A stretch of DNA of 64,000 bases, taken from Saprospiraceae bacterium. Lineage in GTDB: Bacteria; Bacteroidota; Bacteroidia; Chitinophagales; Saprospiraceae. The stretch covers positions 113,226 through 177,225 of the forward strand of contig JAEUUU010000166.1 of assembly GCA_016787345.1 (NCBI GenBank). Direction: 5' to 3'. The notes under the pieces are model-generated. The model ran no database searches and was not told the origin of the DNA. It saw only the letters and a list, made by a program, of their open reading frames with translations. A program made the position numbers and the translations under genes. Shown piece by piece: positions 1-64,000 of the stretch (the stretch's first letter is position 1; the number at the start of each line of letters is the position of its first letter).

Positions 1-2
1 AA

Positions 3-3000
3 AAAGTATCCAATACGACCGCCGCGCCCGACAGTACCCGCAAAAAAAGGGAACCCTTTCGCTTTAAAATTGCCCGTTTTTCGCTCGACAACGGTCGTTT
101 TTCGCTCGACAGGTTTCAGGCTTCTCCCGCCCGTCATTCGATACCCGGCGTGATGGACTATGAACACATGGCGGTACGGGATATCCAGTTTCAGGCCGAT
201 GATGTCTCCTTCGACGACGATCTGGTGTTTCGCGGCGCACTCAAACATATGGCTGCCCGTGAAGATTGCGGTTTCGTTCTTTCCCATGGCGAGGCCCGCG
301 AAGTCGTCGTGTGCGACACGCTGGCCGCTTTGTACGGGGTGAAAATCGAAACTCCAGGCAGCAGCTTGGGCGACACAATCGCATTTCATTACGATACCTA
401 CCGCGATTTCAACCGCTTCGTGAGCAAGGTCCGGATGGAAGGGCATTTTGCAGAAGGCTCGGTGCTCCGTTTGGGCGACATTATGTATTTCAGCCCCAAC
501 CTCGAAGAGAATACTTTTTTTATCAAAAACCGCGACCTGCAGGCGCAGGTCGCCGGGGTGGTAGAGGGGAAAGTCAACCGAATCAAAGGCCGCAATTTGC
601 ACCTTCAATTGGGACAGGATACTTACATGCGCGGCAATTTCAGCGGCGACGGCCTCAACGATGGTCAGGACCAAATCGTCCTCGACTTCGATTTTCAACC
701 CCTGCAAACCAATATGCGGACGATCTCGGAAATCATTCCTGGCTTCTCGGCGCCGCCTCAATTTGGCAAACTGGGCAATGTACGCTTCACAGGGACCTAC
801 CAACTGATTTTCGGGTACAACCACGTACTTTACGGCGACTTCAATTCCGACCTCGGCTATGGCAACATGGACATGTCGCTGGACCTGACCAAAGGGCTGA
901 GTAAAGCAACCTATGCCGGGGTTTTGAACATGAATTCGTTCAATCTGGCATCCTGGACGGGCGATAAAAACTTCGGCAAATCCACTTTCCACGTCCGAAT
1001 TACCAACGGCTCCGGCCTGACCCTGCCGACCGTCAACACCACGCTTTCGGGCGTGATCGACACCCTGTATTACAAAGGTTACAACTACCGGAACATCGGG
1101 ATGAACGGCACCTTTGAACAGTTTGTCTTCAACGGAAAACTTGGCATCCAGGACCCCAACATCGATTTTTCCTTCGATGGCTCGGTCAATTTCAGGGATT
1201 CCATTCCCGTCTACATGTTCAGCGCCAACCTCAACCTGCTCGACATGAAAGCCCTGAATTTGACCCAAAAAGACTGGGTTTTGTCGGGTCAGGTGGAGCG
1301 CATCCGAATGCGCGCCAAAACCCTGGACGATCTGGCCGGACAGGTCACCTTTCGGAAAATGCGGCTGGTTGAAAATCAGGAAATCGTATACCGGCTTGAT
1401 TCCCTGCACCTTGCCTCTTTGTTTCGCCCCAATGGAGACCGCTACATGCTGCTCCGTTCCGACGCAGCCGACGCCTACATCGAAGGGCGTTTCAACTTCG
1501 CATCGGCGCCCTACAATTTCCTTGTATTGCTCAGCAGGCACTACCCCCAACTGTCGCGACAGATCGGGTTGCCGCCGGGCGACTCCACTCTTGTTCTCAA
1601 CGACAGTTACGAGATCAATGTCCGGATCAAAAATACCCGAAACCTGACCCGGCTGTTCGCTCCCGGACTCGACACACTGCAAAACATCATTGCCGACGGA
1701 GAAGTCAGGGCAGCCAGGGGACAGGTCAAATTGAGCGTCAAAGCGCCCTGGATACGCTACCAGGGCACGCAGGTCAACAATCTGATGTTCAACTGGGACA
1801 GCCGCGACAGTGAGGCAAACTATGCGCTGCTGGCGCCCGGAACGATCCTTCCCAACAAGCAAAAACTTGACACCATCAGCCTCAAAGGCACGGTGCGGCC
1901 CAATGCGCTTCAATTCAACCTCGTGTCGCGCAATGCAACCGAGTTACTGAACAACGTGAGCCTGAACGGCACGTTATCCACGACCGAAGATTCGCTGTGG
2001 CAAATTCAGTTCGACCCTTCGAACCTGACGCTTTTCAACGACGTCTGGGCCATGGAAGAGAACAACTTCATTCGCTTCGGCCCCGACCGGATTATCACCC
2101 GAAATTTCCAGTTGTTCAATAACCTGGATCAACGCGTATTGCTCGACAGTGAAAACGAAGGCCGCGGTCTGCTGTTCAGTCTTACCAACTTCGACTTATC
2201 GGAAATCAACCGATTTTTTGCCCCTGACGGCCTCGCATACCGCGCCAAACTCTTTGATTTTGAGGTACATGTAAAGGATGTGTTCAATTTGCAGGGCTTC
2301 GAACTGTTCGTCACAAGCGATACCTTGTTCCTCAACGACGCACCATTTGGAGAGATTACCGGCAACTTTGAAATGGCCGACCTCAATTCGCCATTGCTGG
2401 GAAAAATATTTTTACAAGGTAAAAAACACCAACTCCGCGTTGCCGGCGGGTGGTTGCCCGAAACCGGTACGGCCACACAGGTCGAAGAACTCGATCTGCT
2501 CAAACCGGGTGAAATGCAACTGCACGTGTCGGCCCTGCGTTTTCCGGCCAACATTCTGGAAAGATTCATACCCAGCATTTCCAAAACAGCCGGTTCGTTC
2601 AGCGCCGAGGTCGCGCTGGGCGGCCCGCCTTCGAGGCTGGGCATGAAAGGTTATGCCGATATTCACGAGGCGCAGTTTCAGATCGATTATTTAAAATCGC
2701 TCTATCACATTCACCAGCAGCGCGTTACGCTCAGCAGTTCGAAGGTATGGGCCGATACGGTCACTATTTGGGATGCCAGCGACAAAAACAAAGCCTATGT
2801 GGTGGGCGGCCTGCGGCACAACTACTTCCGCGACTGGAAACTTGACTGCAAAATTGAAACGGAAGGCAACAATTTCATGGTGCTGAATACTTACCGCGAA
2901 GACAACGACTTGTATTACGGACAGGGTATTGGCAATTTCAAAGCGAAATTCAGCGGCTCTTTTGCCAAAACCAATATCGAAATCGACGCCATCACCGGAC

Positions 3001-4217
3001 CCCAAACCCGCCTGTATATCCCTTTGAGTTCCACTGCGGATGCAGAAGAAATCACTTTTATCAAGTTTAAAGACAAAAACACATCCGACTCGACGGCCGA
3101 GGCCGACGACGGTACGTTCAGGATAAAAGACCTGAAAGGACTTAATTTTGAAATGAACATCACCGTCACCGACGATGCCGAGGTGCAACTCATCTTCGAC
3201 GAACAGGCGGGTGATATCATCAAAGGCAGGGGAGAGGGCGACATCACCCTTACGATCAACCGGGAAGGGGAATTTAAAATGTACGGCGGCTATACGATCC
3301 GGCAAGGCGATTATCTGTTTACCCTGCTCAACCTGGTCAACAAACCTTTCACCGTGGCCAACGGAGGCACCGTACACTGGTCGGGCGACCCCTATCAGGC
3401 GCAAATCAACCTGGATGCAACGTACGACGAGAATACCTCTGTCTACAATTTTATCAGCTCCGAACTGGCCCTGATCTCCGATCAAAACCTCCTGCGCGAC
3501 GCCACCAAGGCTACCCGGGTGCTGGTCACCATGCACCTGAAAGGCAGCCTGTTGCAGCCCAACATCACCTTTGACCTCGATTTTCCCAACGTGACTGGCC
3601 AGACCAAAACGCTGGTCGACAACAAGTTGCGACAAATGCAACAGGATCAGAACGAGTTAAACCGGCAGGTGTTCGGCCTGGTGGTGGTCGGCTCGTTCCT
3701 GCCCTCCAACGCGGGCAATACCCAGACGCTTATTCAGACCTCGGCTTTCAACACCCTTACCCAGGTGTTGAGCAATCAGTTTTCCAATTACCTCACGGGG
3801 CTGGCTGCCGAATGGTTTGGCGGCGCCGTATCGAGTATCGATCTGGACGTAGCCTACAACGAGTACCAAAACTCGCTCAACGACCCCAATCTGGGCCAGA
3901 TCGGTCGCGAATTGCAAGTGCGACTGACCAGCGGTTTTGCCAACGACAGAATAACGGTGCAATTCGGCTCCCAGTTCGGGCTCAGCCGACCGGGTACAAC
4001 AGTGCAAAACGGTTTCCTTGGAGAGGATGTCACAGTGGAAATTCAACTGACGGAAAACCGCCAGTGGCGCGCTAAAATATACCAGCGAACGGAGCCCGAC
4101 ATTGCCATTGGGCAGCTCCGTTCGCGGTATGGTTTCGGTTTGAGTTTCCGAAAAGACTACGATTCCTTCGACGATATGATGAGCGGAATCGGAAAGTGGT
4201 TCAAAAAGAATCGCTGA
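3..4217 (+). CDS. tamB: TamB-like translocation/assembly module protein (5' truncated by window edge)
   Basis: The reading frame is open from base 3 to the stop at 4217, giving 1404 visible residues. The GTG at 150 is only an internal codon, so the gene starts upstream of the window. The protein is a long chain of beta-rich AsmA/TamB-like repeats. Its last 350 or so residues resemble the TamB (DUF490) domain, including a late DVAYNEY segment and a terminal run of beta strands ending in GLSFRKDYDSF. In the known family, TamB is anchored in the inner membrane, spans the periplasm and supports outer-membrane protein insertion or phospholipid transport. The N-terminal anchor is not visible here. 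It converges with the DsrE gene, the two stops being only two bases apart. Confidence 0.85.
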   Translation, partial: KVSNTTAAPDSTRKKREPFRFKIARFSLDNGRFSLDRFQASPARHSIPGVMDYEHMAVRDIQFQADDVSFDDDLVFRGALKHMAAREDCGFVLSHGEAREVVVCDTLAALYGVKIETPGSSLGDTIAFHYDTYRDFNRFVSKVRMEGHFAEGSVLRLGDIMYFSPNLEENTFFIKNRDLQAQVAGVVEGKVNRIKGRNLHLQLGQDTYMRGNFSGDGLNDGQDQIVLDFDFQPLQTNMRTISEIIPGFSAPPQFGKLGNVRFTGTYQLIFGYNHVLYGDFNSDLGYGNMDMSLDLTKGLSKATYAGVLNMNSFNLASWTGDKNFGKSTFHVRITNGSGLTLPTVNTTLSGVIDTLYYKGYNYRNIGMNGTFEQFVFNGKLGIQDPNIDFSFDGSVNFRDSIPVYMFSANLNLLDMKALNLTQKDWVLSGQVERIRMRAKTLDDLAGQVTFRKMRLVENQEIVYRLDSLHLASLFRPNGDRYMLLRSDAADAYIEGRFNFASAPYNFLVLLSRHYPQLSRQIGLPPGDSTLVLNDSYEINVRIKNTRNLTRLFAPGLDTLQNIIADGEVRAARGQVKLSVKAPWIRYQGTQVNNLMFNWDSRDSEANYALLAPGTILPNKQKLDTISLKGTVRPNALQFNLVSRNATELLNNVSLNGTLSTTEDSLWQIQFDPSNLTLFNDVWAMEENNFIRFGPDRIITRNFQLFNNLDQRVLLDSENEGRGLLFSLTNFDLSEINRFFAPDGLAYRAKLFDFEVHVKDVFNLQGFELFVTSDTLFLNDAPFGEITGNFEMADLNSPLLGKIFLQGKKHQLRVAGGWLPETGTATQVEELDLLKPGEMQLHVSALRFPANILERFIPSISKTAGSFSAEVALGGPPSRLGMKGYADIHEAQFQIDYLKSLYHIHQQRVTLSSSKVWADTVTIWDASDKNKAYVVGGLRHNYFRDWKLDCKIETEGNNFMVLNTYREDNDLYYGQGIGNFKAKFSGSFAKTNIEIDAITGPQTRLYIPLSSTADAEEITFIKFKDKNTSDSTAEADDGTFRIKDLKGLNFEMNITVTDDAEVQLIFDEQAGDIIKGRGEGDITLTINREGEFKMYGGYTIRQGDYLFTLLNLVNKPFTVANGGTVHWSGDPYQAQINLDATYDENTSVYNFISSELALISDQNLLRDATKATRVLVTMHLKGSLLQPNITFDLDFPNVTGQTKTLVDNKLRQMQQDQNELNRQVFGLVVVGSFLPSNAGNTQTLIQTSAFNTLTQVLSNQFSNYLTGLAAEWFGGAVSSIDLDVAYNEYQNSLNDPNLGQIGRELQVRLTSGFANDRITVQFGSQFGLSRPGTTVQNGFLGEDVTVEIQLTENRQWRAKIYQRTEPDIAIGQLRSRYGFGLSFRKDYDSFDDMMSGIGKWFKKNR
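75..111 (+). repeat. 16-bp in-frame direct repeat inside tamB
   Basis: CGTTTTTCGCTCGACA occurs at 75-90 and again at 96-111. The period is 21 bp, so the frame is kept and the protein reads RFSLDNG followed by RFSLD. This is a local duplication within the coding region, with no sign of regulatory function. Confidence 0.6.
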
Positions 4218-4219
4218 GG

Positions 4220-4654
4220 TCAGAACCCGGCCTTGATATACGACCAGCCTTTTTCCTGTTTCATCACAATTTCGACCAGGCCGGCGGGTACCGTCCGGCA
4301 CTCCGTCATCAGGCTTTCCCGGCTGATTTTTCGTTCGCGCATGGTGTTTTCGCAAGCGACGAAATCCACTCCTTTGGCTTTTAATTCGCGGATTTTTTCA
4401 CCCTGTTTGGTCACATCTTTTTGCAAAAAAGTGATACCGTTGTTGTGGCAGACAACCTCGATGCGGGCATTGGGCGCGGCGTTGAGGAAATTGGTAATTT
4501 GTTTGATCAATGCCTTGTGCACCAGAGTATCGTTGCTGGTGAGTTGAAAGACGACCTTGTGTTTTTTGCTGCTCATGACCACCGGCGCGTTGCTTTGGGC
4601 AAAGGCAGCGGAAGCGACGAAGAGCAGGAGGGCAAGGGAAAGAATGTTTTTCAT
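4220..4654 (-). CDS. Periplasmic DsrE-family protein
   Basis: 144 residues with a Sec signal peptide (hydrophobic LSLALLLFVASA ending at AFA, about residue 19). The mature part looks like a DsrE/DsrF-type fold: VVFQLTSND strand, helix, IEVVCHNNGI strand, and FVACENTMR carrying a cysteine near residue 101. DsrE-family proteins bind or relay sulfane sulfur in several pathways, and many periplasmic Bacteroidota members have no known function. It lies 18 bp after the kelch gene on the same strand, so it is probably the last gene of the unit that starts at the sterol desaturase. That unit carries the same regulatory site as the sulfur genes. The family assignment is fairly firm; a sulfur-relay role is inferred. 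Confidence 0.75.
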   Translation of the reverse strand: MKNILSLALLLFVASAAFAQSNAPVVMSSKKHKVVFQLTSNDTLVHKALIKQITNFLNAAPNARIEVVCHNNGITFLQKDVTKQGEKIRELKAKGVDFVACENTMRERKISRESLMTECRTVPAGLVEIVMKQEKGWSYIKAGF

Positions 4655-4672
4655 ATAAAACTGAAGTTGATT

Positions 4673-6301
4673 TTAGCGTGAAATCACCAGGTTCAAGGTT
4701 TCAACAAACTGATTGGCAATCAAAGTTACCGGGTAAATACCGTTGGGGAAATTGTCGAGCCGGAATTCAACGTGATGCTCCCCGGCAGCCAGCGTACCCA
4801 TATCTTCCATCACAATCGTTTGTGAAGCGGGCGTCTGAAGCAAAATACTCGTCAGGGCAGGGCGATCCAGCGTAAAACTCAGCCGGACGGTGTTTTGGGC
4901 CGGATTGGGCGTTAGTTGTGCCTTCACACAAGGCGAAACCAGCGGCGGAGCGGAAATGCCGACCTGGGTTTGTTCGGGTTTGTACCAGACTTTGTACAAA
5001 GCGGCATGCGCCCGGCTTTGGGTCTCGGGGCTGCTGAAAAATACATTTGGCAAATCGCTTTCAATACCGCCGATGAGGTACCCTACCAACGTACTGTCGC
5101 CGACAAATTGATCAGCGCTGAGAATATCGGCGCCGGCAACAAGCGGCAAACTACCCAAGGGTATAAACTCGGCGCCCGCGCCCAGAAACCCCGGCATTTC
5201 ACCGATTTTCTCTTCCAGCACGCTCCCATCCGGAAACCGGGTCACCCGGCCAATGGTACGCACGAAAGGCACGTTGTCGTCCTGAATCAACTGTCCCTGG
5301 CTATTGAAAAAGAACTGGGCGATACCGCCTAAAAAGACCGTATGCATACGGTTGGCCGGCGCATCGTACAAAGCGATTTTAGCGCAGTGATACTGGTTGA
5401 GCCGATGCTGGAAAGTATTGTTTACGGCATAGCCGCTGCTGTCGAAATCGACGGAATTCAGATAGGGCAACTCGCTGACGGGGGTAAACACTCCGGAAAA
5501 CATGGTAAACCCCAGATGTCCGTCGATGGGAAACACCTGCGGGGCAAGGTTGTAATCGCGGCGTTGCAAATTGGCCTCGTCGGTCCATGCAGGCAAAAAA
5601 GCGACAGAAGGGGCGCCATCGTTCAATGCAACGGTAAACCGACGGATGGCATTCGTGTACGTTTGTTCAAATGTCGGGTGGTTCATCGGGTTGTACCGCC
5701 CTTCAAACCGGTGCCCGCCGGCTAAATAAAACACTTCGCCTTGCCGAACCAGTTGCCCGCCGGTGACGGCAAATTGCGGGTCGCTGACCGAGCGGAACCA
5801 GGGGGAAATGTCGGTATTGTTGTCGATGGCCCACAACAGACTGTCGAGGCGAACAACCGTCAGCAAGGGATGCGTGGTGTGGTCGCCCAGCGTCGCACTA
5901 TAGCCATATCCGCCGGTGAGATACAACCACGGACCGTCCTGACAAAATTGGATATTGGTAGATTGCAACTGCTCCTGCTGCGCAGTGCTCAGCCCTGTGA
6001 GCGGAAGTATGCTGAACGCCCCTGTTGATGGGGTCAGCAAAATGAGGTTGGTGTTATTACCGTCGGGCAGAAAAGAAGCGAAGGGCTGACGCCGGTGCAA
6101 GCCATCGGTTCGGCCCCCCAGAATGATGATTTTATTGTCGAAATGCGCGACGGCTGCCGACTGAAAACCGGGCAGGTTGGAAACGTCTATCTTTTCGAGG
6201 GCAATGCTGAAATCGGGATTTTGTGCAAAAAATGCACTCGGAGGCCACAACATCATCGCAGTGGCCAGAAGGCTGGTTAATAAAAAACGCGGGTTCATCA
6301 T
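4673..6301 (-). CDS. Kelch-repeat protein with type IX secretion C-terminal signal
   Basis: 542 residues beginning with tandem Met codons and a signal peptide of about 26 residues ending in AFFAQ. The body has repeated kelch-like glycine pairs: IIILGGRTD, LYLTGGYGY, FYLAGGHRF, VFLGGIAQF and GYLIGGIES. These predict a secreted beta-propeller. The last 80 residues (LTPNPAQNTVRLSF to GIYPVTLIANQ) form a typical por-secretion sorting domain, so export by the type IX system is expected. It lies 39 bp after the small membrane protein and 18 bp before the DsrE gene, on the same strand. No catalytic residues are evident, and the ligand or partner is unknown. Confidence 0.75.
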   Translation of the reverse strand: MMNPRFLLTSLLATAMMLWPPSAFFAQNPDFSIALEKIDVSNLPGFQSAAVAHFDNKIIILGGRTDGLHRRQPFASFLPDGNNTNLILLTPSTGAFSILPLTGLSTAQQEQLQSTNIQFCQDGPWLYLTGGYGYSATLGDHTTHPLLTVVRLDSLLWAIDNNTDISPWFRSVSDPQFAVTGGQLVRQGEVFYLAGGHRFEGRYNPMNHPTFEQTYTNAIRRFTVALNDGAPSVAFLPAWTDEANLQRRDYNLAPQVFPIDGHLGFTMFSGVFTPVSELPYLNSVDFDSSGYAVNNTFQHRLNQYHCAKIALYDAPANRMHTVFLGGIAQFFFNSQGQLIQDDNVPFVRTIGRVTRFPDGSVLEEKIGEMPGFLGAGAEFIPLGSLPLVAGADILSADQFVGDSTLVGYLIGGIESDLPNVFFSSPETQSRAHAALYKVWYKPEQTQVGISAPPLVSPCVKAQLTPNPAQNTVRLSFTLDRPALTSILLQTPASQTIVMEDMGTLAAGEHHVEFRLDNFPNGIYPVTLIANQFVETLNLVISR

Positions 6302-6340
6302 GGATAAGAATTTGGTTAAGAATCGCCCCGCAGTTCTCTT

Positions 6341-6568
6341 TCACTCCGTTTTCAAACGACCTGCCAAATGAAGAATCAACACCCGGATCAACAAGACCCA
6401 GGGCGTGCCGTGCATCACGAGATCGAACCAATCCATCGGCTGCATACCGATGGCGCCGCCAGCCACCCAGCGTATCTTACCCAAAACATGCGGTTCGGGC
6501 GCAAACGGCGCCATGCCCAGGGTCAGGCAGGCCAGCAGGACAAATTTCCAGTCGTTCCAGGGTTTCAT
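6341..6568 (-). CDS. Small conserved membrane protein downstream of sterol desaturase
   Basis: 75 residues with two hydrophobic stretches (FVLLACLTLGMAPF and TPWVLLIRVLILHLA) around a Gly- and Trp-rich middle, KIRWVAGGAIGMQPMDWFDL. Its start overlaps the stop of the sterol desaturase gene by four bases (ATGA), indicating translational coupling. Similar small proteins next to fatty-acid hydroxylase genes are sometimes labelled RND transporter in databases, but it is far too short to be a transporter. It may be an accessory subunit of the hydroxylase; this is inference from the overlap. Confidence 0.65.
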   Translation of the reverse strand: MKPWNDWKFVLLACLTLGMAPFAPEPHVLGKIRWVAGGAIGMQPMDWFDLVMHGTPWVLLIRVLILHLAGRLKTE

Positions 6569-7437
6569 TTTCGGCGGAAAGGTTTGAGCATTTGAGCAAA
6601 AAAGCCGTGCGGATATTCATCTACTTCGTCAAAACCGAGTTTGATGTCGCGGCCGTTGCCGGGCATCCAGTCGGTACGAAACAGGTAATCCCACAACGAA
6701 AGAGAGATGCCGTAATTGACGCCGTAACTTCCCTTGGGAATGTCTTTTGCGTGGTGCCAGATGTGCATCTGCGGGTTGTTAAATATGTATTTCAAAGGCC
6801 CCAGGGGCAGGTAAATATTGGCGTGGTTGAGGTGGCCGATGAGTATGGTGAACAGGTGCACCAGAATAAAATCCTGGATGCCGAAACCGATCATGGCCAG
6901 CGGCAAATATTCGATGCTCCGGTACACCACGGTTTCCATAAAGTGATACCTCAGGTGTGCGGCATACCCCATTTCCCGAACAGAATGATGCACCTTATGC
7001 ACCTCCCACAACCATGGAACGCGGTGTAGCAAGCGATGTACATTCCACTGAATAAAATCGCGCACCAGAAACAAAATCAACAATTGAACCCAGTAGGGCA
7101 GGCTGCCGACATTGATCGCAACCAGGTTGCGAATACCGAAGGTGCTAGCCAAAAACTGGTTGAACGCTTTGACCACGACGTCCGACAAAGCAGCGTAACC
7201 GATCAGACCGAACAGGAAAAAGTTGAAAAACATGTAGAAGGTATCGAGCCAGAAATCTTCCCGGATCGCCTTCTGGTTTTTTCGCCAGGGGAACAACAAT
7301 TCCAGTAGATAAACCAAGGCTGAAAGCGCGATCAGCCAATAAAAATAGTTGCCCCAGTGCGGGTTGAGCACCGTTTGCCACAGGTATCCGGCATAGCCGG
7401 TAAAACTGGTCTTGAATGTTTGCCAATACGTTTCCAT
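6565..7437 (-). CDS. Sterol desaturase / fatty acid hydroxylase family membrane di-iron enzyme
   Basis: 290 residues with several transmembrane segments and the histidine clusters of the integral-membrane di-iron hydroxylase family: HRLLH, HKVHH and a late HIWHH. Members hydroxylate or desaturate lipids such as sterols, fatty acids and carotenoids; the substrate here is unknown. I chose the ATG at 7437. An in-frame TTG at 7449 lies inside the -7 promoter element (7447-7454) and cannot be the start if that promoter is used. The predicted leader is then only a few bases. The gene heads a likely four-gene unit (hydroxylase, small membrane protein, kelch protein, DsrE) and has a CRP-type site centred 46 bp upstream of its ATG. 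Confidence 0.8.
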   Translation of the reverse strand: METYWQTFKTSFTGYAGYLWQTVLNPHWGNYFYWLIALSALVYLLELLFPWRKNQKAIREDFWLDTFYMFFNFFLFGLIGYAALSDVVVKAFNQFLASTFGIRNLVAINVGSLPYWVQLLILFLVRDFIQWNVHRLLHRVPWLWEVHKVHHSVREMGYAAHLRYHFMETVVYRSIEYLPLAMIGFGIQDFILVHLFTILIGHLNHANIYLPLGPLKYIFNNPQMHIWHHAKDIPKGSYGVNYGISLSLWDYLFRTDWMPGNGRDIKLGFDEVDEYPHGFFAQMLKPFRRK

Positions 7438-7446
7438 AATACGCTG

Positions 7447-7490
7447 CAAAGTTCGCCCGGAATGAAAATCGCGCCTGTGACATTAATCAC
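7447..7490 (-). promoter_or_regulatory. CRP-type site (site A) and -7 element for the sterol desaturase unit
   Basis: GTGACATTAATCAC (7477-7490) fits GTGA-N6-TCAC. On the minus strand a -7-like element GAACTTTG covers 7447-7454. The site centre (7483.5) is 29.5 bp from the element's upstream edge, the same geometry as four other sites in this window. The site also forms the inner stem and loop of the terminator of the soxB-like gene. Confidence 0.6.
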
Positions 7491-7501
7491 GAGGCGCGAT
7501 T
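7467..7501 (-). terminator. Intrinsic terminator of the tsdA-soxB-like operon
   Basis: AATCGCGCCT (7467-7476) pairs with AGGCGCGATT (7492-7501), followed on the minus strand by TTTTC. It starts 8 bp past the soxB-like stop. The 14-bp interior is itself the palindrome GTGA-N6-TCAC, which lengthens the hairpin. Confidence 0.75.
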
Positions 7502-7508
7502 TTTCCGA

Positions 7509-9206
7509 TCAGCGGAATTCGTATTCGACACCCGAAACTTGTGTCAGCAAAGTCTGCGGCGCATCGAGTACCACGGCCGCCCCGGGTGGCGTGGGCGTTA
7601 CAGGCGAGTTGGCTGCCAGGTATTCTTTCAACACGGGATGAAGCGTGTAAGGCATGTTTTTGCCGTCGCGAACATTCGGAATCCGGCAAAGCATCGTCTC
7701 CGGATCGCCGTCGCGCTCACAGGCAGCCAGCGTGTAGGTACGAGCCGGATCGAGCGGCTGACCGGCTACGGTCACACTTTTCACCCGTTTGCCTTGTTCA
7801 GCAAAGGCGTAGAACTTCACTTCCATGCCGCGAAATTTGACTACCCAGCCCCCGAAACGTTTGGAGGCATCCTTGGAAAAAACGTTGTTCAGTTCCTTTT
7901 CCAGCCAGTTCAGGATTTGTTCGCCGGTGGCTTTGGCGGTGCGAACCGTGGCATCCACAGGCAGCATGTCGAAAATATAACCCTCTGTGATCGGGATCAG
8001 GCCGTCTTTGTTTTTTGTACTGCGCGGCGGACAAAAACGGAATCCGTTGGACAACACGATGTCTACCTTGATCTTCCAGGCCAATGCGTCGAGTATCAGG
8101 GTATCTATGGTGTTTTCGACTACGAAATAGCGATAGAGCGGCACCGTGCTGTACCCGACCACCTTTTCAATATCTTTTACAAAGGGCGCTTCCAGTTCGT
8201 CGACAAGTTTGCTGACCGCCTTTTTGGGTTTGTACTTTCGAGCGTCCACTTCCATCAATTCGTAGGAGTTCGAGGTAATTTTCCCGTTTTCCACCGTCAG
8301 ATCGAGCCTGCCGACAAAAGAGCCGAAGGCCCCCGGCTCCACCACTTTGGCGTATTTGCAGACAATGGGCGTACGTACCCGCTCGTGTGTGTCGCCGCCG
8401 AAAATATAGTCGACGCCCTCGCATTCCGGCATGTTGGCCAGTGCGATTTGCTGTGACAGGCCCAGGTGTGAGAGTAAAATGACAAAATCGCATTGTTCCT
8501 GTTCCCGCAATACTTTGACATAGTAGGCCAGGTTTTCCTCCGGTTTGGTATAAATAATTCCTTTCGAATAATTGGGCGACTGGCGCAGGGGCACCAGAGG
8601 ATCGGTATACCCCAAAAAGCCGACTTTGACGCCCAGTCGCGACCAGGTGAAGTACGGCGGAAAGATCAGCTCGCCCTTTTTGCCGTCGCCTGCATCGTGA
8701 AACATATTGGCGCACACTTTGGGGGCTTCCAGACCGCCTAACAGCGATTGCATGGCTTTTTTGTAATAAACCACTTCCCAGTTGCCCGGCAAATAAAGGT
8801 CGTATCCGAGGCTGTCGAGGATCGGCGAGATGGCTTTGCCAGTGGTTTTTACCGACAGTTCACTCCCTTGAAACATATCTCCCGTATCCACAATGAAGGT
8901 GTTTGGGTTCTTTTTGCGCACCTGATCGAACAAGGTGGCCAACTGGGCATAACCCGCTGTTTGTCGGAACACCATGCCGTCGTTTTCCCAAAACATCTCA
9001 TCGTGCGGGTGAATCTGGCAATGGACATCGGTGGTTTGTAGAATAGTCAGCGTGCCGTTGGCGGGCGGCGTTTCCATTTCCTGCAGAGGCGCCTGCGTGG
9101 ACTCCGCAATGGTGGAAGCTACGGCAGTGCCGGCCAGTGGCGATAGGCCAGCGCCCAGTCCGGTAAGCAGCGACTGGCGGAGAAATTTACGACGTGAAGA
9201 GGGCAT
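7509..9206 (-). CDS. SoxB-like metallophosphatase/5'-nucleotidase-family thiosulfohydrolase, Tat-exported
   Basis: 565 residues. The N-terminus has a twin-arginine signal (SSRRKFLR, then a hydrophobic stretch to about residue 31). The N-terminal metallophosphatase half shows TTDVHCQ (Asp60, His62), VDTGDMFQGS (Asp107/Asp110), GNWEVVY (142-148), LSHLGLS and GGDTHER. The C-terminal half is a 5'-nucleotidase-type domain. Ordinary 5'-nucleotidases have GNH-D/E at the third motif. Here it is GNWE, resembling the GHWE of SoxB, which releases sulfate from cysteine-bound thiosulfate. The start codon overlaps the tsdA stop by one base (TAATG), so the two are co-translated. No soxYZ, soxXA or soxCD lies in the window, so the natural substrate is unclear. 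A nucleotidase remains possible, but the context favours sulfur chemistry. Confidence 0.75.
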   Translation of the reverse strand: MPSSRRKFLRQSLLTGLGAGLSPLAGTAVASTIAESTQAPLQEMETPPANGTLTILQTTDVHCQIHPHDEMFWENDGMVFRQTAGYAQLATLFDQVRKKNPNTFIVDTGDMFQGSELSVKTTGKAISPILDSLGYDLYLPGNWEVVYYKKAMQSLLGGLEAPKVCANMFHDAGDGKKGELIFPPYFTWSRLGVKVGFLGYTDPLVPLRQSPNYSKGIIYTKPEENLAYYVKVLREQEQCDFVILLSHLGLSQQIALANMPECEGVDYIFGGDTHERVRTPIVCKYAKVVEPGAFGSFVGRLDLTVENGKITSNSYELMEVDARKYKPKKAVSKLVDELEAPFVKDIEKVVGYSTVPLYRYFVVENTIDTLILDALAWKIKVDIVLSNGFRFCPPRSTKNKDGLIPITEGYIFDMLPVDATVRTAKATGEQILNWLEKELNNVFSKDASKRFGGWVVKFRGMEVKFYAFAEQGKRVKSVTVAGQPLDPARTYTLAACERDGDPETMLCRIPNVRDGKNMPYTLHPVLKEYLAANSPVTPTPPGAAVVLDAPQTLLTQVSGVEYEFR

Positions 9207-10369
9207 TATTTTTTCTGGTTTTGTTTTTGAAATGCGATGATAGGCTGAAACGGCCCGAATTTGTGTTGTATCTCGGGGAAAGTGTCCTTAAACGGTCCAA
9301 ACGGGTGATCATACGGCTTCTTGCCAATTTCCGGCCAGTCCGTCGAGAGGAAAGGGTGGGGCGGGCGTGGTTGCGCATTGATAAATGCCGCAACGTCCCA
9401 GGCTTCTTCGTCGCTCAGCTGCGGATTGTCGTGGCTTGCGCCGAATGGCATATTGGCTTTCACGTATCCGGCCAGCCTGGAAAGGCGGAAGAGGCCCGCA
9501 CCCTGGTTGTAGCTGTTGTCGCCCCACAATGGAGGGTAATCGCGCGGACTATCGGGCATGGGCAGCCCCTGACCGTTGGCGCCGTGGCAGGAGGCGCACT
9601 GGGTTTGATAAACGAGTTTTCCGCGTTCGGGATCGGCCGCACGGTCGAGAAATGGCACTTCCACAAGGCCGGTACCTTTGGGTTTTTCCCCTTTAGGTAC
9701 GCCGGTGCCCAGCCATTCCATGTAGGCAATAATGGCGCGCATTTCGCGTCCGGTGGTGTCGATGGCCTGACCGTTGAGGCTGCGTTGAAAACAATCGTTG
9801 ATGCGTTTCGGGATGGTTTCCATCGATCCGGAGCGGGCGCGCATCTGCGGATAAGTGCTGTTGACGGCAAAATAATTGTTGCCAAAAGGTTTGGCGCCCG
9901 CGTCGAGGTGGCAACTTTGACAATTCAGGTTGTTGATCGAACCCGGTTTAATCATGCCGTTCGGACCGTAATAATCCTGGGTATGCGCGATCAGATCGCG
10001 GCCGTAGGCGATTAATTCGCTGTGCGGGTCTGTTTGCAAGAGGTATTGGTCGGGCGCTTTCCACAACGCGGTCGGGTCGTATACAGGCATGTACCGGGCA
10101 CGTGTTTCCGCTGCCAGTCGGGCGCTTTTCTCACGCGACGACCACCAAAGCACCGTGCCCATTACCACGAGCAATATCGCCAGCATTCGAATCACCACCC
10201 GCAAACGATTGAGAAACAACAATTGCCGGGAGACGGAAAACCGCGCCTGCGGGTGCTGCGCGATCTTCTGCTGCAGATAGGCCACACTTCCCGAAACCGC
10301 CAGAACACCGACCACCATTGCACCGACAACCAACCAAAAAACAGGATAATACAATGAGTTGACTTCCAT
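9206..10369 (-). CDS. tsdA: TsdA-like diheme c-type cytochrome (thiosulfate dehydrogenase family), membrane-anchored
   Basis: 387 residues from the ATG at 10369; in-frame starts further upstream overlap the promoter. Two membrane segments lie at about residues 9-31 and 57-76. Two cytochrome c domains follow, with haem sites CQSCH (150-154) and CASCH (258-262). Around them are the TsdA-type signatures NCQSCHLDAG, IPKRINDCFQRSLNG, YPPLWGDNSYNQGAG, YVKANMPFG and LSDEEAWDVAAFIN. TsdA couples two thiosulfates to tetrathionate and passes electrons to cytochromes; some members run in reverse. It is followed by the soxB-like gene with a one-base overlap, and a CRP-type site lies 71 bp upstream. The family is clear; direction and substrate preference cannot be read from sequence. 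Confidence 0.82.
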   Translation of the reverse strand: MEVNSLYYPVFWLVVGAMVVGVLAVSGSVAYLQQKIAQHPQARFSVSRQLLFLNRLRVVIRMLAILLVVMGTVLWWSSREKSARLAAETRARYMPVYDPTALWKAPDQYLLQTDPHSELIAYGRDLIAHTQDYYGPNGMIKPGSINNLNCQSCHLDAGAKPFGNNYFAVNSTYPQMRARSGSMETIPKRINDCFQRSLNGQAIDTTGREMRAIIAYMEWLGTGVPKGEKPKGTGLVEVPFLDRAADPERGKLVYQTQCASCHGANGQGLPMPDSPRDYPPLWGDNSYNQGAGLFRLSRLAGYVKANMPFGASHDNPQLSDEEAWDVAAFINAQPRPPHPFLSTDWPEIGKKPYDHPFGPFKDTFPEIQHKFGPFQPIIAFQKQNQKK

Positions 10370-10409
10370 AAAACAAAAGGCTAAATCAGAAAACCATTTT
10401 TTTCTGATA

Positions 10410-10453
10410 CAAAGTTTGGCCAACGGCTGCTTATGCAACGTGACATTTCTCAC
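10410..10453 (-). promoter_or_regulatory. CRP-type site (site B) and -7 element of the tsdA-soxB-like operon
   Basis: GTGACATTTCTCAC lies at 10440-10453. The minus-strand -7-like element AAACTTTG lies at 10410-10417, one mismatch from TAnnTTTG. Centre-to-edge distance is 29.5 bp. No TTTG -33 element is evident, consistent with an activator-dependent promoter. Confidence 0.65.
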
Positions 10454-10455
10454 GC

Positions 10456-10489
10456 AAAGAAAAAGCGCCTGTCACATTAACAGGCGCTT
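10456..10489 (-). terminator. Intrinsic terminator of sqr
   Basis: AAGCGCCTGT (10463-10472) and ACAGGCGCTT (10480-10489) form a perfect 10-bp stem with a 7-base loop. On the minus strand the stem runs directly into TTTTTC. It lies 28 bp after the sqr stop. Confidence 0.85.
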
Positions 10490-10517
10490 CACAGAAAATG
10501 TCGCTATGGGTCGCATG

Positions 10518-11711
10518 TCAGGCCAGGCCTTTCAGGATCGCAGACCAGTACATGCGAGGCAAAACTTGTTTTTTCAATTGGTACATCGTCCAGCGTTCCT
10601 TCGACTGATCGAAGGGAAAAGTTTCCATCGGCGTGTTGTTGTAGTCGAATTCGGCGAGCACCAGTTTGCCGTATCCTGTCACCAGCGGGCACGAAGTATA
10701 ACCCAGGTATTGGGCGCTGGGTTGCTGACCGTTCATCACGTCGATGATGTTCTGAACCAGCACGGGCGCTTGTTTGCGGATAGCGGCGCCGGTTTTGGAA
10801 ATGGGCAAACCTGCCGCATCACCGAGCGAGAAGATATTGCCGTAACGCACATGCCGCAGCGTCCCTTTATCCACATCAACCCAACCGGCAGCGTTGGCCA
10901 GAGGGCTCGTCCGGACAAAATCGGGGGCGCTTTGCGGAGGCGTAACGTGAATCATGTCAAACTCCACTTCATACACCTGATCCTTGTTGTCTTCTCCAAA
11001 CCCTACGAAGGTCGCTTTTTTGTTGGGCCCGTCGATCTCTGTGAGATTGACGTTGAAGTTGAGTTTGATGTTGCTGCGTTTGCACACGTTCAGCAGCGTT
11101 TTTTCATAGTGTGGTACTGCAAACAGTTTACCCGCACCGCTCCAGTATTGAATATCAGCCTTGGGCAACAAGCCGTTTTTGCGGAAATAATCGGCAGCGA
11201 GGTACATGATCTTGTGCGGCGCGCCCCCGCATTTAACCGGGGTGGAAGGGTTGTGGAAAATGGCTTTTCCTCCCTTGAAATTTTTGAGACATTCGTAGGT
11301 GTAAGGCGCTGTTTCAAAGGAATAATTGCTGCAAACGTTGTTTTTACCCAGGGTTTCCGGCAGCCCTTTGATAGCCGACCAGTTGAGCTGAATCCCCGGA
11401 CTGACGATCAAATAATCGTAACCCAGCTCACCGTCTTCCAGCAAAACCTTGTTAGACTCGGGATCAAAGCCGGTTGCTTTCGTTTTCAGCCAACTTACGC
11501 CCTTGGGCATTACTTCGGCCTCTTCCCGTACAGTCTCCTGAATATCAAACGCGCCGCCGCCGACAAGCGTCCAGGCAGGTTGATAGTAATGTTTGTCGGC
11601 GGCATCCACGATGGCAATATCCAGTTTCCGGTTCTTGCGCAGCAATTGGGCAGCCACTGAAATGCCGGCATTTCCACCGCCGATAATGACAATTTGGTAG
11701 TGATTTTTCAT
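10518..11711 (-). CDS. sqr: Sulfide:quinone oxidoreductase, type II-like
   Basis: 397 residues. An N-terminal Rossmann FAD motif IIGGGNAGIS (9-18) and HYYQP (41-45) are followed by the SQR signature STPVKCGGAPHK with redox Cys161. A second cysteine, TSCPLVTGYGK (Cys341), and the FAD-contact GNIFSLGDAAGLP (291-303) complete the pattern. The two-cysteine arrangement and TSCPLVTGYG match mitochondrial-type (type II) SQR, which oxidises H2S, reduces quinone and delivers the sulfane sulfur to an acceptor as a persulfide. The two MBL-rhodanese proteins nearby are the expected next step. The gene lies alone between prx and its own terminator. No GTGA-N6-TCAC site is seen upstream, only a GTGA half-site (minus strand, 11778-11781) near the equivalent spot and one copy of TTTGCACTTTT. 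Confidence 0.9.
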   Translation of the reverse strand: MKNHYQIVIIGGGNAGISVAAQLLRKNRKLDIAIVDAADKHYYQPAWTLVGGGAFDIQETVREEAEVMPKGVSWLKTKATGFDPESNKVLLEDGELGYDYLIVSPGIQLNWSAIKGLPETLGKNNVCSNYSFETAPYTYECLKNFKGGKAIFHNPSTPVKCGGAPHKIMYLAADYFRKNGLLPKADIQYWSGAGKLFAVPHYEKTLLNVCKRSNIKLNFNVNLTEIDGPNKKATFVGFGEDNKDQVYEVEFDMIHVTPPQSAPDFVRTSPLANAAGWVDVDKGTLRHVRYGNIFSLGDAAGLPISKTGAAIRKQAPVLVQNIIDVMNGQQPSAQYLGYTSCPLVTGYGKLVLAEFDYNNTPMETFPFDQSKERWTMYQLKKQVLPRMYWSAILKGLA

Positions 11712-11767
11712 ACTTGTGCGTCAGCTTAGTTTTGATCACAAAGGTCTTCCCGGGGATCAAACCGAAC

Positions 11768-11778
11768 TTTGCACTTTT
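11768..11778 (+). repeat. TTTGCACTTTT motif copy upstream of sqr
   Basis: The 11-mer lies 57 bp upstream of the sqr ATG. An identical copy is at 12765-12775 and near-copies at 12715, 12744 and 12872. Role unknown; it may be an operator shared by sqr, prx and pdo. Confidence 0.4.
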
Positions 11779-11922
11779 CACCGGGCTAATGGTGTTTTTC
11801 GGGGATAATAAAATTAAATTACGGAACCGGGGCGCATCAACAAAAATGATTTTACACACACATCGAAATTCGCATTTCCATCCTGCCAATAGCCTTTTAT
11901 TCAAAGTGCACAATACAACGAA

Positions 11923-11953
11923 AGAGGCCATCCTGTACACCAGGACGGCCTCT
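11923..11953 (-). terminator. Probable terminator after the peroxiredoxin gene
   Basis: AGAGGCCATCCTG and CAGGACGGCCTCT form a 13-bp stem with one G-U pair on the minus-strand RNA and a 5-base loop. The trailing sequence is only TTTCGTT, so termination may be modest. It lies 28 bp past the prx stop. Confidence 0.65.
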
Positions 11954-11980
11954 CATCAAAAAACAACTCCAGATGAATTC

Positions 11981-12628
11981 TTAGTTCAGATCGCGTTTGG
12001 CCAGGTAAAAGTCGACCATTTCGTAATTGCTTTTCAGGCGCGTATCCAGTTCGTCGAGTGTTTTGGGCGGCGGCACGATGGCTTTTTCGCCCGGCTTCCA
12101 GTTCAGCGGAAGCGCGCACTTGTGCTCGTCGGCGGTTTGCAGCGCTACCAACACACGTTTGATTTCTTCCATGTTGCGGCCCACGTTGAGCGGGTAGTAC
12201 ATGATCAGTCGAATCTTGAAGTTCGGATCAATGAAAAACACGGCGCGAACGGCAGCGGTTTCGCTTTCGCCGGGCTGCAACATGCCATACGATTTGGCAA
12301 CCGACATATCGAGGTCGGCGATGATCGGGAATTCGAACAGCACGCCGGTTTTTTCCCGCACGTTCTGTACCCATGCAATGTGTGCGTGGATGCTGTCGAT
12401 ACTGAGTCCGATCAGTTTGGTTTTATGTGCAGCGAAGAAGTCTTTTTCCAGGGCAAAGCCCGACATCTCTGTTGTACATACCGGGGTAAAATCTGCCGGG
12501 TGGGAAAAGAGGATGGTCCAGGAGCCTTTCGCGTAGTCTGAAAAACGGAGTTTGCCCGTCGTCGTCATAGATTCGAAATCGGGAGCCAGGTCGCCGATAC
12601 GGGGCATTGTTTGAACAGCAGTTTCCAT
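11981..12628 (-). CDS. Peroxiredoxin, 1-Cys Prx6-type
   Basis: 215 residues with the thioredoxin-fold peroxiredoxin pattern: SHPADFTPVCTTEMSGFAL with peroxidatic Cys51, then DMSVAKSYGML, AVFFIDPNFKIRLIMYYPLNVGRN and the long C-terminal extension typical of Prx6/AhpC2-like enzymes. These reduce peroxides. Some family members also act on persulfides, which would suit its position between sqr and a persulfide dioxygenase gene; that role is inferred. It is transcribed divergently from pdo1 across a 318-bp region. No GTGA-N6-TCAC site is seen upstream. Confidence 0.88.
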   Translation of the reverse strand: METAVQTMPRIGDLAPDFESMTTTGKLRFSDYAKGSWTILFSHPADFTPVCTTEMSGFALEKDFFAAHKTKLIGLSIDSIHAHIAWVQNVREKTGVLFEFPIIADLDMSVAKSYGMLQPGESETAAVRAVFFIDPNFKIRLIMYYPLNVGRNMEEIKRVLVALQTADEHKCALPLNWKPGEKAIVPPPKTLDELDTRLKSNYEMVDFYLAKRDLN

Positions 12629-12946
12629 AATTAATGCTTGGATGCTTTAAAATGAAGTGGAAGGCAAAGGTGCGCCGAACACCCCGGAGTGGTGTAGGAC
12701 ATTTAAGGGCGCTATTGGCACTTTTTACGGAATAGGGCAGGGACTTGTACTTTTCAAATACTATTTTGCACTTTTCCTTTCTCTATACAAAATCTATCTT
12801 AAAAACACAATGACGCAAATTTTTTTGTGGCAAGACTTTGGTCATCGGGCAGGTTTGGGCGCCCCCTGACTTTTGCACTTGTTACCGGTTGAGCAACTAC
12901 CGGCAATTTCATTTCTCACTTTCACAATAAAATTAGCACAACAAAC
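12629..12946. promoter_or_regulatory. Divergent prx/pdo1 regulatory region with repeated TTTGCACTTTT-like motifs
   Basis: This 318-bp non-coding region lies between two divergent genes. I see no credible gene in it. It contains four plus-oriented copies of a motif: TTGGCACTTTT (12715-12725), CTTGTACTTTT (12744-12754), TTTGCACTTTT (12765-12775) and TTTGCACTTGT (12872-12882). An identical 11-mer precedes sqr. No GTGA-N6-TCAC site is present. The motifs may be operators for a second regulator of the sulfide-oxidation genes. Confidence 0.4.
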
Positions 12947-14359
12947 ATGAAAGTTGAACAACTGTATACCGGATGCCTGGCAGAAGCGGCCTACTATATC
13001 GAATCAGACGGGGAAGCAGCGATCATTGATCCGCTTCGCGAAACGAAACCCTACATCGATCGGGCAACTGCCGACGGCGCCAAAATCAAATATGTACTTG
13101 AGACACACTTCCACGCCGACTTCGTATCCGGGCACATCGACCTGGCGAAAAAAACCGGCGCGACCATTGTTTTCGGCCCTACTGCCAAGCCCAATTTTGA
13201 GGCCCACGTCGCACAAGACGGTGAAGTGCTGAAAATCGGCAAGCTCAGTCTGGTTGTTCTGCATACGCCCGGCCACACCATGGAGTCGTCCAGTTTCCTC
13301 CTGCGCGACGAAAACGGTAAAGATGTGGCTGTATTCACCGGCGATACGCTGTTTATCGGCGACGTTGGCCGCCCCGACCTGGCTGTTAAAAGCGATCTTT
13401 CCCGCGAAGACCTTGCCGGCCTGCTGTTCGATTCGCTGCGCAATAAAATCATGACCCTGCCCGACGACGTGATCGTGTATCCGGGTCACGGCGCCGGATC
13501 GGCCTGCGGCAAAAAAATGGCCAAGGAAACCGAAAGCACGATCGGTCTTCAAAAACAATTCAACTACGCCCTTCGCGCCGATATGACCCGCGAAGAGTTT
13601 GTTACCGAAGTGACGACCGGCCTGGTTGATCCGCCGCAGTATTTCCCGAAAAACGCCGTGATGAACCGCATGGGTTATGAAAGCTTCGACAAGGTGATGT
13701 CGCAAGGCGCCCAGGCGCTCAGCCCGCGTGAATTCGTGACGGTTGCCGAATCCACCGGCGCGCTTATCCTCGATACGCGCCCCAAAGAAGCATTCGTCAA
13801 GGGTTTCATCCCCGGCGCTATCTTTATCGGCCTCGACGGCCAGTTCGCGTCGTGGGTAGGCACCCTGATTACCGATCTTCAGCAACCGATTCTTCTGGTG
13901 TGCGAAGCCGGTAAAGAAGAAGAAGCCGTAACGCGCCTCGCTCGCGTGGGCTACGACAACTGCCAGGGTTACCTCGCCGGCGGCCTGGAAGCCTGGAGTG
14001 CCGACAAGCGCGAGGTTGACACACTGGAAGTGATCTCGGCCGACGAGTTCCTGGCTCGTCACAATAAAGGCAACGAAGTGACGCTCGATGTGCGCCGCAA
14101 AAGCGAATACGACACCGAACACCTGGTCGGCGCCAATAATTTCCCGCTCGACTTCATCAACCGCAACATGGCCGAGGTCAATCGCGACACGACTTACCTC
14201 GTACACTGCGCCGGCGGCTATCGCTCCGCCATCGCTGCCAGCATCCTGAAAAGCCGCGGATTCGAAAACGTCGTCGATGTCGACGGCGGCTTCTCGGCCA
14301 TCAAAGCGACCGGAAAAGCTCCACTCACGCAATACGTGGAGCAGATCACGGAACTGTAA
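12947..14359 (+). CDS. MBL-fold/rhodanese/rhodanese fusion, persulfide dioxygenase type (copy 1)
   Basis: 470 residues. Residues 1-245 are a metallo-beta-lactamase fold with ETHFHADFVSGH (His54, His56, Asp58), TPGHTM (His110), FTGDTLF (Asp133) and PGHGAGSACGK. Two rhodanese domains follow. The first (about 262-350) has loop CEAGKEEE with Cys319. The second (about 365-460) has the classical CAGGYRS loop with Cys421. Such fusions include the ETHE1-like persulfide dioxygenase CstB, which oxidises persulfides to sulfite or thiosulfate. A sulfur cycle with SQR upstream and thiosulfate-handling TsdA/SoxB-like proteins fits. The gene is monocistronic, ending in a strong terminator. Compare copy 2 at 18908, where the first rhodanese cysteine is lost. 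Confidence 0.85.
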   Translation: MKVEQLYTGCLAEAAYYIESDGEAAIIDPLRETKPYIDRATADGAKIKYVLETHFHADFVSGHIDLAKKTGATIVFGPTAKPNFEAHVAQDGEVLKIGKLSLVVLHTPGHTMESSSFLLRDENGKDVAVFTGDTLFIGDVGRPDLAVKSDLSREDLAGLLFDSLRNKIMTLPDDVIVYPGHGAGSACGKKMAKETESTIGLQKQFNYALRADMTREEFVTEVTTGLVDPPQYFPKNAVMNRMGYESFDKVMSQGAQALSPREFVTVAESTGALILDTRPKEAFVKGFIPGAIFIGLDGQFASWVGTLITDLQQPILLVCEAGKEEEAVTRLARVGYDNCQGYLAGGLEAWSADKREVDTLEVISADEFLARHNKGNEVTLDVRRKSEYDTEHLVGANNFPLDFINRNMAEVNRDTTYLVHCAGGYRSAIAASILKSRGFENVVDVDGGFSAIKATGKAPLTQYVEQITEL

Positions 14360-14399
14360 AAGAAACGATGTGTACTTGACAGAGTAGTCTTCCATAGAC

Positions 14400-14435
14400 A
14401 ACCCGACCAGCCGGAATTGGTAGGTCGGGTTTTTC
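14400..14435 (+). terminator. Intrinsic terminator of pdo1
   Basis: AACCCGACC (14400-14408) and GGTCGGGTT (14423-14431) form a perfect 9-bp stem followed by a T run, 40 bp after the pdo1 stop. Confidence 0.85.
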
Positions 14436-14447
14436 TATTTATGACAG

Positions 14448-14455
14448 TACCTTTG
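14448..14455 (+). promoter_or_regulatory. Bacteroidota -7 element for the TlpA-like gene
   Basis: TACCTTTG matches TAnnTTTG and lies 22 bp before the ATG at 14478. No TTTG is found at the -33 position, which overlaps the pdo1 terminator. Confidence 0.45.
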
Positions 14456-14477
14456 TTGCAGAATCAGACTTAAAGCA

Positions 14478-15668
14478 ATGAAAAAGAATTGGTTAGGTGT
14501 AAGCGCTGCATTCGCGATCATCCTGTTTTCGATTTTTGCCGCACAATGCCAGACGCGCACCGGAATACGCGGAAAAATTGAAATGGCCCCGGGCTGGAAA
14601 TCGGTGCTCTATTTGATCGAGCCGGTTAATTTCAGCGACATATCGGCTTCTTACAGCGGCCGGCTGGTGGATTCCACGATAATCCTTCCTGACGGAAGTT
14701 TCGTATTTCAACTTCCTGAATCCGGACAGATCAAACTCTACCAACTGTGTATACAAAAAACGGGCAGCCGTTTTTTCAATAAACTGGAGGATACCCCGGA
14801 AGAGCGCAATTTTTTTCCGATCGTAATGCAGCCTGGAACTCCGATTCAATTTTATTCAAAAGCCGACCAGTTCCTCTCGCAGGCCCGCATAGAGCAGCCA
14901 TCGCCCGACCATCGGGCATTAATGCAATTGCGCGACGTCTGGATGGCCGCACAAACCAATTTTCAGGAGACTGTCCGGAACATCGACGATGCGGACGAGA
15001 ACGCCATACTTGCCCACGAAACCGCACTCGAACGATACCGGGCGTCCCTGATGGCGTTTGCCGATACGACGCAGTCATTTTACGCGGCCCTTGTGGCCAT
15101 CCGGTGGGTCAGCCCGGAAAACGATTACGAACGTATTCCCGAGTTTTTGGCCAGTCAATGCCGACGCTGGCAGGCAATTTATCCCGGCGAACCATACACC
15201 CTGCATTTATGTCAAATGGCGCACCCTGCGCAGTTGCCGGTTATGGTAGGCGATGTCATGCCTAATGTCGAACTCCCGATGATGGATGGTAAAACGGATA
15301 GTCTGTATCATCTGTTGGGCCCAAAACTCACGTTGATCGACTTATGGGCATCCTGGTGCGCGCCATGCCGGAAAGAAAACCGGGAAGTGCTGGTCCCTTT
15401 GTATCAGGAAACGAAAGACAAAGGCTTCCAGATCGTCGGCTATGCGCTCGACAGCAATGAAAAAGGCTGGAAGGCAGCCATTGCAAAAGACCAGGCTTTA
15501 TGGCCGCAAAGTTCTCATTTACAAGGAGATGTGAGTCCATTCCTTGATCTTCTGCGGATCAGAACAATACCCGCCAATTTTTTGCTCGACAGCCAGGGCA
15601 GGGTAGTTGCCAAAAACCTGCACGGCGAAGAACTCAGTGCCCTTGTTCGGGCGTACCTCGAAAAATAG
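14478..15668 (+). CDS. TlpA-like periplasmic thioredoxin-fold disulfide reductase
   Basis: 396 residues with a signal peptide of about 25 residues. Residues 30-130 form a beta-rich domain like the DUF4369 modules often fused to Bacteroidota thioredoxins. A helical linker follows, then a thioredoxin domain (about 255-396) with the active site ASWCAPCRKE and a downstream cis-proline segment RIRTIPANFLLD. Such proteins act as periplasmic thiol reductases, for example in cytochrome c maturation. Its place between pdo1 and the small DUF2892 genes suggests service to the c-type cytochrome or to protein persulfides, but it has its own promoter element and no CRP-type site. General family is certain, specific role unknown. 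Confidence 0.8.
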   Translation: MKKNWLGVSAAFAIILFSIFAAQCQTRTGIRGKIEMAPGWKSVLYLIEPVNFSDISASYSGRLVDSTIILPDGSFVFQLPESGQIKLYQLCIQKTGSRFFNKLEDTPEERNFFPIVMQPGTPIQFYSKADQFLSQARIEQPSPDHRALMQLRDVWMAAQTNFQETVRNIDDADENAILAHETALERYRASLMAFADTTQSFYAALVAIRWVSPENDYERIPEFLASQCRRWQAIYPGEPYTLHLCQMAHPAQLPVMVGDVMPNVELPMMDGKTDSLYHLLGPKLTLIDLWASWCAPCRKENREVLVPLYQETKDKGFQIVGYALDSNEKGWKAAIAKDQALWPQSSHLQGDVSPFLDLLRIRTIPANFLLDSQGRVVAKNLHGEELSALVRAYLEK

Positions 15669-15681
15669 GGCAGGGGAGTGG

Positions 15682-15739
15682 CGGTTTCGTACAGTCGGCA
15701 ATCAGAAAAAAATTGCCCGACGCCGTCCGTACGAAACCG
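15682..15739. terminator. Long imperfect hairpin between convergent genes
   Basis: CGGTTTCGTAC (15682-15692) pairs with GTACGAAACCG (15729-15739), and an inner GGCAAT pairs with ATTGCC across an A-rich loop. It sits between the convergent TlpA-like and DUF2892 genes. It is probably a bidirectional stop signal, although neither side has a clean T run. Confidence 0.45.
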
Positions 15740-15747
15740 GCATGCAT

Positions 15748-15957
15748 TTACTTTTGGGATGTAGGGCAGGTCGACAATCCTACGATCGCGTAAAGCGGGC
15801 AAAAACTGACGACGCTGGTCAGTGTAAAAATAGCGGCGACGACGATGGCGACAATACCCAGCGTACCCGTCAGCGTACCGTTGAAGAAAAGGAATGCGGC
15901 GATCGCTGCAATCACGAGGCGAACGATCCGGTCGATGTTACCCATGTTCTTTTTCAT
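15748..15957 (-). CDS. DUF2892-family small membrane protein
   Basis: 69 residues that begin MKKNMGNIDRIVRL and contain two adjacent hydrophobic helices (about 10-27 and 30-49), then SFCPLYAIVGLSTCP with two cysteines. This matches the DUF2892 (YgaP membrane-domain-like) family, often found with rhodaneses. Its start lies 21 bp after a 32-residue membrane peptide under CRP-type site E. The function of the family is not established; association with sulfane-sulfur trafficking is inferred from context. Confidence 0.8.
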   Translation of the reverse strand: MKKNMGNIDRIVRLVIAAIAAFLFFNGTLTGTLGIVAIVVAAIFTLTSVVSFCPLYAIVGLSTCPTSQK

Positions 15958-15978
15958 GGCAGTTCAAATTGTAGTTGG

Positions 15979-16077
15979 TTAACGAATGATTTGTACCAGC
16001 CAGACGATGAGGCCAATCAGACCCGCGCAAAGCAGGCAAACGATAAAGAGTTTCAGCAATGGCGGCCAGTTTTTCAT
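15979..16077 (-). CDS. 32-residue single-span membrane peptide
   Basis: An ATG at 16077 opens a 32-codon frame beginning MKNWPPLLKLFIVC, continuing as one hydrophobic helix and ending WLVQIIR then TAA. It starts about 49 bp downstream of the perfect CRP-type palindrome (site E) and ends 21 bp before the DUF2892 gene, so it would be the first gene of that unit. The charge and hydrophobicity pattern (short basic start, one helix, basic end) resembles a small membrane protein. It might instead be an untranslated leader; conservation would decide. Confidence 0.5.
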   Translation of the reverse strand: MKNWPPLLKLFIVCLLCAGLIGLIVWLVQIIR

Positions 16078-16097
16078 CGTGGAGGCTTTTGACAAAT

Positions 16098-16143
16098 CAA
16101 AGTTCTCCTTTCCACGGCAGGGTTTATGTGATCGCGATCACAT
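16098..16143 (-). promoter_or_regulatory. CRP-type site (site E, perfect 18-bp palindrome) and -7 element
   Basis: ATGTGATCGCGATCACAT (16126-16143) is a perfect palindrome containing GTGA-N6-TCAC. The minus-strand -7-like element GAACTTTG lies at 16098-16105. Centre-to-edge distance is 29.5 bp, identical to sites A and B. It overlaps the last codons and stop of the Crp-family gene, so that regulator may influence its own transcript end as well as the downstream unit. Confidence 0.65.
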
Positions 16144-16791
16144 AGCCTGAAAAATTTCAATAACACCTCTCGAATGGCGCAATGCGCCCCGTTCTTCCAG
16201 CTGGCGGATCAGCCGCGAGACCGCCTCCCGCGAACTGTTGAGATCGTCGGCAATCTGTTGTTGGGAAATGCGGATCTGACGGGTTTGTAAGGCCGAGGCT
16301 TTTTCTTTGAGATAGTTGAGCAGTCGCTCGTCAAGTCGTTGAAAAACAACACTTTCCAATGCCTGCAGTAGTTCGTCGTACCGGCGGCCGAAGCTGTCGA
16401 AAGCAAAACGCTGCCACGACGGAAACTTCCGGGCGGCTTCGTACACTTCCATGGCCGGCAACAACAATACCCGGGTAGTTTCCTGCGTCAGAGCATTGAT
16501 CCGGCTGCGCTCGTTTTTGTAACAGGTATTGAGTGTGATGGCGCAGGTCTCACCGGGCAGGATGTAGTACAAAAAAATCTCCCGGCCGCCGGGATCTTCC
16601 GTCGATACTTTGATAGAGCCTTGTAAAACCAGTGGTACGTGGCGTACGGCGCCACCAACCTGCATGAGGGTCTGCCCAGGCCCGACTTCGGCAAAAACTG
16701 ACTTATCGAGTAGCCATTGCGCAAGTTCGTGTTGCTCAAAAGCTGGGAAAATCCTGCGCAAAGCGGCCGCATCCAACGGGTGTTGCATCAT
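16138..16791 (-). CDS. Crp/Fnr-family transcriptional regulator, proposed sulfur regulator
   Basis: 217 residues from the ATG at 16791; the next codon is also ATG. Residues 1-120 form a cyclic-nucleotide-binding-like domain with GPGQTLMQVG and LPGETCAITLNTCYKNERSRI (Cys83, Cys90). A long dimerisation helix and a winged HTH follow. The recognition helix NSSREAVSRLI keeps the R-E-x-x-x-R pattern that E. coli CRP uses to read GTGA. No N-terminal iron-sulfur cysteines are present, so this is not a classical FNR. Five GTGA-N6-TCAC sites surround it upstream of sulfur genes. The two effector-domain cysteines could sense sulfide or persulfide, but this is speculation. A strong promoter at 16797-16828 suggests a nearly leaderless transcript. 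Confidence 0.85.
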   Translation of the reverse strand: MMQHPLDAAALRRIFPAFEQHELAQWLLDKSVFAEVGPGQTLMQVGGAVRHVPLVLQGSIKVSTEDPGGREIFLYYILPGETCAITLNTCYKNERSRINALTQETTRVLLLPAMEVYEAARKFPSWQRFAFDSFGRRYDELLQALESVVFQRLDERLLNYLKEKASALQTRQIRISQQQIADDLNSSREAVSRLIRQLEERGALRHSRGVIEIFQAM

Positions 16792-16796
16792 GCCGC

Positions 16797-16828
16797 CAAA
16801 TATAGACAGAGTAGGGGAGAGGCCCAAA
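16797..16828 (-). promoter_or_regulatory. Sigma-A promoter of the Crp-family regulator
   Basis: On the minus strand, TTTG (16825-16828), a 20-bp spacer and TATATTTG (16797-16804) give a full match to the Bacteroidota consensus. Predicted transcription starts about at the ATG (16791), implying leaderless or near-leaderless mRNA. The -33 element overlaps the T run of the upstream terminator. Confidence 0.65.
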
Positions 16829-16862
16829 AAATGCTGCCAGGCAAGACGAGCCCGCCCGGCAG
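16825..16862 (-). terminator. Terminator of the yeeE-rhodanese operon
   Basis: CTGCC (16834-16838) and GGCAG (16858-16862) close a GC-rich hairpin of minus-strand sequence, followed by TTTTTTGG at 16825-16830. It separates the transporter/rhodanese operon from the regulator gene. Confidence 0.6.
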
Positions 16863-16912
16863 TAATGGAGAATGAAAATGGGTATGTTTTAACGAAGAAA
16901 TCTCCGCGCCAT

Positions 16913-17170
16913 TTAGTTTTTTGCAGATTTCACTTCCTCCACGGACAATTCGATCTCGTTGTCATCTACCTGATTTCGTTGGTAACGATCGGGCGTGCTG
17001 CAGCCCGCAGCGCCACAGCAGCCAATATCGAAGATGGCCTGCATGGCGAACAAAACACCGGGCATCAGCAGCAACCATTCGCTGGTACGGAACGCTTCGA
17101 ATATCGCCCAACCACCGAGAAGTGCGCGCATGATGCGCATAAAATGCCAGTTTTGAAATAAAGTGCTCAT
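16913..17170 (-). CDS. Small Cys-rich membrane protein of the sulfur operon
   Basis: 85 residues. A hydrophobic pair of segments (RALLGGWAIFEAF and WLLLMPGVLFAMQAIF) is followed by IGCCGAAGCS, with three closely spaced cysteines, and an acidic tail. The start is 6 bp after the rhodanese stop, and a terminator follows, so it is the last gene of the operon. The cysteine cluster on a membrane helix pair suggests a sulfur or metal relay partner for the rhodanese, but no function is known to me. It resembles proteins grouped near DUF2892. Confidence 0.65.
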   Translation of the reverse strand: MSTLFQNWHFMRIMRALLGGWAIFEAFRTSEWLLLMPGVLFAMQAIFDIGCCGAAGCSTPDRYQRNQVDDNEIELSVEEVKSAKN

Positions 17171-17176
17171 TGTACC

Positions 17177-17584
17177 TCAGTTTGAAGTTGTTTTTTGATT
17201 GGCACGCAGCCAACCGCTGATGCCCGGAGAGAGGTCGTAAACCTTCAGAAAGCCTTTCTTTTCCAACACGGCAGCCGCCTGCGCACTACGAACGCCTGAT
17301 GCACAGTAAACCAGTACAGGTTTGTTTTTGTCCAGCCGGTCAATTTGTTTGGAAAAATCGGCGCTGGCGATGCTGAAGTTTACAGCATTGGAAATTACGC
17401 CGGTAGCCGCCACTTCACCGGGAGTCCGAACGTCGACAATCTGAAGATTTTTTTCAGATTGAATAAGCTGAATTGCCTGCTGGACATCGATGCGCGCCAG
17501 TTTGGGCTTAGCGCCCGATTGTCCGCATGCGTTGAGGCTCATCAGGCCAGTAAGCAGCAAAATAGCAAGAGTGTATTTCATCAT
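17177..17584 (-). CDS. Rhodanese-domain lipoprotein
   Basis: 135 residues. A lipobox SLNAC (Cys20) predicts a lipoprotein facing the periplasm. The single rhodanese domain has IVDVRTPGEV (49-58) and the active-site loop CASGVRS with Cys94. It can carry a persulfide and transfer sulfane sulfur. It lies 20 bp downstream of the second YeeE half and 6 bp upstream of the Cys-rich membrane protein, so it likely presents sulfur to, or accepts it from, the transporter. The gene is transcribed from site C. Confidence 0.85.
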   Translation of the reverse strand: MMKYTLAILLLTGLMSLNACGQSGAKPKLARIDVQQAIQLIQSEKNLQIVDVRTPGEVAATGVISNAVNFSIASADFSKQIDRLDKNKPVLVYCASGVRSAQAAAVLEKKGFLKVYDLSPGISGWLRANQKTTSN

Positions 17585-17604
17585 GTAATACGTTTATAAG
17601 CGAA

Positions 17605-18150
17605 TTAATGCGGCAGTTTTTCCCTGAAATAGCCATATACCCAGGTGCCTGCTATTGCGCTGACCAGGGTAACCGTAATCACCAAAGCGCCGGTACCGAT
17701 TTGCGCAAACAAAGGGCCGGGGCACGCGCCAGTCATGGCCCATCCCAAACCAAATATCAAACCGCCGATGATCTGGCCTTTGTTGAATTTTTTCGGGTGA
17801 AAAAGGATTTCTTCGCCGTATATACTTTTGATTTTGAGTCTTTTAATTAAAAAAACCGATAGCGCTCCAATCACAACGGCAGTACCGATGACGCCATACA
17901 TATGAAACGATTCGAGGCGAAACATTTCCTGAATACGGTACCAGGATACAATTTCAGCCTTCACGAAAGCCAGTCCAAAAAACAGACCGACCGCCGTGTA
18001 TTTCAGATTGTACCACCACGGGTGCTTCAATTGCGATTCATTGACGCACATGGTATCCAGTGAGCGCACTTCGAAATCGGCATTTTGATCAACTGCCTCC
18101 TGGGCAGGTTGTGAGGGTGCGGGAAGTTGAAATTCTTTTATCGTGGACAT
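17605..18150 (-). CDS. YeeE/YedE-family transporter, C-terminal half
   Basis: 181 residues. After a soluble N-terminal extension of about 45 residues, four hydrophobic segments follow. The conserved motif GWAMTGACPGPLFAQIG contains a cysteine typical of the second half of YeeE/TsuA thiosulfate transporters. In many bacteria these are one 350-400-residue protein; here the halves are encoded by adjacent genes 24 bp apart. TsuA-type proteins pass thiosulfate through a cysteine relay. Substrate here (thiosulfate or another sulfur species) is inferred from family and neighbours. Confidence 0.82.
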   Translation of the reverse strand: MSTIKEFQLPAPSQPAQEAVDQNADFEVRSLDTMCVNESQLKHPWWYNLKYTAVGLFFGLAFVKAEIVSWYRIQEMFRLESFHMYGVIGTAVVIGALSVFLIKRLKIKSIYGEEILFHPKKFNKGQIIGGLIFGLGWAMTGACPGPLFAQIGTGALVITVTLVSAIAGTWVYGYFREKLPH

Positions 18151-18174
18151 GGCAGAATTTGCTTTGAGAGGGTT

Positions 18175-18735
18175 TTACAGTGCGAGAATGTAGGGTAAAA
18201 TGAGGTTGGCCATGATAAAGCCCCCGACCATAAATGAGATCGTAGCGATCAGCGACGGAACCTGCAAATCGGAAAGCCCCATGATCGCATGTCCGGAAGT
18301 ACACCCGCCGGCATAACGGGTGCCAAAGCCGATCAGAAAACCGCCAATAACCATCAGAATAAACCCGCGAAGGGAAAACAAACTTTCCCAACTAAATAAA
18401 TCGGCAGGGACAAGTCCGTCAATTTGGGTAACACCCTGAGCAGCCAGGTCTGCTGCCAGATCGGGGTGAATCTGAACGGGATCGGGGTTTTGAAACCAAA
18501 CGGTTGCAATAATCGCCCCCAGAAGTATGCCTCCTACGAAGAAGAAATTCCAGACTTCCTTTTTCCAGTCGTACTGAAAAAATTTGATGTTGGCCGGCAA
18601 ACAGGCCGCGCAGAGGTGCCTTAAATTAGCCGAAATACCAAAGTGTTTGTTACCGAGAATCAGCAAGGCGGGCACGGTAAGACCGATAATGATACCGGCC
18701 GCCCACCAGGGCCAGGGATGAGAGAGTAGTTCCAT
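18175..18735 (-). CDS. YeeE/YedE-family transporter, N-terminal half
   Basis: 186 residues from the ATG at 18735. An in-frame TTG at 18765 is rejected because it lies inside the -7 element. Four membrane helices are visible. The motif GFGTRYAGGCTSGHAIMG carries the cysteine characteristic of the first half of YeeE/TsuA transporters. It is the first gene of a four-gene operon: two transporter halves, rhodanese lipoprotein, Cys-rich membrane protein. A CRP-type site lies just upstream. Confidence 0.85.
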   Translation of the reverse strand: MELLSHPWPWWAAGIIIGLTVPALLILGNKHFGISANLRHLCAACLPANIKFFQYDWKKEVWNFFFVGGILLGAIIATVWFQNPDPVQIHPDLAADLAAQGVTQIDGLVPADLFSWESLFSLRGFILMVIGGFLIGFGTRYAGGCTSGHAIMGLSDLQVPSLIATISFMVGGFIMANLILPYILAL

Positions 18736-18762
18736 ATTTCGTGTACTTTCGATTTCTTGATA

Positions 18763-18807
18763 CAAAGTTATTGCGGCAGGAAGCCCCTATGGCGTGACAT
18801 ATATCAC
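18763..18807 (-). promoter_or_regulatory. CRP-type site (site C) and -7 element of the yeeE operon
   Basis: GTGACATATATCAC lies at 18794-18807. The minus-strand -7 element TAACTTTG (18763-18770) is a full match to TAnnTTTG. Centre-to-edge distance is 30.5 bp. If transcription starts about 5 bp past the element, the site is centred near -43, as in class II CRP activation. Confidence 0.7.
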
Positions 18808-18841
18808 ACCTGAACCAAAGAGACAGGGTAGGAGAGGGGCA

Positions 18842-18873
18842 AAAAAATAGCTGCCGGCGCTTTACCGGCAGCT
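18842..18873 (-). terminator. Intrinsic terminator of pdo2
   Basis: AGCTGCCGG (18849-18857) and CCGGCAGCT (18865-18873) form a perfect 9-bp stem with a 7-base loop, followed on the minus strand by ATTTTTTT. Confidence 0.88.
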
Positions 18874-18907
18874 AGTAATAACGTTCAATCAACTTCTTCT
18901 TTTCTTA

Positions 18908-20326
18908 TCAGAGCAGTGTGGTCGGACACACGTATTCCGTTACTTCGAACCGGTTGCTTTCCTTGATTGCTTTGAATCCGCCGCGCACATCGACCAGATT
19001 GTCGAAGCCGCGCGCACGAAGGGCACTGGCAAAAATCATGGAGCGGTATCCGCCGGCGCAATGAATAAACACGGTTTTCTCTTTGGGCAGTTTCGACATG
19101 GCTTCATTGAGAAAATCCAGGGGGGCATTTTCTGCGCCCACAATGTGCTCGCTCTTGAATTCACTTTCTTTACGCACATCGAAAACGATGGCTTTCGGGT
19201 CGGCCTGCTGAATATCGGCCAGTTCTTCGGCCGACACACGCTGGATGTTGTCAACTTCCATACCGGCCGCTTTCCAGGCATCGAAGCCGCCTTCCAGATA
19301 ACCCAGGCAATAATCGTATCCGACGCGGGCCAGGCGGGTAACCACCTCTTCTTCGCGGCCCGGTTCGGCGATCACCAGAATCTCCTGTTTGACGTCGGGA
19401 ATCAGCGCGCCTACCCAGGGAGCAAACTGGCCGTCGATACCGATATTGATGGAGTTGGGCACAAAACCTTTCGAAAACGTCTCTGCATCGCGGGTGTCGA
19501 GCAGCAGGGCGCCCGTTTCGTTGGCAGCGGCTTCAAATGCACGGGGCGATAAGGCGCGGGTACCGCGTTCCATCACCACGTCGATGCTGTCGTAACCCTG
19601 TTTATTGAGGGCTACATTGAGCGGGAAATAGGCTGGGGGAGGGGTAAGCCCGGTCGTTACCTCTTTGACAAATTCTTCTTTCGTCATGTTGGCACGCAAA
19701 GCGTAATTGGTCGCTTTTTGATTGCCCAGCGTATCGAAAGTCTCTTTCGACATTTTTTTACCGCAAGCCGAGCCTGCGCCGTGGGCCGGATACACGATCA
19801 CGTCGTCGGGTAAGATCATCACCTTGTTACGAAGTGATTCGTAGAGTGTTTCTGCGAGTTGTTCCTGAGTCATGTGTGCGGCTTTCTGAGCCAGGTCGGG
19901 GCGGCCAACGTCGCCGATAAACAACGTATCGCCCGAAAACAGGGCTTTTTCCTTGCCGTTTTCATCAATCAGCAGGTAGCAGGTGCTTTCCATAGTGTGG
20001 CCGGGCGTGTGCAAAACGCGGAAAGTCACTTTACCGACTTTGAATTCTTCGCCGTCTTTGGCAATATAGGCGTCGAAACTCGGGTTGGCGTTGGGGCCGT
20101 ACACGATCGGCGCGTTTGTCTTTTGGGAAAGATCCAGGTGCCCGCTGACAAAATCGGCGTGAAAGTGCGTCTCAAAAACGTATTTGATTTTGGCGCCGTC
20201 ATTTTCCGCCTTTTCGAGATACGAGGCTACTTCACGTAGCGGGTCGATCACAACGGCTTCGCCTTCGCTTTCGATGTAATATGCGCCTTGTGCCAGGCAG
20301 CCGGTATAAATTTGTTCGATCTTCAT
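18908..20326 (-). CDS. MBL-fold/rhodanese/rhodanese fusion, persulfide dioxygenase type (copy 2)
   Basis: 472 residues, collinear with copy 1 at 12947. The MBL domain keeps ETHFHADFVSGH, TPGHTM, SGDTLFIGDVGRPDL and AHGAGSACGK. In the first rhodanese domain the active-site loop reads AEPGREEE, with Ala320 where copy 1 has cysteine, so this domain cannot form a persulfide at that position. The second domain keeps CAGGYRS (Cys423). Expression is probably driven from site D about 91 bp upstream, whereas copy 1 lacks such a site. The two copies may thus serve different conditions or substrates. Confidence 0.85.
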   Translation of the reverse strand: MKIEQIYTGCLAQGAYYIESEGEAVVIDPLREVASYLEKAENDGAKIKYVFETHFHADFVSGHLDLSQKTNAPIVYGPNANPSFDAYIAKDGEEFKVGKVTFRVLHTPGHTMESTCYLLIDENGKEKALFSGDTLFIGDVGRPDLAQKAAHMTQEQLAETLYESLRNKVMILPDDVIVYPAHGAGSACGKKMSKETFDTLGNQKATNYALRANMTKEEFVKEVTTGLTPPPAYFPLNVALNKQGYDSIDVVMERGTRALSPRAFEAAANETGALLLDTRDAETFSKGFVPNSINIGIDGQFAPWVGALIPDVKQEILVIAEPGREEEVVTRLARVGYDYCLGYLEGGFDAWKAAGMEVDNIQRVSAEELADIQQADPKAIVFDVRKESEFKSEHIVGAENAPLDFLNEAMSKLPKEKTVFIHCAGGYRSMIFASALRARGFDNLVDVRGGFKAIKESNRFEVTEYVCPTTLL

Positions 20327-20379
20327 GACAGAGTCTTTTTTTCTGTGTAAGAGTACTTTAAGTGAGTAATTTGATGAGG

Positions 20380-20424
20380 CAAAGATGAGGGCCTCAAAGC
20401 CGGGCGATTCGTGACAGAAGTCAC
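20380..20424 (-). promoter_or_regulatory. CRP-type site (site D) and -7 element of pdo2
   Basis: GTGACAGAAGTCAC lies at 20411-20424. The minus-strand -7-like element CATCTTTG (20380-20387) has one mismatch from TAnnTTTG. Centre-to-edge distance is 30.5 bp, matching site C. Confidence 0.65.
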
Positions 20425-20594
20425 AGCGGTGTTGTCTTTTTCAGGGATCGAATGGTACAAAGGTAAAAAAACAGGTTTTTCACGCCAGTTTACGCCCGGT
20501 GAAACAGATGAAATCATCCAAAGTTTTGTTCCATAATTTATATTATGTTAAATAAAGCAAAAAAATAAACCCCCGATATCCTTTAAATTCCATC

Positions 20595-20602
20595 TAATTT
20601 TG
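20595..20602 (+). promoter_or_regulatory. -7 element for arginine decarboxylase gene
   Basis: TAATTTTG matches TAnnTTTG, 36 bp before the ATG at 20639. No clear TTTG at -33. Confidence 0.45.
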
Positions 20603-20638
20603 CCCGCTCATTCAGAACAAACTATTTCGGCTACTTCA

Positions 20639-22057
20639 ATGAAAAATACCTACTACGATCTTGTTACACAGACCTTTGACTTTCCTCAGGATGGTTTCAG
20701 CCTTCGCAACAATCAATTGTTGTTCAACGAGATCGATCTGTTTGAACTGATACAGAAATATGGTACGCCCCTCAAAATCACTTACCTGCCCAAGATTGGA
20801 GAAAAAATCCAGACCGCCCGTAAACTATTCCGCGACGCCATTCAGCGTTACGATTACAACGGTAAATACATTTACTGCTATTGTACCAAGAGTTCGCACT
20901 TCGCATTCGTACTGAATGAGGTGCTGGAAAACGGCACACAACTGGAAACCTCCTCCGCCTTCGATATCGATCTCGTTTGGCGCTTGTACAAACTCGGAAA
21001 GATCAACAAGAGTACAACCATCGTCAACAACGGCTACAAGCCGAAAGCGTACGTTCAACGAATTGCCGACCTGATCAACGAAGGCTTCACCAATGTCATT
21101 CCGGTGTGCGACAACGTCGACGAACTCGACCACCTCGCTGCCCATGTCCATGTCGAAAAATGCAACATCGGTATTCGAATGGCTACCGAAGAAGAACCAA
21201 ACTTCGAATTTTACACCTCGCGCCTGGGCATTCGCCAGTCGGAAGTGTTGTCGTTTTACAAAGACAAACTGGCCAACAACCCGAAATTTGAACTAAAAAT
21301 GCTCCATTTTTTCGTCGATGTGGGTATTAAAGACACTATTTATTACTGGAGCGAGCTGAAAAGGGGAATCAAGACCTACTGCGAACTTCGCAAGATCTGC
21401 CCTACCCTATCCGCGCTCAATATCGGCGGCGGTATGCCGATCCGAAATTCACTTAGTTTTGAGTACGATTATCCGTACATGGTCAATGAAATCGTGCGTC
21501 AGATCAAAGAATCCTGCGATAGTGAAGGTGTTCCGGAGCCGGATATTTATTCCGAATTTGGCAAATACACCGTTGGAGAAAGCGGCGCGACCATTTTTTC
21601 CGTGATCGGTAAAAAACAACAAAACGACCAGGAGCAGTGGTACATGCTCGACAACTCCCTAATCAACACATTACCAGACAGTTGGGGAATAAAGGAGCGG
21701 TTTATTCTGCTCCCGATCAATCATTGGGAGAAGGAATACCAAAGGGTAAACATCGGCGGTATCAGCTGTGACAATGCTGATTACTACAACTCGGAAGCCC
21801 ATATCAATCAGGTATACTTACCTGTATTCGACGACAAAAAGGACTTTCCGCTGTACATCGGGTTTTTCCATACGGGCGCCTATCAGGAATCGCTCAGCGG
21901 CTACGGTGGCCTCAAACACTGCTTGCTGCCGGCCCCCAAGCACATTCTGATCGACCGAAATTACTACGGTGAATTTACAGATTGGGAAGTGTTTCAGGAG
22001 CAGGATGCCAATTCGATGTTGCGCATCCTGGGCTACGACTCGCCTTACGCGTCGTAA
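20639..22057 (+). CDS. speA: Fold-III PLP-dependent decarboxylase, probably biosynthetic arginine decarboxylase
   Basis: 472 residues from the ATG at 20639. The N-terminal alanine-racemase-like barrel begins with KYGTPLKITYLPKIGEKI, where the first Lys-containing segment follows the family pattern. Later motifs include YCTKSSHFAFVLNE, CNIGIRMATEEE, NIGGGMPIRNS (phosphate loop) and SEFGKYTVGESG. Biosynthetic arginine decarboxylase makes agmatine for polyamine synthesis; a Bacteroidota clade of about 470 residues has this layout. The E. coli enzyme is longer (about 650 residues), so a related substrate such as another basic amino acid cannot be ruled out. It converges with the exonuclease gene, 10 bp apart. 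Confidence 0.72.
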   Translation: MKNTYYDLVTQTFDFPQDGFSLRNNQLLFNEIDLFELIQKYGTPLKITYLPKIGEKIQTARKLFRDAIQRYDYNGKYIYCYCTKSSHFAFVLNEVLENGTQLETSSAFDIDLVWRLYKLGKINKSTTIVNNGYKPKAYVQRIADLINEGFTNVIPVCDNVDELDHLAAHVHVEKCNIGIRMATEEEPNFEFYTSRLGIRQSEVLSFYKDKLANNPKFELKMLHFFVDVGIKDTIYYWSELKRGIKTYCELRKICPTLSALNIGGGMPIRNSLSFEYDYPYMVNEIVRQIKESCDSEGVPEPDIYSEFGKYTVGESGATIFSVIGKKQQNDQEQWYMLDNSLINTLPDSWGIKERFILLPINHWEKEYQRVNIGGISCDNADYYNSEAHINQVYLPVFDDKKDFPLYIGFFHTGAYQESLSGYGGLKHCLLPAPKHILIDRNYYGEFTDWEVFQEQDANSMLRILGYDSPYAS

Positions 22058-22067
22058 GCGTCGCAAT

Positions 22068-22610
22068 TTACAGGTCCCAGGTGCCCAGGTACTTCAAGAA
22101 CAGTTTGACCAGGTTTTCCGCATCGGATATGCCGCGATGGTGCATGCCCGTAAAGAGAATACCTTCCCGTTCTACCGCTTTTTTTAGCCCGATACCACTG
22201 CGCAAACGATTTGAAATGCGGTATTGCTCTTTAAGGTTGACGTGCCTTTCGGCCCAATCGGCATCCAGGCGGTGAAGGCGACAATCGTGAAGAAACATTT
22301 TTTTATCAAAATTGCCCCAGGAGCACAGCAGGTAGTCTTCTTCCTCGATCCGTGCCCAGTTTTGAAACTCTTCAATCACATCCGGGAATGTGCCCGCCCT
22401 ATTGACCTCCTCCTGCGAAATATTGGTCAACTGCCGGCAAAACGGCGACAATACCGGGTGTACCACCGGTTTGATAAAACGATTGAATTTGCCCCGGACC
22501 TCTCCGTAGGCATTCACCCTGAACGCGCCGATCTCGATGGTCTCTTGCACGTATCCAATCGGCATATTTTCCCAGCACGTTGCTTCGAGGTCGTACACGA
22601 TGTAGTTCAT
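22068..22610 (-). CDS. DEDD-type 3'-5' exonuclease (Eri1/KapD-like)
   Basis: 180 residues from the ATG at 22610; an upstream TTG is not needed. ExoI motif IVYDLEATCWE (Asp and Glu pair), ExoII SWGNFDKKMF (Asp) and ExoIII HHRGISDAENLVKLF (His and Asp) give a complete DEDDh set. Eri1/KapD-like proteins trim RNA 3' ends; bacterial substrates are mostly unknown. It starts 32 bp after the sugar transferase stop on the same strand. Confidence 0.82.
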   Translation of the reverse strand: MNYIVYDLEATCWENMPIGYVQETIEIGAFRVNAYGEVRGKFNRFIKPVVHPVLSPFCRQLTNISQEEVNRAGTFPDVIEEFQNWARIEEEDYLLCSWGNFDKKMFLHDCRLHRLDADWAERHVNLKEQYRISNRLRSGIGLKKAVEREGILFTGMHHRGISDAENLVKLFLKYLGTWDL

Positions 22611-22641
22611 AAATCCTTGCAAGGTTGTCAACAGGCCTGAT

Positions 22642-23559
22642 TCAACGCAGTCCCATCCGGTGTAAAAAATACCATATCCACAATCGCATGCGACGCTTTT
22701 GGGTGGCGAAGAAAAATCTTTGCTCCAACTCCGGGTCGATTTTTTTTTCGCGAGGATGAATTAACGGAAATGAAACCGAACCGGCAGCCAGTCGGGCGGA
22801 CGTATTCCGTTGGGTCGTGTTGGTTGCCCCCTCCTCCCCTACCCCCGTGTTCTGTACAAGGTTTCGGGTCGGAACTATGCACAATCCGTTGTTTTTCAAT
22901 ATACTATAAAACCAGGCATAGGCCCAGGAGTTATTTTTATCCAGCCGGGTGGCGTTGAATTTGTCGAGCATATAAGCCTGGGCCATGTTGCCGGGTATAA
23001 AAGCGCCAATCGCTGAAAATTCATCGAGTCCTTCCAGTTCGAGGCTCATTTTTGTCCAGGCCCTGCGCCAGCTGGCCCAGCCCCACACGAAAGAGAATCG
23101 TGAAAACACGTAACTCACAGGCAATGTTCCGGTACAGGCTTCAATAAGATTCGAGCCGCCGATATGCATGATCTCTTCGTCGGACTGGTATTTTTCCAGC
23201 AATGTTGCGCAAAAGAGAAAAAAAGACGGATCTGGCTGGCAATCATCTTCCAGAATGATACCGCGTTCTTCCTGTTCAAAAAACCAGTTGACCGCGCCAA
23301 AAACGCCCTTGCGCAAACCCGCGTTTTGTGTCCGAAAAAGGGTCCGGACGCTGCATGGCCAATCAATTTCGGTCTGTATCAATGCCCTTACGGCATCCAC
23401 TTTTTCCACATCTGCCGGGACATGCGCTCTTGGGCCATCGCAGTGGACGTACAGCATCGCAGGCCTTACTTCCCGCAAGCGCAGGAGGGTCGCGCGGGTA
23501 TGTTCCGGGCGGTTAAACGCCAAAAGCAGTACAGGTTCGGTACAATGAATTGCAGGCAT
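22642..23559 (-). CDS. Nucleotide-diphospho-sugar transferase-like protein (HlpA/GT-A fold)
   Basis: 305 residues. GT-A features: VLLLAFNRPEHTRATL near the start, YVHCDGPR, a DxD-like LEDDCQPDP and FVWGWASWRRAW. These are typical of the 'hemolytic protein HlpA-like' family, which are presumed glycosyltransferases of surface glycan loci. It is divergent from the FkbM gene across 56 bp, so both probably belong to one glycan locus. Acceptor and donor are unknown. Confidence 0.75.
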   Translation of the reverse strand: MPAIHCTEPVLLLAFNRPEHTRATLLRLREVRPAMLYVHCDGPRAHVPADVEKVDAVRALIQTEIDWPCSVRTLFRTQNAGLRKGVFGAVNWFFEQEERGIILEDDCQPDPSFFLFCATLLEKYQSDEEIMHIGGSNLIEACTGTLPVSYVFSRFSFVWGWASWRRAWTKMSLELEGLDEFSAIGAFIPGNMAQAYMLDKFNATRLDKNNSWAYAWFYSILKNNGLCIVPTRNLVQNTGVGEEGATNTTQRNTSARLAAGSVSFPLIHPREKKIDPELEQRFFFATQKRRMRLWIWYFLHRMGLR

Positions 23560-23615
23560 ACTGAATCAACCAAAAAAATATCCGAGCTTTGGGCCGAAAT
23601 AACGGCAATTTTTGA

Positions 23616-24407
23616 ATGCAAGACTTGTTGCGGCGCATTCGCGCAAAATTTTACAAATGGACAGAGCGGAAAATCCGCATTGAAATTGATCAAAGCGTAA
23701 AAACGGAACGCCTGGGCTCCCCATATGGCGGATGGATTATCCCCGAAAACTGGCTGAACGAACAATCTGTCTGTTATCTGGTGGGCGCTGGTGAAGATAT
23801 TTCTTTCGACCTCGCACTTACGGATAAATACCGGGTCAGAACCTGGATCATCGACCCTACGCCCCGGGCCCTGGAGCATTTTCAACAATGGCTGGAATGT
23901 TATCGGACGGGGCAACCCATGCCTTGCAACACTTGCCAGGGTGGCCACTACCCCTTGTACAAGAGCGGAATGGCTGAAAATATCGTCTTTTGTCCTGTCG
24001 GTGTTTGGAATGAAGACACCACGTTGCAGTTTTTCGCCCCGCGCAACGACAACTATGTTTCTCACTCGCTTGTCAATCTCCAGCGTTCGGAAAAACATAT
24101 CGAGGTGCCGGTAAAAAAACTGAACACTTTGATGCGCGAATTGGGTCACAGACATATCGATTTATTAAAAATTGACATTGAAGGCGCTGAGTATCAGGTA
24201 ATTGATTCCATAATTTTGGAAAATATCCCGATCGACATCCTGTGTATCGAATACGACGAAACTGCGGCCAATCACCTCGACCCTGGCTATATGGACCGCA
24301 TCGAGAACTCGCTGCAAAAACTCGTAAACGCTGGATACCGCATAATTGCCAAAGAAGCGCAGTGCCATAATTATACGTTGGTACACCGGCGTCGTTTTAG
24401 GTCATGA
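23616..24407 (+). CDS. FkbM-family SAM-dependent methyltransferase
   Basis: 263 residues. The FkbM core includes VGAGEDISFDLAL (SAM-binding loop region), WIIDPTPRALEHF, NLQRSEKHIEVPVKKLNTLM and HIDLLKIDIEGAEYQVIDS. FkbM-type enzymes O-methylate sugars or polyketides, often in glycan loci. The stop overlaps the GT4 start by four bases, so it is co-translated with the glycosyltransferase and probably modifies the same glycan. Confidence 0.85.
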   Translation: MQDLLRRIRAKFYKWTERKIRIEIDQSVKTERLGSPYGGWIIPENWLNEQSVCYLVGAGEDISFDLALTDKYRVRTWIIDPTPRALEHFQQWLECYRTGQPMPCNTCQGGHYPLYKSGMAENIVFCPVGVWNEDTTLQFFAPRNDNYVSHSLVNLQRSEKHIEVPVKKLNTLMRELGHRHIDLLKIDIEGAEYQVIDSIILENIPIDILCIEYDETAANHLDPGYMDRIENSLQKLVNAGYRIIAKEAQCHNYTLVHRRRFRS

Positions 24408-25621
24408 AAATCCTTCTGCTCAATACCTATGAACATGGCGGAGCAGGAATTGCCTGTCGGCGCCTTCATGCAGCGCTGCAATCCATCGGACTGCAGTCGG
24501 GAACCTTGAACAGCACGTATTTTTCAAAATGGCCTTTTTACGCCGAGCGGCTGTCGTTTCTGCCGCTCGAACGAGATAAATCTGTCCGCTTCGCCTTTTC
24601 GCTGGCCAATTTCGGCCACGACCTAAGCCGGCACCCGCTCGTACAGGAGGCCGACGTCCTTCATCTGCATTGGATCAATCAGGGGTTTTTGTCCCTTAAA
24701 AACATTGAACAACTGGGCAAATTGGGCAAACCCATTGTCTGGACCCTCCATGATATGTGGGCATTTACCGGCGGTTGTCATTACAGTCAGGGTTGCGACC
24801 ACTTCCTGCAACAATGCGGACATTGTCCCTTTCTGCGCCGACCGGGCGCCACTGACCGCTCGAATCAAATCTGGAGGCAAAAACAGCGGCTTTTACCGAG
24901 CCACATTCAATTCGTCACTTGCAGCGAATGGCTGGCCGGTGTCGCACGGCAAAGTGGCCTTTTGCACGACAAGCCTGTGCAGGCAATCCCCAATCCCATC
25001 GATACGACGGTTTTTCAACCTGCCACTGTTGCAGATCGGGATGCAATTCGTCACAAACTGGGCTGCTCTCCACTGGAAAAAATCTTGATGTTTGCCGCCA
25101 TGAAAGTCAGCGACGAGCGAAAAGGATTGACTTATCTGCAGCAAGCGCTCTTACGGCTAAAACATGAAAACCCGGATTTGCCGGTTAAAATCCTCGTTCT
25201 GGGCAAAACAGACGCCACAATGGCCACAGCGCTACCCTACCCTGTCATTGCTCCCGGCCTGATCCAGTCGCCGGAGGAACTTGCCATTTTGTATTCTGCT
25301 GCTGACGCTTTTGTTATTCCTTCGCTGGAAGACAATCTGCCCAATACGGTGATGGAGTCGCTGGCTTGTGGCACTCCAGTGATTGGTTTTCAAACAGGCG
25401 GTATTCCGGAAATGGTTACACATCGGCAAGAAGGCTATATCGTGCCGCAAAAAGACGTAAACGGGCTTGCCGAAGGGATAAAATGGATTTTGGGTATGGG
25501 AGAAATGGAATACGGGAAACTGCGTCGCCAGGCTCGCACCAAGGTTGAGCAGGAGTATTCCAATATTCTCGTCGCCAAGCAATATCTGGCCCTTTACGAG
25601 CGCTTGCTTCAACACCCATGA
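24404..25621 (+). CDS. GT4-family glycosyltransferase
   Basis: 405 residues. The N-terminal half begins KILLLNTYEHGGAGIACRRLH and has WTLHDMWAFTGGCHYSQGC. The C-terminal half has FAAMKVSDERKGLTYL and the GT-B/GT4 donor motif PSLEDNLPNTVMESLACG with paired Glu residues, then GGIPEMV. The N-terminal signature is common in glycosyltransferases of surface polysaccharides. Four-base overlaps join it to the FkbM gene upstream and the K+ channel gene downstream. Confidence 0.88.
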   Translation: MKILLLNTYEHGGAGIACRRLHAALQSIGLQSGTLNSTYFSKWPFYAERLSFLPLERDKSVRFAFSLANFGHDLSRHPLVQEADVLHLHWINQGFLSLKNIEQLGKLGKPIVWTLHDMWAFTGGCHYSQGCDHFLQQCGHCPFLRRPGATDRSNQIWRQKQRLLPSHIQFVTCSEWLAGVARQSGLLHDKPVQAIPNPIDTTVFQPATVADRDAIRHKLGCSPLEKILMFAAMKVSDERKGLTYLQQALLRLKHENPDLPVKILVLGKTDATMATALPYPVIAPGLIQSPEELAILYSAADAFVIPSLEDNLPNTVMESLACGTPVIGFQTGGIPEMVTHRQEGYIVPQKDVNGLAEGIKWILGMGEMEYGKLRRQARTKVEQEYSNILVAKQYLALYERLLQHP

Positions 25622-26712
25622 GAGCCAATTTTTTTGACTTCGCCCTGTTTTTTCTCCGTTTATCCAAGAAAAAACATCATTTCCACGGCCGGTTTTCCCG
25701 CATCCAGCAGGTCATACGCCGCATGCGGGCCGCAATTCTGCTGGTTCTGTTTTCCATCGCGGTAGGTACAGTTGGATATGTTGTAATTGAAGACTACCCC
25801 TGGTTCGATGCGTACTATATGTCGGTTATCACCCTGGCATCGGTAGGGTTCGGGGAGGTTCATCCTTTGAGCGCGTACGGGCGTTTGTTTACCTCACTGC
25901 TGATTGTTTTCAACATCGGCCTCTTTGCATACGCAATTTCTACCATCACCGATGTGTTTGCCAGTGGTGGTTTCACCAAGTTACTCATTGATTTTCATAT
26001 GAATAAGCGCATCAATGACCTAAGCGGCCATACCATCGTTTGCGGGTTTGGCCGCCATGCGACCGAAGTTGCCCAGGAATTGGGCAAACAGGATATGCCT
26101 TTTGTGATTATTGAAAAAAATCCCGACAAAATCGCCCTGCTTCGGCACGAGACCACCTATTTGTACGTGGAAGGCGATGCCACACACGACGAGATACTGG
26201 CAGAAGCAGGGATTGATCGCGCGGCAGCAGTAGTCATCACTTTACCCGACGATGCCGGAAACCTGTTTATTACCCTGTCGGCCCGCCAGATCAATCCTTC
26301 CCTACGGATCATTTGTAGAGCCAATAATGAAGCCGACGAAGTGAAAATCCGGCGAGCGGGCGCCGATCACACGGTTATTCCCGAACGGATCGGTGGTTTT
26401 TACATGGCGACCTTGATCCACAAGCCACATTTAGTGGAGTTTTTCAGCTTGTTGGCCAGTATGGGCCCAACCGGCGTAGTATTTGAAGAAGTGCCCGTCA
26501 ACCAATTACGACAGTCATTTCAAAATACGACCATTGCCGATTCCGGACTGGTTGAAAAAACGCAGGTAACGGTAGTGGCTGTCAGAGAACCCAACGGACA
26601 CTACGATCTGAATCCGCCGGCGTCGACCCTTTTACAACCCGGTTGGGACCTGGTTGTGCTCGGCAGTCAGGCCCAAATGGAAAAATTCCGGGAGCACATG
26701 CTGATCCACTGA
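25618..26712 (+). CDS. Two-TM potassium channel with RCK (TrkA-N/TrkA-C) domains
   Basis: 364 residues. Two membrane helices (about 35-55 and 88-110) flank the selectivity filter TLASVGFGEV. An RCK Rossmann domain follows with IVCGFGRHATEVAQEL, and a TrkA-C domain occupies about 270-360. This is a Kch/MthK-like ligand-gated K+ channel. The ATG overlaps the GT4 stop by four bases, so it is encoded in a glycan operon, an unusual partner. A shorter start at MRAAIL (about residue 36) is possible. Confidence 0.85.
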   Translation: MRANFFDFALFFLRLSKKKHHFHGRFSRIQQVIRRMRAAILLVLFSIAVGTVGYVVIEDYPWFDAYYMSVITLASVGFGEVHPLSAYGRLFTSLLIVFNIGLFAYAISTITDVFASGGFTKLLIDFHMNKRINDLSGHTIVCGFGRHATEVAQELGKQDMPFVIIEKNPDKIALLRHETTYLYVEGDATHDEILAEAGIDRAAAVVITLPDDAGNLFITLSARQINPSLRIICRANNEADEVKIRRAGADHTVIPERIGGFYMATLIHKPHLVEFFSLLASMGPTGVVFEEVPVNQLRQSFQNTTIADSGLVEKTQVTVVAVREPNGHYDLNPPASTLLQPGWDLVVLGSQAQMEKFREHMLIH

Positions 26713-26790
26713 TGCCATTAACCGCTGAAAACCACCGCTTTCTAAATCATCATTTTATTACACGCTTTGAGCGGTATTTTCACAGGAAAA

Positions 26791-27249
26791 ATGCCGCTCA
26801 GACTTCTTGTTCTCCTTGTCTTTTTACTGGGTTCCTCCGCCCCTGTCCTGCTCGCGCAATGCCCGGAGATAGCGCTCAACGATCTTCAGTTTCTTCAAAA
26901 AACCGACCCCGCCGGCAAGGAATCCAGGATTGCAGCCCTCGGTTTCGACGCCCGCAACGAATTCGTCCGCAACGGCGCCACTTTCCGGGGCTACAGTAAA
27001 TGTTGGCAAACAACGGTCAATGGAAAAGCTGTTTTTGAACAAAAGATCGTCTGGAACGTGACACAGAATACCGTCATGTTTCTAACCCTGAACCCCGCGC
27101 ATTACCAGACGCTCCGTGTTGCGGTTGGCGAACGACACCCCGAAGCGGGCGACCAAAATGTGGTTGTCGGAAAGATGTTCCGCTACGAATTCAGTATTCA
27201 GCAAATGGACGGGGTTGATTATTACGCACTTGCGGTTTCTTTACGTTAG
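26791..27249 (+). CDS. Secreted protein of unknown function
   Basis: 152 residues from the ATG at 26791, giving a signal peptide MPLRLLVLLVFLLGSSAP ending in LLAQ. The mature part has one cysteine near its start and one in YSKCWQTT. I recognise no domain. It lies 78 bp after the K+ channel stop. Confidence 0.6.
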   Translation: MPLRLLVLLVFLLGSSAPVLLAQCPEIALNDLQFLQKTDPAGKESRIAALGFDARNEFVRNGATFRGYSKCWQTTVNGKAVFEQKIVWNVTQNTVMFLTLNPAHYQTLRVAVGERHPEAGDQNVVVGKMFRYEFSIQQMDGVDYYALAVSLR

Positions 27250-27326
27250 CAACATATTTTCATCACGGAAGCTTAACCCTCCCAATACAGGCAGGGTGTG
27301 GCTTGAGCATTTTCTTTGTTGTATAA

Positions 27327-27348
27327 GTTCAACAACATTGTTCAACAA
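27327..27348 (+). repeat. GTTCAACAA direct repeat in the leader of the Glu-rich gene
   Basis: GTTCAACAA occurs at 27327-27335 and 27340-27348, a 13-bp period, just before the ATG at 27364. Could be an operator or leader element; no other support. Confidence 0.35.
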
Positions 27349-27363
27349 TCAAATCACTCAGCC

Positions 27364-27573
27364 ATGACCACCTTCAACGAAGAAATCCAAGAAACCGAAA
27401 CCCTGGAAATGGAAGAAACCCTCGTCATCGTTGCTACCGATGGCGACGAAAACGAAGAACAAACCGAAGAGGAAGAAGAACAGGACGCCGAAGAAGTTGA
27501 AGAAGAAGAGGAAGAGACCGAAGAGGTCGAAGTTGAAGAAAGCGAAGCCACCGAAGAAGAAACAGAAGACTAA
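27364..27573 (+). CDS. Highly acidic Glu-rich low-complexity protein
   Basis: 69 residues from the ATG at 27364. About half are Glu, with Thr and Val; there is no hydrophobic segment apart from LVIVAT near residue 21. The composition predicts an intrinsically disordered polyanion. A clear hairpin terminator follows at once, supporting real transcription. No homology is recognised; possible roles such as a cation or basic-protein binder are speculative. Confidence 0.55.
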   Translation: MTTFNEEIQETETLEMEETLVIVATDGDENEEQTEEEEEQDAEEVEEEEEETEEVEVEESEATEEETED

Positions 27574-27594
27574 TTCCCCGGTTGTTTTTTGCGT

Positions 27595-27634
27595 AACAGG
27601 CCAGCTGGATGATATTTCATTCAACTGGCCTGTT
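27595..27634 (+). terminator. Terminator after the Glu-rich gene
   Basis: AACAGGCCAGCTG and CAACTGGCCTGTT form a 13-bp stem with one mismatch and a 14-base loop, followed by GCTTTT. It overlaps the 3' coding end of the converging membrane gene. Confidence 0.65.
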
Positions 27635-28133
27635 GCTTTTGAACCTGATCCAACAAACGAATACGAAGCACCGTGCCCGAGAAAAGGCATTGGTGTACCT
27701 CTACGTACTCCCCCGGCATAACCTGACGGAATTTTTTGAGCAGCGGCGACAACTCGCTCAATTCGAAGCGATACGGACCGATTTTATAGTGCAGGAGCGG
27801 TATTGCATCACCTTTGTCGGTCAAAACAGCTTGCTCCACCGGACCGGAGATCACCCGTTTTTTGCCCAGCCACCAGTCGCGAATCAGCCTGGCAGCCCGC
27901 CCCCTGGTACGGTCGAGAAAAAAATGACCAAGCAGCAATCCGATGTACAACATCAGAGAGGCCCCGATAAAAAAACGGTTGTAGGTATGGTTTCGGAAAA
28001 AGTAAAGGCCTGTCAGCAAAAACAGAGCGGTCAGTATCTGTGCTGAGAATTTGAACACTTCAAAAAGCAAAACCTTGCGCAGTGTGGCCTTGTCTTTCGA
28101 ACTGAATGGAACAATTCGTTCACCCATCGTCAT
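27621..28133 (-). CDS. Two-TM membrane protein of unknown function
   Basis: 170 residues. Two hydrophobic helices (about 28-48 and 55-73) are followed by a cytoplasmic-looking domain ending with EVHQCLFSGTVLRIR. I recognise no family. It is monocistronic, facing the Glu-rich gene. Confidence 0.6.
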   Translation of the reverse strand: MTMGERIVPFSSKDKATLRKVLLFEVFKFSAQILTALFLLTGLYFFRNHTYNRFFIGASLMLYIGLLLGHFFLDRTRGRAARLIRDWWLGKKRVISGPVEQAVLTDKGDAIPLLHYKIGPYRFELSELSPLLKKFRQVMPGEYVEVHQCLFSGTVLRIRLLDQVQKQQAS

Positions 28134-28213
28134 AACGGCCCAAACTTATCAGGTCGGCCGGTTTATTTTAAGACGGGAAACAGAACTTTACCTAAACTTA
28201 AAATTGCAGTTCC

Positions 28214-29080
28214 TTATTCCGCAGCCGGAACCGCGGGTAAAGCAGGATGAATCAGCACAATGGTACGGCGATTGGCCAGCCGGCCTTCCGGGGTGGCGTT
28301 GGAGGTAACCGGATAAAACTCACCCCTGCCTATTGGCGTCAGCTGGTTTGCATTGGTGTTGTAATCGCGAATCATCAAACGGACGATGTTGGTAGCCCTG
28401 AGCAAGCTCCAGTCCCAGGTATCTTTCAGGCTTTTGTCTTTGGGCAGGGAGTTGTCGGTATATGCAATGATTTCCACATCGTATTCCGGGTGCTCGCCCA
28501 AAAGATCGGCCAGTGGTTTTAGCATGGTTTTCCCGGAGGCGCTGACGGTAGTTGCATCCGTGTTGAACAAGGTTTTGTCGGGCAATGATACGCTGACCGC
28601 CTCATCCGGTGTGATGTCGACCTGAACGCCCGAGGAAGCGCCGAATGCCTGCGTCAACTTGGTTTTCAATTCATTCAGCCGGCGGCGGCGTTCCTTTTGT
28701 GCCGTTTGAACCTTTTGCAGGGTGGCAGTACGCTGATCGAGCAGACTGTTCTTGGCGGCCAGCTCGTTTTCGAGTTGGCTGAGTTGTCCGCTGAGTTTCG
28801 AGGAGGATTCGCCCATTTGTTTGGTCCGGTTGTTCAGTTCAGCGCGCAGATCGTTCATCTCTTCGTTTTGAGAACCGATTGTTCGATTCAGATCGCCGAC
28901 CTGTTTGATCAGGTTGGCCGACTCTTCGCGGCGTTGTATGAGCTCCTGGAGCAGGACTTTTTCCCGCCCTTCGGCCTGACTGCGGGCGGCGATTTCGGCA
29001 CGATAAATTTTGGGTTTGACGCAGGCTCCGGCCAGTGCGGAAAGGATAAACAGCATCAGGGATAGTTGTAAGTAGCGCAT
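28214..29080 (-). CDS. OmpA-family lipoprotein with long coiled coil
   Basis: 288 residues from the ATG at 29080. Lipobox ALAGAC gives lipidated Cys20. Residues 30-160 are a coiled coil rich in Gln, Leu and Glu. The C-terminal OmpA/MotB-like domain has VSLPDKTLFNTDATTVS, YDVEIIAYTDNSLPKDK, RATNIVRLMI and GRLANRRTIVLI, the peptidoglycan-binding fold. It likely links the outer membrane to the cell wall. The start is separated by 90 bp from the divergent lipoprotein gene. Confidence 0.82.
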   Translation of the reverse strand: MRYLQLSLMLFILSALAGACVKPKIYRAEIAARSQAEGREKVLLQELIQRREESANLIKQVGDLNRTIGSQNEEMNDLRAELNNRTKQMGESSSKLSGQLSQLENELAAKNSLLDQRTATLQKVQTAQKERRRRLNELKTKLTQAFGASSGVQVDITPDEAVSVSLPDKTLFNTDATTVSASGKTMLKPLADLLGEHPEYDVEIIAYTDNSLPKDKSLKDTWDWSLLRATNIVRLMIRDYNTNANQLTPIGRGEFYPVTSNATPEGRLANRRTIVLIHPALPAVPAAE

Positions 29081-29170
29081 GTGTCGGTGTCGGTTGGTGT
29101 CGGGCGCAAATATTTTAAAAAATCCCGGAGCCGCGAAGTCGGAGGGATTTTCTATTCTTGCGGCCAAAGT

Positions 29171-29542
29171 ATGAAATACGTTATCCTCTGCTCGCTGCTG
29201 ATTTTCTCCTCCTGTGCGCTCGACGTCAAGCAGTTGCACGGATATTGGCAGGCTACTGCATTTTTTGAAGAAGGTCAGCGCCTGGAATCTGCGCTTGTCG
29301 ATCAGGTTTCCATCGAATTTGTCCCCTCCGGTCGGTATATGTTCCGCTCTTCTGCGCGCTACACCGAGGCCGGGCTTTTTCGGGAGTCCGGTCAGCACTT
29401 GTTTTTGACCGACACCACCCAAACGCCCAATAAAGTGCGAAAAATCAAGGTCTTGTATCTTTCGACCGATTCGTTGAAGATCAAAATGGGTAAAAACGGG
29501 AAAGACCGGGTGTTGTTTTTAGCGCGAAAGTCAGCCCAGTAA
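29171..29542 (+). CDS. Small lipocalin-like lipoprotein
   Basis: 123 residues from the ATG at 29171. Lipobox FSSC (Cys15). The mature part begins LHGYWQATAFFEEGQRL and alternates beta strands, resembling the lipocalin-like domains common in Bacteroidota lipoproteins. Its 3' end overlaps the converging MBL gene by 12 bp. Confidence 0.6.
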   Translation: MKYVILCSLLIFSSCALDVKQLHGYWQATAFFEEGQRLESALVDQVSIEFVPSGRYMFRSSARYTEAGLFRESGQHLFLTDTTQTPNKVRKIKVLYLSTDSLKIKMGKNGKDRVLFLARKSAQ

Positions 29543-30385
29543 ATCAGCCAACGCGCCAATACGTTCCGGCACTACCCTGCCCTTTTCATCTGTTTTGACC
29601 GTCCCGCATTCGGCCCGCGGGTCGTGCTCGAAAAACAGCAAATCGCCATGTCGCGCGGCGCTGGCCAAAAGGCGCTCTTTTTCTTCCAGCGTCACCAGCG
29701 GACGCACATCGTAGGCCATTACGTAAGGCATGCCGATATGCCATTGGGAGGGCATCAAATCGGCGCAGTAAATCAACTTTTTATCGCCAATCGTCAATAC
29801 CGGCATCATCATCGCTTCAGTATGGCCACAAGAGAACCGCACGTTAAAGCCCGGTAAAAAAGTAACTTCCTCCTCCACCGGTATCCAGTTGATGCGACCC
29901 TGTTCAAGGAGCGGAACAAAGTTTTCGGGCAAAAAAGAGGCCTTTTCGCGTGCATTGGGTTTTGTAGCCCAGTCCCAATGCACGCGATTCGACCAGTAAG
30001 TGGCGCCTGGAAAAGCCGGTTCGATTTCGCCGGTAGCGGGATTTTTCCACAACGCTCCGCCGCAATGATCAAAATGCAGGTGAGTCAAAAAGACGTCGGT
30101 GATGTCTTCCCTGTCCAGGCCGATTTTTTCCAGCGAGCCAAACAATGAATCGGCGCCAAAAGGCGAAAAATGCGATCTGAATTTATCGTCTTGTTTGTTG
30201 CCTATTCCGGTGTCGATCAGGATTTTACGATCGCCCGTTTCCACCAGCAAACAGCGCATCGCCCAGGTGCACATGTTGTTCTCGTCGGGCGGGTTGAGCT
30301 TGTCCCACATTCGCTTCGGGACCACGCCGAACATGGCGCCTCCGTCGAGTTTGAAAAAGCCGGTTGGAACGACGCTGAGTTTCAT
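29531..30385 (-). CDS. MBL-fold hydrolase, lactonase-like (AiiA/YtnP type)
   Basis: 284 residues. Metal motif LTHLHFDHCGG (HxHxDH), then SCGHTEAMM, CADLMPSQWHIGMP and FFEHDPRAE. This is the layout of AHL-lactonase-like and related MBL hydrolases. Substrate unknown. It lies 2 bp after the ribH stop, so the two are probably co-transcribed. Confidence 0.8.
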   Translation of the reverse strand: MKLSVVPTGFFKLDGGAMFGVVPKRMWDKLNPPDENNMCTWAMRCLLVETGDRKILIDTGIGNKQDDKFRSHFSPFGADSLFGSLEKIGLDREDITDVFLTHLHFDHCGGALWKNPATGEIEPAFPGATYWSNRVHWDWATKPNAREKASFLPENFVPLLEQGRINWIPVEEEVTFLPGFNVRFSCGHTEAMMMPVLTIGDKKLIYCADLMPSQWHIGMPYVMAYDVRPLVTLEEKERLLASAARHGDLLFFEHDPRAECGTVKTDEKGRVVPERIGALADLLG

Positions 30386-30387
30386 TG

Positions 30388-30903
30388 TTAAAATCCGATT
30401 GTCTTTTTACCCGGTTTGCCTTCTGCTTTCAGCGCAGCCATGCGGATCGCCGTTACGGCGGCCTCCACACCTTTATTGCCGTGCACGCCGCCGGCGCGAT
30501 CAAGCGCCTGCTGTTCGTCGTTGGGCGTGAGCAGTCCGAAGATGAAGGGCCGCCCGGTGGCTATACTCAAATTGACCAGTCCGTGGGCGACAGCCTGGTT
30601 GATGTACTCGTTGTGGCTGGTTTCACCTTTAATCACACATCCTAGACAGATGACCGCATCCGGATTGTGTTGTGACGCCAGCATCCGGGCGCCGGCCGGT
30701 AATTCAAAAGCGCCGGGCACCTGCATGGTATGTATTTTTTCCGGCTGCGCGCCGTGTTTTACCAGCGTATCGTAGCAGCCCTCGTACAAAGCATGGGTAA
30801 TATGCGCATTGTATTCCGCCACAACGATCCCGAACCGCCATTCGGCGGCATCGGGTATAGAGGAATCCAGGTATTCGGATAAATTTTTTAATGCAGATGC
30901 CAT
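30388..30903 (-). CDS. ribH: 6,7-dimethyl-8-ribityllumazine synthase
   Basis: 171 residues from the ATG at 30903. Family motifs: FGIVVAEYNAHITHALYEG, VPGAFELPAGAR, CLGCVIKGETSHNEYI and FGLLTPNDEQQALDRAGG. RibH condenses the pyrimidinone with dihydroxybutanone phosphate to make the riboflavin precursor. Other rib genes are not in the window. Confidence 0.95.
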   Translation of the reverse strand: MASALKNLSEYLDSSIPDAAEWRFGIVVAEYNAHITHALYEGCYDTLVKHGAQPEKIHTMQVPGAFELPAGARMLASQHNPDAVICLGCVIKGETSHNEYINQAVAHGLVNLSIATGRPFIFGLLTPNDEQQALDRAGGVHGNKGVEAAVTAIRMAALKAEGKPGKKTIGF

Positions 30904-30922
30904 GACATCAGGTTTGCCCGGA

Positions 30923-31753
30923 TCAATACTCCGGTTTTTTCCGAAGGAATTGGTAAACCACACCGCCGATGGTGTAAGCGCCCTTTTCATCCGGATTTTC
31001 ATTGATGAGGTTGTAAATGGTCAGTGTATCGTTGTCGATGCCATAGCGATACCCGAAGAACTTCCCGGAATCCTGCTGTTTTGAATTGGACAGCGTCATC
31101 ACGTCGATACCATCGCCCGTGACGAAGCAGTCGCCCGCGGTGCACAGTTCGAAGCGGTCGTAGCCGGGCAGGTTTTGGATCGAGCCAAAGGGCGTAAACT
31201 GAATCGGGTCTTTTCCGAGGCCTTTTTTCAGCGAAGTAAACTGGCCGCCAAACAGATTGTGGTTGAGCGCCATCTGGAAAGCCAGGTAGCCGTCGCGGGT
31301 TTGCGCACTGGAACGGATAAAACGATCGATCTGGGTTTTAGCCATTGTACCATCGAACATGGTTATTTCCTTCTGGCCCTGTCCCTGAGAGTCGTACACC
31401 AGAAATATCGATTTGCCCTGGCGGGCGCCTTTCAATTCGATCGTATCGACCCGAATCGAGTAAGCGAGTTTGTATGATTCCATCCCATTATAACACATGA
31501 CACTGTCGCCGTACGATTCGTCGAAACTGATTGCAAAGGCGTACGGAATGTGCGAATTGTTCATTCCTTTTAGCACAGAACCATTGTCGCTGGCACGAGA
31601 GATAAAATCCATGGCAATCCAGTTGCCTGTAAGGTGGGTGATATTGGCGGTCGGCTGGCCGCTGCTGCCTACCGATTCTTTTTGCTTGTTATCTTGTTTA
31701 CAGGCAACAAATGAGAGGGCCAAAACGGCAAAAAGCAGGTATTTACTGTACAT
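30923..31753 (-). CDS. Lipoprotein of unknown function
   Basis: 276 residues from the ATG at 31753. Lipobox FVAC gives Cys18. The mature region has an early GNWIAMDFISRAS and mostly beta structure. A full sigma-A promoter precedes it. It runs into ribH 19 bp later, so riboflavin synthesis genes may be read through from it. No function is recognised. Confidence 0.6.
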   Translation of the reverse strand: MYSKYLLFAVLALSFVACKQDNKQKESVGSSGQPTANITHLTGNWIAMDFISRASDNGSVLKGMNNSHIPYAFAISFDESYGDSVMCYNGMESYKLAYSIRVDTIELKGARQGKSIFLVYDSQGQGQKEITMFDGTMAKTQIDRFIRSSAQTRDGYLAFQMALNHNLFGGQFTSLKKGLGKDPIQFTPFGSIQNLPGYDRFELCTAGDCFVTGDGIDVMTLSNSKQQDSGKFFGYRYGIDNDTLTIYNLINENPDEKGAYTIGGVVYQFLRKKPEY

Positions 31754-31790
31754 ATTATTGATATTTTTAAAAGAGGATTCAAAAGCGGCG

Positions 31791-31823
31791 CAAAAGTAGG
31801 GCAAGCGTTGATTTTATTTCAAA
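31791..31823 (-). promoter_or_regulatory. Sigma-A promoter of the lipoprotein-ribH unit
   Basis: On the minus strand, TTTG (31820-31823), a 21-bp spacer and TACTTTTG (31791-31798). The -33 element lies within the 3' end of the LysM gene. Confidence 0.6.
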
Positions 31824-32683
31824 AACCTCAGCTTGACAAAAAAACGGGGGTCGCGCGCGCCAAGGAAACGCGCAGCGGCGGGCGCAAGAACGACTTCCAC
31901 ATTGGATTCGTACCCGGCCGGTATCCGGCCAATGACCTTAACGTACACTGTTCTTTTGCTCATTGGATTGGTTATTGCCATGATTGTGCCAATGCCGGCC
32001 TCCCGGTGCAAAGCATAGTACGCGCCTTCTTCTTTGCTGTCGCGTTGCCAGAAACATACGCCCTGGCTCAGCACTTCCTTGTGATTGTTTTTTTGTTGTT
32101 CAAATTTTTCGGCCAGTGCATTGGCCGGTGCGGCCGGGCGTGCCGGGCGCCAATCGGGCGGTATACCATCGATGCTGATCCAACCCATGTGAATCAGCTG
32201 TCCGGGTTTTATGTTGTTGTTTTTCAGATGATTGCGCTTCACAATGCTATCCACCGGCATATCGAAATACCGCTTGCAGATGTTAAACAGGTTGTCGCCA
32301 TCCTGCACTACGTAACAAATAGGCGCGTATTTGCGGGGGGAGAAATCTTTACCTTTGTAGCGCTTGATTGCCCGGTTGGGCACCGGTATTTTCACCCTTT
32401 TTCCTACCTGCAAAGTCGGTTCGGTTTGGAATTGCGGGTTGTGTTCGTACAGTTCGTCGAGGCTCAGCCCGTAGTATTTTGCCAGTGAAAACAGGGTTTG
32501 TTTCGGCTTGACGAGGTGGTGAATAAATTTTTTACCATTACTGACGGTTAGCAGAACCGTATCCTTGTACGTAAGATAAGCCGGTGTCTTTTCCGCAGTA
32601 GCGCTCGTTGCTGGTTGTTTGGTTTGCCCGCCAGCCGTCCCCAGGCATAGCAGTGCAAGGCAAAAAAGGGTTAGTCGAAGCAT
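31814..32683 (-). CDS. LysM protein with C-terminal RlpA-like double-psi beta-barrel domain
   Basis: 289 residues from the ATG at 32683, with a signal peptide ending at GTAGGQ. Two LysM repeats: HHLVKPKQTLFSLAKYYGL (about residues 60-105) and CYVVQDGDNLFNICKRYF (about 128-175). The C-terminal 80 residues read ALHREAGIGTIMAITNP, RTVYVKVIGRIPAG and APAAARFLGARDPRF, matching the RlpA-like double-psi beta-barrel fold of septal-ring lytic transglycosylases. A cell-wall role is likely. A -7 element TACTTTTG (minus, 32702-32709) lies just upstream. Confidence 0.75.
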   Translation of the reverse strand: MLRLTLFCLALLCLGTAGGQTKQPATSATAEKTPAYLTYKDTVLLTVSNGKKFIHHLVKPKQTLFSLAKYYGLSLDELYEHNPQFQTEPTLQVGKRVKIPVPNRAIKRYKGKDFSPRKYAPICYVVQDGDNLFNICKRYFDMPVDSIVKRNHLKNNNIKPGQLIHMGWISIDGIPPDWRPARPAAPANALAEKFEQQKNNHKEVLSQGVCFWQRDSKEEGAYYALHREAGIGTIMAITNPMSKRTVYVKVIGRIPAGYESNVEVVLAPAAARFLGARDPRFFVKLRFLK

Positions 32684-32756
32684 AGTTTTCTCTGTTTTGC
32701 GCAAAAGTACGACGCTTTTTCGCAGTGTATGAAGGCTTAAAAACGAACGATTTGTT

Positions 32757-33479
32757 ATGATTCTTGCGGTAATTCCTGCGCGATACGCCTCTACCCGCTT
32801 CCCGGGTAAGCCCCTGGCCATGATTCGGGGGAAAAGCATGATCCAGCGTACCTGGGAACAGGTGAGCAAGGCCAATCTGGTGGATCGGGTCGTTGTCGCC
32901 ACGGACGACGAGAGAATAGCGACGCACGTCAGGGGCTTCGGTGGCGATGTCGTCCTTACCCGCGCCGACCACCCCAGTGGTACCGATCGTTGCGCCGAGG
33001 TAGCCAGGCTTATTAAAGACGCACAGATTATCCTGAACGTACAGGGCGACGAGCCTTTTATACAACCGGAGCAAATTGATTTTCTGGCTGTTACGCTGCT
33101 TTCGCAATCAAAATTCGGTATAGCCACTTTGCTCAAGGCAATCACCGACCCCGGTGTGCTTCAAAACCCCAATGTAGTCAAGGCAGTGCACGCGCCCACA
33201 CGTGGCGCCTTGTACTTCAGCCGGCACCCGGTGCCCTTTGTTCGGGATGCGCCCATGGACCAATGGCTCCTGCGGCATACTTTTTACAAACACATCGGCA
33301 TGTATGCCTTTCGGAGAAATACGCTGCTGAAATTGTCGCGGCTGGCCCCAACACCGCTGGAAAAAGCGGAATCGCTCGAACAGCTTCGCTGGCTGGAGAA
33401 CGGCTTTCAAATAGCCGTGGGTATCACGGAAATGGAAACCATCGGGGTTGATACGCCGGAAGACCTGGAAAAGTTGTAA
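32757..33479 (+). CDS. kdsB: 3-deoxy-manno-octulosonate cytidylyltransferase
   Basis: 240 residues. Motifs ILAVIPARYASTRFPGKPLA, TDDERI, HPSGTDRCAEVA, VNVQGDEPF and YKHIGMYAFRRNTLL are diagnostic of KdsB, which activates Kdo as CMP-Kdo for LPS core synthesis. Divergent from the LysM gene and convergent with the Kir channel. Confidence 0.95.
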   Translation: MILAVIPARYASTRFPGKPLAMIRGKSMIQRTWEQVSKANLVDRVVVATDDERIATHVRGFGGDVVLTRADHPSGTDRCAEVARLIKDAQIILNVQGDEPFIQPEQIDFLAVTLLSQSKFGIATLLKAITDPGVLQNPNVVKAVHAPTRGALYFSRHPVPFVRDAPMDQWLLRHTFYKHIGMYAFRRNTLLKLSRLAPTPLEKAESLEQLRWLENGFQIAVGITEMETIGVDTPEDLEKL

Positions 33480-33491
33480 CTGCCGGCAGGA

Positions 33492-34442
33492 TCAATCCTC
33501 TTCTCCCAGAAGCTCATACTGCCCGAGCCGGCTGGTCATCATCCGCGGCATTCCCTTCTGCGTGCGCCCGATCGAGGGCTTGAAGCGTGCATTCCAGATG
33601 AGTTCTTCTCCCGCATACGAACGCCGTGCATAACTCAGCTGGTGATTGGCTTCGTCAACACCTTTCACCAATACAAGTACTTCCACATTTGCTTCTTCCA
33701 AATCGCTGCGATTAAACCCGAAAAGCGGACTGTTTTCATTGATTGCATGAACGACCGTCCAGGAAAGTGAAAAGAAGGACACTTTGCTGATTTCAAGCGA
33801 TAGTGGGTAAAAGCGTCGTACAACAGCGCCGGTTTCGTCGCGCTGGTTGGCCATCAGGATCATTTGCGCCTCGGTTTCGAGCAACTCGCTTTTCCGCGCA
33901 TTTCCCATCCGCAACATCAGGCCCATGCCATCGCGATATGGCGCAATCAGCATGTTGTCGCTGAAAACAATTTTTGCCTTCGGACGAGAAAATCGACCGT
34001 ACAGCAAACCGGATACGAGCGCAAAAGTGAGCAAACCCAAAAATGACTCAAAAGAGGCCGCAATATTGGTTGCCAGATTGGCCGGCGAAACGTGGCCGTA
34101 CCCAACCGTAGTGAGGGTCTGGCTGCTAAAAAAATAGGCCCACATAAAATTGTGCCATCGATCTCCCGGCGGGATTCCATTCAGGTGTTCGACCCCGAGT
34201 AAAAGGTAAACACTGGCAAAAAGCGTATTAATCAGGACAAAACTGCCGACAATAGCCAGAAAAAAAGCCCAGCCAGGCATCGTAATCAGGTAGTAATAGG
34301 TATTGTCCCAGATGCTCTGGTTTTCTCTGTCGACATTGAATGAGCCATCGGCATTCATCAGCCGGCCGCTGGTCGTGGCGTTTTTGCCGAAACCGAGTTC
34401 CTGTTGTTGAGCAGTACCGGCTATTTTTCGTAGAATGGACAT
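33492..34442 (-). CDS. Inward-rectifier (Kir-type) potassium channel
   Basis: 316 residues from the ATG at 34442. Two helices flank the pore filter SQTLTTVGYGHVSP. The C-terminal domain (from RPKAKIVFSDNMLIAPYRDG through LPLSLEISKVSFFSLSWTVVHAI-like segments to GMPRMMTSRLGQYEL) is the immunoglobulin-like cytoplasmic domain of Kir/KirBac channels. Second K+ channel gene in this window, unrelated in its gating domain to the RCK channel at 25618. Confidence 0.85.
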   Translation of the reverse strand: MSILRKIAGTAQQQELGFGKNATTSGRLMNADGSFNVDRENQSIWDNTYYYLITMPGWAFFLAIVGSFVLINTLFASVYLLLGVEHLNGIPPGDRWHNFMWAYFFSSQTLTTVGYGHVSPANLATNIAASFESFLGLLTFALVSGLLYGRFSRPKAKIVFSDNMLIAPYRDGMGLMLRMGNARKSELLETEAQMILMANQRDETGAVVRRFYPLSLEISKVSFFSLSWTVVHAINENSPLFGFNRSDLEEANVEVLVLVKGVDEANHQLSYARRSYAGEELIWNARFKPSIGRTQKGMPRMMTSRLGQYELLGEED

Positions 34443-34573
34443 CTTTGATGGTTGTGGCAAATAAAATATGTTCCTTCGCGCCGCGAAAAACCTAAAAATG
34501 ACGGGCACTGCCAAACAAAAGCCCCGCTGTTAAGTTTAAGCGCTACCTCAATGCCTTTATTACGCTGAGTTGT

Positions 34574-36222
<1,649 letters not shown>

Positions 36223-39200
36223 TCAACGCATAAGAACCATTTTTCCCACGCCATTTCTGAAATATCCGTCGATCGCCGCGTTGTCGTAAAACTCGAAATC
36301 GCTGCCATCGGCCTTCCTCGCTGTTATCTGATATAAATAAACCCCATTGGCCAGCTGATCGCCGAATTGATCGCGGCCATCCCAGCAAAAACTGCTCTGG
36401 TGCGTGCCGGCAATCATGGGCCCAAACTCCGCTGCTGTAACCTCGCGGACTACCTTGCCACTCACCGTCATGATCCTCAAATTGAAATAAACAGGCGGTT
36501 CTGCGCCCGTCATCGTGTATACAAAGCAGGTAGAAGTAGAGAACGGGTTAGGGTAATTCAGGATATTGGAAATGGAAGAACGGGTAATGATTCTGAAATT
36601 GGCAACGTACTGCAAGGCGCCGGCCGCATTGCCCGACACATCACGGGCATTGGCGCGCAACTGATAATATCCGTCGCGAATAAACTCGGGTCGCCACTCC
36701 AGCCGGGCCAGATTTCTGGCGGGCAAATGGTTCGGATCGGCGGGAATGAACAGAAAATCAGGGCCGGAAGGTGTAAGCGTTTCCATCTGGCCATCGGGAT
36801 GAACAAGCGTCAGGCTGAACAACAAACTGTCGTTGAGGGCAAGAAACCTGTTTTCGTCTTTCAACGACAACACGATCAACGGCCTCGGCGATACGAGATC
36901 GCCATCCAGAATCCGGATTCCGTCGAAGGTGACATCCAGCAAAGGATTGCGCTGGTCGCGACTAACGAAAAACTCCTGCACAGCCACATTGTTGAAATGA
37001 TACAACTCCGGCTGGTCGCTGTCCGGATTGACGTCGAGCAGCAAACGCTGTGCGCCATTCAAGCCCAGTGTGCTGATTTTTAGATCGATATGCATTGTGT
37101 CGCCGGAAAGCAATGGTTTGTGCCTTTGATCTGCCAACAAGCCCGGACCGGTCTGGCTCTCCACCCTGAAACGAATCAAAAGGCTGTCAAAGTCTGCCTG
37201 CGACGCGTTGCTGAACAGGGCGCCCAAACGCAATTCCTCTCCCTCCTGCAAGGTATCGCGCTGAAAAACATACCGGACAGCGGGGTTCAAGGCGCCCTCC
37301 GGTACCGGTCGGTAGTGAATGCGTAAAAAACGCGGCGCCATCACGCTGCGTGTCAGCGTATCGCTTGCCTCGAAACGGAGTTTGAGTAAGGGGAAAATGA
37401 CGGCCGGCAAGGTATTCAGCAGGGTATCTGCGCCATTTTGCAGCGTCATCAGCAAAGTATCCGGCTGGCCGGCGCGTATTGCATATACTGAAACCCGGAC
37501 CTGATCGGAAGGATCATCCGGGCCATCCGTTTCCCATAGCAAGGATTCCCATTGGATCGCCGGACCGATCGGCGGCGTTTCGAAGTACCCCTGTGCCCAT
37601 TTCGCCGTAAAATTTCGGCGTATCTGAGCGGCCGAATCAGGATTAAAGAGGATGGTATCGACGGACAAAAACTCCGGATGGCCTTTTCTGAAAATAAAAC
37701 CGTAAGCGGGTGGCGCCGTGGGGTATTGGGTAAGTGCGCGTACTTTTTGAGCGCCCTGCCCTTCCAGTACCTGAAACAGGTTTTTTCCAACCAGCAAAGA
37801 ATCGCTGGCCCAGCGCCTCGGTGCGTAGCCCAGGGTGTCGGCGGGTCGGTTAAATGCCAGCAAGCCGACGTAGTAGCCCTCGGGAACTTGATCTTCGATA
37901 AATTGAATCAACGCCAGCCGCTGCATCGTGTCGGCCGTATTGAACCAGAAAAAAAACTTGCTTTCCGCGGTGTCGGGATTGTATGGCCCGCCGGCCGGAT
38001 TCAGCACGACGTGCCCGCTGTTCGGGTCTTGCAGCATCAGCAACACGCCCCGCTGTATGCCTTCCTGATTCCAGCCAAAGTCGCCTGTACTTCCCTCGTA
38101 ATGAATATTTTGCAAGCCAGGATTGCGGTTCATGCCCCGCCAGGCCACATTGACGGAAACAAAACCGGCATTATCCGGGAATTCGAACTGCCGGGTGAGC
38201 GAATCCAGATTGAGGTTGGTAAAATTGTCTTGTTGCCATTGCCCGAAATGTTGTTGATTCCAGCCGGGCTTACTTCCGTTCAGACAGGTAAATGAACGGG
38301 AACGCCAGACGACCGAGCCATTTACCAGACTGTCGCGCGCGACCCGCCAGTAATAGACGGTTCCGTCGTCCAACACCAGCGGCGCCTTCCATTCCAGCAA
38401 GCCTCCCCTTTGTTCAAGGCTGTAAAATAGTCTGGAAGGGCTGTCAAACAACGCCGAAGTGTCTAACTCAAAGAGATAGCGACGAACAGCAGGGCCGGTG
38501 TTCAGGGTCGATGCTTTGAGAACCAATTCTTGTTGCGTCACGATACCGAAGTCTGTCGGCCACAGGGGTTGCACATCGTCGGAATAAAACAACACGCCAA
38601 CGCCGGGCACGCCTGAAGCATCGGCGAGTTCGTTGTTCATCTCCGCCGTCAGAGGCAATTCCGGTACGACATTATCAGGGTCGAGGGTGCATAAAATCTG
38701 ATTGATGCCTGCCTGGCTTCCGGTCACAGGAAAGGTAAAATCAAGGGTTTGACGCCATGCCGGGGCTTCTATCGTGTCGCGCAGGCGCGGAATGAGGGTA
38801 TTGTCGGGCAGCCGTTGGTCGAGGAGAAAAGGCAGTGGTCCGCCCGTGTTTTCACCCAGGTTGACAACATCAAAACGGACCGAAAAACCGGGAGTTTCAA
38901 GTCCGATCGGGTTGGGCGTAACCCGAAACGATTGTGGATCGATCAGGTAGTCGGGGCCCGGAGGCGCGTTCAGCCGGATCGCCGGGTCGCCTTGCAGCAG
39001 GTTTTGGTGCAGCACGGCTTTCAACCCCGTATAGTTGTTATTTTGAAGATCGATGATGGTGTTGCGCAAACTTTCTCCCACACTTTTGCCATAATCAGGT
39101 CCGCTTTGCAATTCATAAAATCGGCGGCCAAACTGATGCAGGGCGTCGATCAAACCGTAATTAACCGCTGCAAACCAGGCAATTGCACCGCGCCCGGGCG

Positions 39201-41250
39201 CCAGCACGAACTGCTCGCCCAGTCCCTGTTGCACATTGGAACATTGGCCCGAAAAACAACCCATAACCATCATCACAGGGTATTTGCCCGTGTTATGGTA
39301 GGCGTCGGGCGTACCAATATCAAAATCGATGGCGTTGGCCGAAGAATGTCCGAAAATCATCCACAGCCCTACCCCATCGTCGACGGTTTGCAGGATTTTT
39401 TCGTAACCCGATTGTTGCACCGGGTCGCTGGATGTTTTGTAAAAAGTGCGTACATCGGCGCCCAGGCGACCGGAAGCCAGCACGCCGGCCATATCGAGTG
39501 AAAAATTCTTGATCGTATTGGATTCGGCAGCAAGTCCGCCGCTCAGGTGAAGCGCACGTTTCATCCAGCTTTTGCCGGCAAGGGTTTGCGGCGATTGTGA
39601 AAGTTGCTGTTCGTGGGCGATCACCTTATCGAGATAGGCCCTGATTTCCAGCGGGCGTGTCGCGGCGAGCCGGCCTACGGGAAACAAAGGCGTTGTTACG
39701 CCATTGCCCTGCATAACGAACAGGATATCGGCGCCCGGCGTACCGTAAGCGGGTAGGAAAAACAGCGAATCGCCGTAGGTCGTTTGCGCCAAAGGATCGC
39801 GGAACTGACTGTAATCCAAGCCTTTGCCAATAATAAACAAGTAGCGGGGGCTCTCCCATTCGCGGCCGACGTAATGACAGAAATTCCGTATCGCCAGAGG
39901 GTGATACCGAACGCCGTAGGCAAACTGTTCGTAAAGTTCGTCGACATCCACAATAGTCGTCTTGAACGAACCGCCGGCCGGACTGCCTCGGTAGGCCGCG
40001 TATTCTGCGACATGATCTGCTCCATTCATGGCAGGGTCGCTATACAACGCCTTGTTGCTCAGGATGATGTATTCCGCGTTTTCCGGACGGAAATCGCGAA
40101 AACCGATACGCTCTATTTCGCCGACCGTTTTGATCCCGCTTACCGGGTTGACCAGGATAAAACGCCGGACTAATTGCGTATCGGCGGGCAGGTGAATTTT
40201 GACCAGATTACCCGATTGCGTGCCAGCGAGGCGGGTCAGGCGGGTTAAATCATACAAGAGCGGCGCTCCGCCATTCAAATCAAATGCCTGTATTTCAAGA
40301 TATTGAGACGTAGAGGAGGAGTCCAGTTCGAATATTGCAAACGCTGCGTTTTCAAAAGCAAATTGCCGGGAATACCGTATCGCCGCGCCGCTCACCACAT
40401 GCCGGTCGCTGCCACCCGTTACGGATTCCACCTCGACGCGGGTTGTGCCGGTCAGCAAACTGTTGCCAACCGAAAACCGGTGCTCTACCACCTGCCACCC
40501 GTTAAAAACATCCGTAAAAAACAGGGAATCATTGACCGTTACCCGGTGCTGGTGATCGCCCAGATCGGCGGCATAACGCAGGTAAACGGTAGCCGGAGGG
40601 CCCGCGGCATATAGTTTTTTGATGGGTAGCGGCACGGTTGTGGCGAGGTTCAGTCCCCTGCCGAAACCCTCTCCGTTGAACCAGGAATAGGTGATTTCTT
40701 CGGAAATACGCCGTTTCAGGTGCCGGGTCAGATAGGTCGCCTCGGCTGTCGACCAGCAGAATAGTTCTTTGGGCGGCAGGTTGTTCAGGTCGTTGGCCTG
40801 TGTGCTGAAACGAAGCGGCGGAGCGAGGTCGGACCAGCCCAGATAATACGCCGCCGTGTCGTTGAAAAGGCTGACACGAGGGCTAAGCATTTCGGCATCC
40901 GGCTGGTCAAAAAGGTAACGATCCAGTTCGTCGCGGTTTTTTTCCCCGTAAAATTCCAGGTAGTCATCAGGGCCGAACAGTCCGTCGTTGCTTACGAACA
41001 AAGGTACTTGCCTGCCCATTCGATACAGCCGGAGTGAACTACCGGCAATTTCACCCAACGGAAAGCCCGCGGCTGCCAACGCCTGATAACCTACCCGGTA
41101 AATACCATCGTCGGCGACTTTAATCTTGAAATAAGACTGATCATAGTTGATCCATTCGTTGCCGAACAAGGTATCCTGCCCGTTCCACATTTGAGCAGGA
41201 AGCAGGGTTCGCCCCAGGGAAAAAACGACAATCAAAGCGGCCAGACGCAT
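36223..41250 (-). CDS. Very large C25-family (gingipain-like) cysteine peptidase with type IX-type C-terminus
   Basis: 1675 residues from the ATG at 41250, with a signal peptide (AALIVVFSLG, ending in LLPAQ). The N-terminal segment SYFKIKVADDGIYRVGYQAL resembles PorU-like proteins. The C25 catalytic pair is visible: IFGHSSANA (His about 635) and MVMGCFSGQC (Cys about 665). The C-terminal third holds several Ig-like beta modules. The tail has ILNYPNPFSTSTCFVYTM and a FlgD-like segment ending GVYLYQITARKADG. Candidates are PorU, the sortase of the type IX system, or a secreted substrate; PorU is usually 1100-1300 residues, so this one is unusually long. Role not resolved. Confidence 0.75.
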   Translation of the reverse strand: MRLAALIVVFSLGRTLLPAQMWNGQDTLFGNEWINYDQSYFKIKVADDGIYRVGYQALAAAGFPLGEIAGSSLRLYRMGRQVPLFVSNDGLFGPDDYLEFYGEKNRDELDRYLFDQPDAEMLSPRVSLFNDTAAYYLGWSDLAPPLRFSTQANDLNNLPPKELFCWSTAEATYLTRHLKRRISEEITYSWFNGEGFGRGLNLATTVPLPIKKLYAAGPPATVYLRYAADLGDHQHRVTVNDSLFFTDVFNGWQVVEHRFSVGNSLLTGTTRVEVESVTGGSDRHVVSGAAIRYSRQFAFENAAFAIFELDSSSTSQYLEIQAFDLNGGAPLLYDLTRLTRLAGTQSGNLVKIHLPADTQLVRRFILVNPVSGIKTVGEIERIGFRDFRPENAEYIILSNKALYSDPAMNGADHVAEYAAYRGSPAGGSFKTTIVDVDELYEQFAYGVRYHPLAIRNFCHYVGREWESPRYLFIIGKGLDYSQFRDPLAQTTYGDSLFFLPAYGTPGADILFVMQGNGVTTPLFPVGRLAATRPLEIRAYLDKVIAHEQQLSQSPQTLAGKSWMKRALHLSGGLAAESNTIKNFSLDMAGVLASGRLGADVRTFYKTSSDPVQQSGYEKILQTVDDGVGLWMIFGHSSANAIDFDIGTPDAYHNTGKYPVMMVMGCFSGQCSNVQQGLGEQFVLAPGRGAIAWFAAVNYGLIDALHQFGRRFYELQSGPDYGKSVGESLRNTIIDLQNNNYTGLKAVLHQNLLQGDPAIRLNAPPGPDYLIDPQSFRVTPNPIGLETPGFSVRFDVVNLGENTGGPLPFLLDQRLPDNTLIPRLRDTIEAPAWRQTLDFTFPVTGSQAGINQILCTLDPDNVVPELPLTAEMNNELADASGVPGVGVLFYSDDVQPLWPTDFGIVTQQELVLKASTLNTGPAVRRYLFELDTSALFDSPSRLFYSLEQRGGLLEWKAPLVLDDGTVYYWRVARDSLVNGSVVWRSRSFTCLNGSKPGWNQQHFGQWQQDNFTNLNLDSLTRQFEFPDNAGFVSVNVAWRGMNRNPGLQNIHYEGSTGDFGWNQEGIQRGVLLMLQDPNSGHVVLNPAGGPYNPDTAESKFFFWFNTADTMQRLALIQFIEDQVPEGYYVGLLAFNRPADTLGYAPRRWASDSLLVGKNLFQVLEGQGAQKVRALTQYPTAPPAYGFIFRKGHPEFLSVDTILFNPDSAAQIRRNFTAKWAQGYFETPPIGPAIQWESLLWETDGPDDPSDQVRVSVYAIRAGQPDTLLMTLQNGADTLLNTLPAVIFPLLKLRFEASDTLTRSVMAPRFLRIHYRPVPEGALNPAVRYVFQRDTLQEGEELRLGALFSNASQADFDSLLIRFRVESQTGPGLLADQRHKPLLSGDTMHIDLKISTLGLNGAQRLLLDVNPDSDQPELYHFNNVAVQEFFVSRDQRNPLLDVTFDGIRILDGDLVSPRPLIVLSLKDENRFLALNDSLLFSLTLVHPDGQMETLTPSGPDFLFIPADPNHLPARNLARLEWRPEFIRDGYYQLRANARDVSGNAAGALQYVANFRIITRSSISNILNYPNPFSTSTCFVYTMTGAEPPVYFNLRIMTVSGKVVREVTAAEFGPMIAGTHQSSFCWDGRDQFGDQLANGVYLYQITARKADGSDFEFYDNAAIDGYFRNGVGKMVLMR

Positions 41251-41291
41251 CGCAGACTTTATTTTCAGACAAAAGAACATAATTTTCGTCC

Positions 41292-42368
41292 ATGTTCAGT
41301 ACCGGAGAATGGAATCGCAGGGTACAGGCTGCGCTCGACTGGATAGCGCATAGCATTCGGGTCACCGGCGCCCGGGGCTCGTCGCACAGTTTCTCGATTT
41401 GGACCGGCTGGGCAGCCGCTTACCCCGAAACGACGGGGTATTTGCTGGAAACGCTTTACGATTATGCCACTTTTTTTCCCGAACGAAACCTGCGCGGTCT
41501 GGCCAAATCGCAGGCCGACTGGCTGCTCACGACACAATTGCCGAACGGCGCTTTCCCGGCCGGAAAAGTGGATGCCCCCCCGAGGCCAAGCGTGTTCAAC
41601 TCTACCCAGATTTTGATTGGTTTGACAAGACACTGCATTGAACAGCCGGGAACTGACATACCACGCTATCAGGCAGCTATGCAACGAACCATCGACTGGC
41701 TCATCTCCATCCAAGAACCCGATGGTGCGTGGCGCAGCGCAGCTTACGTGAATGGATTTGTGCCAGCTTATTACACGCGGGCAGTATGGGGTGTTCTTGC
41801 TGCGAATTCGCTGCTGCGCGATGAGAACCTCGATGCTGCCATGCACAAGGCACTGGATTATTACAGCCGTCTTTTCTTGCCCAACGGCGCTGTCAGGCAT
41901 TGGGGATTTTACCCCGGCAAGCCGGCATTTACCCATACGATCGCCTATACGTTGGAAGGTTTTTGGGAGTCGGCGCGGCTGCTTGGCCATCCGGACATCC
42001 GGGACAAAATCGTTTGTTCCGCCGACCGACTGCTGTGTGTTTGGCAAAAAAAAGGGCGTCTGGCGGGCCGTTTTGACGAAAACTGGAGAGGCGATTATTC
42101 CTTTCGTTGCGCAACGGGGCATGCGCAGCTGTCCGTTTTTTACGACAAACTTTTTAGTGCAACGGGCCAGATAAAATACAAGGAGGCGTCGGAGGGTATG
42201 CTGGCGGAGATTATGAAATGCCAGCATTTGAAAGCGCCTTCCGGGTTTCGCGGCGCACTGCCAGGTTCTGCGCCGGTTTGGGGCAAATACCTTCGTTTCC
42301 GTTACCCAAATTGGGCGACCAAGTTTTTTCTCGATGCTATGTTTCGCCGGCGCCCAGAGCCTTGCTGA
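41292..42368 (+). CDS. Alpha/alpha-toroid protein (prenyltransferase-like / polysaccharide-associated)
   Basis: 358 residues with repeated helical units carrying the QxxDGxW-like pattern of alpha/alpha toroids: QADWLLTTQLPNGAFP, TIDWLISIQEPDGAWR and a final RYPNWATKFFLDAMF. Such folds occur in terpene cyclases, glycoside hydrolases and proteins of surface-glycan clusters. No DxDD cyclase motif is seen, so terpene cyclisation is unlikely. It starts 41 bp from the divergent C25 gene and overlaps the converging photolyase by 32 bp. Confidence 0.6.
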   Translation: MFSTGEWNRRVQAALDWIAHSIRVTGARGSSHSFSIWTGWAAAYPETTGYLLETLYDYATFFPERNLRGLAKSQADWLLTTQLPNGAFPAGKVDAPPRPSVFNSTQILIGLTRHCIEQPGTDIPRYQAAMQRTIDWLISIQEPDGAWRSAAYVNGFVPAYYTRAVWGVLAANSLLRDENLDAAMHKALDYYSRLFLPNGAVRHWGFYPGKPAFTHTIAYTLEGFWESARLLGHPDIRDKIVCSADRLLCVWQKKGRLAGRFDENWRGDYSFRCATGHAQLSVFYDKLFSATGQIKYKEASEGMLAEIMKCQHLKAPSGFRGALPGSAPVWGKYLRFRYPNWATKFFLDAMFRRRPEPC

Positions 42369-43686
42369 AGGTTTCCAGACAACGTTCGCGGGCAAAACGG
42401 TGTTCCACCATCGGCGCCGGGTAGGCGGGCGTGCCGAATTCGGGCACCCAGCGTCGGATGTACTTGTACTCCGGATCGAATTTTTTGGCCTGTTCGAGCG
42501 GATTGAACACCCTGAAATACGGCGCTGCATCGGTACCGCAACCGGCAGCCCATTGCCAGCCGCCGGAGTTGCTTGCGAGGTCAAAATCGAGCAGTTTTTG
42601 AGCGAAATAGGCTTCTCCAAGTTGCCAGTTGAGCAACAAGTGTTTGGTGAGAAAACTGGCCACCACCATCCTCACACGGTTGTGCATGTACCCGGTGGTA
42701 TTGAGTTGACGCATGCCCGCATCGACGAGCGGATAGCCAGTGCGCCCTTCGCACCATTTTTTAAAATCCTCGGGCGCTTCCCGCCAGGGTATCCGGGCAT
42801 ACTGCGGTTTGAACGGCCCCTCGACCACCTGCGGAAAATGAGCCAGTATTTGGCTGTAAAAATCCCGCCAGATGAGTTCGTTGAGGTAGGTATCGTTCAA
42901 TTTCCTCGCCGCGCGGGCTTTTTCCCGGATGCTGATCGTACCAAACCGGAAATGAATACCCAGACGGGAAGTGCCCTGTTCCAGTGCGGGTAGGTCGCGG
43001 GTTTTGTCGTAATGACGCACCACGCCGCTGGGAATCGAGGGCGGCGGAAAATCCATTTTGCTGACCTTAAACCCCATATCGTGCAGCGAAGGAACCGGCA
43101 TCGGCGGGGTTTGGAGCAATTGACCGAAGTATTGCTCTGTCGGGTAGGAACTCAGGTAAAAGGATTCGGCTTGGCCGTCTCTACCGGTTTGCAAACGGGA
43201 ATCCAGCCTGGCGCGCCACTTCCGGCTATACGGCGTGAAAACCGTGTAGGGCTTGCCATCGTCTTTCAGCACTTCATCCGCTTCAAAAATGACGTGGTCT
43301 TTGAACATATGGAACAAAACGCCCTGTTGTTCGAGTAAATCTGCGACCTGGCGGTCGCGCCGTACGGCGTAGGGCTCGTAATCGCGGTTGGTAAAAACTG
43401 CTGCCACCTTGAATTCATCCAGAATTTGAGGCCAAACCTCAAGCGGGTTACCGTAGCGAACGATCATGCTACTGCCCAAACCCGTTAGTTGTGATTGCAG
43501 CATTTCGATTTGCTGGTGGATGAACGTGACACGGGCATCGTCCGGTTCGAGTTCGTCGAGTATTTCGCGATCAAAAATAAAAAACGGCAAAACCGGATAG
43601 CCGGAGCGTAAGGCGTGATACAGTGCAGCCTGGTCGTTGAGCCGAAGATCGCGGCGAAGCCAGCAAAGGGCGATTTTTCGTTCCAT
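42337..43686 (-). CDS. phrB: Class I CPD photolyase
   Basis: 449 residues. Motifs IALCWLRRDLRLNDQAALYHAL, TPYSRKWRARL, LNELIWRDFYSQILAHFP, GYPLVDAGMRQLNTTGYMHNRVRMVVASFL and FDLASNSGGWQWAAGCGTDAAPYFRVFNP are typical of FAD-dependent class I photolyases. It repairs cyclobutane dimers with blue light. With the DASH gene 6 kb away, the organism carries two light-repair enzymes. The last 32 bp overlap the toroid gene on the other strand. Confidence 0.93.
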   Translation of the reverse strand: MERKIALCWLRRDLRLNDQAALYHALRSGYPVLPFFIFDREILDELEPDDARVTFIHQQIEMLQSQLTGLGSSMIVRYGNPLEVWPQILDEFKVAAVFTNRDYEPYAVRRDRQVADLLEQQGVLFHMFKDHVIFEADEVLKDDGKPYTVFTPYSRKWRARLDSRLQTGRDGQAESFYLSSYPTEQYFGQLLQTPPMPVPSLHDMGFKVSKMDFPPPSIPSGVVRHYDKTRDLPALEQGTSRLGIHFRFGTISIREKARAARKLNDTYLNELIWRDFYSQILAHFPQVVEGPFKPQYARIPWREAPEDFKKWCEGRTGYPLVDAGMRQLNTTGYMHNRVRMVVASFLTKHLLLNWQLGEAYFAQKLLDFDLASNSGGWQWAAGCGTDAAPYFRVFNPLEQAKKFDPEYKYIRRWVPEFGTPAYPAPMVEHRFARERCLETFSKALGAGET

Positions 43687-43725
43687 GGCCCTGAAAACAA
43701 GACGAAAAGGATTTGGTTGGCTGAA

Positions 43726-44016
43726 TTAGCGTATAACCACTTCTTTGATGTACTCCTCCCCCATCTCTTCGTTGATCAGTTTTCTGATCCGTTCGCGGCC
43801 AAACAATAATTCCTGTTTCAGAGGCGCGGATAGGATCGTCAGATAAAGCACATTTTTGCGCACCGCTATATTGGCCGTGTAGGTCGAGATCGTTTTGCCC
43901 ATGACTTTCTCCCAAACAGCTTTGACCCGGCTCTCATCCAGGCCCGGTTTTAATCGCATTTCCTGCAGCATTTCCTGCAAAGCTTCTTTCAGGGAAAGGT
44001 CATTTTTCTTGCGCAT
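43726..44016 (-). CDS. DUF721 protein
   Basis: 96 residues from the ATG at 44016. The core KAVWEKVMGKTISTYTANI, VRKNVLYLTILSAPLKQELLF and RERIRKLINEEMG matches DUF721, a KH-like small family near DNA replication genes in many bacteria. Function unknown. It lies 39 bp upstream of the phrB start on the same strand. Confidence 0.8.
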   Translation of the reverse strand: MRKKNDLSLKEALQEMLQEMRLKPGLDESRVKAVWEKVMGKTISTYTANIAVRKNVLYLTILSAPLKQELLFGRERIRKLINEEMGEEYIKEVVIR

Positions 44017-44152
44017 GTGCGAGGTTTTTGCCGAAAGTAAAGGCTTTTTATGGCTCGCAAGATAGGTTGGGGAACTTTGTCGTAGACTTGCCGGAAGTTG
44101 ATTTGTTTTTTGTTTATAAAAATCCCAATAAAGAAATTTTTGTCTGAGTAAA

Positions 44153-45046
44153 ATGAAGATAAAAGAATCAGAACTCATCATTCAGCCGGACGGTAGCATA
44201 TACCACCTGGCCCTGCGGCCCGAGCAGTTGGCGCCGCTGATCATCACGGTTGGCGACCAAAATCGCGTGGAAAAAATCAGCCGAATGCTGGACAAGGTCG
44301 AGCACCGCGTTCAGCATCGCGAGTTCGTGACGCATACCGGGCGGCTTGGCAAAACCCGTTTGAGCATCTTGTCGACGGGTATCGGCCCCGACAACATCGA
44401 CATTGTCATGAATGAACTGGATACATTGGTCAATATCGACCTGAATACTCGAGAAGTCAAACCCGCCCATACGCCGCTGACCCTGATCCGGGTGGGCACT
44501 ACGGGCGGTTTGCAAGCCGATGTGCCGGTCGACAGCCTCGTTGCCACGGATGGCGCCGTTGGGTTCGACGGCCTGTTGCAATTTTACGAAGCGCCCGCGT
44601 TGCAGGAGCATCCCTTGCTGGCCGCTTTGGGCAAGCATGCAGCCCAACGGGGTCCTTGGCAATTTCCGTTGCCCCCCTATTTTGCCGAAACCGACCGGGA
44701 TTTGTTGCGGCATTTTGCCCCGGCATTTCAGACCGGATTAACAGCAACAAACCCGGGGTTCTACGCGCCGCAGGGCCGGCAACTGAGAGCGAAGAACAGA
44801 CTGGCAAATTATTTGGAGGTGTTGAGCAGTTTTAATTTTGAGGGAAGACGCTTCGTCAACCTCGAAATGGAAACCGCTGCCTTGTTCGGTCTGGCCAGTG
44901 TACTGGGGCACAGGGCGGCTTCCCTGAGCGTCGTACTGGCCAACCGGGCAGATGGAACTTTCAGCCACGATCCGGAACGCGCCGTTGCCAAATTGATCGA
45001 AAAGGTATTGGAAAAAATTTCCGACGGTATGCCGTTCAAAATCTAA
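44153..45046 (+). CDS. Nucleoside (uridine) phosphorylase family
   Basis: 297 residues. PNP/UDP-type phosphorylase features: LIITVGDQNRVEKISRML, LSILSTGIGPDNIDIVMNEL, LIRVGTTGGLQADVP and VNLEMETAALFGLASVLG. It cleaves a nucleoside with phosphate in salvage; uridine is the likely substrate but not proved. It heads a plus-strand run of closely spaced genes to 49903. Confidence 0.82.
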   Translation: MKIKESELIIQPDGSIYHLALRPEQLAPLIITVGDQNRVEKISRMLDKVEHRVQHREFVTHTGRLGKTRLSILSTGIGPDNIDIVMNELDTLVNIDLNTREVKPAHTPLTLIRVGTTGGLQADVPVDSLVATDGAVGFDGLLQFYEAPALQEHPLLAALGKHAAQRGPWQFPLPPYFAETDRDLLRHFAPAFQTGLTATNPGFYAPQGRQLRAKNRLANYLEVLSSFNFEGRRFVNLEMETAALFGLASVLGHRAASLSVVLANRADGTFSHDPERAVAKLIEKVLEKISDGMPFKI

Positions 45047-45082
45047 TTTCACCACAGATTTTCCATTCATAAAACCCAAGTT

Positions 45083-45541
45083 ATGACACACGTATTTCGC
45101 TCTGCCGGCCTTCGGGGCTGGATTTTCACCTTCGGCCTGTTGTTGGCGGGCTTGAGCATTTCACTCACGTCCTGCTCGCCCAAATGCGACCCCGACGCCA
45201 TCACCACGGCGACCAATCTTTCCACCGAGCTGCCTGCTTTGATGGAGATGGCCAGCAGCAAAAAATTCAACCAGGAAGCCGCCGACAAGGTATTGAAACC
45301 GCTTGCCGACATGGTTGAACGCGCTAAAAACACGCCCCGCAACAAAGATTCCGCCGAGATGTGGCGCTTGTTGCAGGACGACATTGTGAAGCCCTTCTTT
45401 GATATGTGGAAAAGTAAAGGCAAGCTCGACGCCGACTACGTACGCTTAACCAAAGGCTCGGTAGAACGCAGTCTGGCCTCCATTTCAAGGGCAGAAAAAG
45501 CCAAACGCGGCGAATGCACCATGCCTGCGACGAACAATTAA
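45083..45541 (+). CDS. Small lipoprotein of unknown function
   Basis: 152 residues. Lipobox SLTSC (Cys31). The mature part is helical, with EMASSKKFNQEAADKVLK and repeated Lys/Glu. It lies 36 bp after the phosphorylase and 33 bp before a coiled-coil protein. No domain is recognised. Confidence 0.6.
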   Translation: MTHVFRSAGLRGWIFTFGLLLAGLSISLTSCSPKCDPDAITTATNLSTELPALMEMASSKKFNQEAADKVLKPLADMVERAKNTPRNKDSAEMWRLLQDDIVKPFFDMWKSKGKLDADYVRLTKGSVERSLASISRAEKAKRGECTMPATNN

Positions 45542-45574
45542 TTTTCTCCTGATTTTACAAACGACTCAACAATC

Positions 45575-45931
45575 ATGGCAAAAAGAAAATACAGCGAATC
45601 CGACATAAAAAAAGCCTTGTCGGATGTAGACAATCAGATCGAGGGCATGGTGGACGAATTTATCAACCGTCGTAAAAAAGCCTTCGTAAAAGCCGCACAG
45701 GATTTGCGCAACAGGATCGAAAAGCAAACCATTGAATTTACGGAACTGCTTGCCGAAGGCAAGATCACGCCGGAGATTTTCGAAATGCTTGTGAAACAAA
45801 GCGCTGCGGAAGCGAAGATTCACATCCTGGAACAATCTGTTGTTTCCCGCGCCAAATTTGACGAACTGGCGCAGAAAGTAGCCATTCGTGTTGCCAAAAC
45901 CCTGATTCCGATCGTACTCGGGGCTTTGTGA
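45575..45931 (+). CDS. Helical/coiled-coil protein of unknown function
   Basis: 118 residues, rich in Lys, Glu and Ala, no signal peptide. Helical throughout, with KALSDVDNQIEGMVDEFINR and IEKQTIEFTELLAEGKITP. Cytoplasmic. The neighbour upstream is a lipoprotein, downstream an MFS transporter. No family recognised. Confidence 0.6.
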   Translation: MAKRKYSESDIKKALSDVDNQIEGMVDEFINRRKKAFVKAAQDLRNRIEKQTIEFTELLAEGKITPEIFEMLVKQSAAEAKIHILEQSVVSRAKFDELAQKVAIRVAKTLIPIVLGAL

Positions 45932-45958
45932 CCGTAATTTTTTTCAAAACGACAAACC

Positions 45959-47281
45959 ATGCAACATCGCCGAATTCTTTATTGGTCCATTACGGTGGCC
46001 CTTGCCGGATTTTTATTCGGTTTCGACACGGTAGTGATTTCCGGGGCCGATCTTTCTCTTCAGGCTTTGTGGCCACGTGGTGAAGTGTTTCATGGATTTG
46101 TCGTGATGGCTTCCGCGCTTTGGGGCACGGTAGTCGGCGCTGTTTTTGGCGGATGGCCCACCGACCGTATCGGGCGGAAAAACACCTTGTTGTGGATAGG
46201 CGTTTTTTATCTCGTTTCGGCGGTGGGCTCCGCGTTGGCCAATGATCCCTGGGTATTTGCCGGCTTTCGATTTATGGGTGGTTTGGCGATCGGCGCCTCC
46301 ACCATTGCGGCGCCTGCCTACATAACCGAAATCGCACCTGCGGCCAGCAGGGGCAGACTGGTGGCGTTGTACCAGTTCAATATCGTATTCGGCATCCTCG
46401 TCGCCTTTTTGTCCAATTACCTGCTCAGCGGCATCGGCGACGATGCCTGGCGCTGGATGATCGGCGTGCAGGCTTTTCCTGCCCTCGTATACACCCTGAT
46501 GGTGCTGGGTGTACCGGAAAGCCCGCGTTGGTTGCTGGTCAAACGAAACGACCGCACGCGCGCTGCCGCAACGCTGCAACTGATTGATCCGAATATGAAT
46601 GTCGATGCTGAAATGAACAGGATTTTAGCCGATTACGCCGATGCCGATGCCGGAGAAACCATATTTAGTGCCCGTTATCGGTTTCCGTTGATGCTGGCAT
46701 TTTTGGTCGCTTTTTTCAACCAATTCTCAGGCATCAATGCCTTTCTGTACTATGCGCCGCGGATATTTGAAATAGCCGGCCTGGAAAAAAGCGCTGCTTT
46801 GCTCAGCAGCGTGGGTATCGGCATTACTAATCTGGTTTTCACCTTGCTTGGCGTTGCGCTGATCGATCATTACGGGCGCCGGCAACTGATGTATATCGGC
46901 TCTGTGGGCTATATCGTTTCGCTGTCGCTGGTAACCACTGCATTTGCCCTGGGTGTCAAGGGGATGGCCGTACCGGCATTTCTGTTTTTATTCATCGCCG
47001 CACACGCGATCGGCCAGGGGGCTGTGATCTGGGTTTTTATCTCTGAAATTTTCCCAACCCATCTGCGTGCCAGCGGACAAGCTTTTGGAAGTTCGGTACA
47101 CTGGGTACTCGCGGCCATCATTCCTTCGCTGGTTCCATTGTTGTTCAAACATATCGGAGCGGCGCCTGTTTTTGGCTTTTTTGCTTTTATGATGGCGCTG
47201 CAATTGTTGTTCGTCTGGCGAATGATGCCGGAAACCAAAGGTGTGCCCCTGGAAGAACTGGACAAGCGACTGGCGCGCTGA
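45959..47281 (+). CDS. Sugar porter family MFS transporter
   Basis: 440 residues with 12 predicted helices. Sugar-porter motifs: GFLFGFDTVVISGA near the N-terminus, GGWPTDRIGRKNTLL, PAYITEIAPAASRGRLV, VPESPRWLL, NQFSGINAFLYYAPRIFE and PETKGVPLEELD. It takes up a monosaccharide, perhaps fructose given the GH32 gene 29 bp downstream. Confidence 0.9.
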   Translation: MQHRRILYWSITVALAGFLFGFDTVVISGADLSLQALWPRGEVFHGFVVMASALWGTVVGAVFGGWPTDRIGRKNTLLWIGVFYLVSAVGSALANDPWVFAGFRFMGGLAIGASTIAAPAYITEIAPAASRGRLVALYQFNIVFGILVAFLSNYLLSGIGDDAWRWMIGVQAFPALVYTLMVLGVPESPRWLLVKRNDRTRAAATLQLIDPNMNVDAEMNRILADYADADAGETIFSARYRFPLMLAFLVAFFNQFSGINAFLYYAPRIFEIAGLEKSAALLSSVGIGITNLVFTLLGVALIDHYGRRQLMYIGSVGYIVSLSLVTTAFALGVKGMAVPAFLFLFIAAHAIGQGAVIWVFISEIFPTHLRASGQAFGSSVHWVLAAIIPSLVPLLFKHIGAAPVFGFFAFMMALQLLFVWRMMPETKGVPLEELDKRLAR

Positions 47282-47310
47282 TTTATTTCAAACCAAGTCT
47301 TTTAATTTGT

Positions 47311-48894
47311 ATGAAAACCGGAGCCTTCACGCTTGGAACAATCCTGCTTTGTACCCTTTGCGCCTGTGTTCCCCGACCTGCCGCACCGGTAAATGCAACC
47401 CAAACCGATGAACCGTACAGGCCTCAAATACATTTTTCTCCGCCTTCCAAATGGATGAACGACCCCAATGGTCTGGTGTATTTCAAAGGAGAATACCACC
47501 TGTTTTATCAATACTTCCCCGGCGACATCGTGTGGGGCCCGATGCACTGGGGCCACGCCGTAAGCCGCGATCTTGTACATTGGAAACACTTACCGATTGC
47601 GCTGTATCCGGATTCGCTCGGGTATATTTTCTCGGGAAGCGTCGTGGTTGACTGGCAAAACAGCAGCGGTCTGGGGCAGGATGGCGAACCTCCGCTCATA
47701 GCGCTTTTTACCTATCACGATATGGCGGCAGAAAAAGCCGGGAAACACGATTTTCAAAATCAGGGCCTCGCGTTTAGCAACGACCGGGGGCGCACCTGGG
47801 TCAAATATGCAGGCAACCCGGTACTGCATAATCCGGGTAAATACAAAGACTTCCGCGACCCGAAAGTGATGTGGGATCAACTTCGCGAGCAATGGGTAAT
47901 GACCCTGGCCGTGAAAGATCACGTTGAATTCTGGGGGTCGAAAGACCTGAAAAAATGGACATTATTGAGTCAATTCGGACAAAATCACGGCGCGCACGGC
48001 GGGGTGTGGGAATGTCCTGATCTTTTTCCCATTCAGGTAGAAGGAACTTCCGAAACCCGGTGGGTACTGCTGGTCAGTATTAACCCAGGCGGCCCCAACG
48101 GAGGTTCGGCAACCCAGTATTTCGTCGGCGAGTACGATGGCAAAAACTTTGTACCCGACCCCGGTTTTGACGCGGACAGCAGCCTTTGGGTCGATTACGG
48201 GCGCGACAACTATGCGGGCGTTACCTGGTCCGATATTCCGCAACAAGACGGCAGACGGCTTTTTATCGGCTGGATGAGTAACTGGGACTATGCCCAGGTC
48301 GTACCGACTGCATCGTGGCGAAGTGCCATGACCCTTCCCCGTTCGCTTAAATTGCGTAAAGCCACTCAGAGATACCGATTGTACAGCCAACCTGTGCAAG
48401 AGATACAGGCGCTTTATGGCAAAAAAGCAGTGATCGGTCCGTTAGCCATACAGGATAACTACAATATTACTCAAACCACCGGACTGGGCAAGGGACCGGC
48501 GTTGCTGGACCTCGAATTTGCCTGGCAAGAAGGGATACAGCCAGATTTTGGCCTGCGGCTAAAAAACCCGAACGGGGAAATTTACCGGATCGGTTTCGAT
48601 GCCAAACAAAATCAATTTTACAGCGATCGCAGGCTCGCCGGGCCCAATACTTTTTCCAGGGCTTTTGGCGCCAGTGTTCACTTTGCCCCCCGAATCGAAA
48701 CTGGCAAAACCTTGCACCTTAAAATTGTGTTGGACCATGCTTCCTGCGAATTGTTTGCCGACGAAGGAGCAACCACGATGACGGAAATATTTTTCCCGTC
48801 CGGGCATTTCACCGAAATCGAACTTTACAGCGACAAAGAACCGGTACAATTAGTGCGCGGGTCGATACGCTCCCTTAACAGTATTTGGCGATAA
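47311..48894 (+). CDS. GH32 fructosidase lipoprotein (levanase/inulinase-like)
   Basis: 527 residues. A lipobox-like CAC (Cys19) predicts surface or periplasmic anchoring. GH32 signatures: WMNDPNG with nucleophile Asp51, RDP (182-184) and ECPDLF with acid/base Glu234. A C-terminal beta-sandwich (about 375-520) ends with LHLKIVLDHASCELFADEG. It hydrolyses beta-fructosides such as levan, inulin or sucrose. It follows a sugar porter, giving a minimal fructan uptake pair, with no SusCD pair in view. Confidence 0.9.
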   Translation: MKTGAFTLGTILLCTLCACVPRPAAPVNATQTDEPYRPQIHFSPPSKWMNDPNGLVYFKGEYHLFYQYFPGDIVWGPMHWGHAVSRDLVHWKHLPIALYPDSLGYIFSGSVVVDWQNSSGLGQDGEPPLIALFTYHDMAAEKAGKHDFQNQGLAFSNDRGRTWVKYAGNPVLHNPGKYKDFRDPKVMWDQLREQWVMTLAVKDHVEFWGSKDLKKWTLLSQFGQNHGAHGGVWECPDLFPIQVEGTSETRWVLLVSINPGGPNGGSATQYFVGEYDGKNFVPDPGFDADSSLWVDYGRDNYAGVTWSDIPQQDGRRLFIGWMSNWDYAQVVPTASWRSAMTLPRSLKLRKATQRYRLYSQPVQEIQALYGKKAVIGPLAIQDNYNITQTTGLGKGPALLDLEFAWQEGIQPDFGLRLKNPNGEIYRIGFDAKQNQFYSDRRLAGPNTFSRAFGASVHFAPRIETGKTLHLKIVLDHASCELFADEGATTMTEIFFPSGHFTEIELYSDKEPVQLVRGSIRSLNSIWR

Positions 48895-48913
48895 CCATTA
48901 AACGCTTACACAC

Positions 48914-49903
48914 ATGAAATCACTCTACTTCATTTTATTCTTCCTGTCGGGCATCCAGCTTACAGCGCAGCATACTTTTTCAATCGTTGCTGTAGATACT
49001 TTGACCGGCGAAATCGGCAGCGCCGGCGCTTCCTGTCTCGACGACATCACCTTTCCGGGCAGCGGGGGCGCCATTATCATTAGCGATATTTTGCCGGGGC
49101 GCGGCGCCATTCATACCCAATCGTTCTGGCTGGCAGCCAACCAGGCCAACGCCCGCCAGAAAATGGAGGAAGGTCTTTCGCCCGAAGAAATTTTGCTATG
49201 GCTGAAACAAAACGACCCGGAAGGCCTGTTCGGCGCGCAAAAGCGCCAGTTTGGCATTGTTGACTTCGATCCGCAGGGCAATCCCCGTTCGGCGGCTTAT
49301 ACCGGCAACAGTTGTTTCGACTGGAAGGGCCACCGCACCGGCCCGACTTATGCCATTCAGGGCAATATTCTGCTCGGACCGGAAATTGTCGACAGCATGG
49401 AGGCGCGTTATCTGGCCGCTACCGGTACACTGGCCGACCGGCTGATGGCCGCTTTGCAGGGGGCAAACGTCGTCGGCGCCGATACGCGCTGCACCAACAA
49501 CGGCACCTCCTCGCTCTCTGCTTTCCTTCGCGTAGCCGCCCCGACCGACGAAGACGAGCAACTCATGCTCGACCTCAATGTCGCTTCGCTGCCGGCAGGT
49601 ATGGAGCCCATCGACTCTTTGCAAACCCTTTATAATGAATGGAAAGCGCTTTCTGTTCCGGAAACCGCGGCGTTGGTTTTCCACCTTTGTCCCAATCCCG
49701 CCAAAGATCAGGTTATGGTTTCGGTGGGGCAACCCGACTGCCGGGTTGAGATATTCAATACCCTGGGGAAAATGACGTTCAGTTCCCGTCTGGCGCAAGG
49801 CGACAATCTGTTGCAGCCCCAAATGCCCCGCGGATTGTACTGGGTGATCATTCATCAGCCGCCCTTCCACCGGCAAAGCCGGCTGTTGGTTTGGGAAGAA
49901 TGA
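48914..49903 (+). CDS. DUF1028 protein with type IX sorting tail
   Basis: 329 residues with a signal peptide ending at LTAQ. Residues 20-245 form the DUF1028 (Ntn-hydrolase-like) domain: HTFSIVAVDTLTGEIGSAGAS, the GxxIHTQ region and GNILLGPEIVDSMEARY. The last 75 residues (HLCPNPAKDQVMVSV to GLYWVIIHQ) are a por secretion tail. Function of DUF1028 is unknown; a peptidase or amidase fold is presumed. Confidence 0.8.
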   Translation: MKSLYFILFFLSGIQLTAQHTFSIVAVDTLTGEIGSAGASCLDDITFPGSGGAIIISDILPGRGAIHTQSFWLAANQANARQKMEEGLSPEEILLWLKQNDPEGLFGAQKRQFGIVDFDPQGNPRSAAYTGNSCFDWKGHRTGPTYAIQGNILLGPEIVDSMEARYLAATGTLADRLMAALQGANVVGADTRCTNNGTSSLSAFLRVAAPTDEDEQLMLDLNVASLPAGMEPIDSLQTLYNEWKALSVPETAALVFHLCPNPAKDQVMVSVGQPDCRVEIFNTLGKMTFSSRLAQGDNLLQPQMPRGLYWVIIHQPPFHRQSRLLVWEE

Positions 49904-49912
49904 GGCTGACAT

Positions 49913-49947
49913 TTTGTCATTTTGCCCGGATTATTCCCCTATCTTTG
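49913..49947 (+). promoter_or_regulatory. Sigma-A promoter of miaB
   Basis: TTTG at 49913-49916, a 23-bp spacer and TATCTTTG (49940-49947), about 24 bp before the ATG at 49972. Confidence 0.6.
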
Positions 49948-49971
49948 CGCCGCTAAATTTGAAAAAAGACT

Positions 49972-51405
49972 ATGTACGACAGCAACCCGACGCTTGAAGG
50001 CATCAAAACAATCGACGAGATCAAGCAAGGAAGTGTGTTTTTTAAAGATCAGATGAGCGGCGCCGGACAACCCGGACTGCGCAAGTTTTATATCGAAAGT
50101 TATGGTTGTCAGATGAATTTCAGCGATTCGGAGATCGTTGCGAGCATTCTGGGCGACATAGGGTACGTCGCAACCCGAAATGTAGAGGAGAGCGACCTGA
50201 TTCTGATCAACACCTGTTCAATCCGTGAAAAGGCGGAAGAGACCGTTCGGAAACGACTCCGTGCTTTTGAAACAGTCAAAAAAGAACGCCCGGGCGCCAT
50301 GGTCGGCATTCTGGGCTGCATGGCCGAACGCCTGAAAAAGAAACTGCTCGAAGAAGAAAAACTGGTCGATCTGGTCGTTGGTCCCGATGCCTACCGCGAC
50401 CTGCCCAACCTGATCGGCGGCGCCGAAGACGGCGATCGCATGGTCAACGTGCTGTTGAGCCGGGAAGAAACCTACGCGGATATCAGCCCGGTACGCCTCG
50501 AATCCAACGGCGTAACGGCTTTTATCTCCATCATGCGGGGCTGCGACAATATGTGCTCGTTCTGCGTGGTACCGTTTACGCGCGGCCGCGAACGTTCGCG
50601 CGATGCGTTCAGCATTGCGGCGGAAGCAGCCGATTTGTTCGAAAAGGGCTACCGTGAGGTCACCTTGCTGGGACAAAACGTCGACTCTTACAAATGGGAA
50701 AATCCGGAGACCGGCCATGTCGTCAACTTTGCCCAACTTCTGGACATGACGGCCAATATCCACCCCGACCTGCGCGTGCGGTTCAGCACCAGTCACCCCA
50801 AAGACATGACCGATGAGGTGCTGCATGTCATGGCCCGCCACGAAAACATCTGCAAATACATACACCTGCCGGTACAATCGGGCAATTCCCGCATCCTCGA
50901 ACTGATGAACCGCACCTACGACCGGGCCTGGTACGAAGACCGCATCCGCGCCATCCGCCGTATCCTGCCCGACGCCGCGGTGTCCAGCGACATTATCACC
51001 GGTTTTTGCACGGAAACGGAGGAAGAACATCAAGACACCCTCTCGATGATCGAATGGGCCAATTATTCGATGTCGTACATGTTCTTTTACTCCGAAAGGC
51101 CGGGCACCCTCGCTGCGCGCAAATACGCTGACGACATCCCCGAAGAAATCAAAAAACGGCGCCTGAACGAAGTGATCCGCCTGCAAACCGCCATCTCGCT
51201 GCGACACAACCAGCAAGACATCGGTAAAACGTTCAAAGTGCTGATCGAAGGCGACTCGCGAAAATCGGCGGCTGACTTTTGCGGCCGGAATACCCAGAAC
51301 AAAATGGTCGTGTTCCCCAAAAAAGAAGGACTCAAACCCGGCGAATATGCAATGGTCAAAATTCGCGATACGACCAGCGCAACGTTACTGGGCGACATTA
51401 TTTAA
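49972..51405 (+). CDS. miaB: tRNA-2-methylthio-N6-dimethylallyladenosine synthase
   Basis: 477 residues. An N-terminal UPF0004 domain holds [14 protein letters not shown] (Cys46) and further cluster cysteines in [11 protein letters not shown] and [10 protein letters not shown]. The radical-SAM CxxxCxxC lies in [24 protein letters not shown]-terminal TRAM-like domain follows LIEGDSRKS. MiaB adds a methylthio group to A37 in tRNAs reading U-starting codons. Promoter at 49913-49947. Confidence 0.95.
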
Positions 51406-51423
51406 CCAACCCAATATCCGATT

Positions 51424-51837
51424 ATGAAAGCACTTACCCTTATCCTTTTCGCAGGACTGCTCCTGCATGGCAACGCCCTTGCACAGTCGAAAAATCCGGA
51501 AGAAATAATCGCTGACATCGTCACGATACTCAAAAGTGACAACCCGGAAAAAGTGACTTCCATGTACCTGACCGATCTGAATCTCGACAAGGAGTCGACA
51601 GAAAACTTTAATGGTCAGTTCCGGTATGTTCACGACAATTACGGCAACTGTGAAGGTTTTGAAATTGTAGAGAAGACCAAACATTCCGAAAGTGTCATGT
51701 CCTACACCTGCGTTTTTAAATACAAATTGCCGCTGATCTTCAAGTTCATTTTTTATCGCTACGAAGGGAAATGGAAAATCACCTATTTCTTTTTCTCCGA
51801 TAAGGTCGCCAAAAATCTCGGGGTCGATCAGGATTAA
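51424..51837 (+). CDS. Small exported protein of unknown function
   Basis: 137 residues with a signal peptide ending at NALAQ. The mature part resembles an NTF2/DUF4878-like cone fold (KLPLIFKFIFYRYEGKWKIT near the end). It lies between miaB and a sigma-54 activator gene. No assigned role. Confidence 0.55.
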   Translation: MKALTLILFAGLLLHGNALAQSKNPEEIIADIVTILKSDNPEKVTSMYLTDLNLDKESTENFNGQFRYVHDNYGNCEGFEIVEKTKHSESVMSYTCVFKYKLPLIFKFIFYRYEGKWKITYFFFSDKVAKNLGVDQD

Positions 51838-51883
51838 CCACTGCGTATCAGCACCTCAAAACCTGCAATCAGTATTTTTAGTA

Positions 51884-53173
51884 ATGGCAATCAACCTCCA
51901 ATCCATAAAGGCCCGCTTCGGCATAGTCGGCACCTCTCCCTTGCTCGATGCGGCACTGGAAACGGCCGTCCGCGTTGCGCCAACGGATTTAACTGTGCTC
52001 ATCAACGGAGAAAGTGGTGTGGGCAAGGAAGTATTCTCCAAGGTTATTCATGCGCTCAGCGCCCGTAAGCACAGCGATTTTATCGCGATCAACTGCGGCG
52101 CCATACCCGAAGGCACGATCAATTCAGAGTTGTTCGGACATGAAAAAGGCGCTTTTACCGGTGCAGTCAGCGATCGGAAAGGCTACTTCGAAACCGTCAA
52201 CGGCGGCACGATTTTCCTCGACGAAATCGGCGAAATGCCTTCTGATACCCAGGCCTATCTCCTCCGCGTGCTGGAAACCGGCGAATTTATCCGCGTCGGC
52301 GCTTCCCGTGTCGAACGCACCGACGTGCGGGTGATCGCCGCCACCAATGTGGATTTACAGGAGCGGGTGCGCAAAGGCAAATTCAGGGAAGACCTTTTTT
52401 ACCGCCTCAATACCGTGCCGATCAGGGTTCCCGCCTTGCACGAGCGCCGGGAAGACATACCAGTGTTGTTCCGGAAATTCGCCACCGATTTTGCCGAAAA
52501 ATACCGCATGCAGCCCGTGCGCCTCGATGATAGAGCCGAATTGGTACTCGAAAACTACCGCTGGCCGGGCAATATCCGCGAGTTGAAAAACGTCGCCGAA
52601 CAACTTTCCGTCCTTTCGGAAGAACGATCCATCACGGCGGAATCGCTGCAGCAGATTATGCCGCAGATGTTTACCAGAAACCTGCCGATGCGCATCGATC
52701 AGGGCTCCGGACACGGCCCGGCCGGGTCCGAATTTCAGGAGCGTGAAATTCTGTACAAAGTCTTGTTCGAGATGAAAAGCGACCTCAACGACTTGAAATC
52801 GCTGATCTACGAACTCGTGCGCAGCAACAATCTTCACATGCCCGAACTGGGCAATTATCGCTCTATTCAGCACGGGCTCGGCAGTGCCGTTCAGGAAGAC
52901 TTCGAGCCGGTGGAGCGCCCGGCTTATTTCCCGTCGGATGAGCCGAGCAACAAAGTCACCCCGATCATCATCGACCCGGTTCGCAACGGAACGACACCGC
53001 ACTACGACAAATCGGAAGTGGAAGACGCCCCGCTGGCCATGGACGAGATTGAAAAGGAAGCGATTCGCCGTGCGCTGAAAAAATACAACGGCCGCCGGAA
53101 GGAAGCCGCCGAAGAACTGAAAATCTCGGAACGAACTTTATACCGGAAAATCAAGGAGTACAACCTTCAGTAA
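51884..53173 (+). CDS. Sigma-54-dependent activator lacking a receiver domain
   Basis: 429 residues. The AAA+ domain begins at about residue 15 with no N-terminal sensing domain. Walker A GESGVGKE (42-49), the sigma-54 loop GAFTGA (89-94), Walker B GTIFLDEIGE (108-117), and a C-terminal Fis-type HTH (about 385-429, NGRRKEAAEELKISERTLYRKI). Such a stand-alone activator is probably regulated by partner binding or by its level. The start lies 46 bp after the small exported protein. A 12-bp inverted repeat follows the stop. Confidence 0.9.
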   Translation: MAINLQSIKARFGIVGTSPLLDAALETAVRVAPTDLTVLINGESGVGKEVFSKVIHALSARKHSDFIAINCGAIPEGTINSELFGHEKGAFTGAVSDRKGYFETVNGGTIFLDEIGEMPSDTQAYLLRVLETGEFIRVGASRVERTDVRVIAATNVDLQERVRKGKFREDLFYRLNTVPIRVPALHERREDIPVLFRKFATDFAEKYRMQPVRLDDRAELVLENYRWPGNIRELKNVAEQLSVLSEERSITAESLQQIMPQMFTRNLPMRIDQGSGHGPAGSEFQEREILYKVLFEMKSDLNDLKSLIYELVRSNNLHMPELGNYRSIQHGLGSAVQEDFEPVERPAYFPSDEPSNKVTPIIIDPVRNGTTPHYDKSEVEDAPLAMDEIEKEAIRRALKKYNGRRKEAAEELKISERTLYRKIKEYNLQ

Positions 53174-53193
53174 AGCCGCCGCCGTTTTCTTTT

Positions 53194-53258
53194 TGTTAAC
53201 ACCCGCCCGGCAGCGCGGCTTGTTTTGCGAGCATCTTGAAGCGCATCGGGTGTTAACA
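53194..53258. repeat. 12-bp inverted repeat (GTTAAC-containing) downstream of the sigma-54 activator gene
   Basis: TGTTAACACCCG (53194-53205) and CGGGTGTTAACA (53247-53258) are exact reverse complements separated by 41 bp. The next gene starts at 53347. The spacing suggests paired operator sites or a large stem-loop. No clear terminator T run follows it. Confidence 0.5.
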
Positions 53259-53346
53259 TTTGACAAACCCCGGTACCAGATCAAATGACTTGGGGATATT
53301 TGCCCGTCTAATTTACCAAATTATCATTGTTCAAAACCTGTCTCGA

Positions 53347-54798
53347 ATGAAACGCACATTCGCAACATTCCTTCTTGCTACGTTCTCCATCCTGTTCCTT
53401 TCCGCCACTAATCCTGACGCGAAAGGCTACAAAATCCGGGTAAAACTCGACAATTACCCCCAGCAGGAACTCATTCTTGGCTGGCACTACGGCGAAAAAC
53501 AATACGTAAAAGACACGGTCGCGGTCGACGCCGACGGCTGGTTTACCTTTCAGGCCGATACGATGTTGCCCTGCGGTGTCTATCTGCTGGTCCTGAAACC
53601 CGACAACAACTTCGTGCAGCTGCTCATCAATTCGGACGAACAGCAATTGACCATCACAGGAGACGCCAAAAACGTCGTCAGCACCCTGAAAATAAAGGGC
53701 TCACCCGACAACGAACTGTTCTACAACTATCTGCGTTTCCTCAACGAACAACGGCCGGAATCGGATACCCTTCGCGCACAACTGTCACGGGCAAAAGGCA
53801 ACGCGGCAGATTCCACCCGAATTGCAGGCCAAATACTGGCGATTGATAAAAAAGTCAAAAAGTACCAAACCGATCTCATCGCCAAACACCCTTCAACGCT
53901 TAGCGCCAAGATTATCAAAGCCTCGATGGAGCCCGAAGTGCCGGAGTTTGCAGGCGACGAGAAAGAGGTGCAACGGAAAAAATACTACTGGGCGCGCGCA
54001 CACTATTTTGACAACCTGCCCCTCAACGACGATTGTCTGCTGCACAGCCCCATCCTGTTCAGTAAAGTGGATTATTACGTCAACAAAATGATCCCTCAGC
54101 ACCCCGACAGCATTAATATGGCGCTCGACTATGTGCTGGGGCAAATGAAATCGTCGCCTGAAAACTACAAGTACTTCCTGATTCACTTCCTGAACTACTA
54201 CGCCAAGTCGACCTTCGTCGGCATGGACGCCTGTTACGTTCACCTGGCCAAAAACTACTACTGCACCAACCAGGCCCCCTGGATGAAGAAAGAAGACCTG
54301 GAAAAAATCTGCGACAATGCCGCGCGGCTCGAACCCATCCTGATCGGCAAAATCGCGCCGAACATCACGGTTAAAGACCGCAACAACCAACCCGTTACGC
54401 TCTGGGACGTCGATGCGGATTACACCGTGTTGTTCTTTTGGGACCCCGAATGCAGCCACTGCAAAAAATCGGCGCCTTTTATGGTCGACTTTGCCACCAA
54501 ATTCAAGGATCGCGGTGTGAAAGTATTCGCTGTTTGTACTGCTGTGTCGGACAAAGGGCCGGAATGCTGGAAAAGTATCGAGGAGAAAGGATTTTCGGAC
54601 TTCCTTTTCCTCAATACTTACGACCCCTATATCCAGAGCCGCTACAAGACGTTGTACGACGTCAAAACCACGCCGCAAATCTTCATCCTCAATCGCAACC
54701 ACGAAATTCTCATGAAGCGCATTGGCGCCGAGCAACTCCCCCAAGTGATGGAGGAGGTCATGCGCTTCCAGGAGGAAAAGAAGAAAAACAAACGGTAA
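53347..54798 (+). CDS. TlpA-like thioredoxin-fold exported protein
   Basis: 483 residues from the ATG at 53347, preceded by a signal peptide (TFATFLLATFSILFLSATN). An N-terminal beta domain (DUF4369-like, about 25-120), a helical middle (DUF5106-like), and a thioredoxin domain (about 340-480) with the FWDPECSHCKKSAPF active site, CxxC form. Probably a periplasmic thiol oxidoreductase. Unlike the TlpA at 14478 it has no sulfur-gene neighbours and its redox loop is ECSHC rather than WCAPC. Confidence 0.8.
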   Translation: MKRTFATFLLATFSILFLSATNPDAKGYKIRVKLDNYPQQELILGWHYGEKQYVKDTVAVDADGWFTFQADTMLPCGVYLLVLKPDNNFVQLLINSDEQQLTITGDAKNVVSTLKIKGSPDNELFYNYLRFLNEQRPESDTLRAQLSRAKGNAADSTRIAGQILAIDKKVKKYQTDLIAKHPSTLSAKIIKASMEPEVPEFAGDEKEVQRKKYYWARAHYFDNLPLNDDCLLHSPILFSKVDYYVNKMIPQHPDSINMALDYVLGQMKSSPENYKYFLIHFLNYYAKSTFVGMDACYVHLAKNYYCTNQAPWMKKEDLEKICDNAARLEPILIGKIAPNITVKDRNNQPVTLWDVDADYTVLFFWDPECSHCKKSAPFMVDFATKFKDRGVKVFAVCTAVSDKGPECWKSIEEKGFSDFLFLNTYDPYIQSRYKTLYDVKTTPQIFILNRNHEILMKRIGAEQLPQVMEEVMRFQEEKKKNKR

Positions 54799-54881
54799 AT
54801 TCTGCCGGGCTAACCGGCTACCTCACGAGTACTGAGGCTGTCGTACAGCTCCGGCTCTACCACTGTCTTAGAAATATGAGT

Positions 54882-54948
54882 TGTCACGCCAAGTTGCAAA
54901 GCGCGCAAAGAGTTTGATTCTTTGCGCGCTTTGCAACTTGGCGTGACA
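54882..54948. repeat. 30-bp perfect palindromic repeat (7-base loop)
   Basis: Arms 54882-54911 and 54919-54948 are exact reverse complements of 30 bases, with a 7-base loop. The arm begins TGTCACGCCAAGTTGC and ends GCGCAAAGA. It sits in the 170-bp gap between the converging TlpA-like and DppB-like genes. Both a strong terminator-like hairpin and a mobile repetitive palindrome (REP/MITE-like) fit. Copies elsewhere would distinguish them. Confidence 0.75.
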
Positions 54949-54968
54949 CTTTATTGGGGAATACTGCC

Positions 54969-56030
54969 TTACCCGGCACTCACCCTCGGGTCGAGCCAGG
55001 CATACAAGAGATCGGCCAGCAGGTTAATCACGACAAATACCGCCGATGTGAACAACACGCATCCCAATACCACAGGCAGGTCGAAATTGAGCAGGGCCGT
55101 CACCGTGACGTCGCCCAAACCTTTGAAATTGAAAACGTTTTCTACAAAAAAAGCCCCCGTCAACAAAGCGGCAAACCAACCCGAAATGGCCGAGGTCACC
55201 GGATTAAGGGCATTTCGCAACGCATGACGAACGATGACGGTCCTTCCAGGCAATCCCTTTGCCCGTGCCGTCCGGACGTAATCCTGCGACAACACGTCGA
55301 GCATGGCGCTTCTGGTCAGCTGAGCGATCAAAGCAACAGGCCGCAAGCCGAGCGCAATAGCCGGCAGAATCAGGTTTTTCCAGCGCAGCTCCCATTCTCC
55401 AAAATCATTCAGCGCATACAAGCTACCCTGTACTTCCAGGCCCGTCCAGCCTTCCAGCCAATACCCAAACACCAGGGCCAACAACATGGCGGCGACATAC
55501 GACGGCAGGGAATATCCCAGCACGGCCAGTACGGAAATCAGGTTGTCGACCCAGCTGTGTGCCCGCAAAGCGGAATAAACGCCCAGTAAAAGCCCTGAAA
55601 GCGCGGCAAACAACAAGGCGCTGAAAGCCAGCAAGGCAGTGGCCGGTATGGCGTCGGCCAGTATCTCGGCAACTTTCCGGCCACTTTGGAACGACTCGCG
55701 CAAATAAGGCCATTTCAGGACGATTATCTGTTGCCCCTCGGTCATGGAAAACAAGGGTAAAAAACTGTATTTCCGCCGGTTCTCAGGCGTGTTCTCTAAA
55801 ATGCTGACGGGTGAAAGGTCGGACAAATAGCGCCCCAATTGTACGTAAAGGGGCTGATCGAGGCCCAATTCAGTGGTTTTGGCTTTTACCGTGGAAATAT
55901 CACTGCGTTGCCCAAACGTCAGTCGGGCTGGATCGACCGGCGAAAGAAAAATAATGCCGGCAATGGTCACGACAACCAGCAGCATGACGAGCAAGCCATA
56001 AGCCAAACGACGAAAAATCAGGGCGATCAC
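54969..56030 (-). CDS. DppB/OppB-type ABC transporter permease
   Basis: 353 residues with six predicted helices. Binding-protein-dependent permease features include RARGLPGR-like RTARAKGLPGRTVIVRHAL and NALNPVTSAISGW. It is a lone permease here, with no ATPase, second permease or binding protein next to it. In Bacteroidota such isolated DppB genes are common and their partners lie elsewhere. Confidence 0.82.
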   Translation of the reverse strand: MIALIFRRLAYGLLVMLLVVVTIAGIIFLSPVDPARLTFGQRSDISTVKAKTTELGLDQPLYVQLGRYLSDLSPVSILENTPENRRKYSFLPLFSMTEGQQIIVLKWPYLRESFQSGRKVAEILADAIPATALLAFSALLFAALSGLLLGVYSALRAHSWVDNLISVLAVLGYSLPSYVAAMLLALVFGYWLEGWTGLEVQGSLYALNDFGEWELRWKNLILPAIALGLRPVALIAQLTRSAMLDVLSQDYVRTARAKGLPGRTVIVRHALRNALNPVTSAISGWFAALLTGAFFVENVFNFKGLGDVTVTALLNFDLPVVLGCVLFTSAVFVVINLLADLLYAWLDPRVSAG

Positions 56031-56084
56031 AGCGCGAAAATAAGTGCCTGACTAAAAAAGACATCCGGAAACTTCTGGCGCTGG

Positions 56085-57122
56085 CTAGACCACCGTCACA
56101 ACCACGTCCTGGCGCTCGATCATAAAACCCAGGGCCTGTATGTCGAAACCTTGTCGGGCTGCCTCCTGCTGAAACGCCGCTTCGTGTTCCTGCGCCACCG
56201 CAAGCAACAAGCCGCCGCTGGTTTGCGGATCGCACAGGATGTAGCGTTTTTCGTCCTCCGCACCGGCAATTTTGTCGCCATAGCTGTCCCAGTTGCGATG
56301 GGTGCCTCCGGGGACACATTTTTGGTCGAGATAAAAGCGGATCACCTCGGGGTTCATCACCGGTACTTTATCAAACTCGACAATGGCGCTGGTATTACTG
56401 GCCTCACACATTTCGACCAGATGCCCCAAAAGTCCAAAACCGGTCACATCGGTCATTGCCTGTACGTAAGGTAACTTACCGAAAACCTCGCCCGCTTTGT
56501 TCAGTTTCTTCATGCTGTCGGGCGCTAAATGTGCATGTTCCGGCTGCAACAAATTCTTCTTCTGGGCGGTCGTCAGGATACCCACGCCAAGCGGTTTGGT
56601 CAAAAACAAGCGGGCGCCTGGTGTGGCGCCGCCATTTTTTTTCAAGTGCTCCAGTCGTACACGACCCGTCACTGCCAGCCCGAAAATCGGTTCCGGACTG
56701 TCGATGCTATGCCCGCCGGCCAGCGGAATACCCGCTTCTGCGCAGGCTTTCCGGCCGCCTTCGATCACTTTGTTCGCCACCTCCGGGGGTAAGGTGTTGA
56801 TCGGCCAGCCCAGAATAGCGATGGCCAGCAAAGGCGTACCGCCCATGGCATAAATGTCGCTGATGGCGTTGACGGAGGCGATACGGCCGAAGTCTTCCGG
56901 ATCGTCGACAATCGGCATAAAAAAATCGGTTGTGCTCACCACCGCCGTGCCGTCGCCCAGGTCAAGCACGGCGGCATCGTCGCGTTCTTCATTGCCAACC
57001 AGCAAACCCGGGTAGGTCTCATGCGCTGTATGGCTTTTCAGAATGTGGTCGAGCACTTTGGGCGCGATTTTGCAGCCGCAACCTGCTCCGTGCGAATATT
57101 GGGTCAGTTTGTAGTCGGACAT
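56085..57122 (-). CDS. selD: Selenide, water dikinase
   Basis: 345 residues from the ATG at 57122. The N-terminal [10 protein letters not shown] has cysteine at the catalytic place, so it is not a selenoprotein. Further motifs: [36 protein letters not shown] and LAGGHSID. SelD makes selenophosphate for selenocysteine or 2-selenouridine tRNA. Its start lies 8 bp after the stop of a TonB receptor, so the two are likely co-transcribed. Confidence 0.93.
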
Positions 57123-57130
57123 GGTCGCTT

Positions 57131-59410
57131 TTACCATTGAACGGTGAAGCTGAGACTGGGCAATACGGGCAGCTGATTGATCCGTTCGTAGCGCACCCGG
57201 TCGAAGTAAAAGATATTCGGGCGGTCGTACACGTTGGTGCAGGAAGCCGTGATTTCGGCTTTGCCGTGTTTGCCGAACTCAAAGGTGCGTTTGATCGACA
57301 GGTCGAGGCGGTGGTAATAAGGCAGGCGACCACCGTTGCGAACAGAGTCATAGATGATCCCGTAATCGGCATTGCCGCCGTAAATATCCGTATTGAGGAT
57401 GTCGTCGAAATTGTAAGACGTGTAGAAGCCTTGGGTCAGCGTGAAAGGAAAGCCTGAGCCAAAGTTGAAACGCGCGCCAAACTCCCATTCGTCTTTTTTA
57501 CCCATTTGGTAGGTACCCACCACGTTGAGGTTGTGGCGACGGTCGAAGACAGGCGGATAGGTTTGTTCGCCGTCGAAGCGGGTGACGTAACCCAGCGAAT
57601 AAGCAGCCCACAGGTACGCTTTGCGCCATTCGATTTTGCCGGAAAAGTCGATCCCGTACGCTTCGCCCGTTTCAGCAACGTAATTGGGGTCGTTGGCTTT
57701 GGTCTTGTTGCGGTTGAGAGCAACGAGTTGGGTGAAATCCTTGTAATAGCCCTCGACATTGAGGTCAAAATTGTCGGACACGTCGATTTCCACGCCACCT
57801 ACGCCGTGCCATGCTTTCTGCAGGCGATCACTTTTCGGCAGCAGCGTAACCGGGTCGTACACCTGCTCGTCGGGCGTGGTCAGGAAGCCGACAAACAGGT
57901 TGACGATATCACGTTCGTTGACGGTTGACAACAGATTCTGAGAGTACAGACCACCGGCAGCCTTGATGCGCAGGTAATCGGTCAGGTTGTATTTGATACC
58001 CAGGCGCGGCTCCGGCGATACGGAAGGCAGCGATGCATAGTATTGGATACGGAAACCGGGCTCGATCACCAACGGACCTTTTTTGTATTTCCAGCGGAAA
58101 AAGCCGGCCACCTCGGTATTGTCGTCTTTGCGGCTGAAATCGTAGTCGCGGAAGTTGACATATTCAAATACCGTGCGCAATCCGTTCATTTCGAGCCCGT
58201 AGCGCACTTCGTTGTTGCGACCGAAGTTGGTAAAATTCAACACCGCATTATAGCCGGAAATGGTGCTGCTGCGCGGTTTGCGGTCGGCCTCCACTATATT
58301 GGATTTGTAATTGGTGAAGGTGAGCACCCCGCTGACAATGGTGTTGGAATTGGACGGAATCAGGGTAAAATCGAAACCGCCGCCGCCGCTTTGCCAACCG
58401 TATTCGGTGATGGGAAATTTCACGCCGTCGTCGTAGCGGAAGCCAAAAAAATTGAGTTTACTGCCGTTGCCGGTCAGAAAAGACAGTTTGCCGTACACAT
58501 CCTGGTAATCGAAGGGAATGCCTACCGTATCATTTACATAAGAATAAAACGTCTTGTCCGTCTGGTTGATCAGGGCCTTTTTACCGGTTAAAACAAACGA
58601 AACGCTGGCGCCGCCTTCGGTTTTCAGCGGCACAATCGGGCCTTCGATCAGGGCTTTGGCCTGGAAGGGACTGGCCGATACCAGGCCGGACAGGCGCTTG
58701 CGGTTGCCCTCACGTGTTTTGACGTCCACAATTGCCGAGATACGGCCGCCATAATCGGCGTTGAAACCGCCGGTGAGTACGTCGACGTTGCGGATCAGTT
58801 CCGTTTCAAAAACCGAAAAGAAGCCGATGCTATGGAAAGGGTTAAAGATGGTCATCCCGTCGAGCAGAATACGGTTCTGGACCGGGGAACCGCCCCGGAT
58901 GTAGAGCTGACCGCCCTGATCGCCTGTAAAAATAACCCCGGGCAATACCGTCAGGTACTGGGCGATGTCGGCCTGGCCTCCGGTGGAGGGCAGGGAGCGA
59001 ATCTGTTTGGGGGTGACGGAAAGTTTGGAGATTTGAACGTCGTTGCGGGCCTGCTCTTTACGACCGCTGATGACGACCTCGCCGAGCTTGGACCCCGCTT
59101 CATTGATCGTAATATTCTGATAAAGAATCTCTCCTGCTTTAACCGTCACAGCCGTACGGGAGGAATCATACCCTACGTAAGTTACCAGCAGTTGATACTG
59201 GCCAGGGTTGATATTGGCCAGGGTGAAAAAGCCGTTGATATCGCTGGTTACCCCGATGGTCGCACCTTCCAATTGAACGGTTGCAAACGAAACGGGTTGT
59301 GTGGATTCCTTGTCGTATATGGTGCCCCGGATGGTGCCTTTATCGGGTTTTTGGGCGAAAAGCGATCCGGAAAAAAGACTGAAGCAAAGCAGAGTTAGCA
59401 GTAGACGCAT
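57131..59410 (-). CDS. TonB-dependent receptor with carboxypeptidase-regulatory-like N-domain
   Basis: 759 residues with a signal peptide ending at LFAQ. Residues about 24-105 form a carboxypeptidase-like beta domain ([21 protein letters not shown]). A plug (about 115-230) follows, with [20 protein letters not shown] and [20 protein letters not shown]. The rest is the outer-membrane barrel. There is no SusD partner. Its pairing with selD suggests uptake of a selenium compound or cofactor, which is inference only. Confidence 0.85.
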
Positions 59411-59433
59411 GTGAAAATTTGTTTTGGCGGCGG

Positions 59434-59441
59434 CAAAGATA
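59434..59441 (-). promoter_or_regulatory. -7 element of the TonB receptor-selD unit
   Basis: Minus-strand TATCTTTG, a full match, 24 bp before the ATG at 59410. No TTTG lies at the ideal -33 distance; the nearest (59469-59472) is 27 bp away. Confidence 0.5.
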
Positions 59442-59571
59442 GATTCAGCCCGGCATTTCGCTCCTTTTCAAATGGAATTCGGCGGACAAATGGCGCAGAA
59501 TGACACAACCCGTCAGAACACGAATTTTTCAAAAATAGCGCAGGATGAGCGGATTTGTGGATTTTTGCCCC

Positions 59572-60879
59572 ATGTTGATCGTCGAAACATCCCCTGACTT
59601 TTTGCCGGAGAAAACCTACGCCCTCGGCGTTTTGGTGCGGGAACGGCTTGGGCTGTCTTTTCAAATCAAACCCAAAGACGGTTGTGAACATTATGTAATC
59701 GGGCTGCCCAACGGAAACCGGGTGATTGTTGAAGACCACTTTTTCGGGAAATTCGGTCCGGAGCATTATTTGCACGCCAGGAATGTTCCCGAAACGGCGC
59801 AGAGGGTCCCCCACCCTTTTGAACAAAACGAATCATTGACCATTATTTTTGGGCGGCCTCATTTTGATGAAAAAACCTGCGGCCTCGATCTGGTGGCTTC
59901 CGCTTTTTTTATGCTCGCACGCTGGGAAGAATTTGCCGTGCCCGTCCGCGACCGGCACGGCCGTTTTCCCGCATCGGCGGCGCTGGCTACAAAGGCCGGT
60001 TTTCTCGAACGTCCGGTCGTGGAAGAATACGCAGCCCTGCTGGGATATCTGCTGGCAAGAGCCGGCCTGATTTTGCCGCCATCCGGCGAGCAATACCGAC
60101 TCCAGCTCTCGCACGACGTCGATCACCCCTTGCTCTGGTGGAAAAAAAGCGACAGGTGGCGAACCCTCGCTGGCAGCTTGCTGGCCAGAAAGGATTTGAA
60201 AGAAACCCTGTTCTGGCTGCAAAATGGCGCCGACGACCCCTTCGATACGTTCGACTGGATCATGGACCTGTCGGAAAAAAACGCGCTGGTATCTCAGTTC
60301 AATTTTATGGGCGAACGGCCGGCCGGCACGGACTGTTGGTACCCGATCCGGCATCCCTTTGTGCAACAACTGATGGACAAAATCGAGCAAAGGGGACATC
60401 AAATCGGGTTTCACCCCTCTTACGAATCATTTGAAGAGCCGAAAATATTGCGAACCGAACTGGAGTCGTTGCAACAAGTCGTCGGCCAGCCTCTTCGCGG
60501 TGGAAGACAGCATTATTTGCGGTTTGCTGCACCCCATACCTGGCAAATCTGGGAAAATACAGGACTTGAAACCGACAGCACCCTGGGCTTTGCCGAAGCG
60601 CCGGGGTTTCGCTGCGGCGCCTGCAAACCTTTCCCGGTGTTCAATATTCTGACGCGCAAAGAACTCAATCTCAAAGAGTTGCCGCTGATAGCCATGGACG
60701 TCAGTTTCGCCCTGTATCGCAGGGATACTCCTGAACAAGCCCTGCAATCTTTAAACGAACTTCGCAGTCAGGTCCGAAAGCACCGGGGCGTTTTTACCCT
60801 GCTTTGGCACAATTCCTCTTTGAACGATTACTTTTGGAAACGCTGGAAACCGGTGTACACCTCCTTCGTAAATTCCTGA
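59572..60879 (+). CDS. Polysaccharide-deacetylase-like protein
   Basis: 435 residues from the ATG at 59572; an ATG at 59545 is also in frame. Carbohydrate-esterase-like signs: LQLSHDVDHPLLWWKK (the NodB-type catalytic Asp-Asp), HQIGFHPSYES and a late LLWHNSS. This matches deacetylase-like proteins of surface polysaccharide clusters. Its stop overlaps the next start by one base (TGATG), so it is translationally coupled to the Wzi-like gene. Confidence 0.72.
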   Translation: MLIVETSPDFLPEKTYALGVLVRERLGLSFQIKPKDGCEHYVIGLPNGNRVIVEDHFFGKFGPEHYLHARNVPETAQRVPHPFEQNESLTIIFGRPHFDEKTCGLDLVASAFFMLARWEEFAVPVRDRHGRFPASAALATKAGFLERPVVEEYAALLGYLLARAGLILPPSGEQYRLQLSHDVDHPLLWWKKSDRWRTLAGSLLARKDLKETLFWLQNGADDPFDTFDWIMDLSEKNALVSQFNFMGERPAGTDCWYPIRHPFVQQLMDKIEQRGHQIGFHPSYESFEEPKILRTELESLQQVVGQPLRGGRQHYLRFAAPHTWQIWENTGLETDSTLGFAEAPGFRCGACKPFPVFNILTRKELNLKELPLIAMDVSFALYRRDTPEQALQSLNELRSQVRKHRGVFTLLWHNSSLNDYFWKRWKPVYTSFVNS

Positions 60880-62666
60880 TGATGAAAACCTTGTACCTTT
60901 TTTTGACGGCCGTCCTGTTTTGCCCGCTTGTTGTGCCTGGGCAAGACAGTGGCATTCCCTTGCAATCGACCTCGTATCACCTGATCGACCGCCTGGATAT
61001 TCTCGGCGGGGCTTCCGGTTTTTTGCACACAGAGATCAAGCCTTTTTCCCGGCGCGATGCTGCCGCATTTGCCATGCACTGTGATACGCCGGAACAAAGT
61101 TGGTCGAAACAGACGCGCAGCGACCTGCAATATCTTTTCAACGACAACCAGGAATGGGTGGCAGGGGTTTCGCAAACGGATATGTGGCAGGAAAGGCAGC
61201 CCGTTTATACCGACAGTTCACGCACGTTTTACCGGCTTTCAGGGCCCGATGGGTATACCCGGCCGAGGGTTGTCGCCAATGAGCGCCCGGTTTTTGGTAT
61301 TTTTTATCGTACACCCGCCAACTTTTTTGAAGTCAATACGCCTTTTTTTCGCCTGAAAGCCAATCCCCTGCTCAACGTTCACCTTGCGCGGGACGTCGAC
61401 AGCAATCAGTTGCTTTTTGCCAACCAGCGCGGGATTGAGATTCGGGGCGACGTCGACCGCAGGGTCTATTTTTATACCAGCATACTCGAAACACAGGAGC
61501 GTTTTGCCAGTTATGTCGACCGTCGTATCAATCAATACGATGCCGTGCCGGGGGCCTTGCGGTACAAGGATTATAAAAGTCAGTTGTTCGGCAATACCCG
61601 GGGGTACGACTTTAATGTCGCACAGGCTTTTATTGGTTTTTATGCGACCCGACACATCGGCGTTCAATTCGGGCACGGCCGGCAGTTTATCGGCAATGGC
61701 TACCGCTCGGTCTTTTTGTCCGACTTCGGGCCGCCGCGTTTTTTTCTTCAAATCAGCACGAAGGTGTGGCGTTTCCACTATCAAAACCTGTTTTTCGAAC
61801 TCAACCCGACCTCAGCCGATGCGGCACGGCCCAATCGGCTTTTGCCCAAAAAATACGCCGCCGTGCATTACCTGAATTTCAAGGCGACGCCCAGGCTTTC
61901 GTTTGGGTTCTTCGAAGCGACGGTGTTCAACCGCAGCGGGCAATTCGAACTCCAGTACCTCAATCCGATCATTTTATACCGCACCGTCGAAGCTGCACTC
62001 GGCAGCCCCGACAATGTGTTGATCGGGTTCGACGGAAAATGGAACCTGTTCAGACGGGTACAATTTTACGGTCAGTTTTTATTCGATGAATTTCGTTTCG
62101 ACGCACTGTACCAACCCCGTGAGCGCGGCTGGTGGGGCAACAAATTCGCCTGGCAACTCGGCGGCAAATACGTCGACGCCTTCGGAATCGACCACCTCGA
62201 TCTTCAAATTGAATGGAACGCAGCCCGGCCCTACACCTGGTCGCACCGCGATTCGCTCAACAGCTGGACGCATTACAACCAAACACTGGGGCACCCGCTT
62301 GGCGCCAATTTTAAAGAATTGGTGGGGTTGGTGCGCTACCAACCTTGCCCGCGGCTATCGTTCAATGCCCGTATCGTCACAGCGCAGCAGGGCGATGACA
62401 CAGTCCTTCAAAACTGGGGCGCCGACCCTTTGCGCCCCAACCGCGACCGCGTGCAGGACTACGGCAACAGCATCGGGCAAGGGGTACGCAACGAGCTTTT
62501 CATCGCCGGTCTTGACGTTTCCTGGGCCCTTTACCACAACCTTTTTATCGATGCAAATCTGATGTACCGGCAGAAAAACAGTCTGGACGACAGTCTCGAT
62601 GAACGCAATTTTATCGTGGGCGGCGGAATCCGGCTCAATATTTGGAGACAGGCGCTTGATTTTTGA
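60879..62666 (+). CDS. Wzi-like capsule assembly outer-membrane protein
   Basis: 595 residues from the ATG at 60879, with a signal peptide ending at PGQD. The barrel region has QFGHGRQFIGNGYRSVFLSD, LQYLNPIILYRT and GFDGKWNLFRRVQFYGQFLFDEF, patterns of the Wzi-type capsule assembly family. It likely attaches or organises a surface polysaccharide. It is coupled to the deacetylase-like gene by a one-base overlap. Confidence 0.72.
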   Translation: MMKTLYLFLTAVLFCPLVVPGQDSGIPLQSTSYHLIDRLDILGGASGFLHTEIKPFSRRDAAAFAMHCDTPEQSWSKQTRSDLQYLFNDNQEWVAGVSQTDMWQERQPVYTDSSRTFYRLSGPDGYTRPRVVANERPVFGIFYRTPANFFEVNTPFFRLKANPLLNVHLARDVDSNQLLFANQRGIEIRGDVDRRVYFYTSILETQERFASYVDRRINQYDAVPGALRYKDYKSQLFGNTRGYDFNVAQAFIGFYATRHIGVQFGHGRQFIGNGYRSVFLSDFGPPRFFLQISTKVWRFHYQNLFFELNPTSADAARPNRLLPKKYAAVHYLNFKATPRLSFGFFEATVFNRSGQFELQYLNPIILYRTVEAALGSPDNVLIGFDGKWNLFRRVQFYGQFLFDEFRFDALYQPRERGWWGNKFAWQLGGKYVDAFGIDHLDLQIEWNAARPYTWSHRDSLNSWTHYNQTLGHPLGANFKELVGLVRYQPCPRLSFNARIVTAQQGDDTVLQNWGADPLRPNRDRVQDYGNSIGQGVRNELFIAGLDVSWALYHNLFIDANLMYRQKNSLDDSLDERNFIVGGGIRLNIWRQALDF

Positions 62667-62705
62667 ATTTTACATTTTTCCTAACCTGCCGGTAAACTAT
62701 GATCG

Positions 62706-63542
62706 ATGAGCAATTATAAAATCATCAGGGGTACTTTCCACGTAAAAGGCTATTCCCCCGATGGCGATTCCATCCGCTTCCAGGCCGACAATGATCAGCA
62801 CTGGGATTATTTCAAATGGCAAACTGCCTCGGCCCGAAAGGCCAAACGCAAACAACTTCGGGTAGAAGCCATCGATTCGCTCGAAACGCACTACGAGGAA
62901 CTCCGCCAGCCGTCGTCCTTTGCCGTGGCTGCCCTCGAACGCATACTCGAACTCATTGGCATTAGCGATATTGAATACAATCTGCTGGTGACCCGCATCA
63001 CCAATGCCAAAGACGGCACGCCTGGCTTTATCGCCTCCAACTCGGTGGATAAATTCAACCGCCCTATCTGTTTCGTTTTTCCCGAGAAAGCCAAACTAAC
63101 CGACGGCGCCGAAGTTCCAGCGGCTGAACTACCCGTTGAAAAATCGATCAACTATTTTTTGTTGAAAGAGGCGATCGTGTATCCCACTTTTTACGCCAGC
63201 CTTGAACCCGAATTGATCAACCTGTTGCGCGAAGTGGCCAAAAAAGCCCGAAAAAACGCGAGGGGCTTGTGGGCAATCGACCGCACGCACGGTTTTCGCT
63301 TGTGGAACCCCGATACCATCCAATCAGAAGCGATTATTTTGCCCAAACTGTTCCGTCGCTTCGTGCAGTTTTTTCAAAAAAGCTCCACCATGGAGGGCTT
63401 TCTGGAGTACCTCAATCAATATCGCGATCCGATCCTGGTGGATGGCAAAAAATCGTTCCTGCACGAGCATCTTGAAAAGTCCGGCAATTTTTATCGTTTG
63501 AAAACCTTTCCGGAAGACATGATCTTTAACCCGAAAGATTAA
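62706..63542 (+). CDS. SNase-like (thermonuclease-fold) protein
   Basis: 278 residues. An N-terminal thermonuclease-like core has GYSPDGDSIRF (Asp pair) and LRVEAIDSLETHY with Arg, Asp and Glu in the staphylococcal nuclease order. The rest includes NARGLWAIDRTHG. No signal peptide is evident. Likely a nucleic-acid-binding or nuclease protein. It starts 39 bp after the Wzi-like gene. Confidence 0.65.
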   Translation: MSNYKIIRGTFHVKGYSPDGDSIRFQADNDQHWDYFKWQTASARKAKRKQLRVEAIDSLETHYEELRQPSSFAVAALERILELIGISDIEYNLLVTRITNAKDGTPGFIASNSVDKFNRPICFVFPEKAKLTDGAEVPAAELPVEKSINYFLLKEAIVYPTFYASLEPELINLLREVAKKARKNARGLWAIDRTHGFRLWNPDTIQSEAIILPKLFRRFVQFFQKSSTMEGFLEYLNQYRDPILVDGKKSFLHEHLEKSGNFYRLKTFPEDMIFNPKD

Positions 63543-63563
63543 GAGCATAATTAAACCTAAACG

Positions 63564-64000
63564 ATGAGTACCGATTACTATGTCCATCCGACTGCAATGC
63601 TCGATGAAGGTTGTATTGTCGGCGCCGGTTCGCGAATCTGGCACTTTTGCCATCTGATGCCCGGCGCCCGAATCGGGGCGCGTTGTATCCTCGGCCAAAA
63701 CGTTTTTATCGCCGACGGCGTCACGCTGGGCAACGGCGTTAAAGTGCAAAACAACGTGTCGCTATACGCCGGTGTACGCTGCGAAGACGAGGTGTTTATC
63801 GGCCCTTCCGCCGTGTTTACCAACGTGCGCAACCCGAGGGCCTTTATTGAAAGAAAAAGCGAATACCGCCCCACGCTGTTGCGAAAAGGATCGACCATCG
63901 GCGCCAATGCCACGATCGTATGCGGCATCACCATCGGTGAATATGCATTCATCGGCGCCGGGGCAGTGGTCACGCGCGATGTGCCGGATTATGCGCTGGT
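63564..64000 (+). CDS. Hexapeptide N-acetyltransferase, WlbB/WbpD-like (3' truncated by window edge)
   Basis: 145 visible codons of a left-handed beta-helix protein beginning [16 protein letters not shown]. Hexapeptide repeats such as [16 protein letters not shown] and [23 protein letters not shown]-type turns match the WlbB/WbpD family that acetylates UDP-2-acetamido-3-amino sugars for LPS O-antigen. The C-terminus is beyond the window. Confidence 0.78.

Follow-up and report, generated by a model that had tools for sequence, protein, structure and literature searches.

Predicted class II operators of a CRP/FNR-family regulator at sulfur-gene promoters in a Saprospiraceae bacterium

Five exact GTGAN6TCAC sequences in a 64,000 nt stretch of Saprospiraceae DNA (the window) are very probably operators of a CRP/FNR-family regulator, placed in a class II arrangement at sigma-A promoters of the Bacteroidota type and with a predicted role in sulfur-gene activation. 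A sharp peak in the spacing between site and -7 element, together with co-variation of the site with the recognition helix of the linked Crp, makes a class II CRP-type regulon the best reading of these sequences and bears out the proposal of an earlier sequence-only reading, whose observation of spaced sites is confirmed. The source genome is a Saprospiraceae MAG of an environmental bacterium.

Results

Sites, -7 elements and genes

All five sites are exact and located where the earlier reading had placed them. The offset is the number of bases from the site centre to the first base of the TAnnTTTG-like 8-mer, in the minus-strand direction of the genes; the distances of 29.5 and 30.5 bp previously given are the same measurement as offsets of 29 (7477, 10440, 16128) and 30 (18794, 20411).

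Site 1, GTGATTAATGTCAC, 7477–7490, minus strand, 5′ of the fatty-acid hydroxylase gene, also the upper stem in a hairpin of terminator type
-7 element for site 1, GAACTTTG, 7447–7454, minus strand, offset 29
FA_hydroxylase-family gene, 6565–7437, minus strand
Site 2, GTGAGAAATGTCAC, 10440–10453, minus strand, 5′ of the tsdA-like gene
-7 element for site 2, AAACTTTG, 10410–10417, minus strand, offset 29
SoxA/TsdA-type cytochrome c gene, 9206–10369, minus strand
SoxB-like/5′-nucleotidase-family gene, 7509–9206, minus strand, downstream of the tsdA-like gene
Crp/Fnr-family regulator gene (Crp A), 16138–16791, minus strand, helix SSREAVSR, ATG at 16791 or 16788, open reading frame opening at 16827
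Site 3, GTGATCGCGATCAC, 16128–16141, minus strand, overlapping the crp stop codon, 5′ of the YgaP-like (DUF2892) gene
-7 element for site 3, GAACTTTG, 16098–16105, minus strand, offset 29
YgaP-like_TM (PF11127) gene, 15748–15957, minus strand
Site 4, GTGATATATGTCAC, 18794–18807, minus strand, 5′ of yeeE
-7 element for site 4, TAACTTTG, 18763–18770, minus strand, exact TAnnTTTG match, offset 30
yeeE (Sulf_transp), 18175–18735, minus strand, followed by yedE and a rhodanese gene
yedE, 17605–18150, after yeeE
Rhodanese gene, 17177–17584, after yedE
Site 5, GTGACTTCTGTCAC, 20411–20424, minus strand, 5′ of the MBL-rhodanese gene (pdo2)
-7 element for site 5, CATCTTTG, 20380–20387, minus strand, offset 30
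MBL-rhodanese fusion gene, persulfide dioxygenase-like (pdo2), 18908–20326, minus strand

The layout of crp stop codon, site and next gene is repeated at many Bacteroidota loci, in relatives from across the phylum; Algoriphagus, Larkinella and Pontibacter are among them.

The gene names first assigned hold approximately, the families being FA_hydroxylase, SoxA/TsdA-type cytochrome c, YgaP-like_TM PF11127 (DUF2892 in the earlier reading), YeeE (Sulf_transp) and an MBL-rhodanese fusion. The genes at the five promoters are mostly sulfur-related. Pfam families among 72 first downstream genes, counted with overlap, are rhodanese (15), Lactamase_B (13), TauE (10), Sulf_transp (10), OprD (8) and SoxA-TsdA (6).

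Frequency of the sites in the window

The window displays six exact GTGAN6TCAC sequences; 100 dinucleotide shuffles have a mean of 0.70 and a maximum of 3. The sixth site, at 62988, was missed in the sequence-only reading; it is inside an open reading frame, has no TTTG at the spacing and looks like chance. A scan of the whole window that tolerated up to two half-site mismatches, but demanded both the A and the TTTG of a -7 element at fixed spacing, finds only the five sites, and on 40 single-base block shuffles it gives means of 0.075 (one mismatch) and 0.775 (two mismatches) and no exact site. This looser scan thus adds no spaced site, for example near prx, sqr or pdo1. The consensus TGTGAN6TCACA with up to two mismatches is not enriched (20 in the window, 20.87 expected), thus the claim rests on exact half-sites and fixed spacing. 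A sigma-70-type promoter scan is uninformative (12 in the window, 14.0 in shuffles), and Rfam has no matches in the window.

Site 7477 is the weakest among the five. A strong hairpin resembling an intrinsic terminator (-25.1 kcal/mol, z -7.2), which had been overlooked, has this site as its upper stem, and the site is not retained near the hydroxylase gene in three relatives. The site may be a promoter element or merely part of a terminator. This hairpin and the site at 62988 would fit the view that some or all of the sites are hairpin or terminator sequences or chance palindromes. That view is highly improbable: folding z scores of the other four sites range from -2.7 to -0.7, and hairpins leave the spacing, the conservation and the helix co-variation unexplained.

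Genome-wide and same-genus distribution

The genome-wide scan that the sequence-only reading had proposed gives 50 GTGAN6TCAC sites, with 25 in the reversed control. TTTG is present at the spacing in 7 of the 50 and in none of the control. The seven are the five of the window and two others, which adjoin a second crp paralog and tauE. When 50 places were drawn at random, a span of 12,948 bp took in five of them in 3 of 20,000 simulations; genes close to the edge of a locus were excluded from this calculation.

Among 36 same-genus genomes the spaced pattern is found 231 times, versus 28 in the reversed control and 51 when the spacing is increased by 5. At the level of the order (23 genomes) the excess of the exact spaced pattern is modest, 30 versus 18 in the control. 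The motif is therefore not equally frequent in shuffled or unrelated sequence, the outcome named beforehand as speaking against a regulon.

Promoter geometry

An earlier spacing count took in loci L186–L205 and L040, which had been fetched for holding the spaced pattern and thus inflate the peak. In a recount without them, 115 loci picked by crp homology alone contain 107 non-redundant GTGA sites; TTTG is at offset 29 in 42 of these and at offset 30 in 25, with at most 6 at each other offset from 10 to 89.

The -33 TTTG of Bacteroidota sigma-A promoters is separated from the -7 element by a spacer of 19–21 bases. It is absent from the promoters described here, where that distance holds the end of TCAC and the sequence after it. 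The -7 elements have one mismatch to TAnnTTTG in four of the five promoters and none in the 18794 promoter, which agrees with the prior description of mostly off-consensus -7 boxes lacking a -33 TTTG. Bacteroidota sigma-A promoters have TAnnTTTG at -12 to -5 (PMC9723704). The present promoters share this element; with the box so placed the site centre is at about -41.5 or -42.5, and the right half-site here occupies the place of the -33 TTTG. As far as geometry goes, this is the class II position (centred near -41.5 and reaching over the -35/-33 place), and offsets of 29 or 30 are found at all five promoters and at the homologous loci.

A protein over the -33 place could also block RNA polymerase, and the same conservation would be expected of a repressor site. 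Repression is nevertheless unlikely. The missing -33 element and the four deviating -7 boxes suit activation, and strict spacing of 29 or 30 would be expected of contact with polymerase rather than of a block.

Co-variation of helix residue and site

At the helix position that corresponds to Glu181 of CRP, the residue varies together with the site: Glu accompanies GTGA, Val accompanies GTAA and Ala accompanies GCTA. In the first set all 256 half-sites were scanned with the spacing fixed. GTGA ranks top at 83 Glu-helix loci (75 spaced placements, 102 sites), GTAA at 17 Val-helix loci (11 spaced, 20 sites) and GCTA at 7 Ala/Thr-helix loci (4 spaced, 5 sites). Loci L245 and L253, with both helix types, were excluded from this set, while the near-copies L071, L106, L207 and L281 are still included.

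The Glu and Val pairings held in a second set, for which they were predicted beforehand (91 Crp rows at 90 loci; one mixed locus and two duplicates excluded). At 36 Glu loci GTGA is top (7 spaced, 17 sites) and GTAA has 0 spaced of 5 sites; at 46 Val loci GTAA is top (11 spaced, 34 sites) and GTGA has 1 spaced of 1. Five loci with an unread helix, tallied separately, have 1 spaced of 2 for GTGA and 0 of 1 for GTAA.

At the orthologous crp-stop position in the crp group of the window, a perfect GTGA/TCAC is found in 5/5 Glu members and 0/9 non-Glu members. Three other Glu-helix rows (L208–L210) show no perfect site at this position. A tree of the Glu/Val switch has two independent pairs on well-supported branches, two pairs being all that it offers.

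Most homologous loci are without an exact site. Within 3 kb, a spaced GTGA, GTAA or GCTA is missing for 77 of 131 Crp genes with a Glu helix and for 47 of 70 with a Val helix (209 Crp rows, five duplicate loci dropped). Mismatched pairs are also found: six Glu-helix Crp genes with GTAA only and two Val-helix genes with GTGA only. The 80 named loci come from a search with two peptide patterns; since one pattern demands a Glu helix, the Glu:Val ratio among these loci is not representative.

Crp A and its paralog

Crp A displays PF00027 and PF13545 above cut-off; this pairing of a cNMP-binding-like domain with a Crp-type winged helix places it in the CRP/FNR superfamily, and its predicted structure (mean pLDDT 88.2) resembles CAP/CRP structures. 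The helix SSREAVSR has the R-E-x-x-x-R of E. coli CRP, as had been read from the sequence, and is of the type that pairs with GTGA. A second Crp, paralog B, on contig C12, escaped the earlier reading; it has the R-E-x-x-x-R helix too, and the two paralogs are equally suited to the sites.

There is close to an even chance that the operators are real but mainly those of paralog B, with control by Crp A extending no further than the site that overlaps the crp A stop codon. Orthologs of B (at least 65% identity) are found in 20/37 genus genomes, those of A (at least 60%) in 6/37, and spaced sites per genome average 8.05 with B (n = 20) and 4.53 without (n = 17; Mann-Whitney p 0.002, a value which, like the Fisher p values, ignores relatedness). 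Yet several genomes without a B ortholog have many spaced sites (G005, 17; G017, 9; G009, 8; G022, 8), and the crp-stop site tracks the helix residue of the crpA group.

The pocket cysteine, which starts the phosphate-binding helix, is invariant (209/209 homologs), and a second Cys is often found 6–7 residues past it. Of the phosphate-binding Arg-Ser, present as Arg93-Ser94 in Crp A, Ser94 is kept in 202/209 homologs, whereas position 93 is Arg in 21/209 and Ala in paralog B. The invariant cysteine and the poorly kept cAMP arginine suggest a signal of the thiol type.

An ordinary cAMP-dependent CRP in carbon control, with sulfur genes included by chance, is very unlikely. Half-site and helix are as in E. 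coli CRP and Crp A retains Arg93-Ser94; against this stand the arginine, which is retained in only 21 of the 209 homologs and is Ala in paralog B, a score of 41.7 bits with the curated CRP model NF008732 (cut-off 266) and the largely sulfur-type families downstream.

The second pocket cysteine was considered as a marker of sulfur loci. The association is weak (61/71 Crp rows with sulfur neighbours versus 23/36 without, rows with an unread motif dropped), and SPRE-helix rows adjoining sulfur genes are without it.

Discussion

Relation to known systems

E. coli CRP at class II promoters recognizes a GTGAN6TCAC core with an R-E-x-x-x-R helix, is centred about 29 bases 5′ of the -10 box and does not need a -35 element. 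In these four respects the present sites are alike; they differ in the Bacteroidota TAnnTTTG box, the pocket cysteine, the lack of a conserved cAMP arginine and the sulfur targets. SoxR of Hyphomicrobium and SqrR/BigR/YgaV are of the ArsR type. They are sulfur-responsive regulators (PMC10451225, PMC9774250), similar in control of sulfur genes and in the thiol-based sensing also proposed here; the SoxR paper describes repression, whereas class II activation is proposed here, and the protein family differs.

The Glu181 recognition code already has precedent, residues 180 and 181 being linked to the motif in CRP/FNR proteins, and HcpR2 with Pro181 has the motif GTAACnnnnGTTAC, whose core is identical to that of the Val-helix sites (PMC1274295). 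HcpR is a regulator of hcp and nitrosative stress, whereas here Val/GTAA and Ala/GCTA are found in another group, often adjoining sulfur genes; the passages of that paper state no spacing to a -7 box, which is fixed here (PMC1274295). CRP was used for coevolving residue pairs in PMC10100741, which is not relevant here, and the passages of PMC12040651 contain neither the motif nor a sulfur link. In the literature searched, which covers the spelling "Crp/Fnr" and subscription papers poorly, no paper on a Crp/Fnr sulfur regulon in Bacteroidota was recognized.

Proposed mechanism and significance

The site, its spacing and conservation, the gene content and the helix/site co-variation were computed; from these we infer DNA binding, activation and signal. 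A dimer would bind GTGAN6TCAC centred 29–30 bases 5′ of TAnnTTTG, its right half-site standing in for the -33 element, and would recruit RNA polymerase to promoters without that element. The binder in the source genome would be Crp A, paralog B, or both. Genes for thiosulfate and persulfide oxidation, YeeE/YedE, TauE, rhodaneses and a porin would be switched on. The signal would most likely be a reactive sulfur species, which cysteines in the former cyclic-nucleotide pocket would read.

A broader proposal, held tentatively and somewhat short of an even chance, is that Bacteroidota share, phylum-wide, a Crp subfamily that senses reactive sulfur through cysteines and independently of cAMP, that activates sulfur genes from a class II position, and whose helix has changed in step with its operators on several occasions (Glu/GTGA, Val/GTAA, Ala/GCTA). 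This thiol-sensing subfamily could be checked with one purified protein. If true, the regulon would be a defined and widely shared Bacteroidota switch that governs the oxidation of sulfur and the handling of persulfides, and would show a CRP-type activator replacing the -33 element at the unusual promoter of this phylum. The natural pairs of helix residue and operator would then provide an evolutionary test of the CRP recognition code.

Sites and genes in the window

The genome is 5.28 Mb in 191 contigs and the window lies on contig C130. The window crp is matched at 99% by JADZFP010000235.1 (Saprospiraceae bacterium MAG SJ871). Minus-strand genes at 6.5–20.4 kb encode an MBL-rhodanese fusion, YeeE, YedE, a rhodanese, a Crp/Fnr regulator (Crp A, 16138–16791) and a YgaP-like membrane protein, and further along the same region sulfide-quinone-reductase-like, SoxA/TsdA-type cytochrome, SoxB-like and fatty-acid hydroxylase proteins. 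Each of five exact GTGAN6TCAC sites (7477, 10440, 16128, 18794 and 20411) stands ahead of one of these genes. The five appear to belong to a genuine regulon of the CRP/FNR type, its geometry at Bacteroidota promoters being that of class II, where binding and activation are predicted. No description of such a Bacteroidota regulon was found in the literature searched.

Other features of the window are:

4673–6301 (−): 542-aa protein, no Pfam match; a spaced GTGA site is upstream in 3 of 8 homologs (genus loci)
10462–10490, 11922–11954, 16834–16862 and 18848–18874 (−): strong hairpins resembling intrinsic terminators, located between minus-strand units; one is directly upstream of the crp start
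10518–11711 (−): sulfide:quinone reductase-like protein, NF049943 score 245.7 bits (cut-off 525)
16913–17170 (−): 85-aa open reading frame lacking a Pfam match, flanked by the rhodanese and crp genes
62988–63001: sixth exact GTGAN6TCAC, within an open reading frame at 62706–63542 (+), with no TTTG at the spacing; probably a chance occurrence

No spaced site is found in the window upstream of the 10518–11711 gene; of its homologs, none of the 4 from genus loci and 2 of the 12 from the phylum set have one.

Spacing and promoter geometry

The sequence-only reading had placed the sites at one fixed distance from −7 elements. Offset here is the number of bases from site centre to the first base of the TAnnTTTG-like element, and a spaced site has TTTG at offset 29 or 30. 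The window contains 6 exact sites (shuffle mean 0.70). A genome-wide scan gives 50, versus 25 for the reversed pattern, and 5 of 50 randomly placed sites cluster as tightly in 3 of 20,000 simulations. Spacing is a stronger point than site count or clustering. Only 7 of the 50 are spaced, i.e. the five in the window and two on contig C12. Counts over 36 same-genus genomes are 231 for the spaced pattern, 28 for the reversed pattern and 51 for the pattern with spacing moved five bases (its own reversed control, 35). The excess is small in 23 same-order genomes (30 vs. 18; shifted spacing, 19 vs. 16).

Many loci fetched by crp homology have the same layout. Of 107 non-redundant GTGA sites in 115 of these loci, 42 have TTTG at offset 29 and 25 have it at offset 30; no other offset between 10 and 89 reaches more than six. 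Sites 10440, 16128, 18794 and 20411 have counterparts ahead of the same genes in relatives.

The spacer between −33 and −7 elements is 19–21 bases, and at class II promoters the site for E. coli CRP is centered near −41.5. Here, the position required for a −33 TTTG is occupied by TCAC and the bases after it. A Flavobacterium study locates TAnnTTTG at −12 to −5 (PMC9723704), which would put the site centres at approximately −41.5 or −42.5, matching the class II position.

The first genes downstream of 72 promoters from the window, C12 and relatives' loci (one further promoter had no open reading frame) are mostly of the families rhodanese 15, Lactamase_B 13, TauE 10, Sulf_transp 10, OprD 8 and SoxA-TsdA 6; families overlap. 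As either crp homology or the pattern served to pick the loci, this tally portrays the regulon but is biased as a count.

The five sites are unequal. A hairpin of −25.1 kcal/mol, with U residues after it, has site 7477 as its upper stem; this site may serve as a terminator alone or as terminator and operator alike. It is kept in a 97%-identical stretch of one same-genus genome (G025) but is absent around the hydroxylase gene in the fetched stretches of G017, G021 and G010. In G012 this gene directly follows the tsdA- and soxB-like genes, with one upstream site for all; in G020 a spaced site is found some 0.5 kb ahead of what is only a partial match.

Recognition helix and half-site

Mutants of E. 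coli CRP at Glu181 have altered specificity. Co-variation of the equivalent helix residue with the half-site is a natural experiment that ties this Crp group to the sites. All 256 half-sites were scanned at fixed spacing with loci sorted by residue. GTGA leads in 83 Glu loci, where 75 spaced placements and 102 sites were counted; the leader is GTAA in 17 Val loci (11 and 20) and GCTA in 7 Ala/Thr loci (4 and 5). The Glu and Val predictions were set down beforehand for a second set, 90 loci drawn from genomes throughout the phylum, in which no Ala-helix rows were read. GTGA is top in 36 Glu loci (7 spaced of 17 sites; GTAA 0 of 5) and GTAA in 46 Val loci (11 of 34; GTGA 1 of 1). With spacing ignored, GTGA:GTAA is 17:5 in the Glu loci and 1:34 in the Val loci (Fisher p = 3e-9, without correction for relatedness).

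Site tallies within 3 kb cover 209 Crp genes. For 131 Glu genes these are GTGA only 45, GTAA only 6, both 3 and none 77; for 70 Val genes, GTAA only 20, GTGA only 2, both 1 and none 47. GCTA accompanies 4 of 6 Ala-helix genes. In a tree of 77 rows built without the helix region, helix type changes at least eight times. The well-supported branches of this tree hold only two independent Glu/Val pairs, thus shared ancestry may explain part of the link. The association itself is not new: a 2005 report pairs residue 181 of CRP/FNR regulators with the motif, and gives GTAACnnnnGTTAC for HcpR2 with Pro181 (PMC1274295).

The tightest comparison is at a single orthologous place, where the crp stop codon precedes the next gene, among members of the crp group to which the window gene belongs. 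A perfect GTGA/TCAC is present in 5 of 5 Glu members (the window and L071–L074, L071 being near-identical to the window) and in 0 of 9 non-Glu members. The latter comprise four members with GCTA palindromes, two with GTGA/GTTA and two with GTAA/GCTA hybrids, and one with no site; by our own count TTTG is still at offset 29 in all eight with a site. The GCTAN6TAGC palindromes belong to same-genus Ala-helix relatives (L077 at 9709, L078 at 7631, L080 at 9747 and L082 at 1554) and are 29 bases from TTTG. The next gene in L076, L077, L080 and L082 was recognised by script as YgaP-like, as in the window, and PF11127 was confirmed for L077 and L080. Three other Glu rows (L208–L210) have no perfect site at the crp stop.

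Spacing, conservation and co-variation together uphold the CRP-type regulon with class II geometry proposed by the sequence-only reading.

Candidate regulators and signal

That reading had noted that the sites lie around the window crp gene. The helix of Crp A (SSREAVSR) fits. Among the 15 cNMP-domain matches in the genome the SSRE..SR helix is found only in Crp A and a 37%-identical paralog, Crp B, and the two are equally candidate binders. Crp B belongs to a second module:

L040 5038–8196 (contig C12): OprD-like porin, TauE, Crp B and two spaced sites

Its sites precede the OprD-type porin gene and the tauE gene, beside the second crp.

Of 209 Crp homologs, 21 have Arg at the position expected to hold cAMP. 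Cys81 (alignment A1 numbering) is invariant (209 of 209) and, in the predicted structure, adjoins a helix at 82–90 that is positioned where the phosphate-binding cassette would be. Cys is also found at position 87 in 137 and at 88 in 112 of the 209, and the two overlap. Since Cys81 occurs as well in homologs that have no recognised sulfur gene close by, it may characterise the Crp group at large. We infer a putative thiol-based signal, with sulfane sulfur as the probable candidate.
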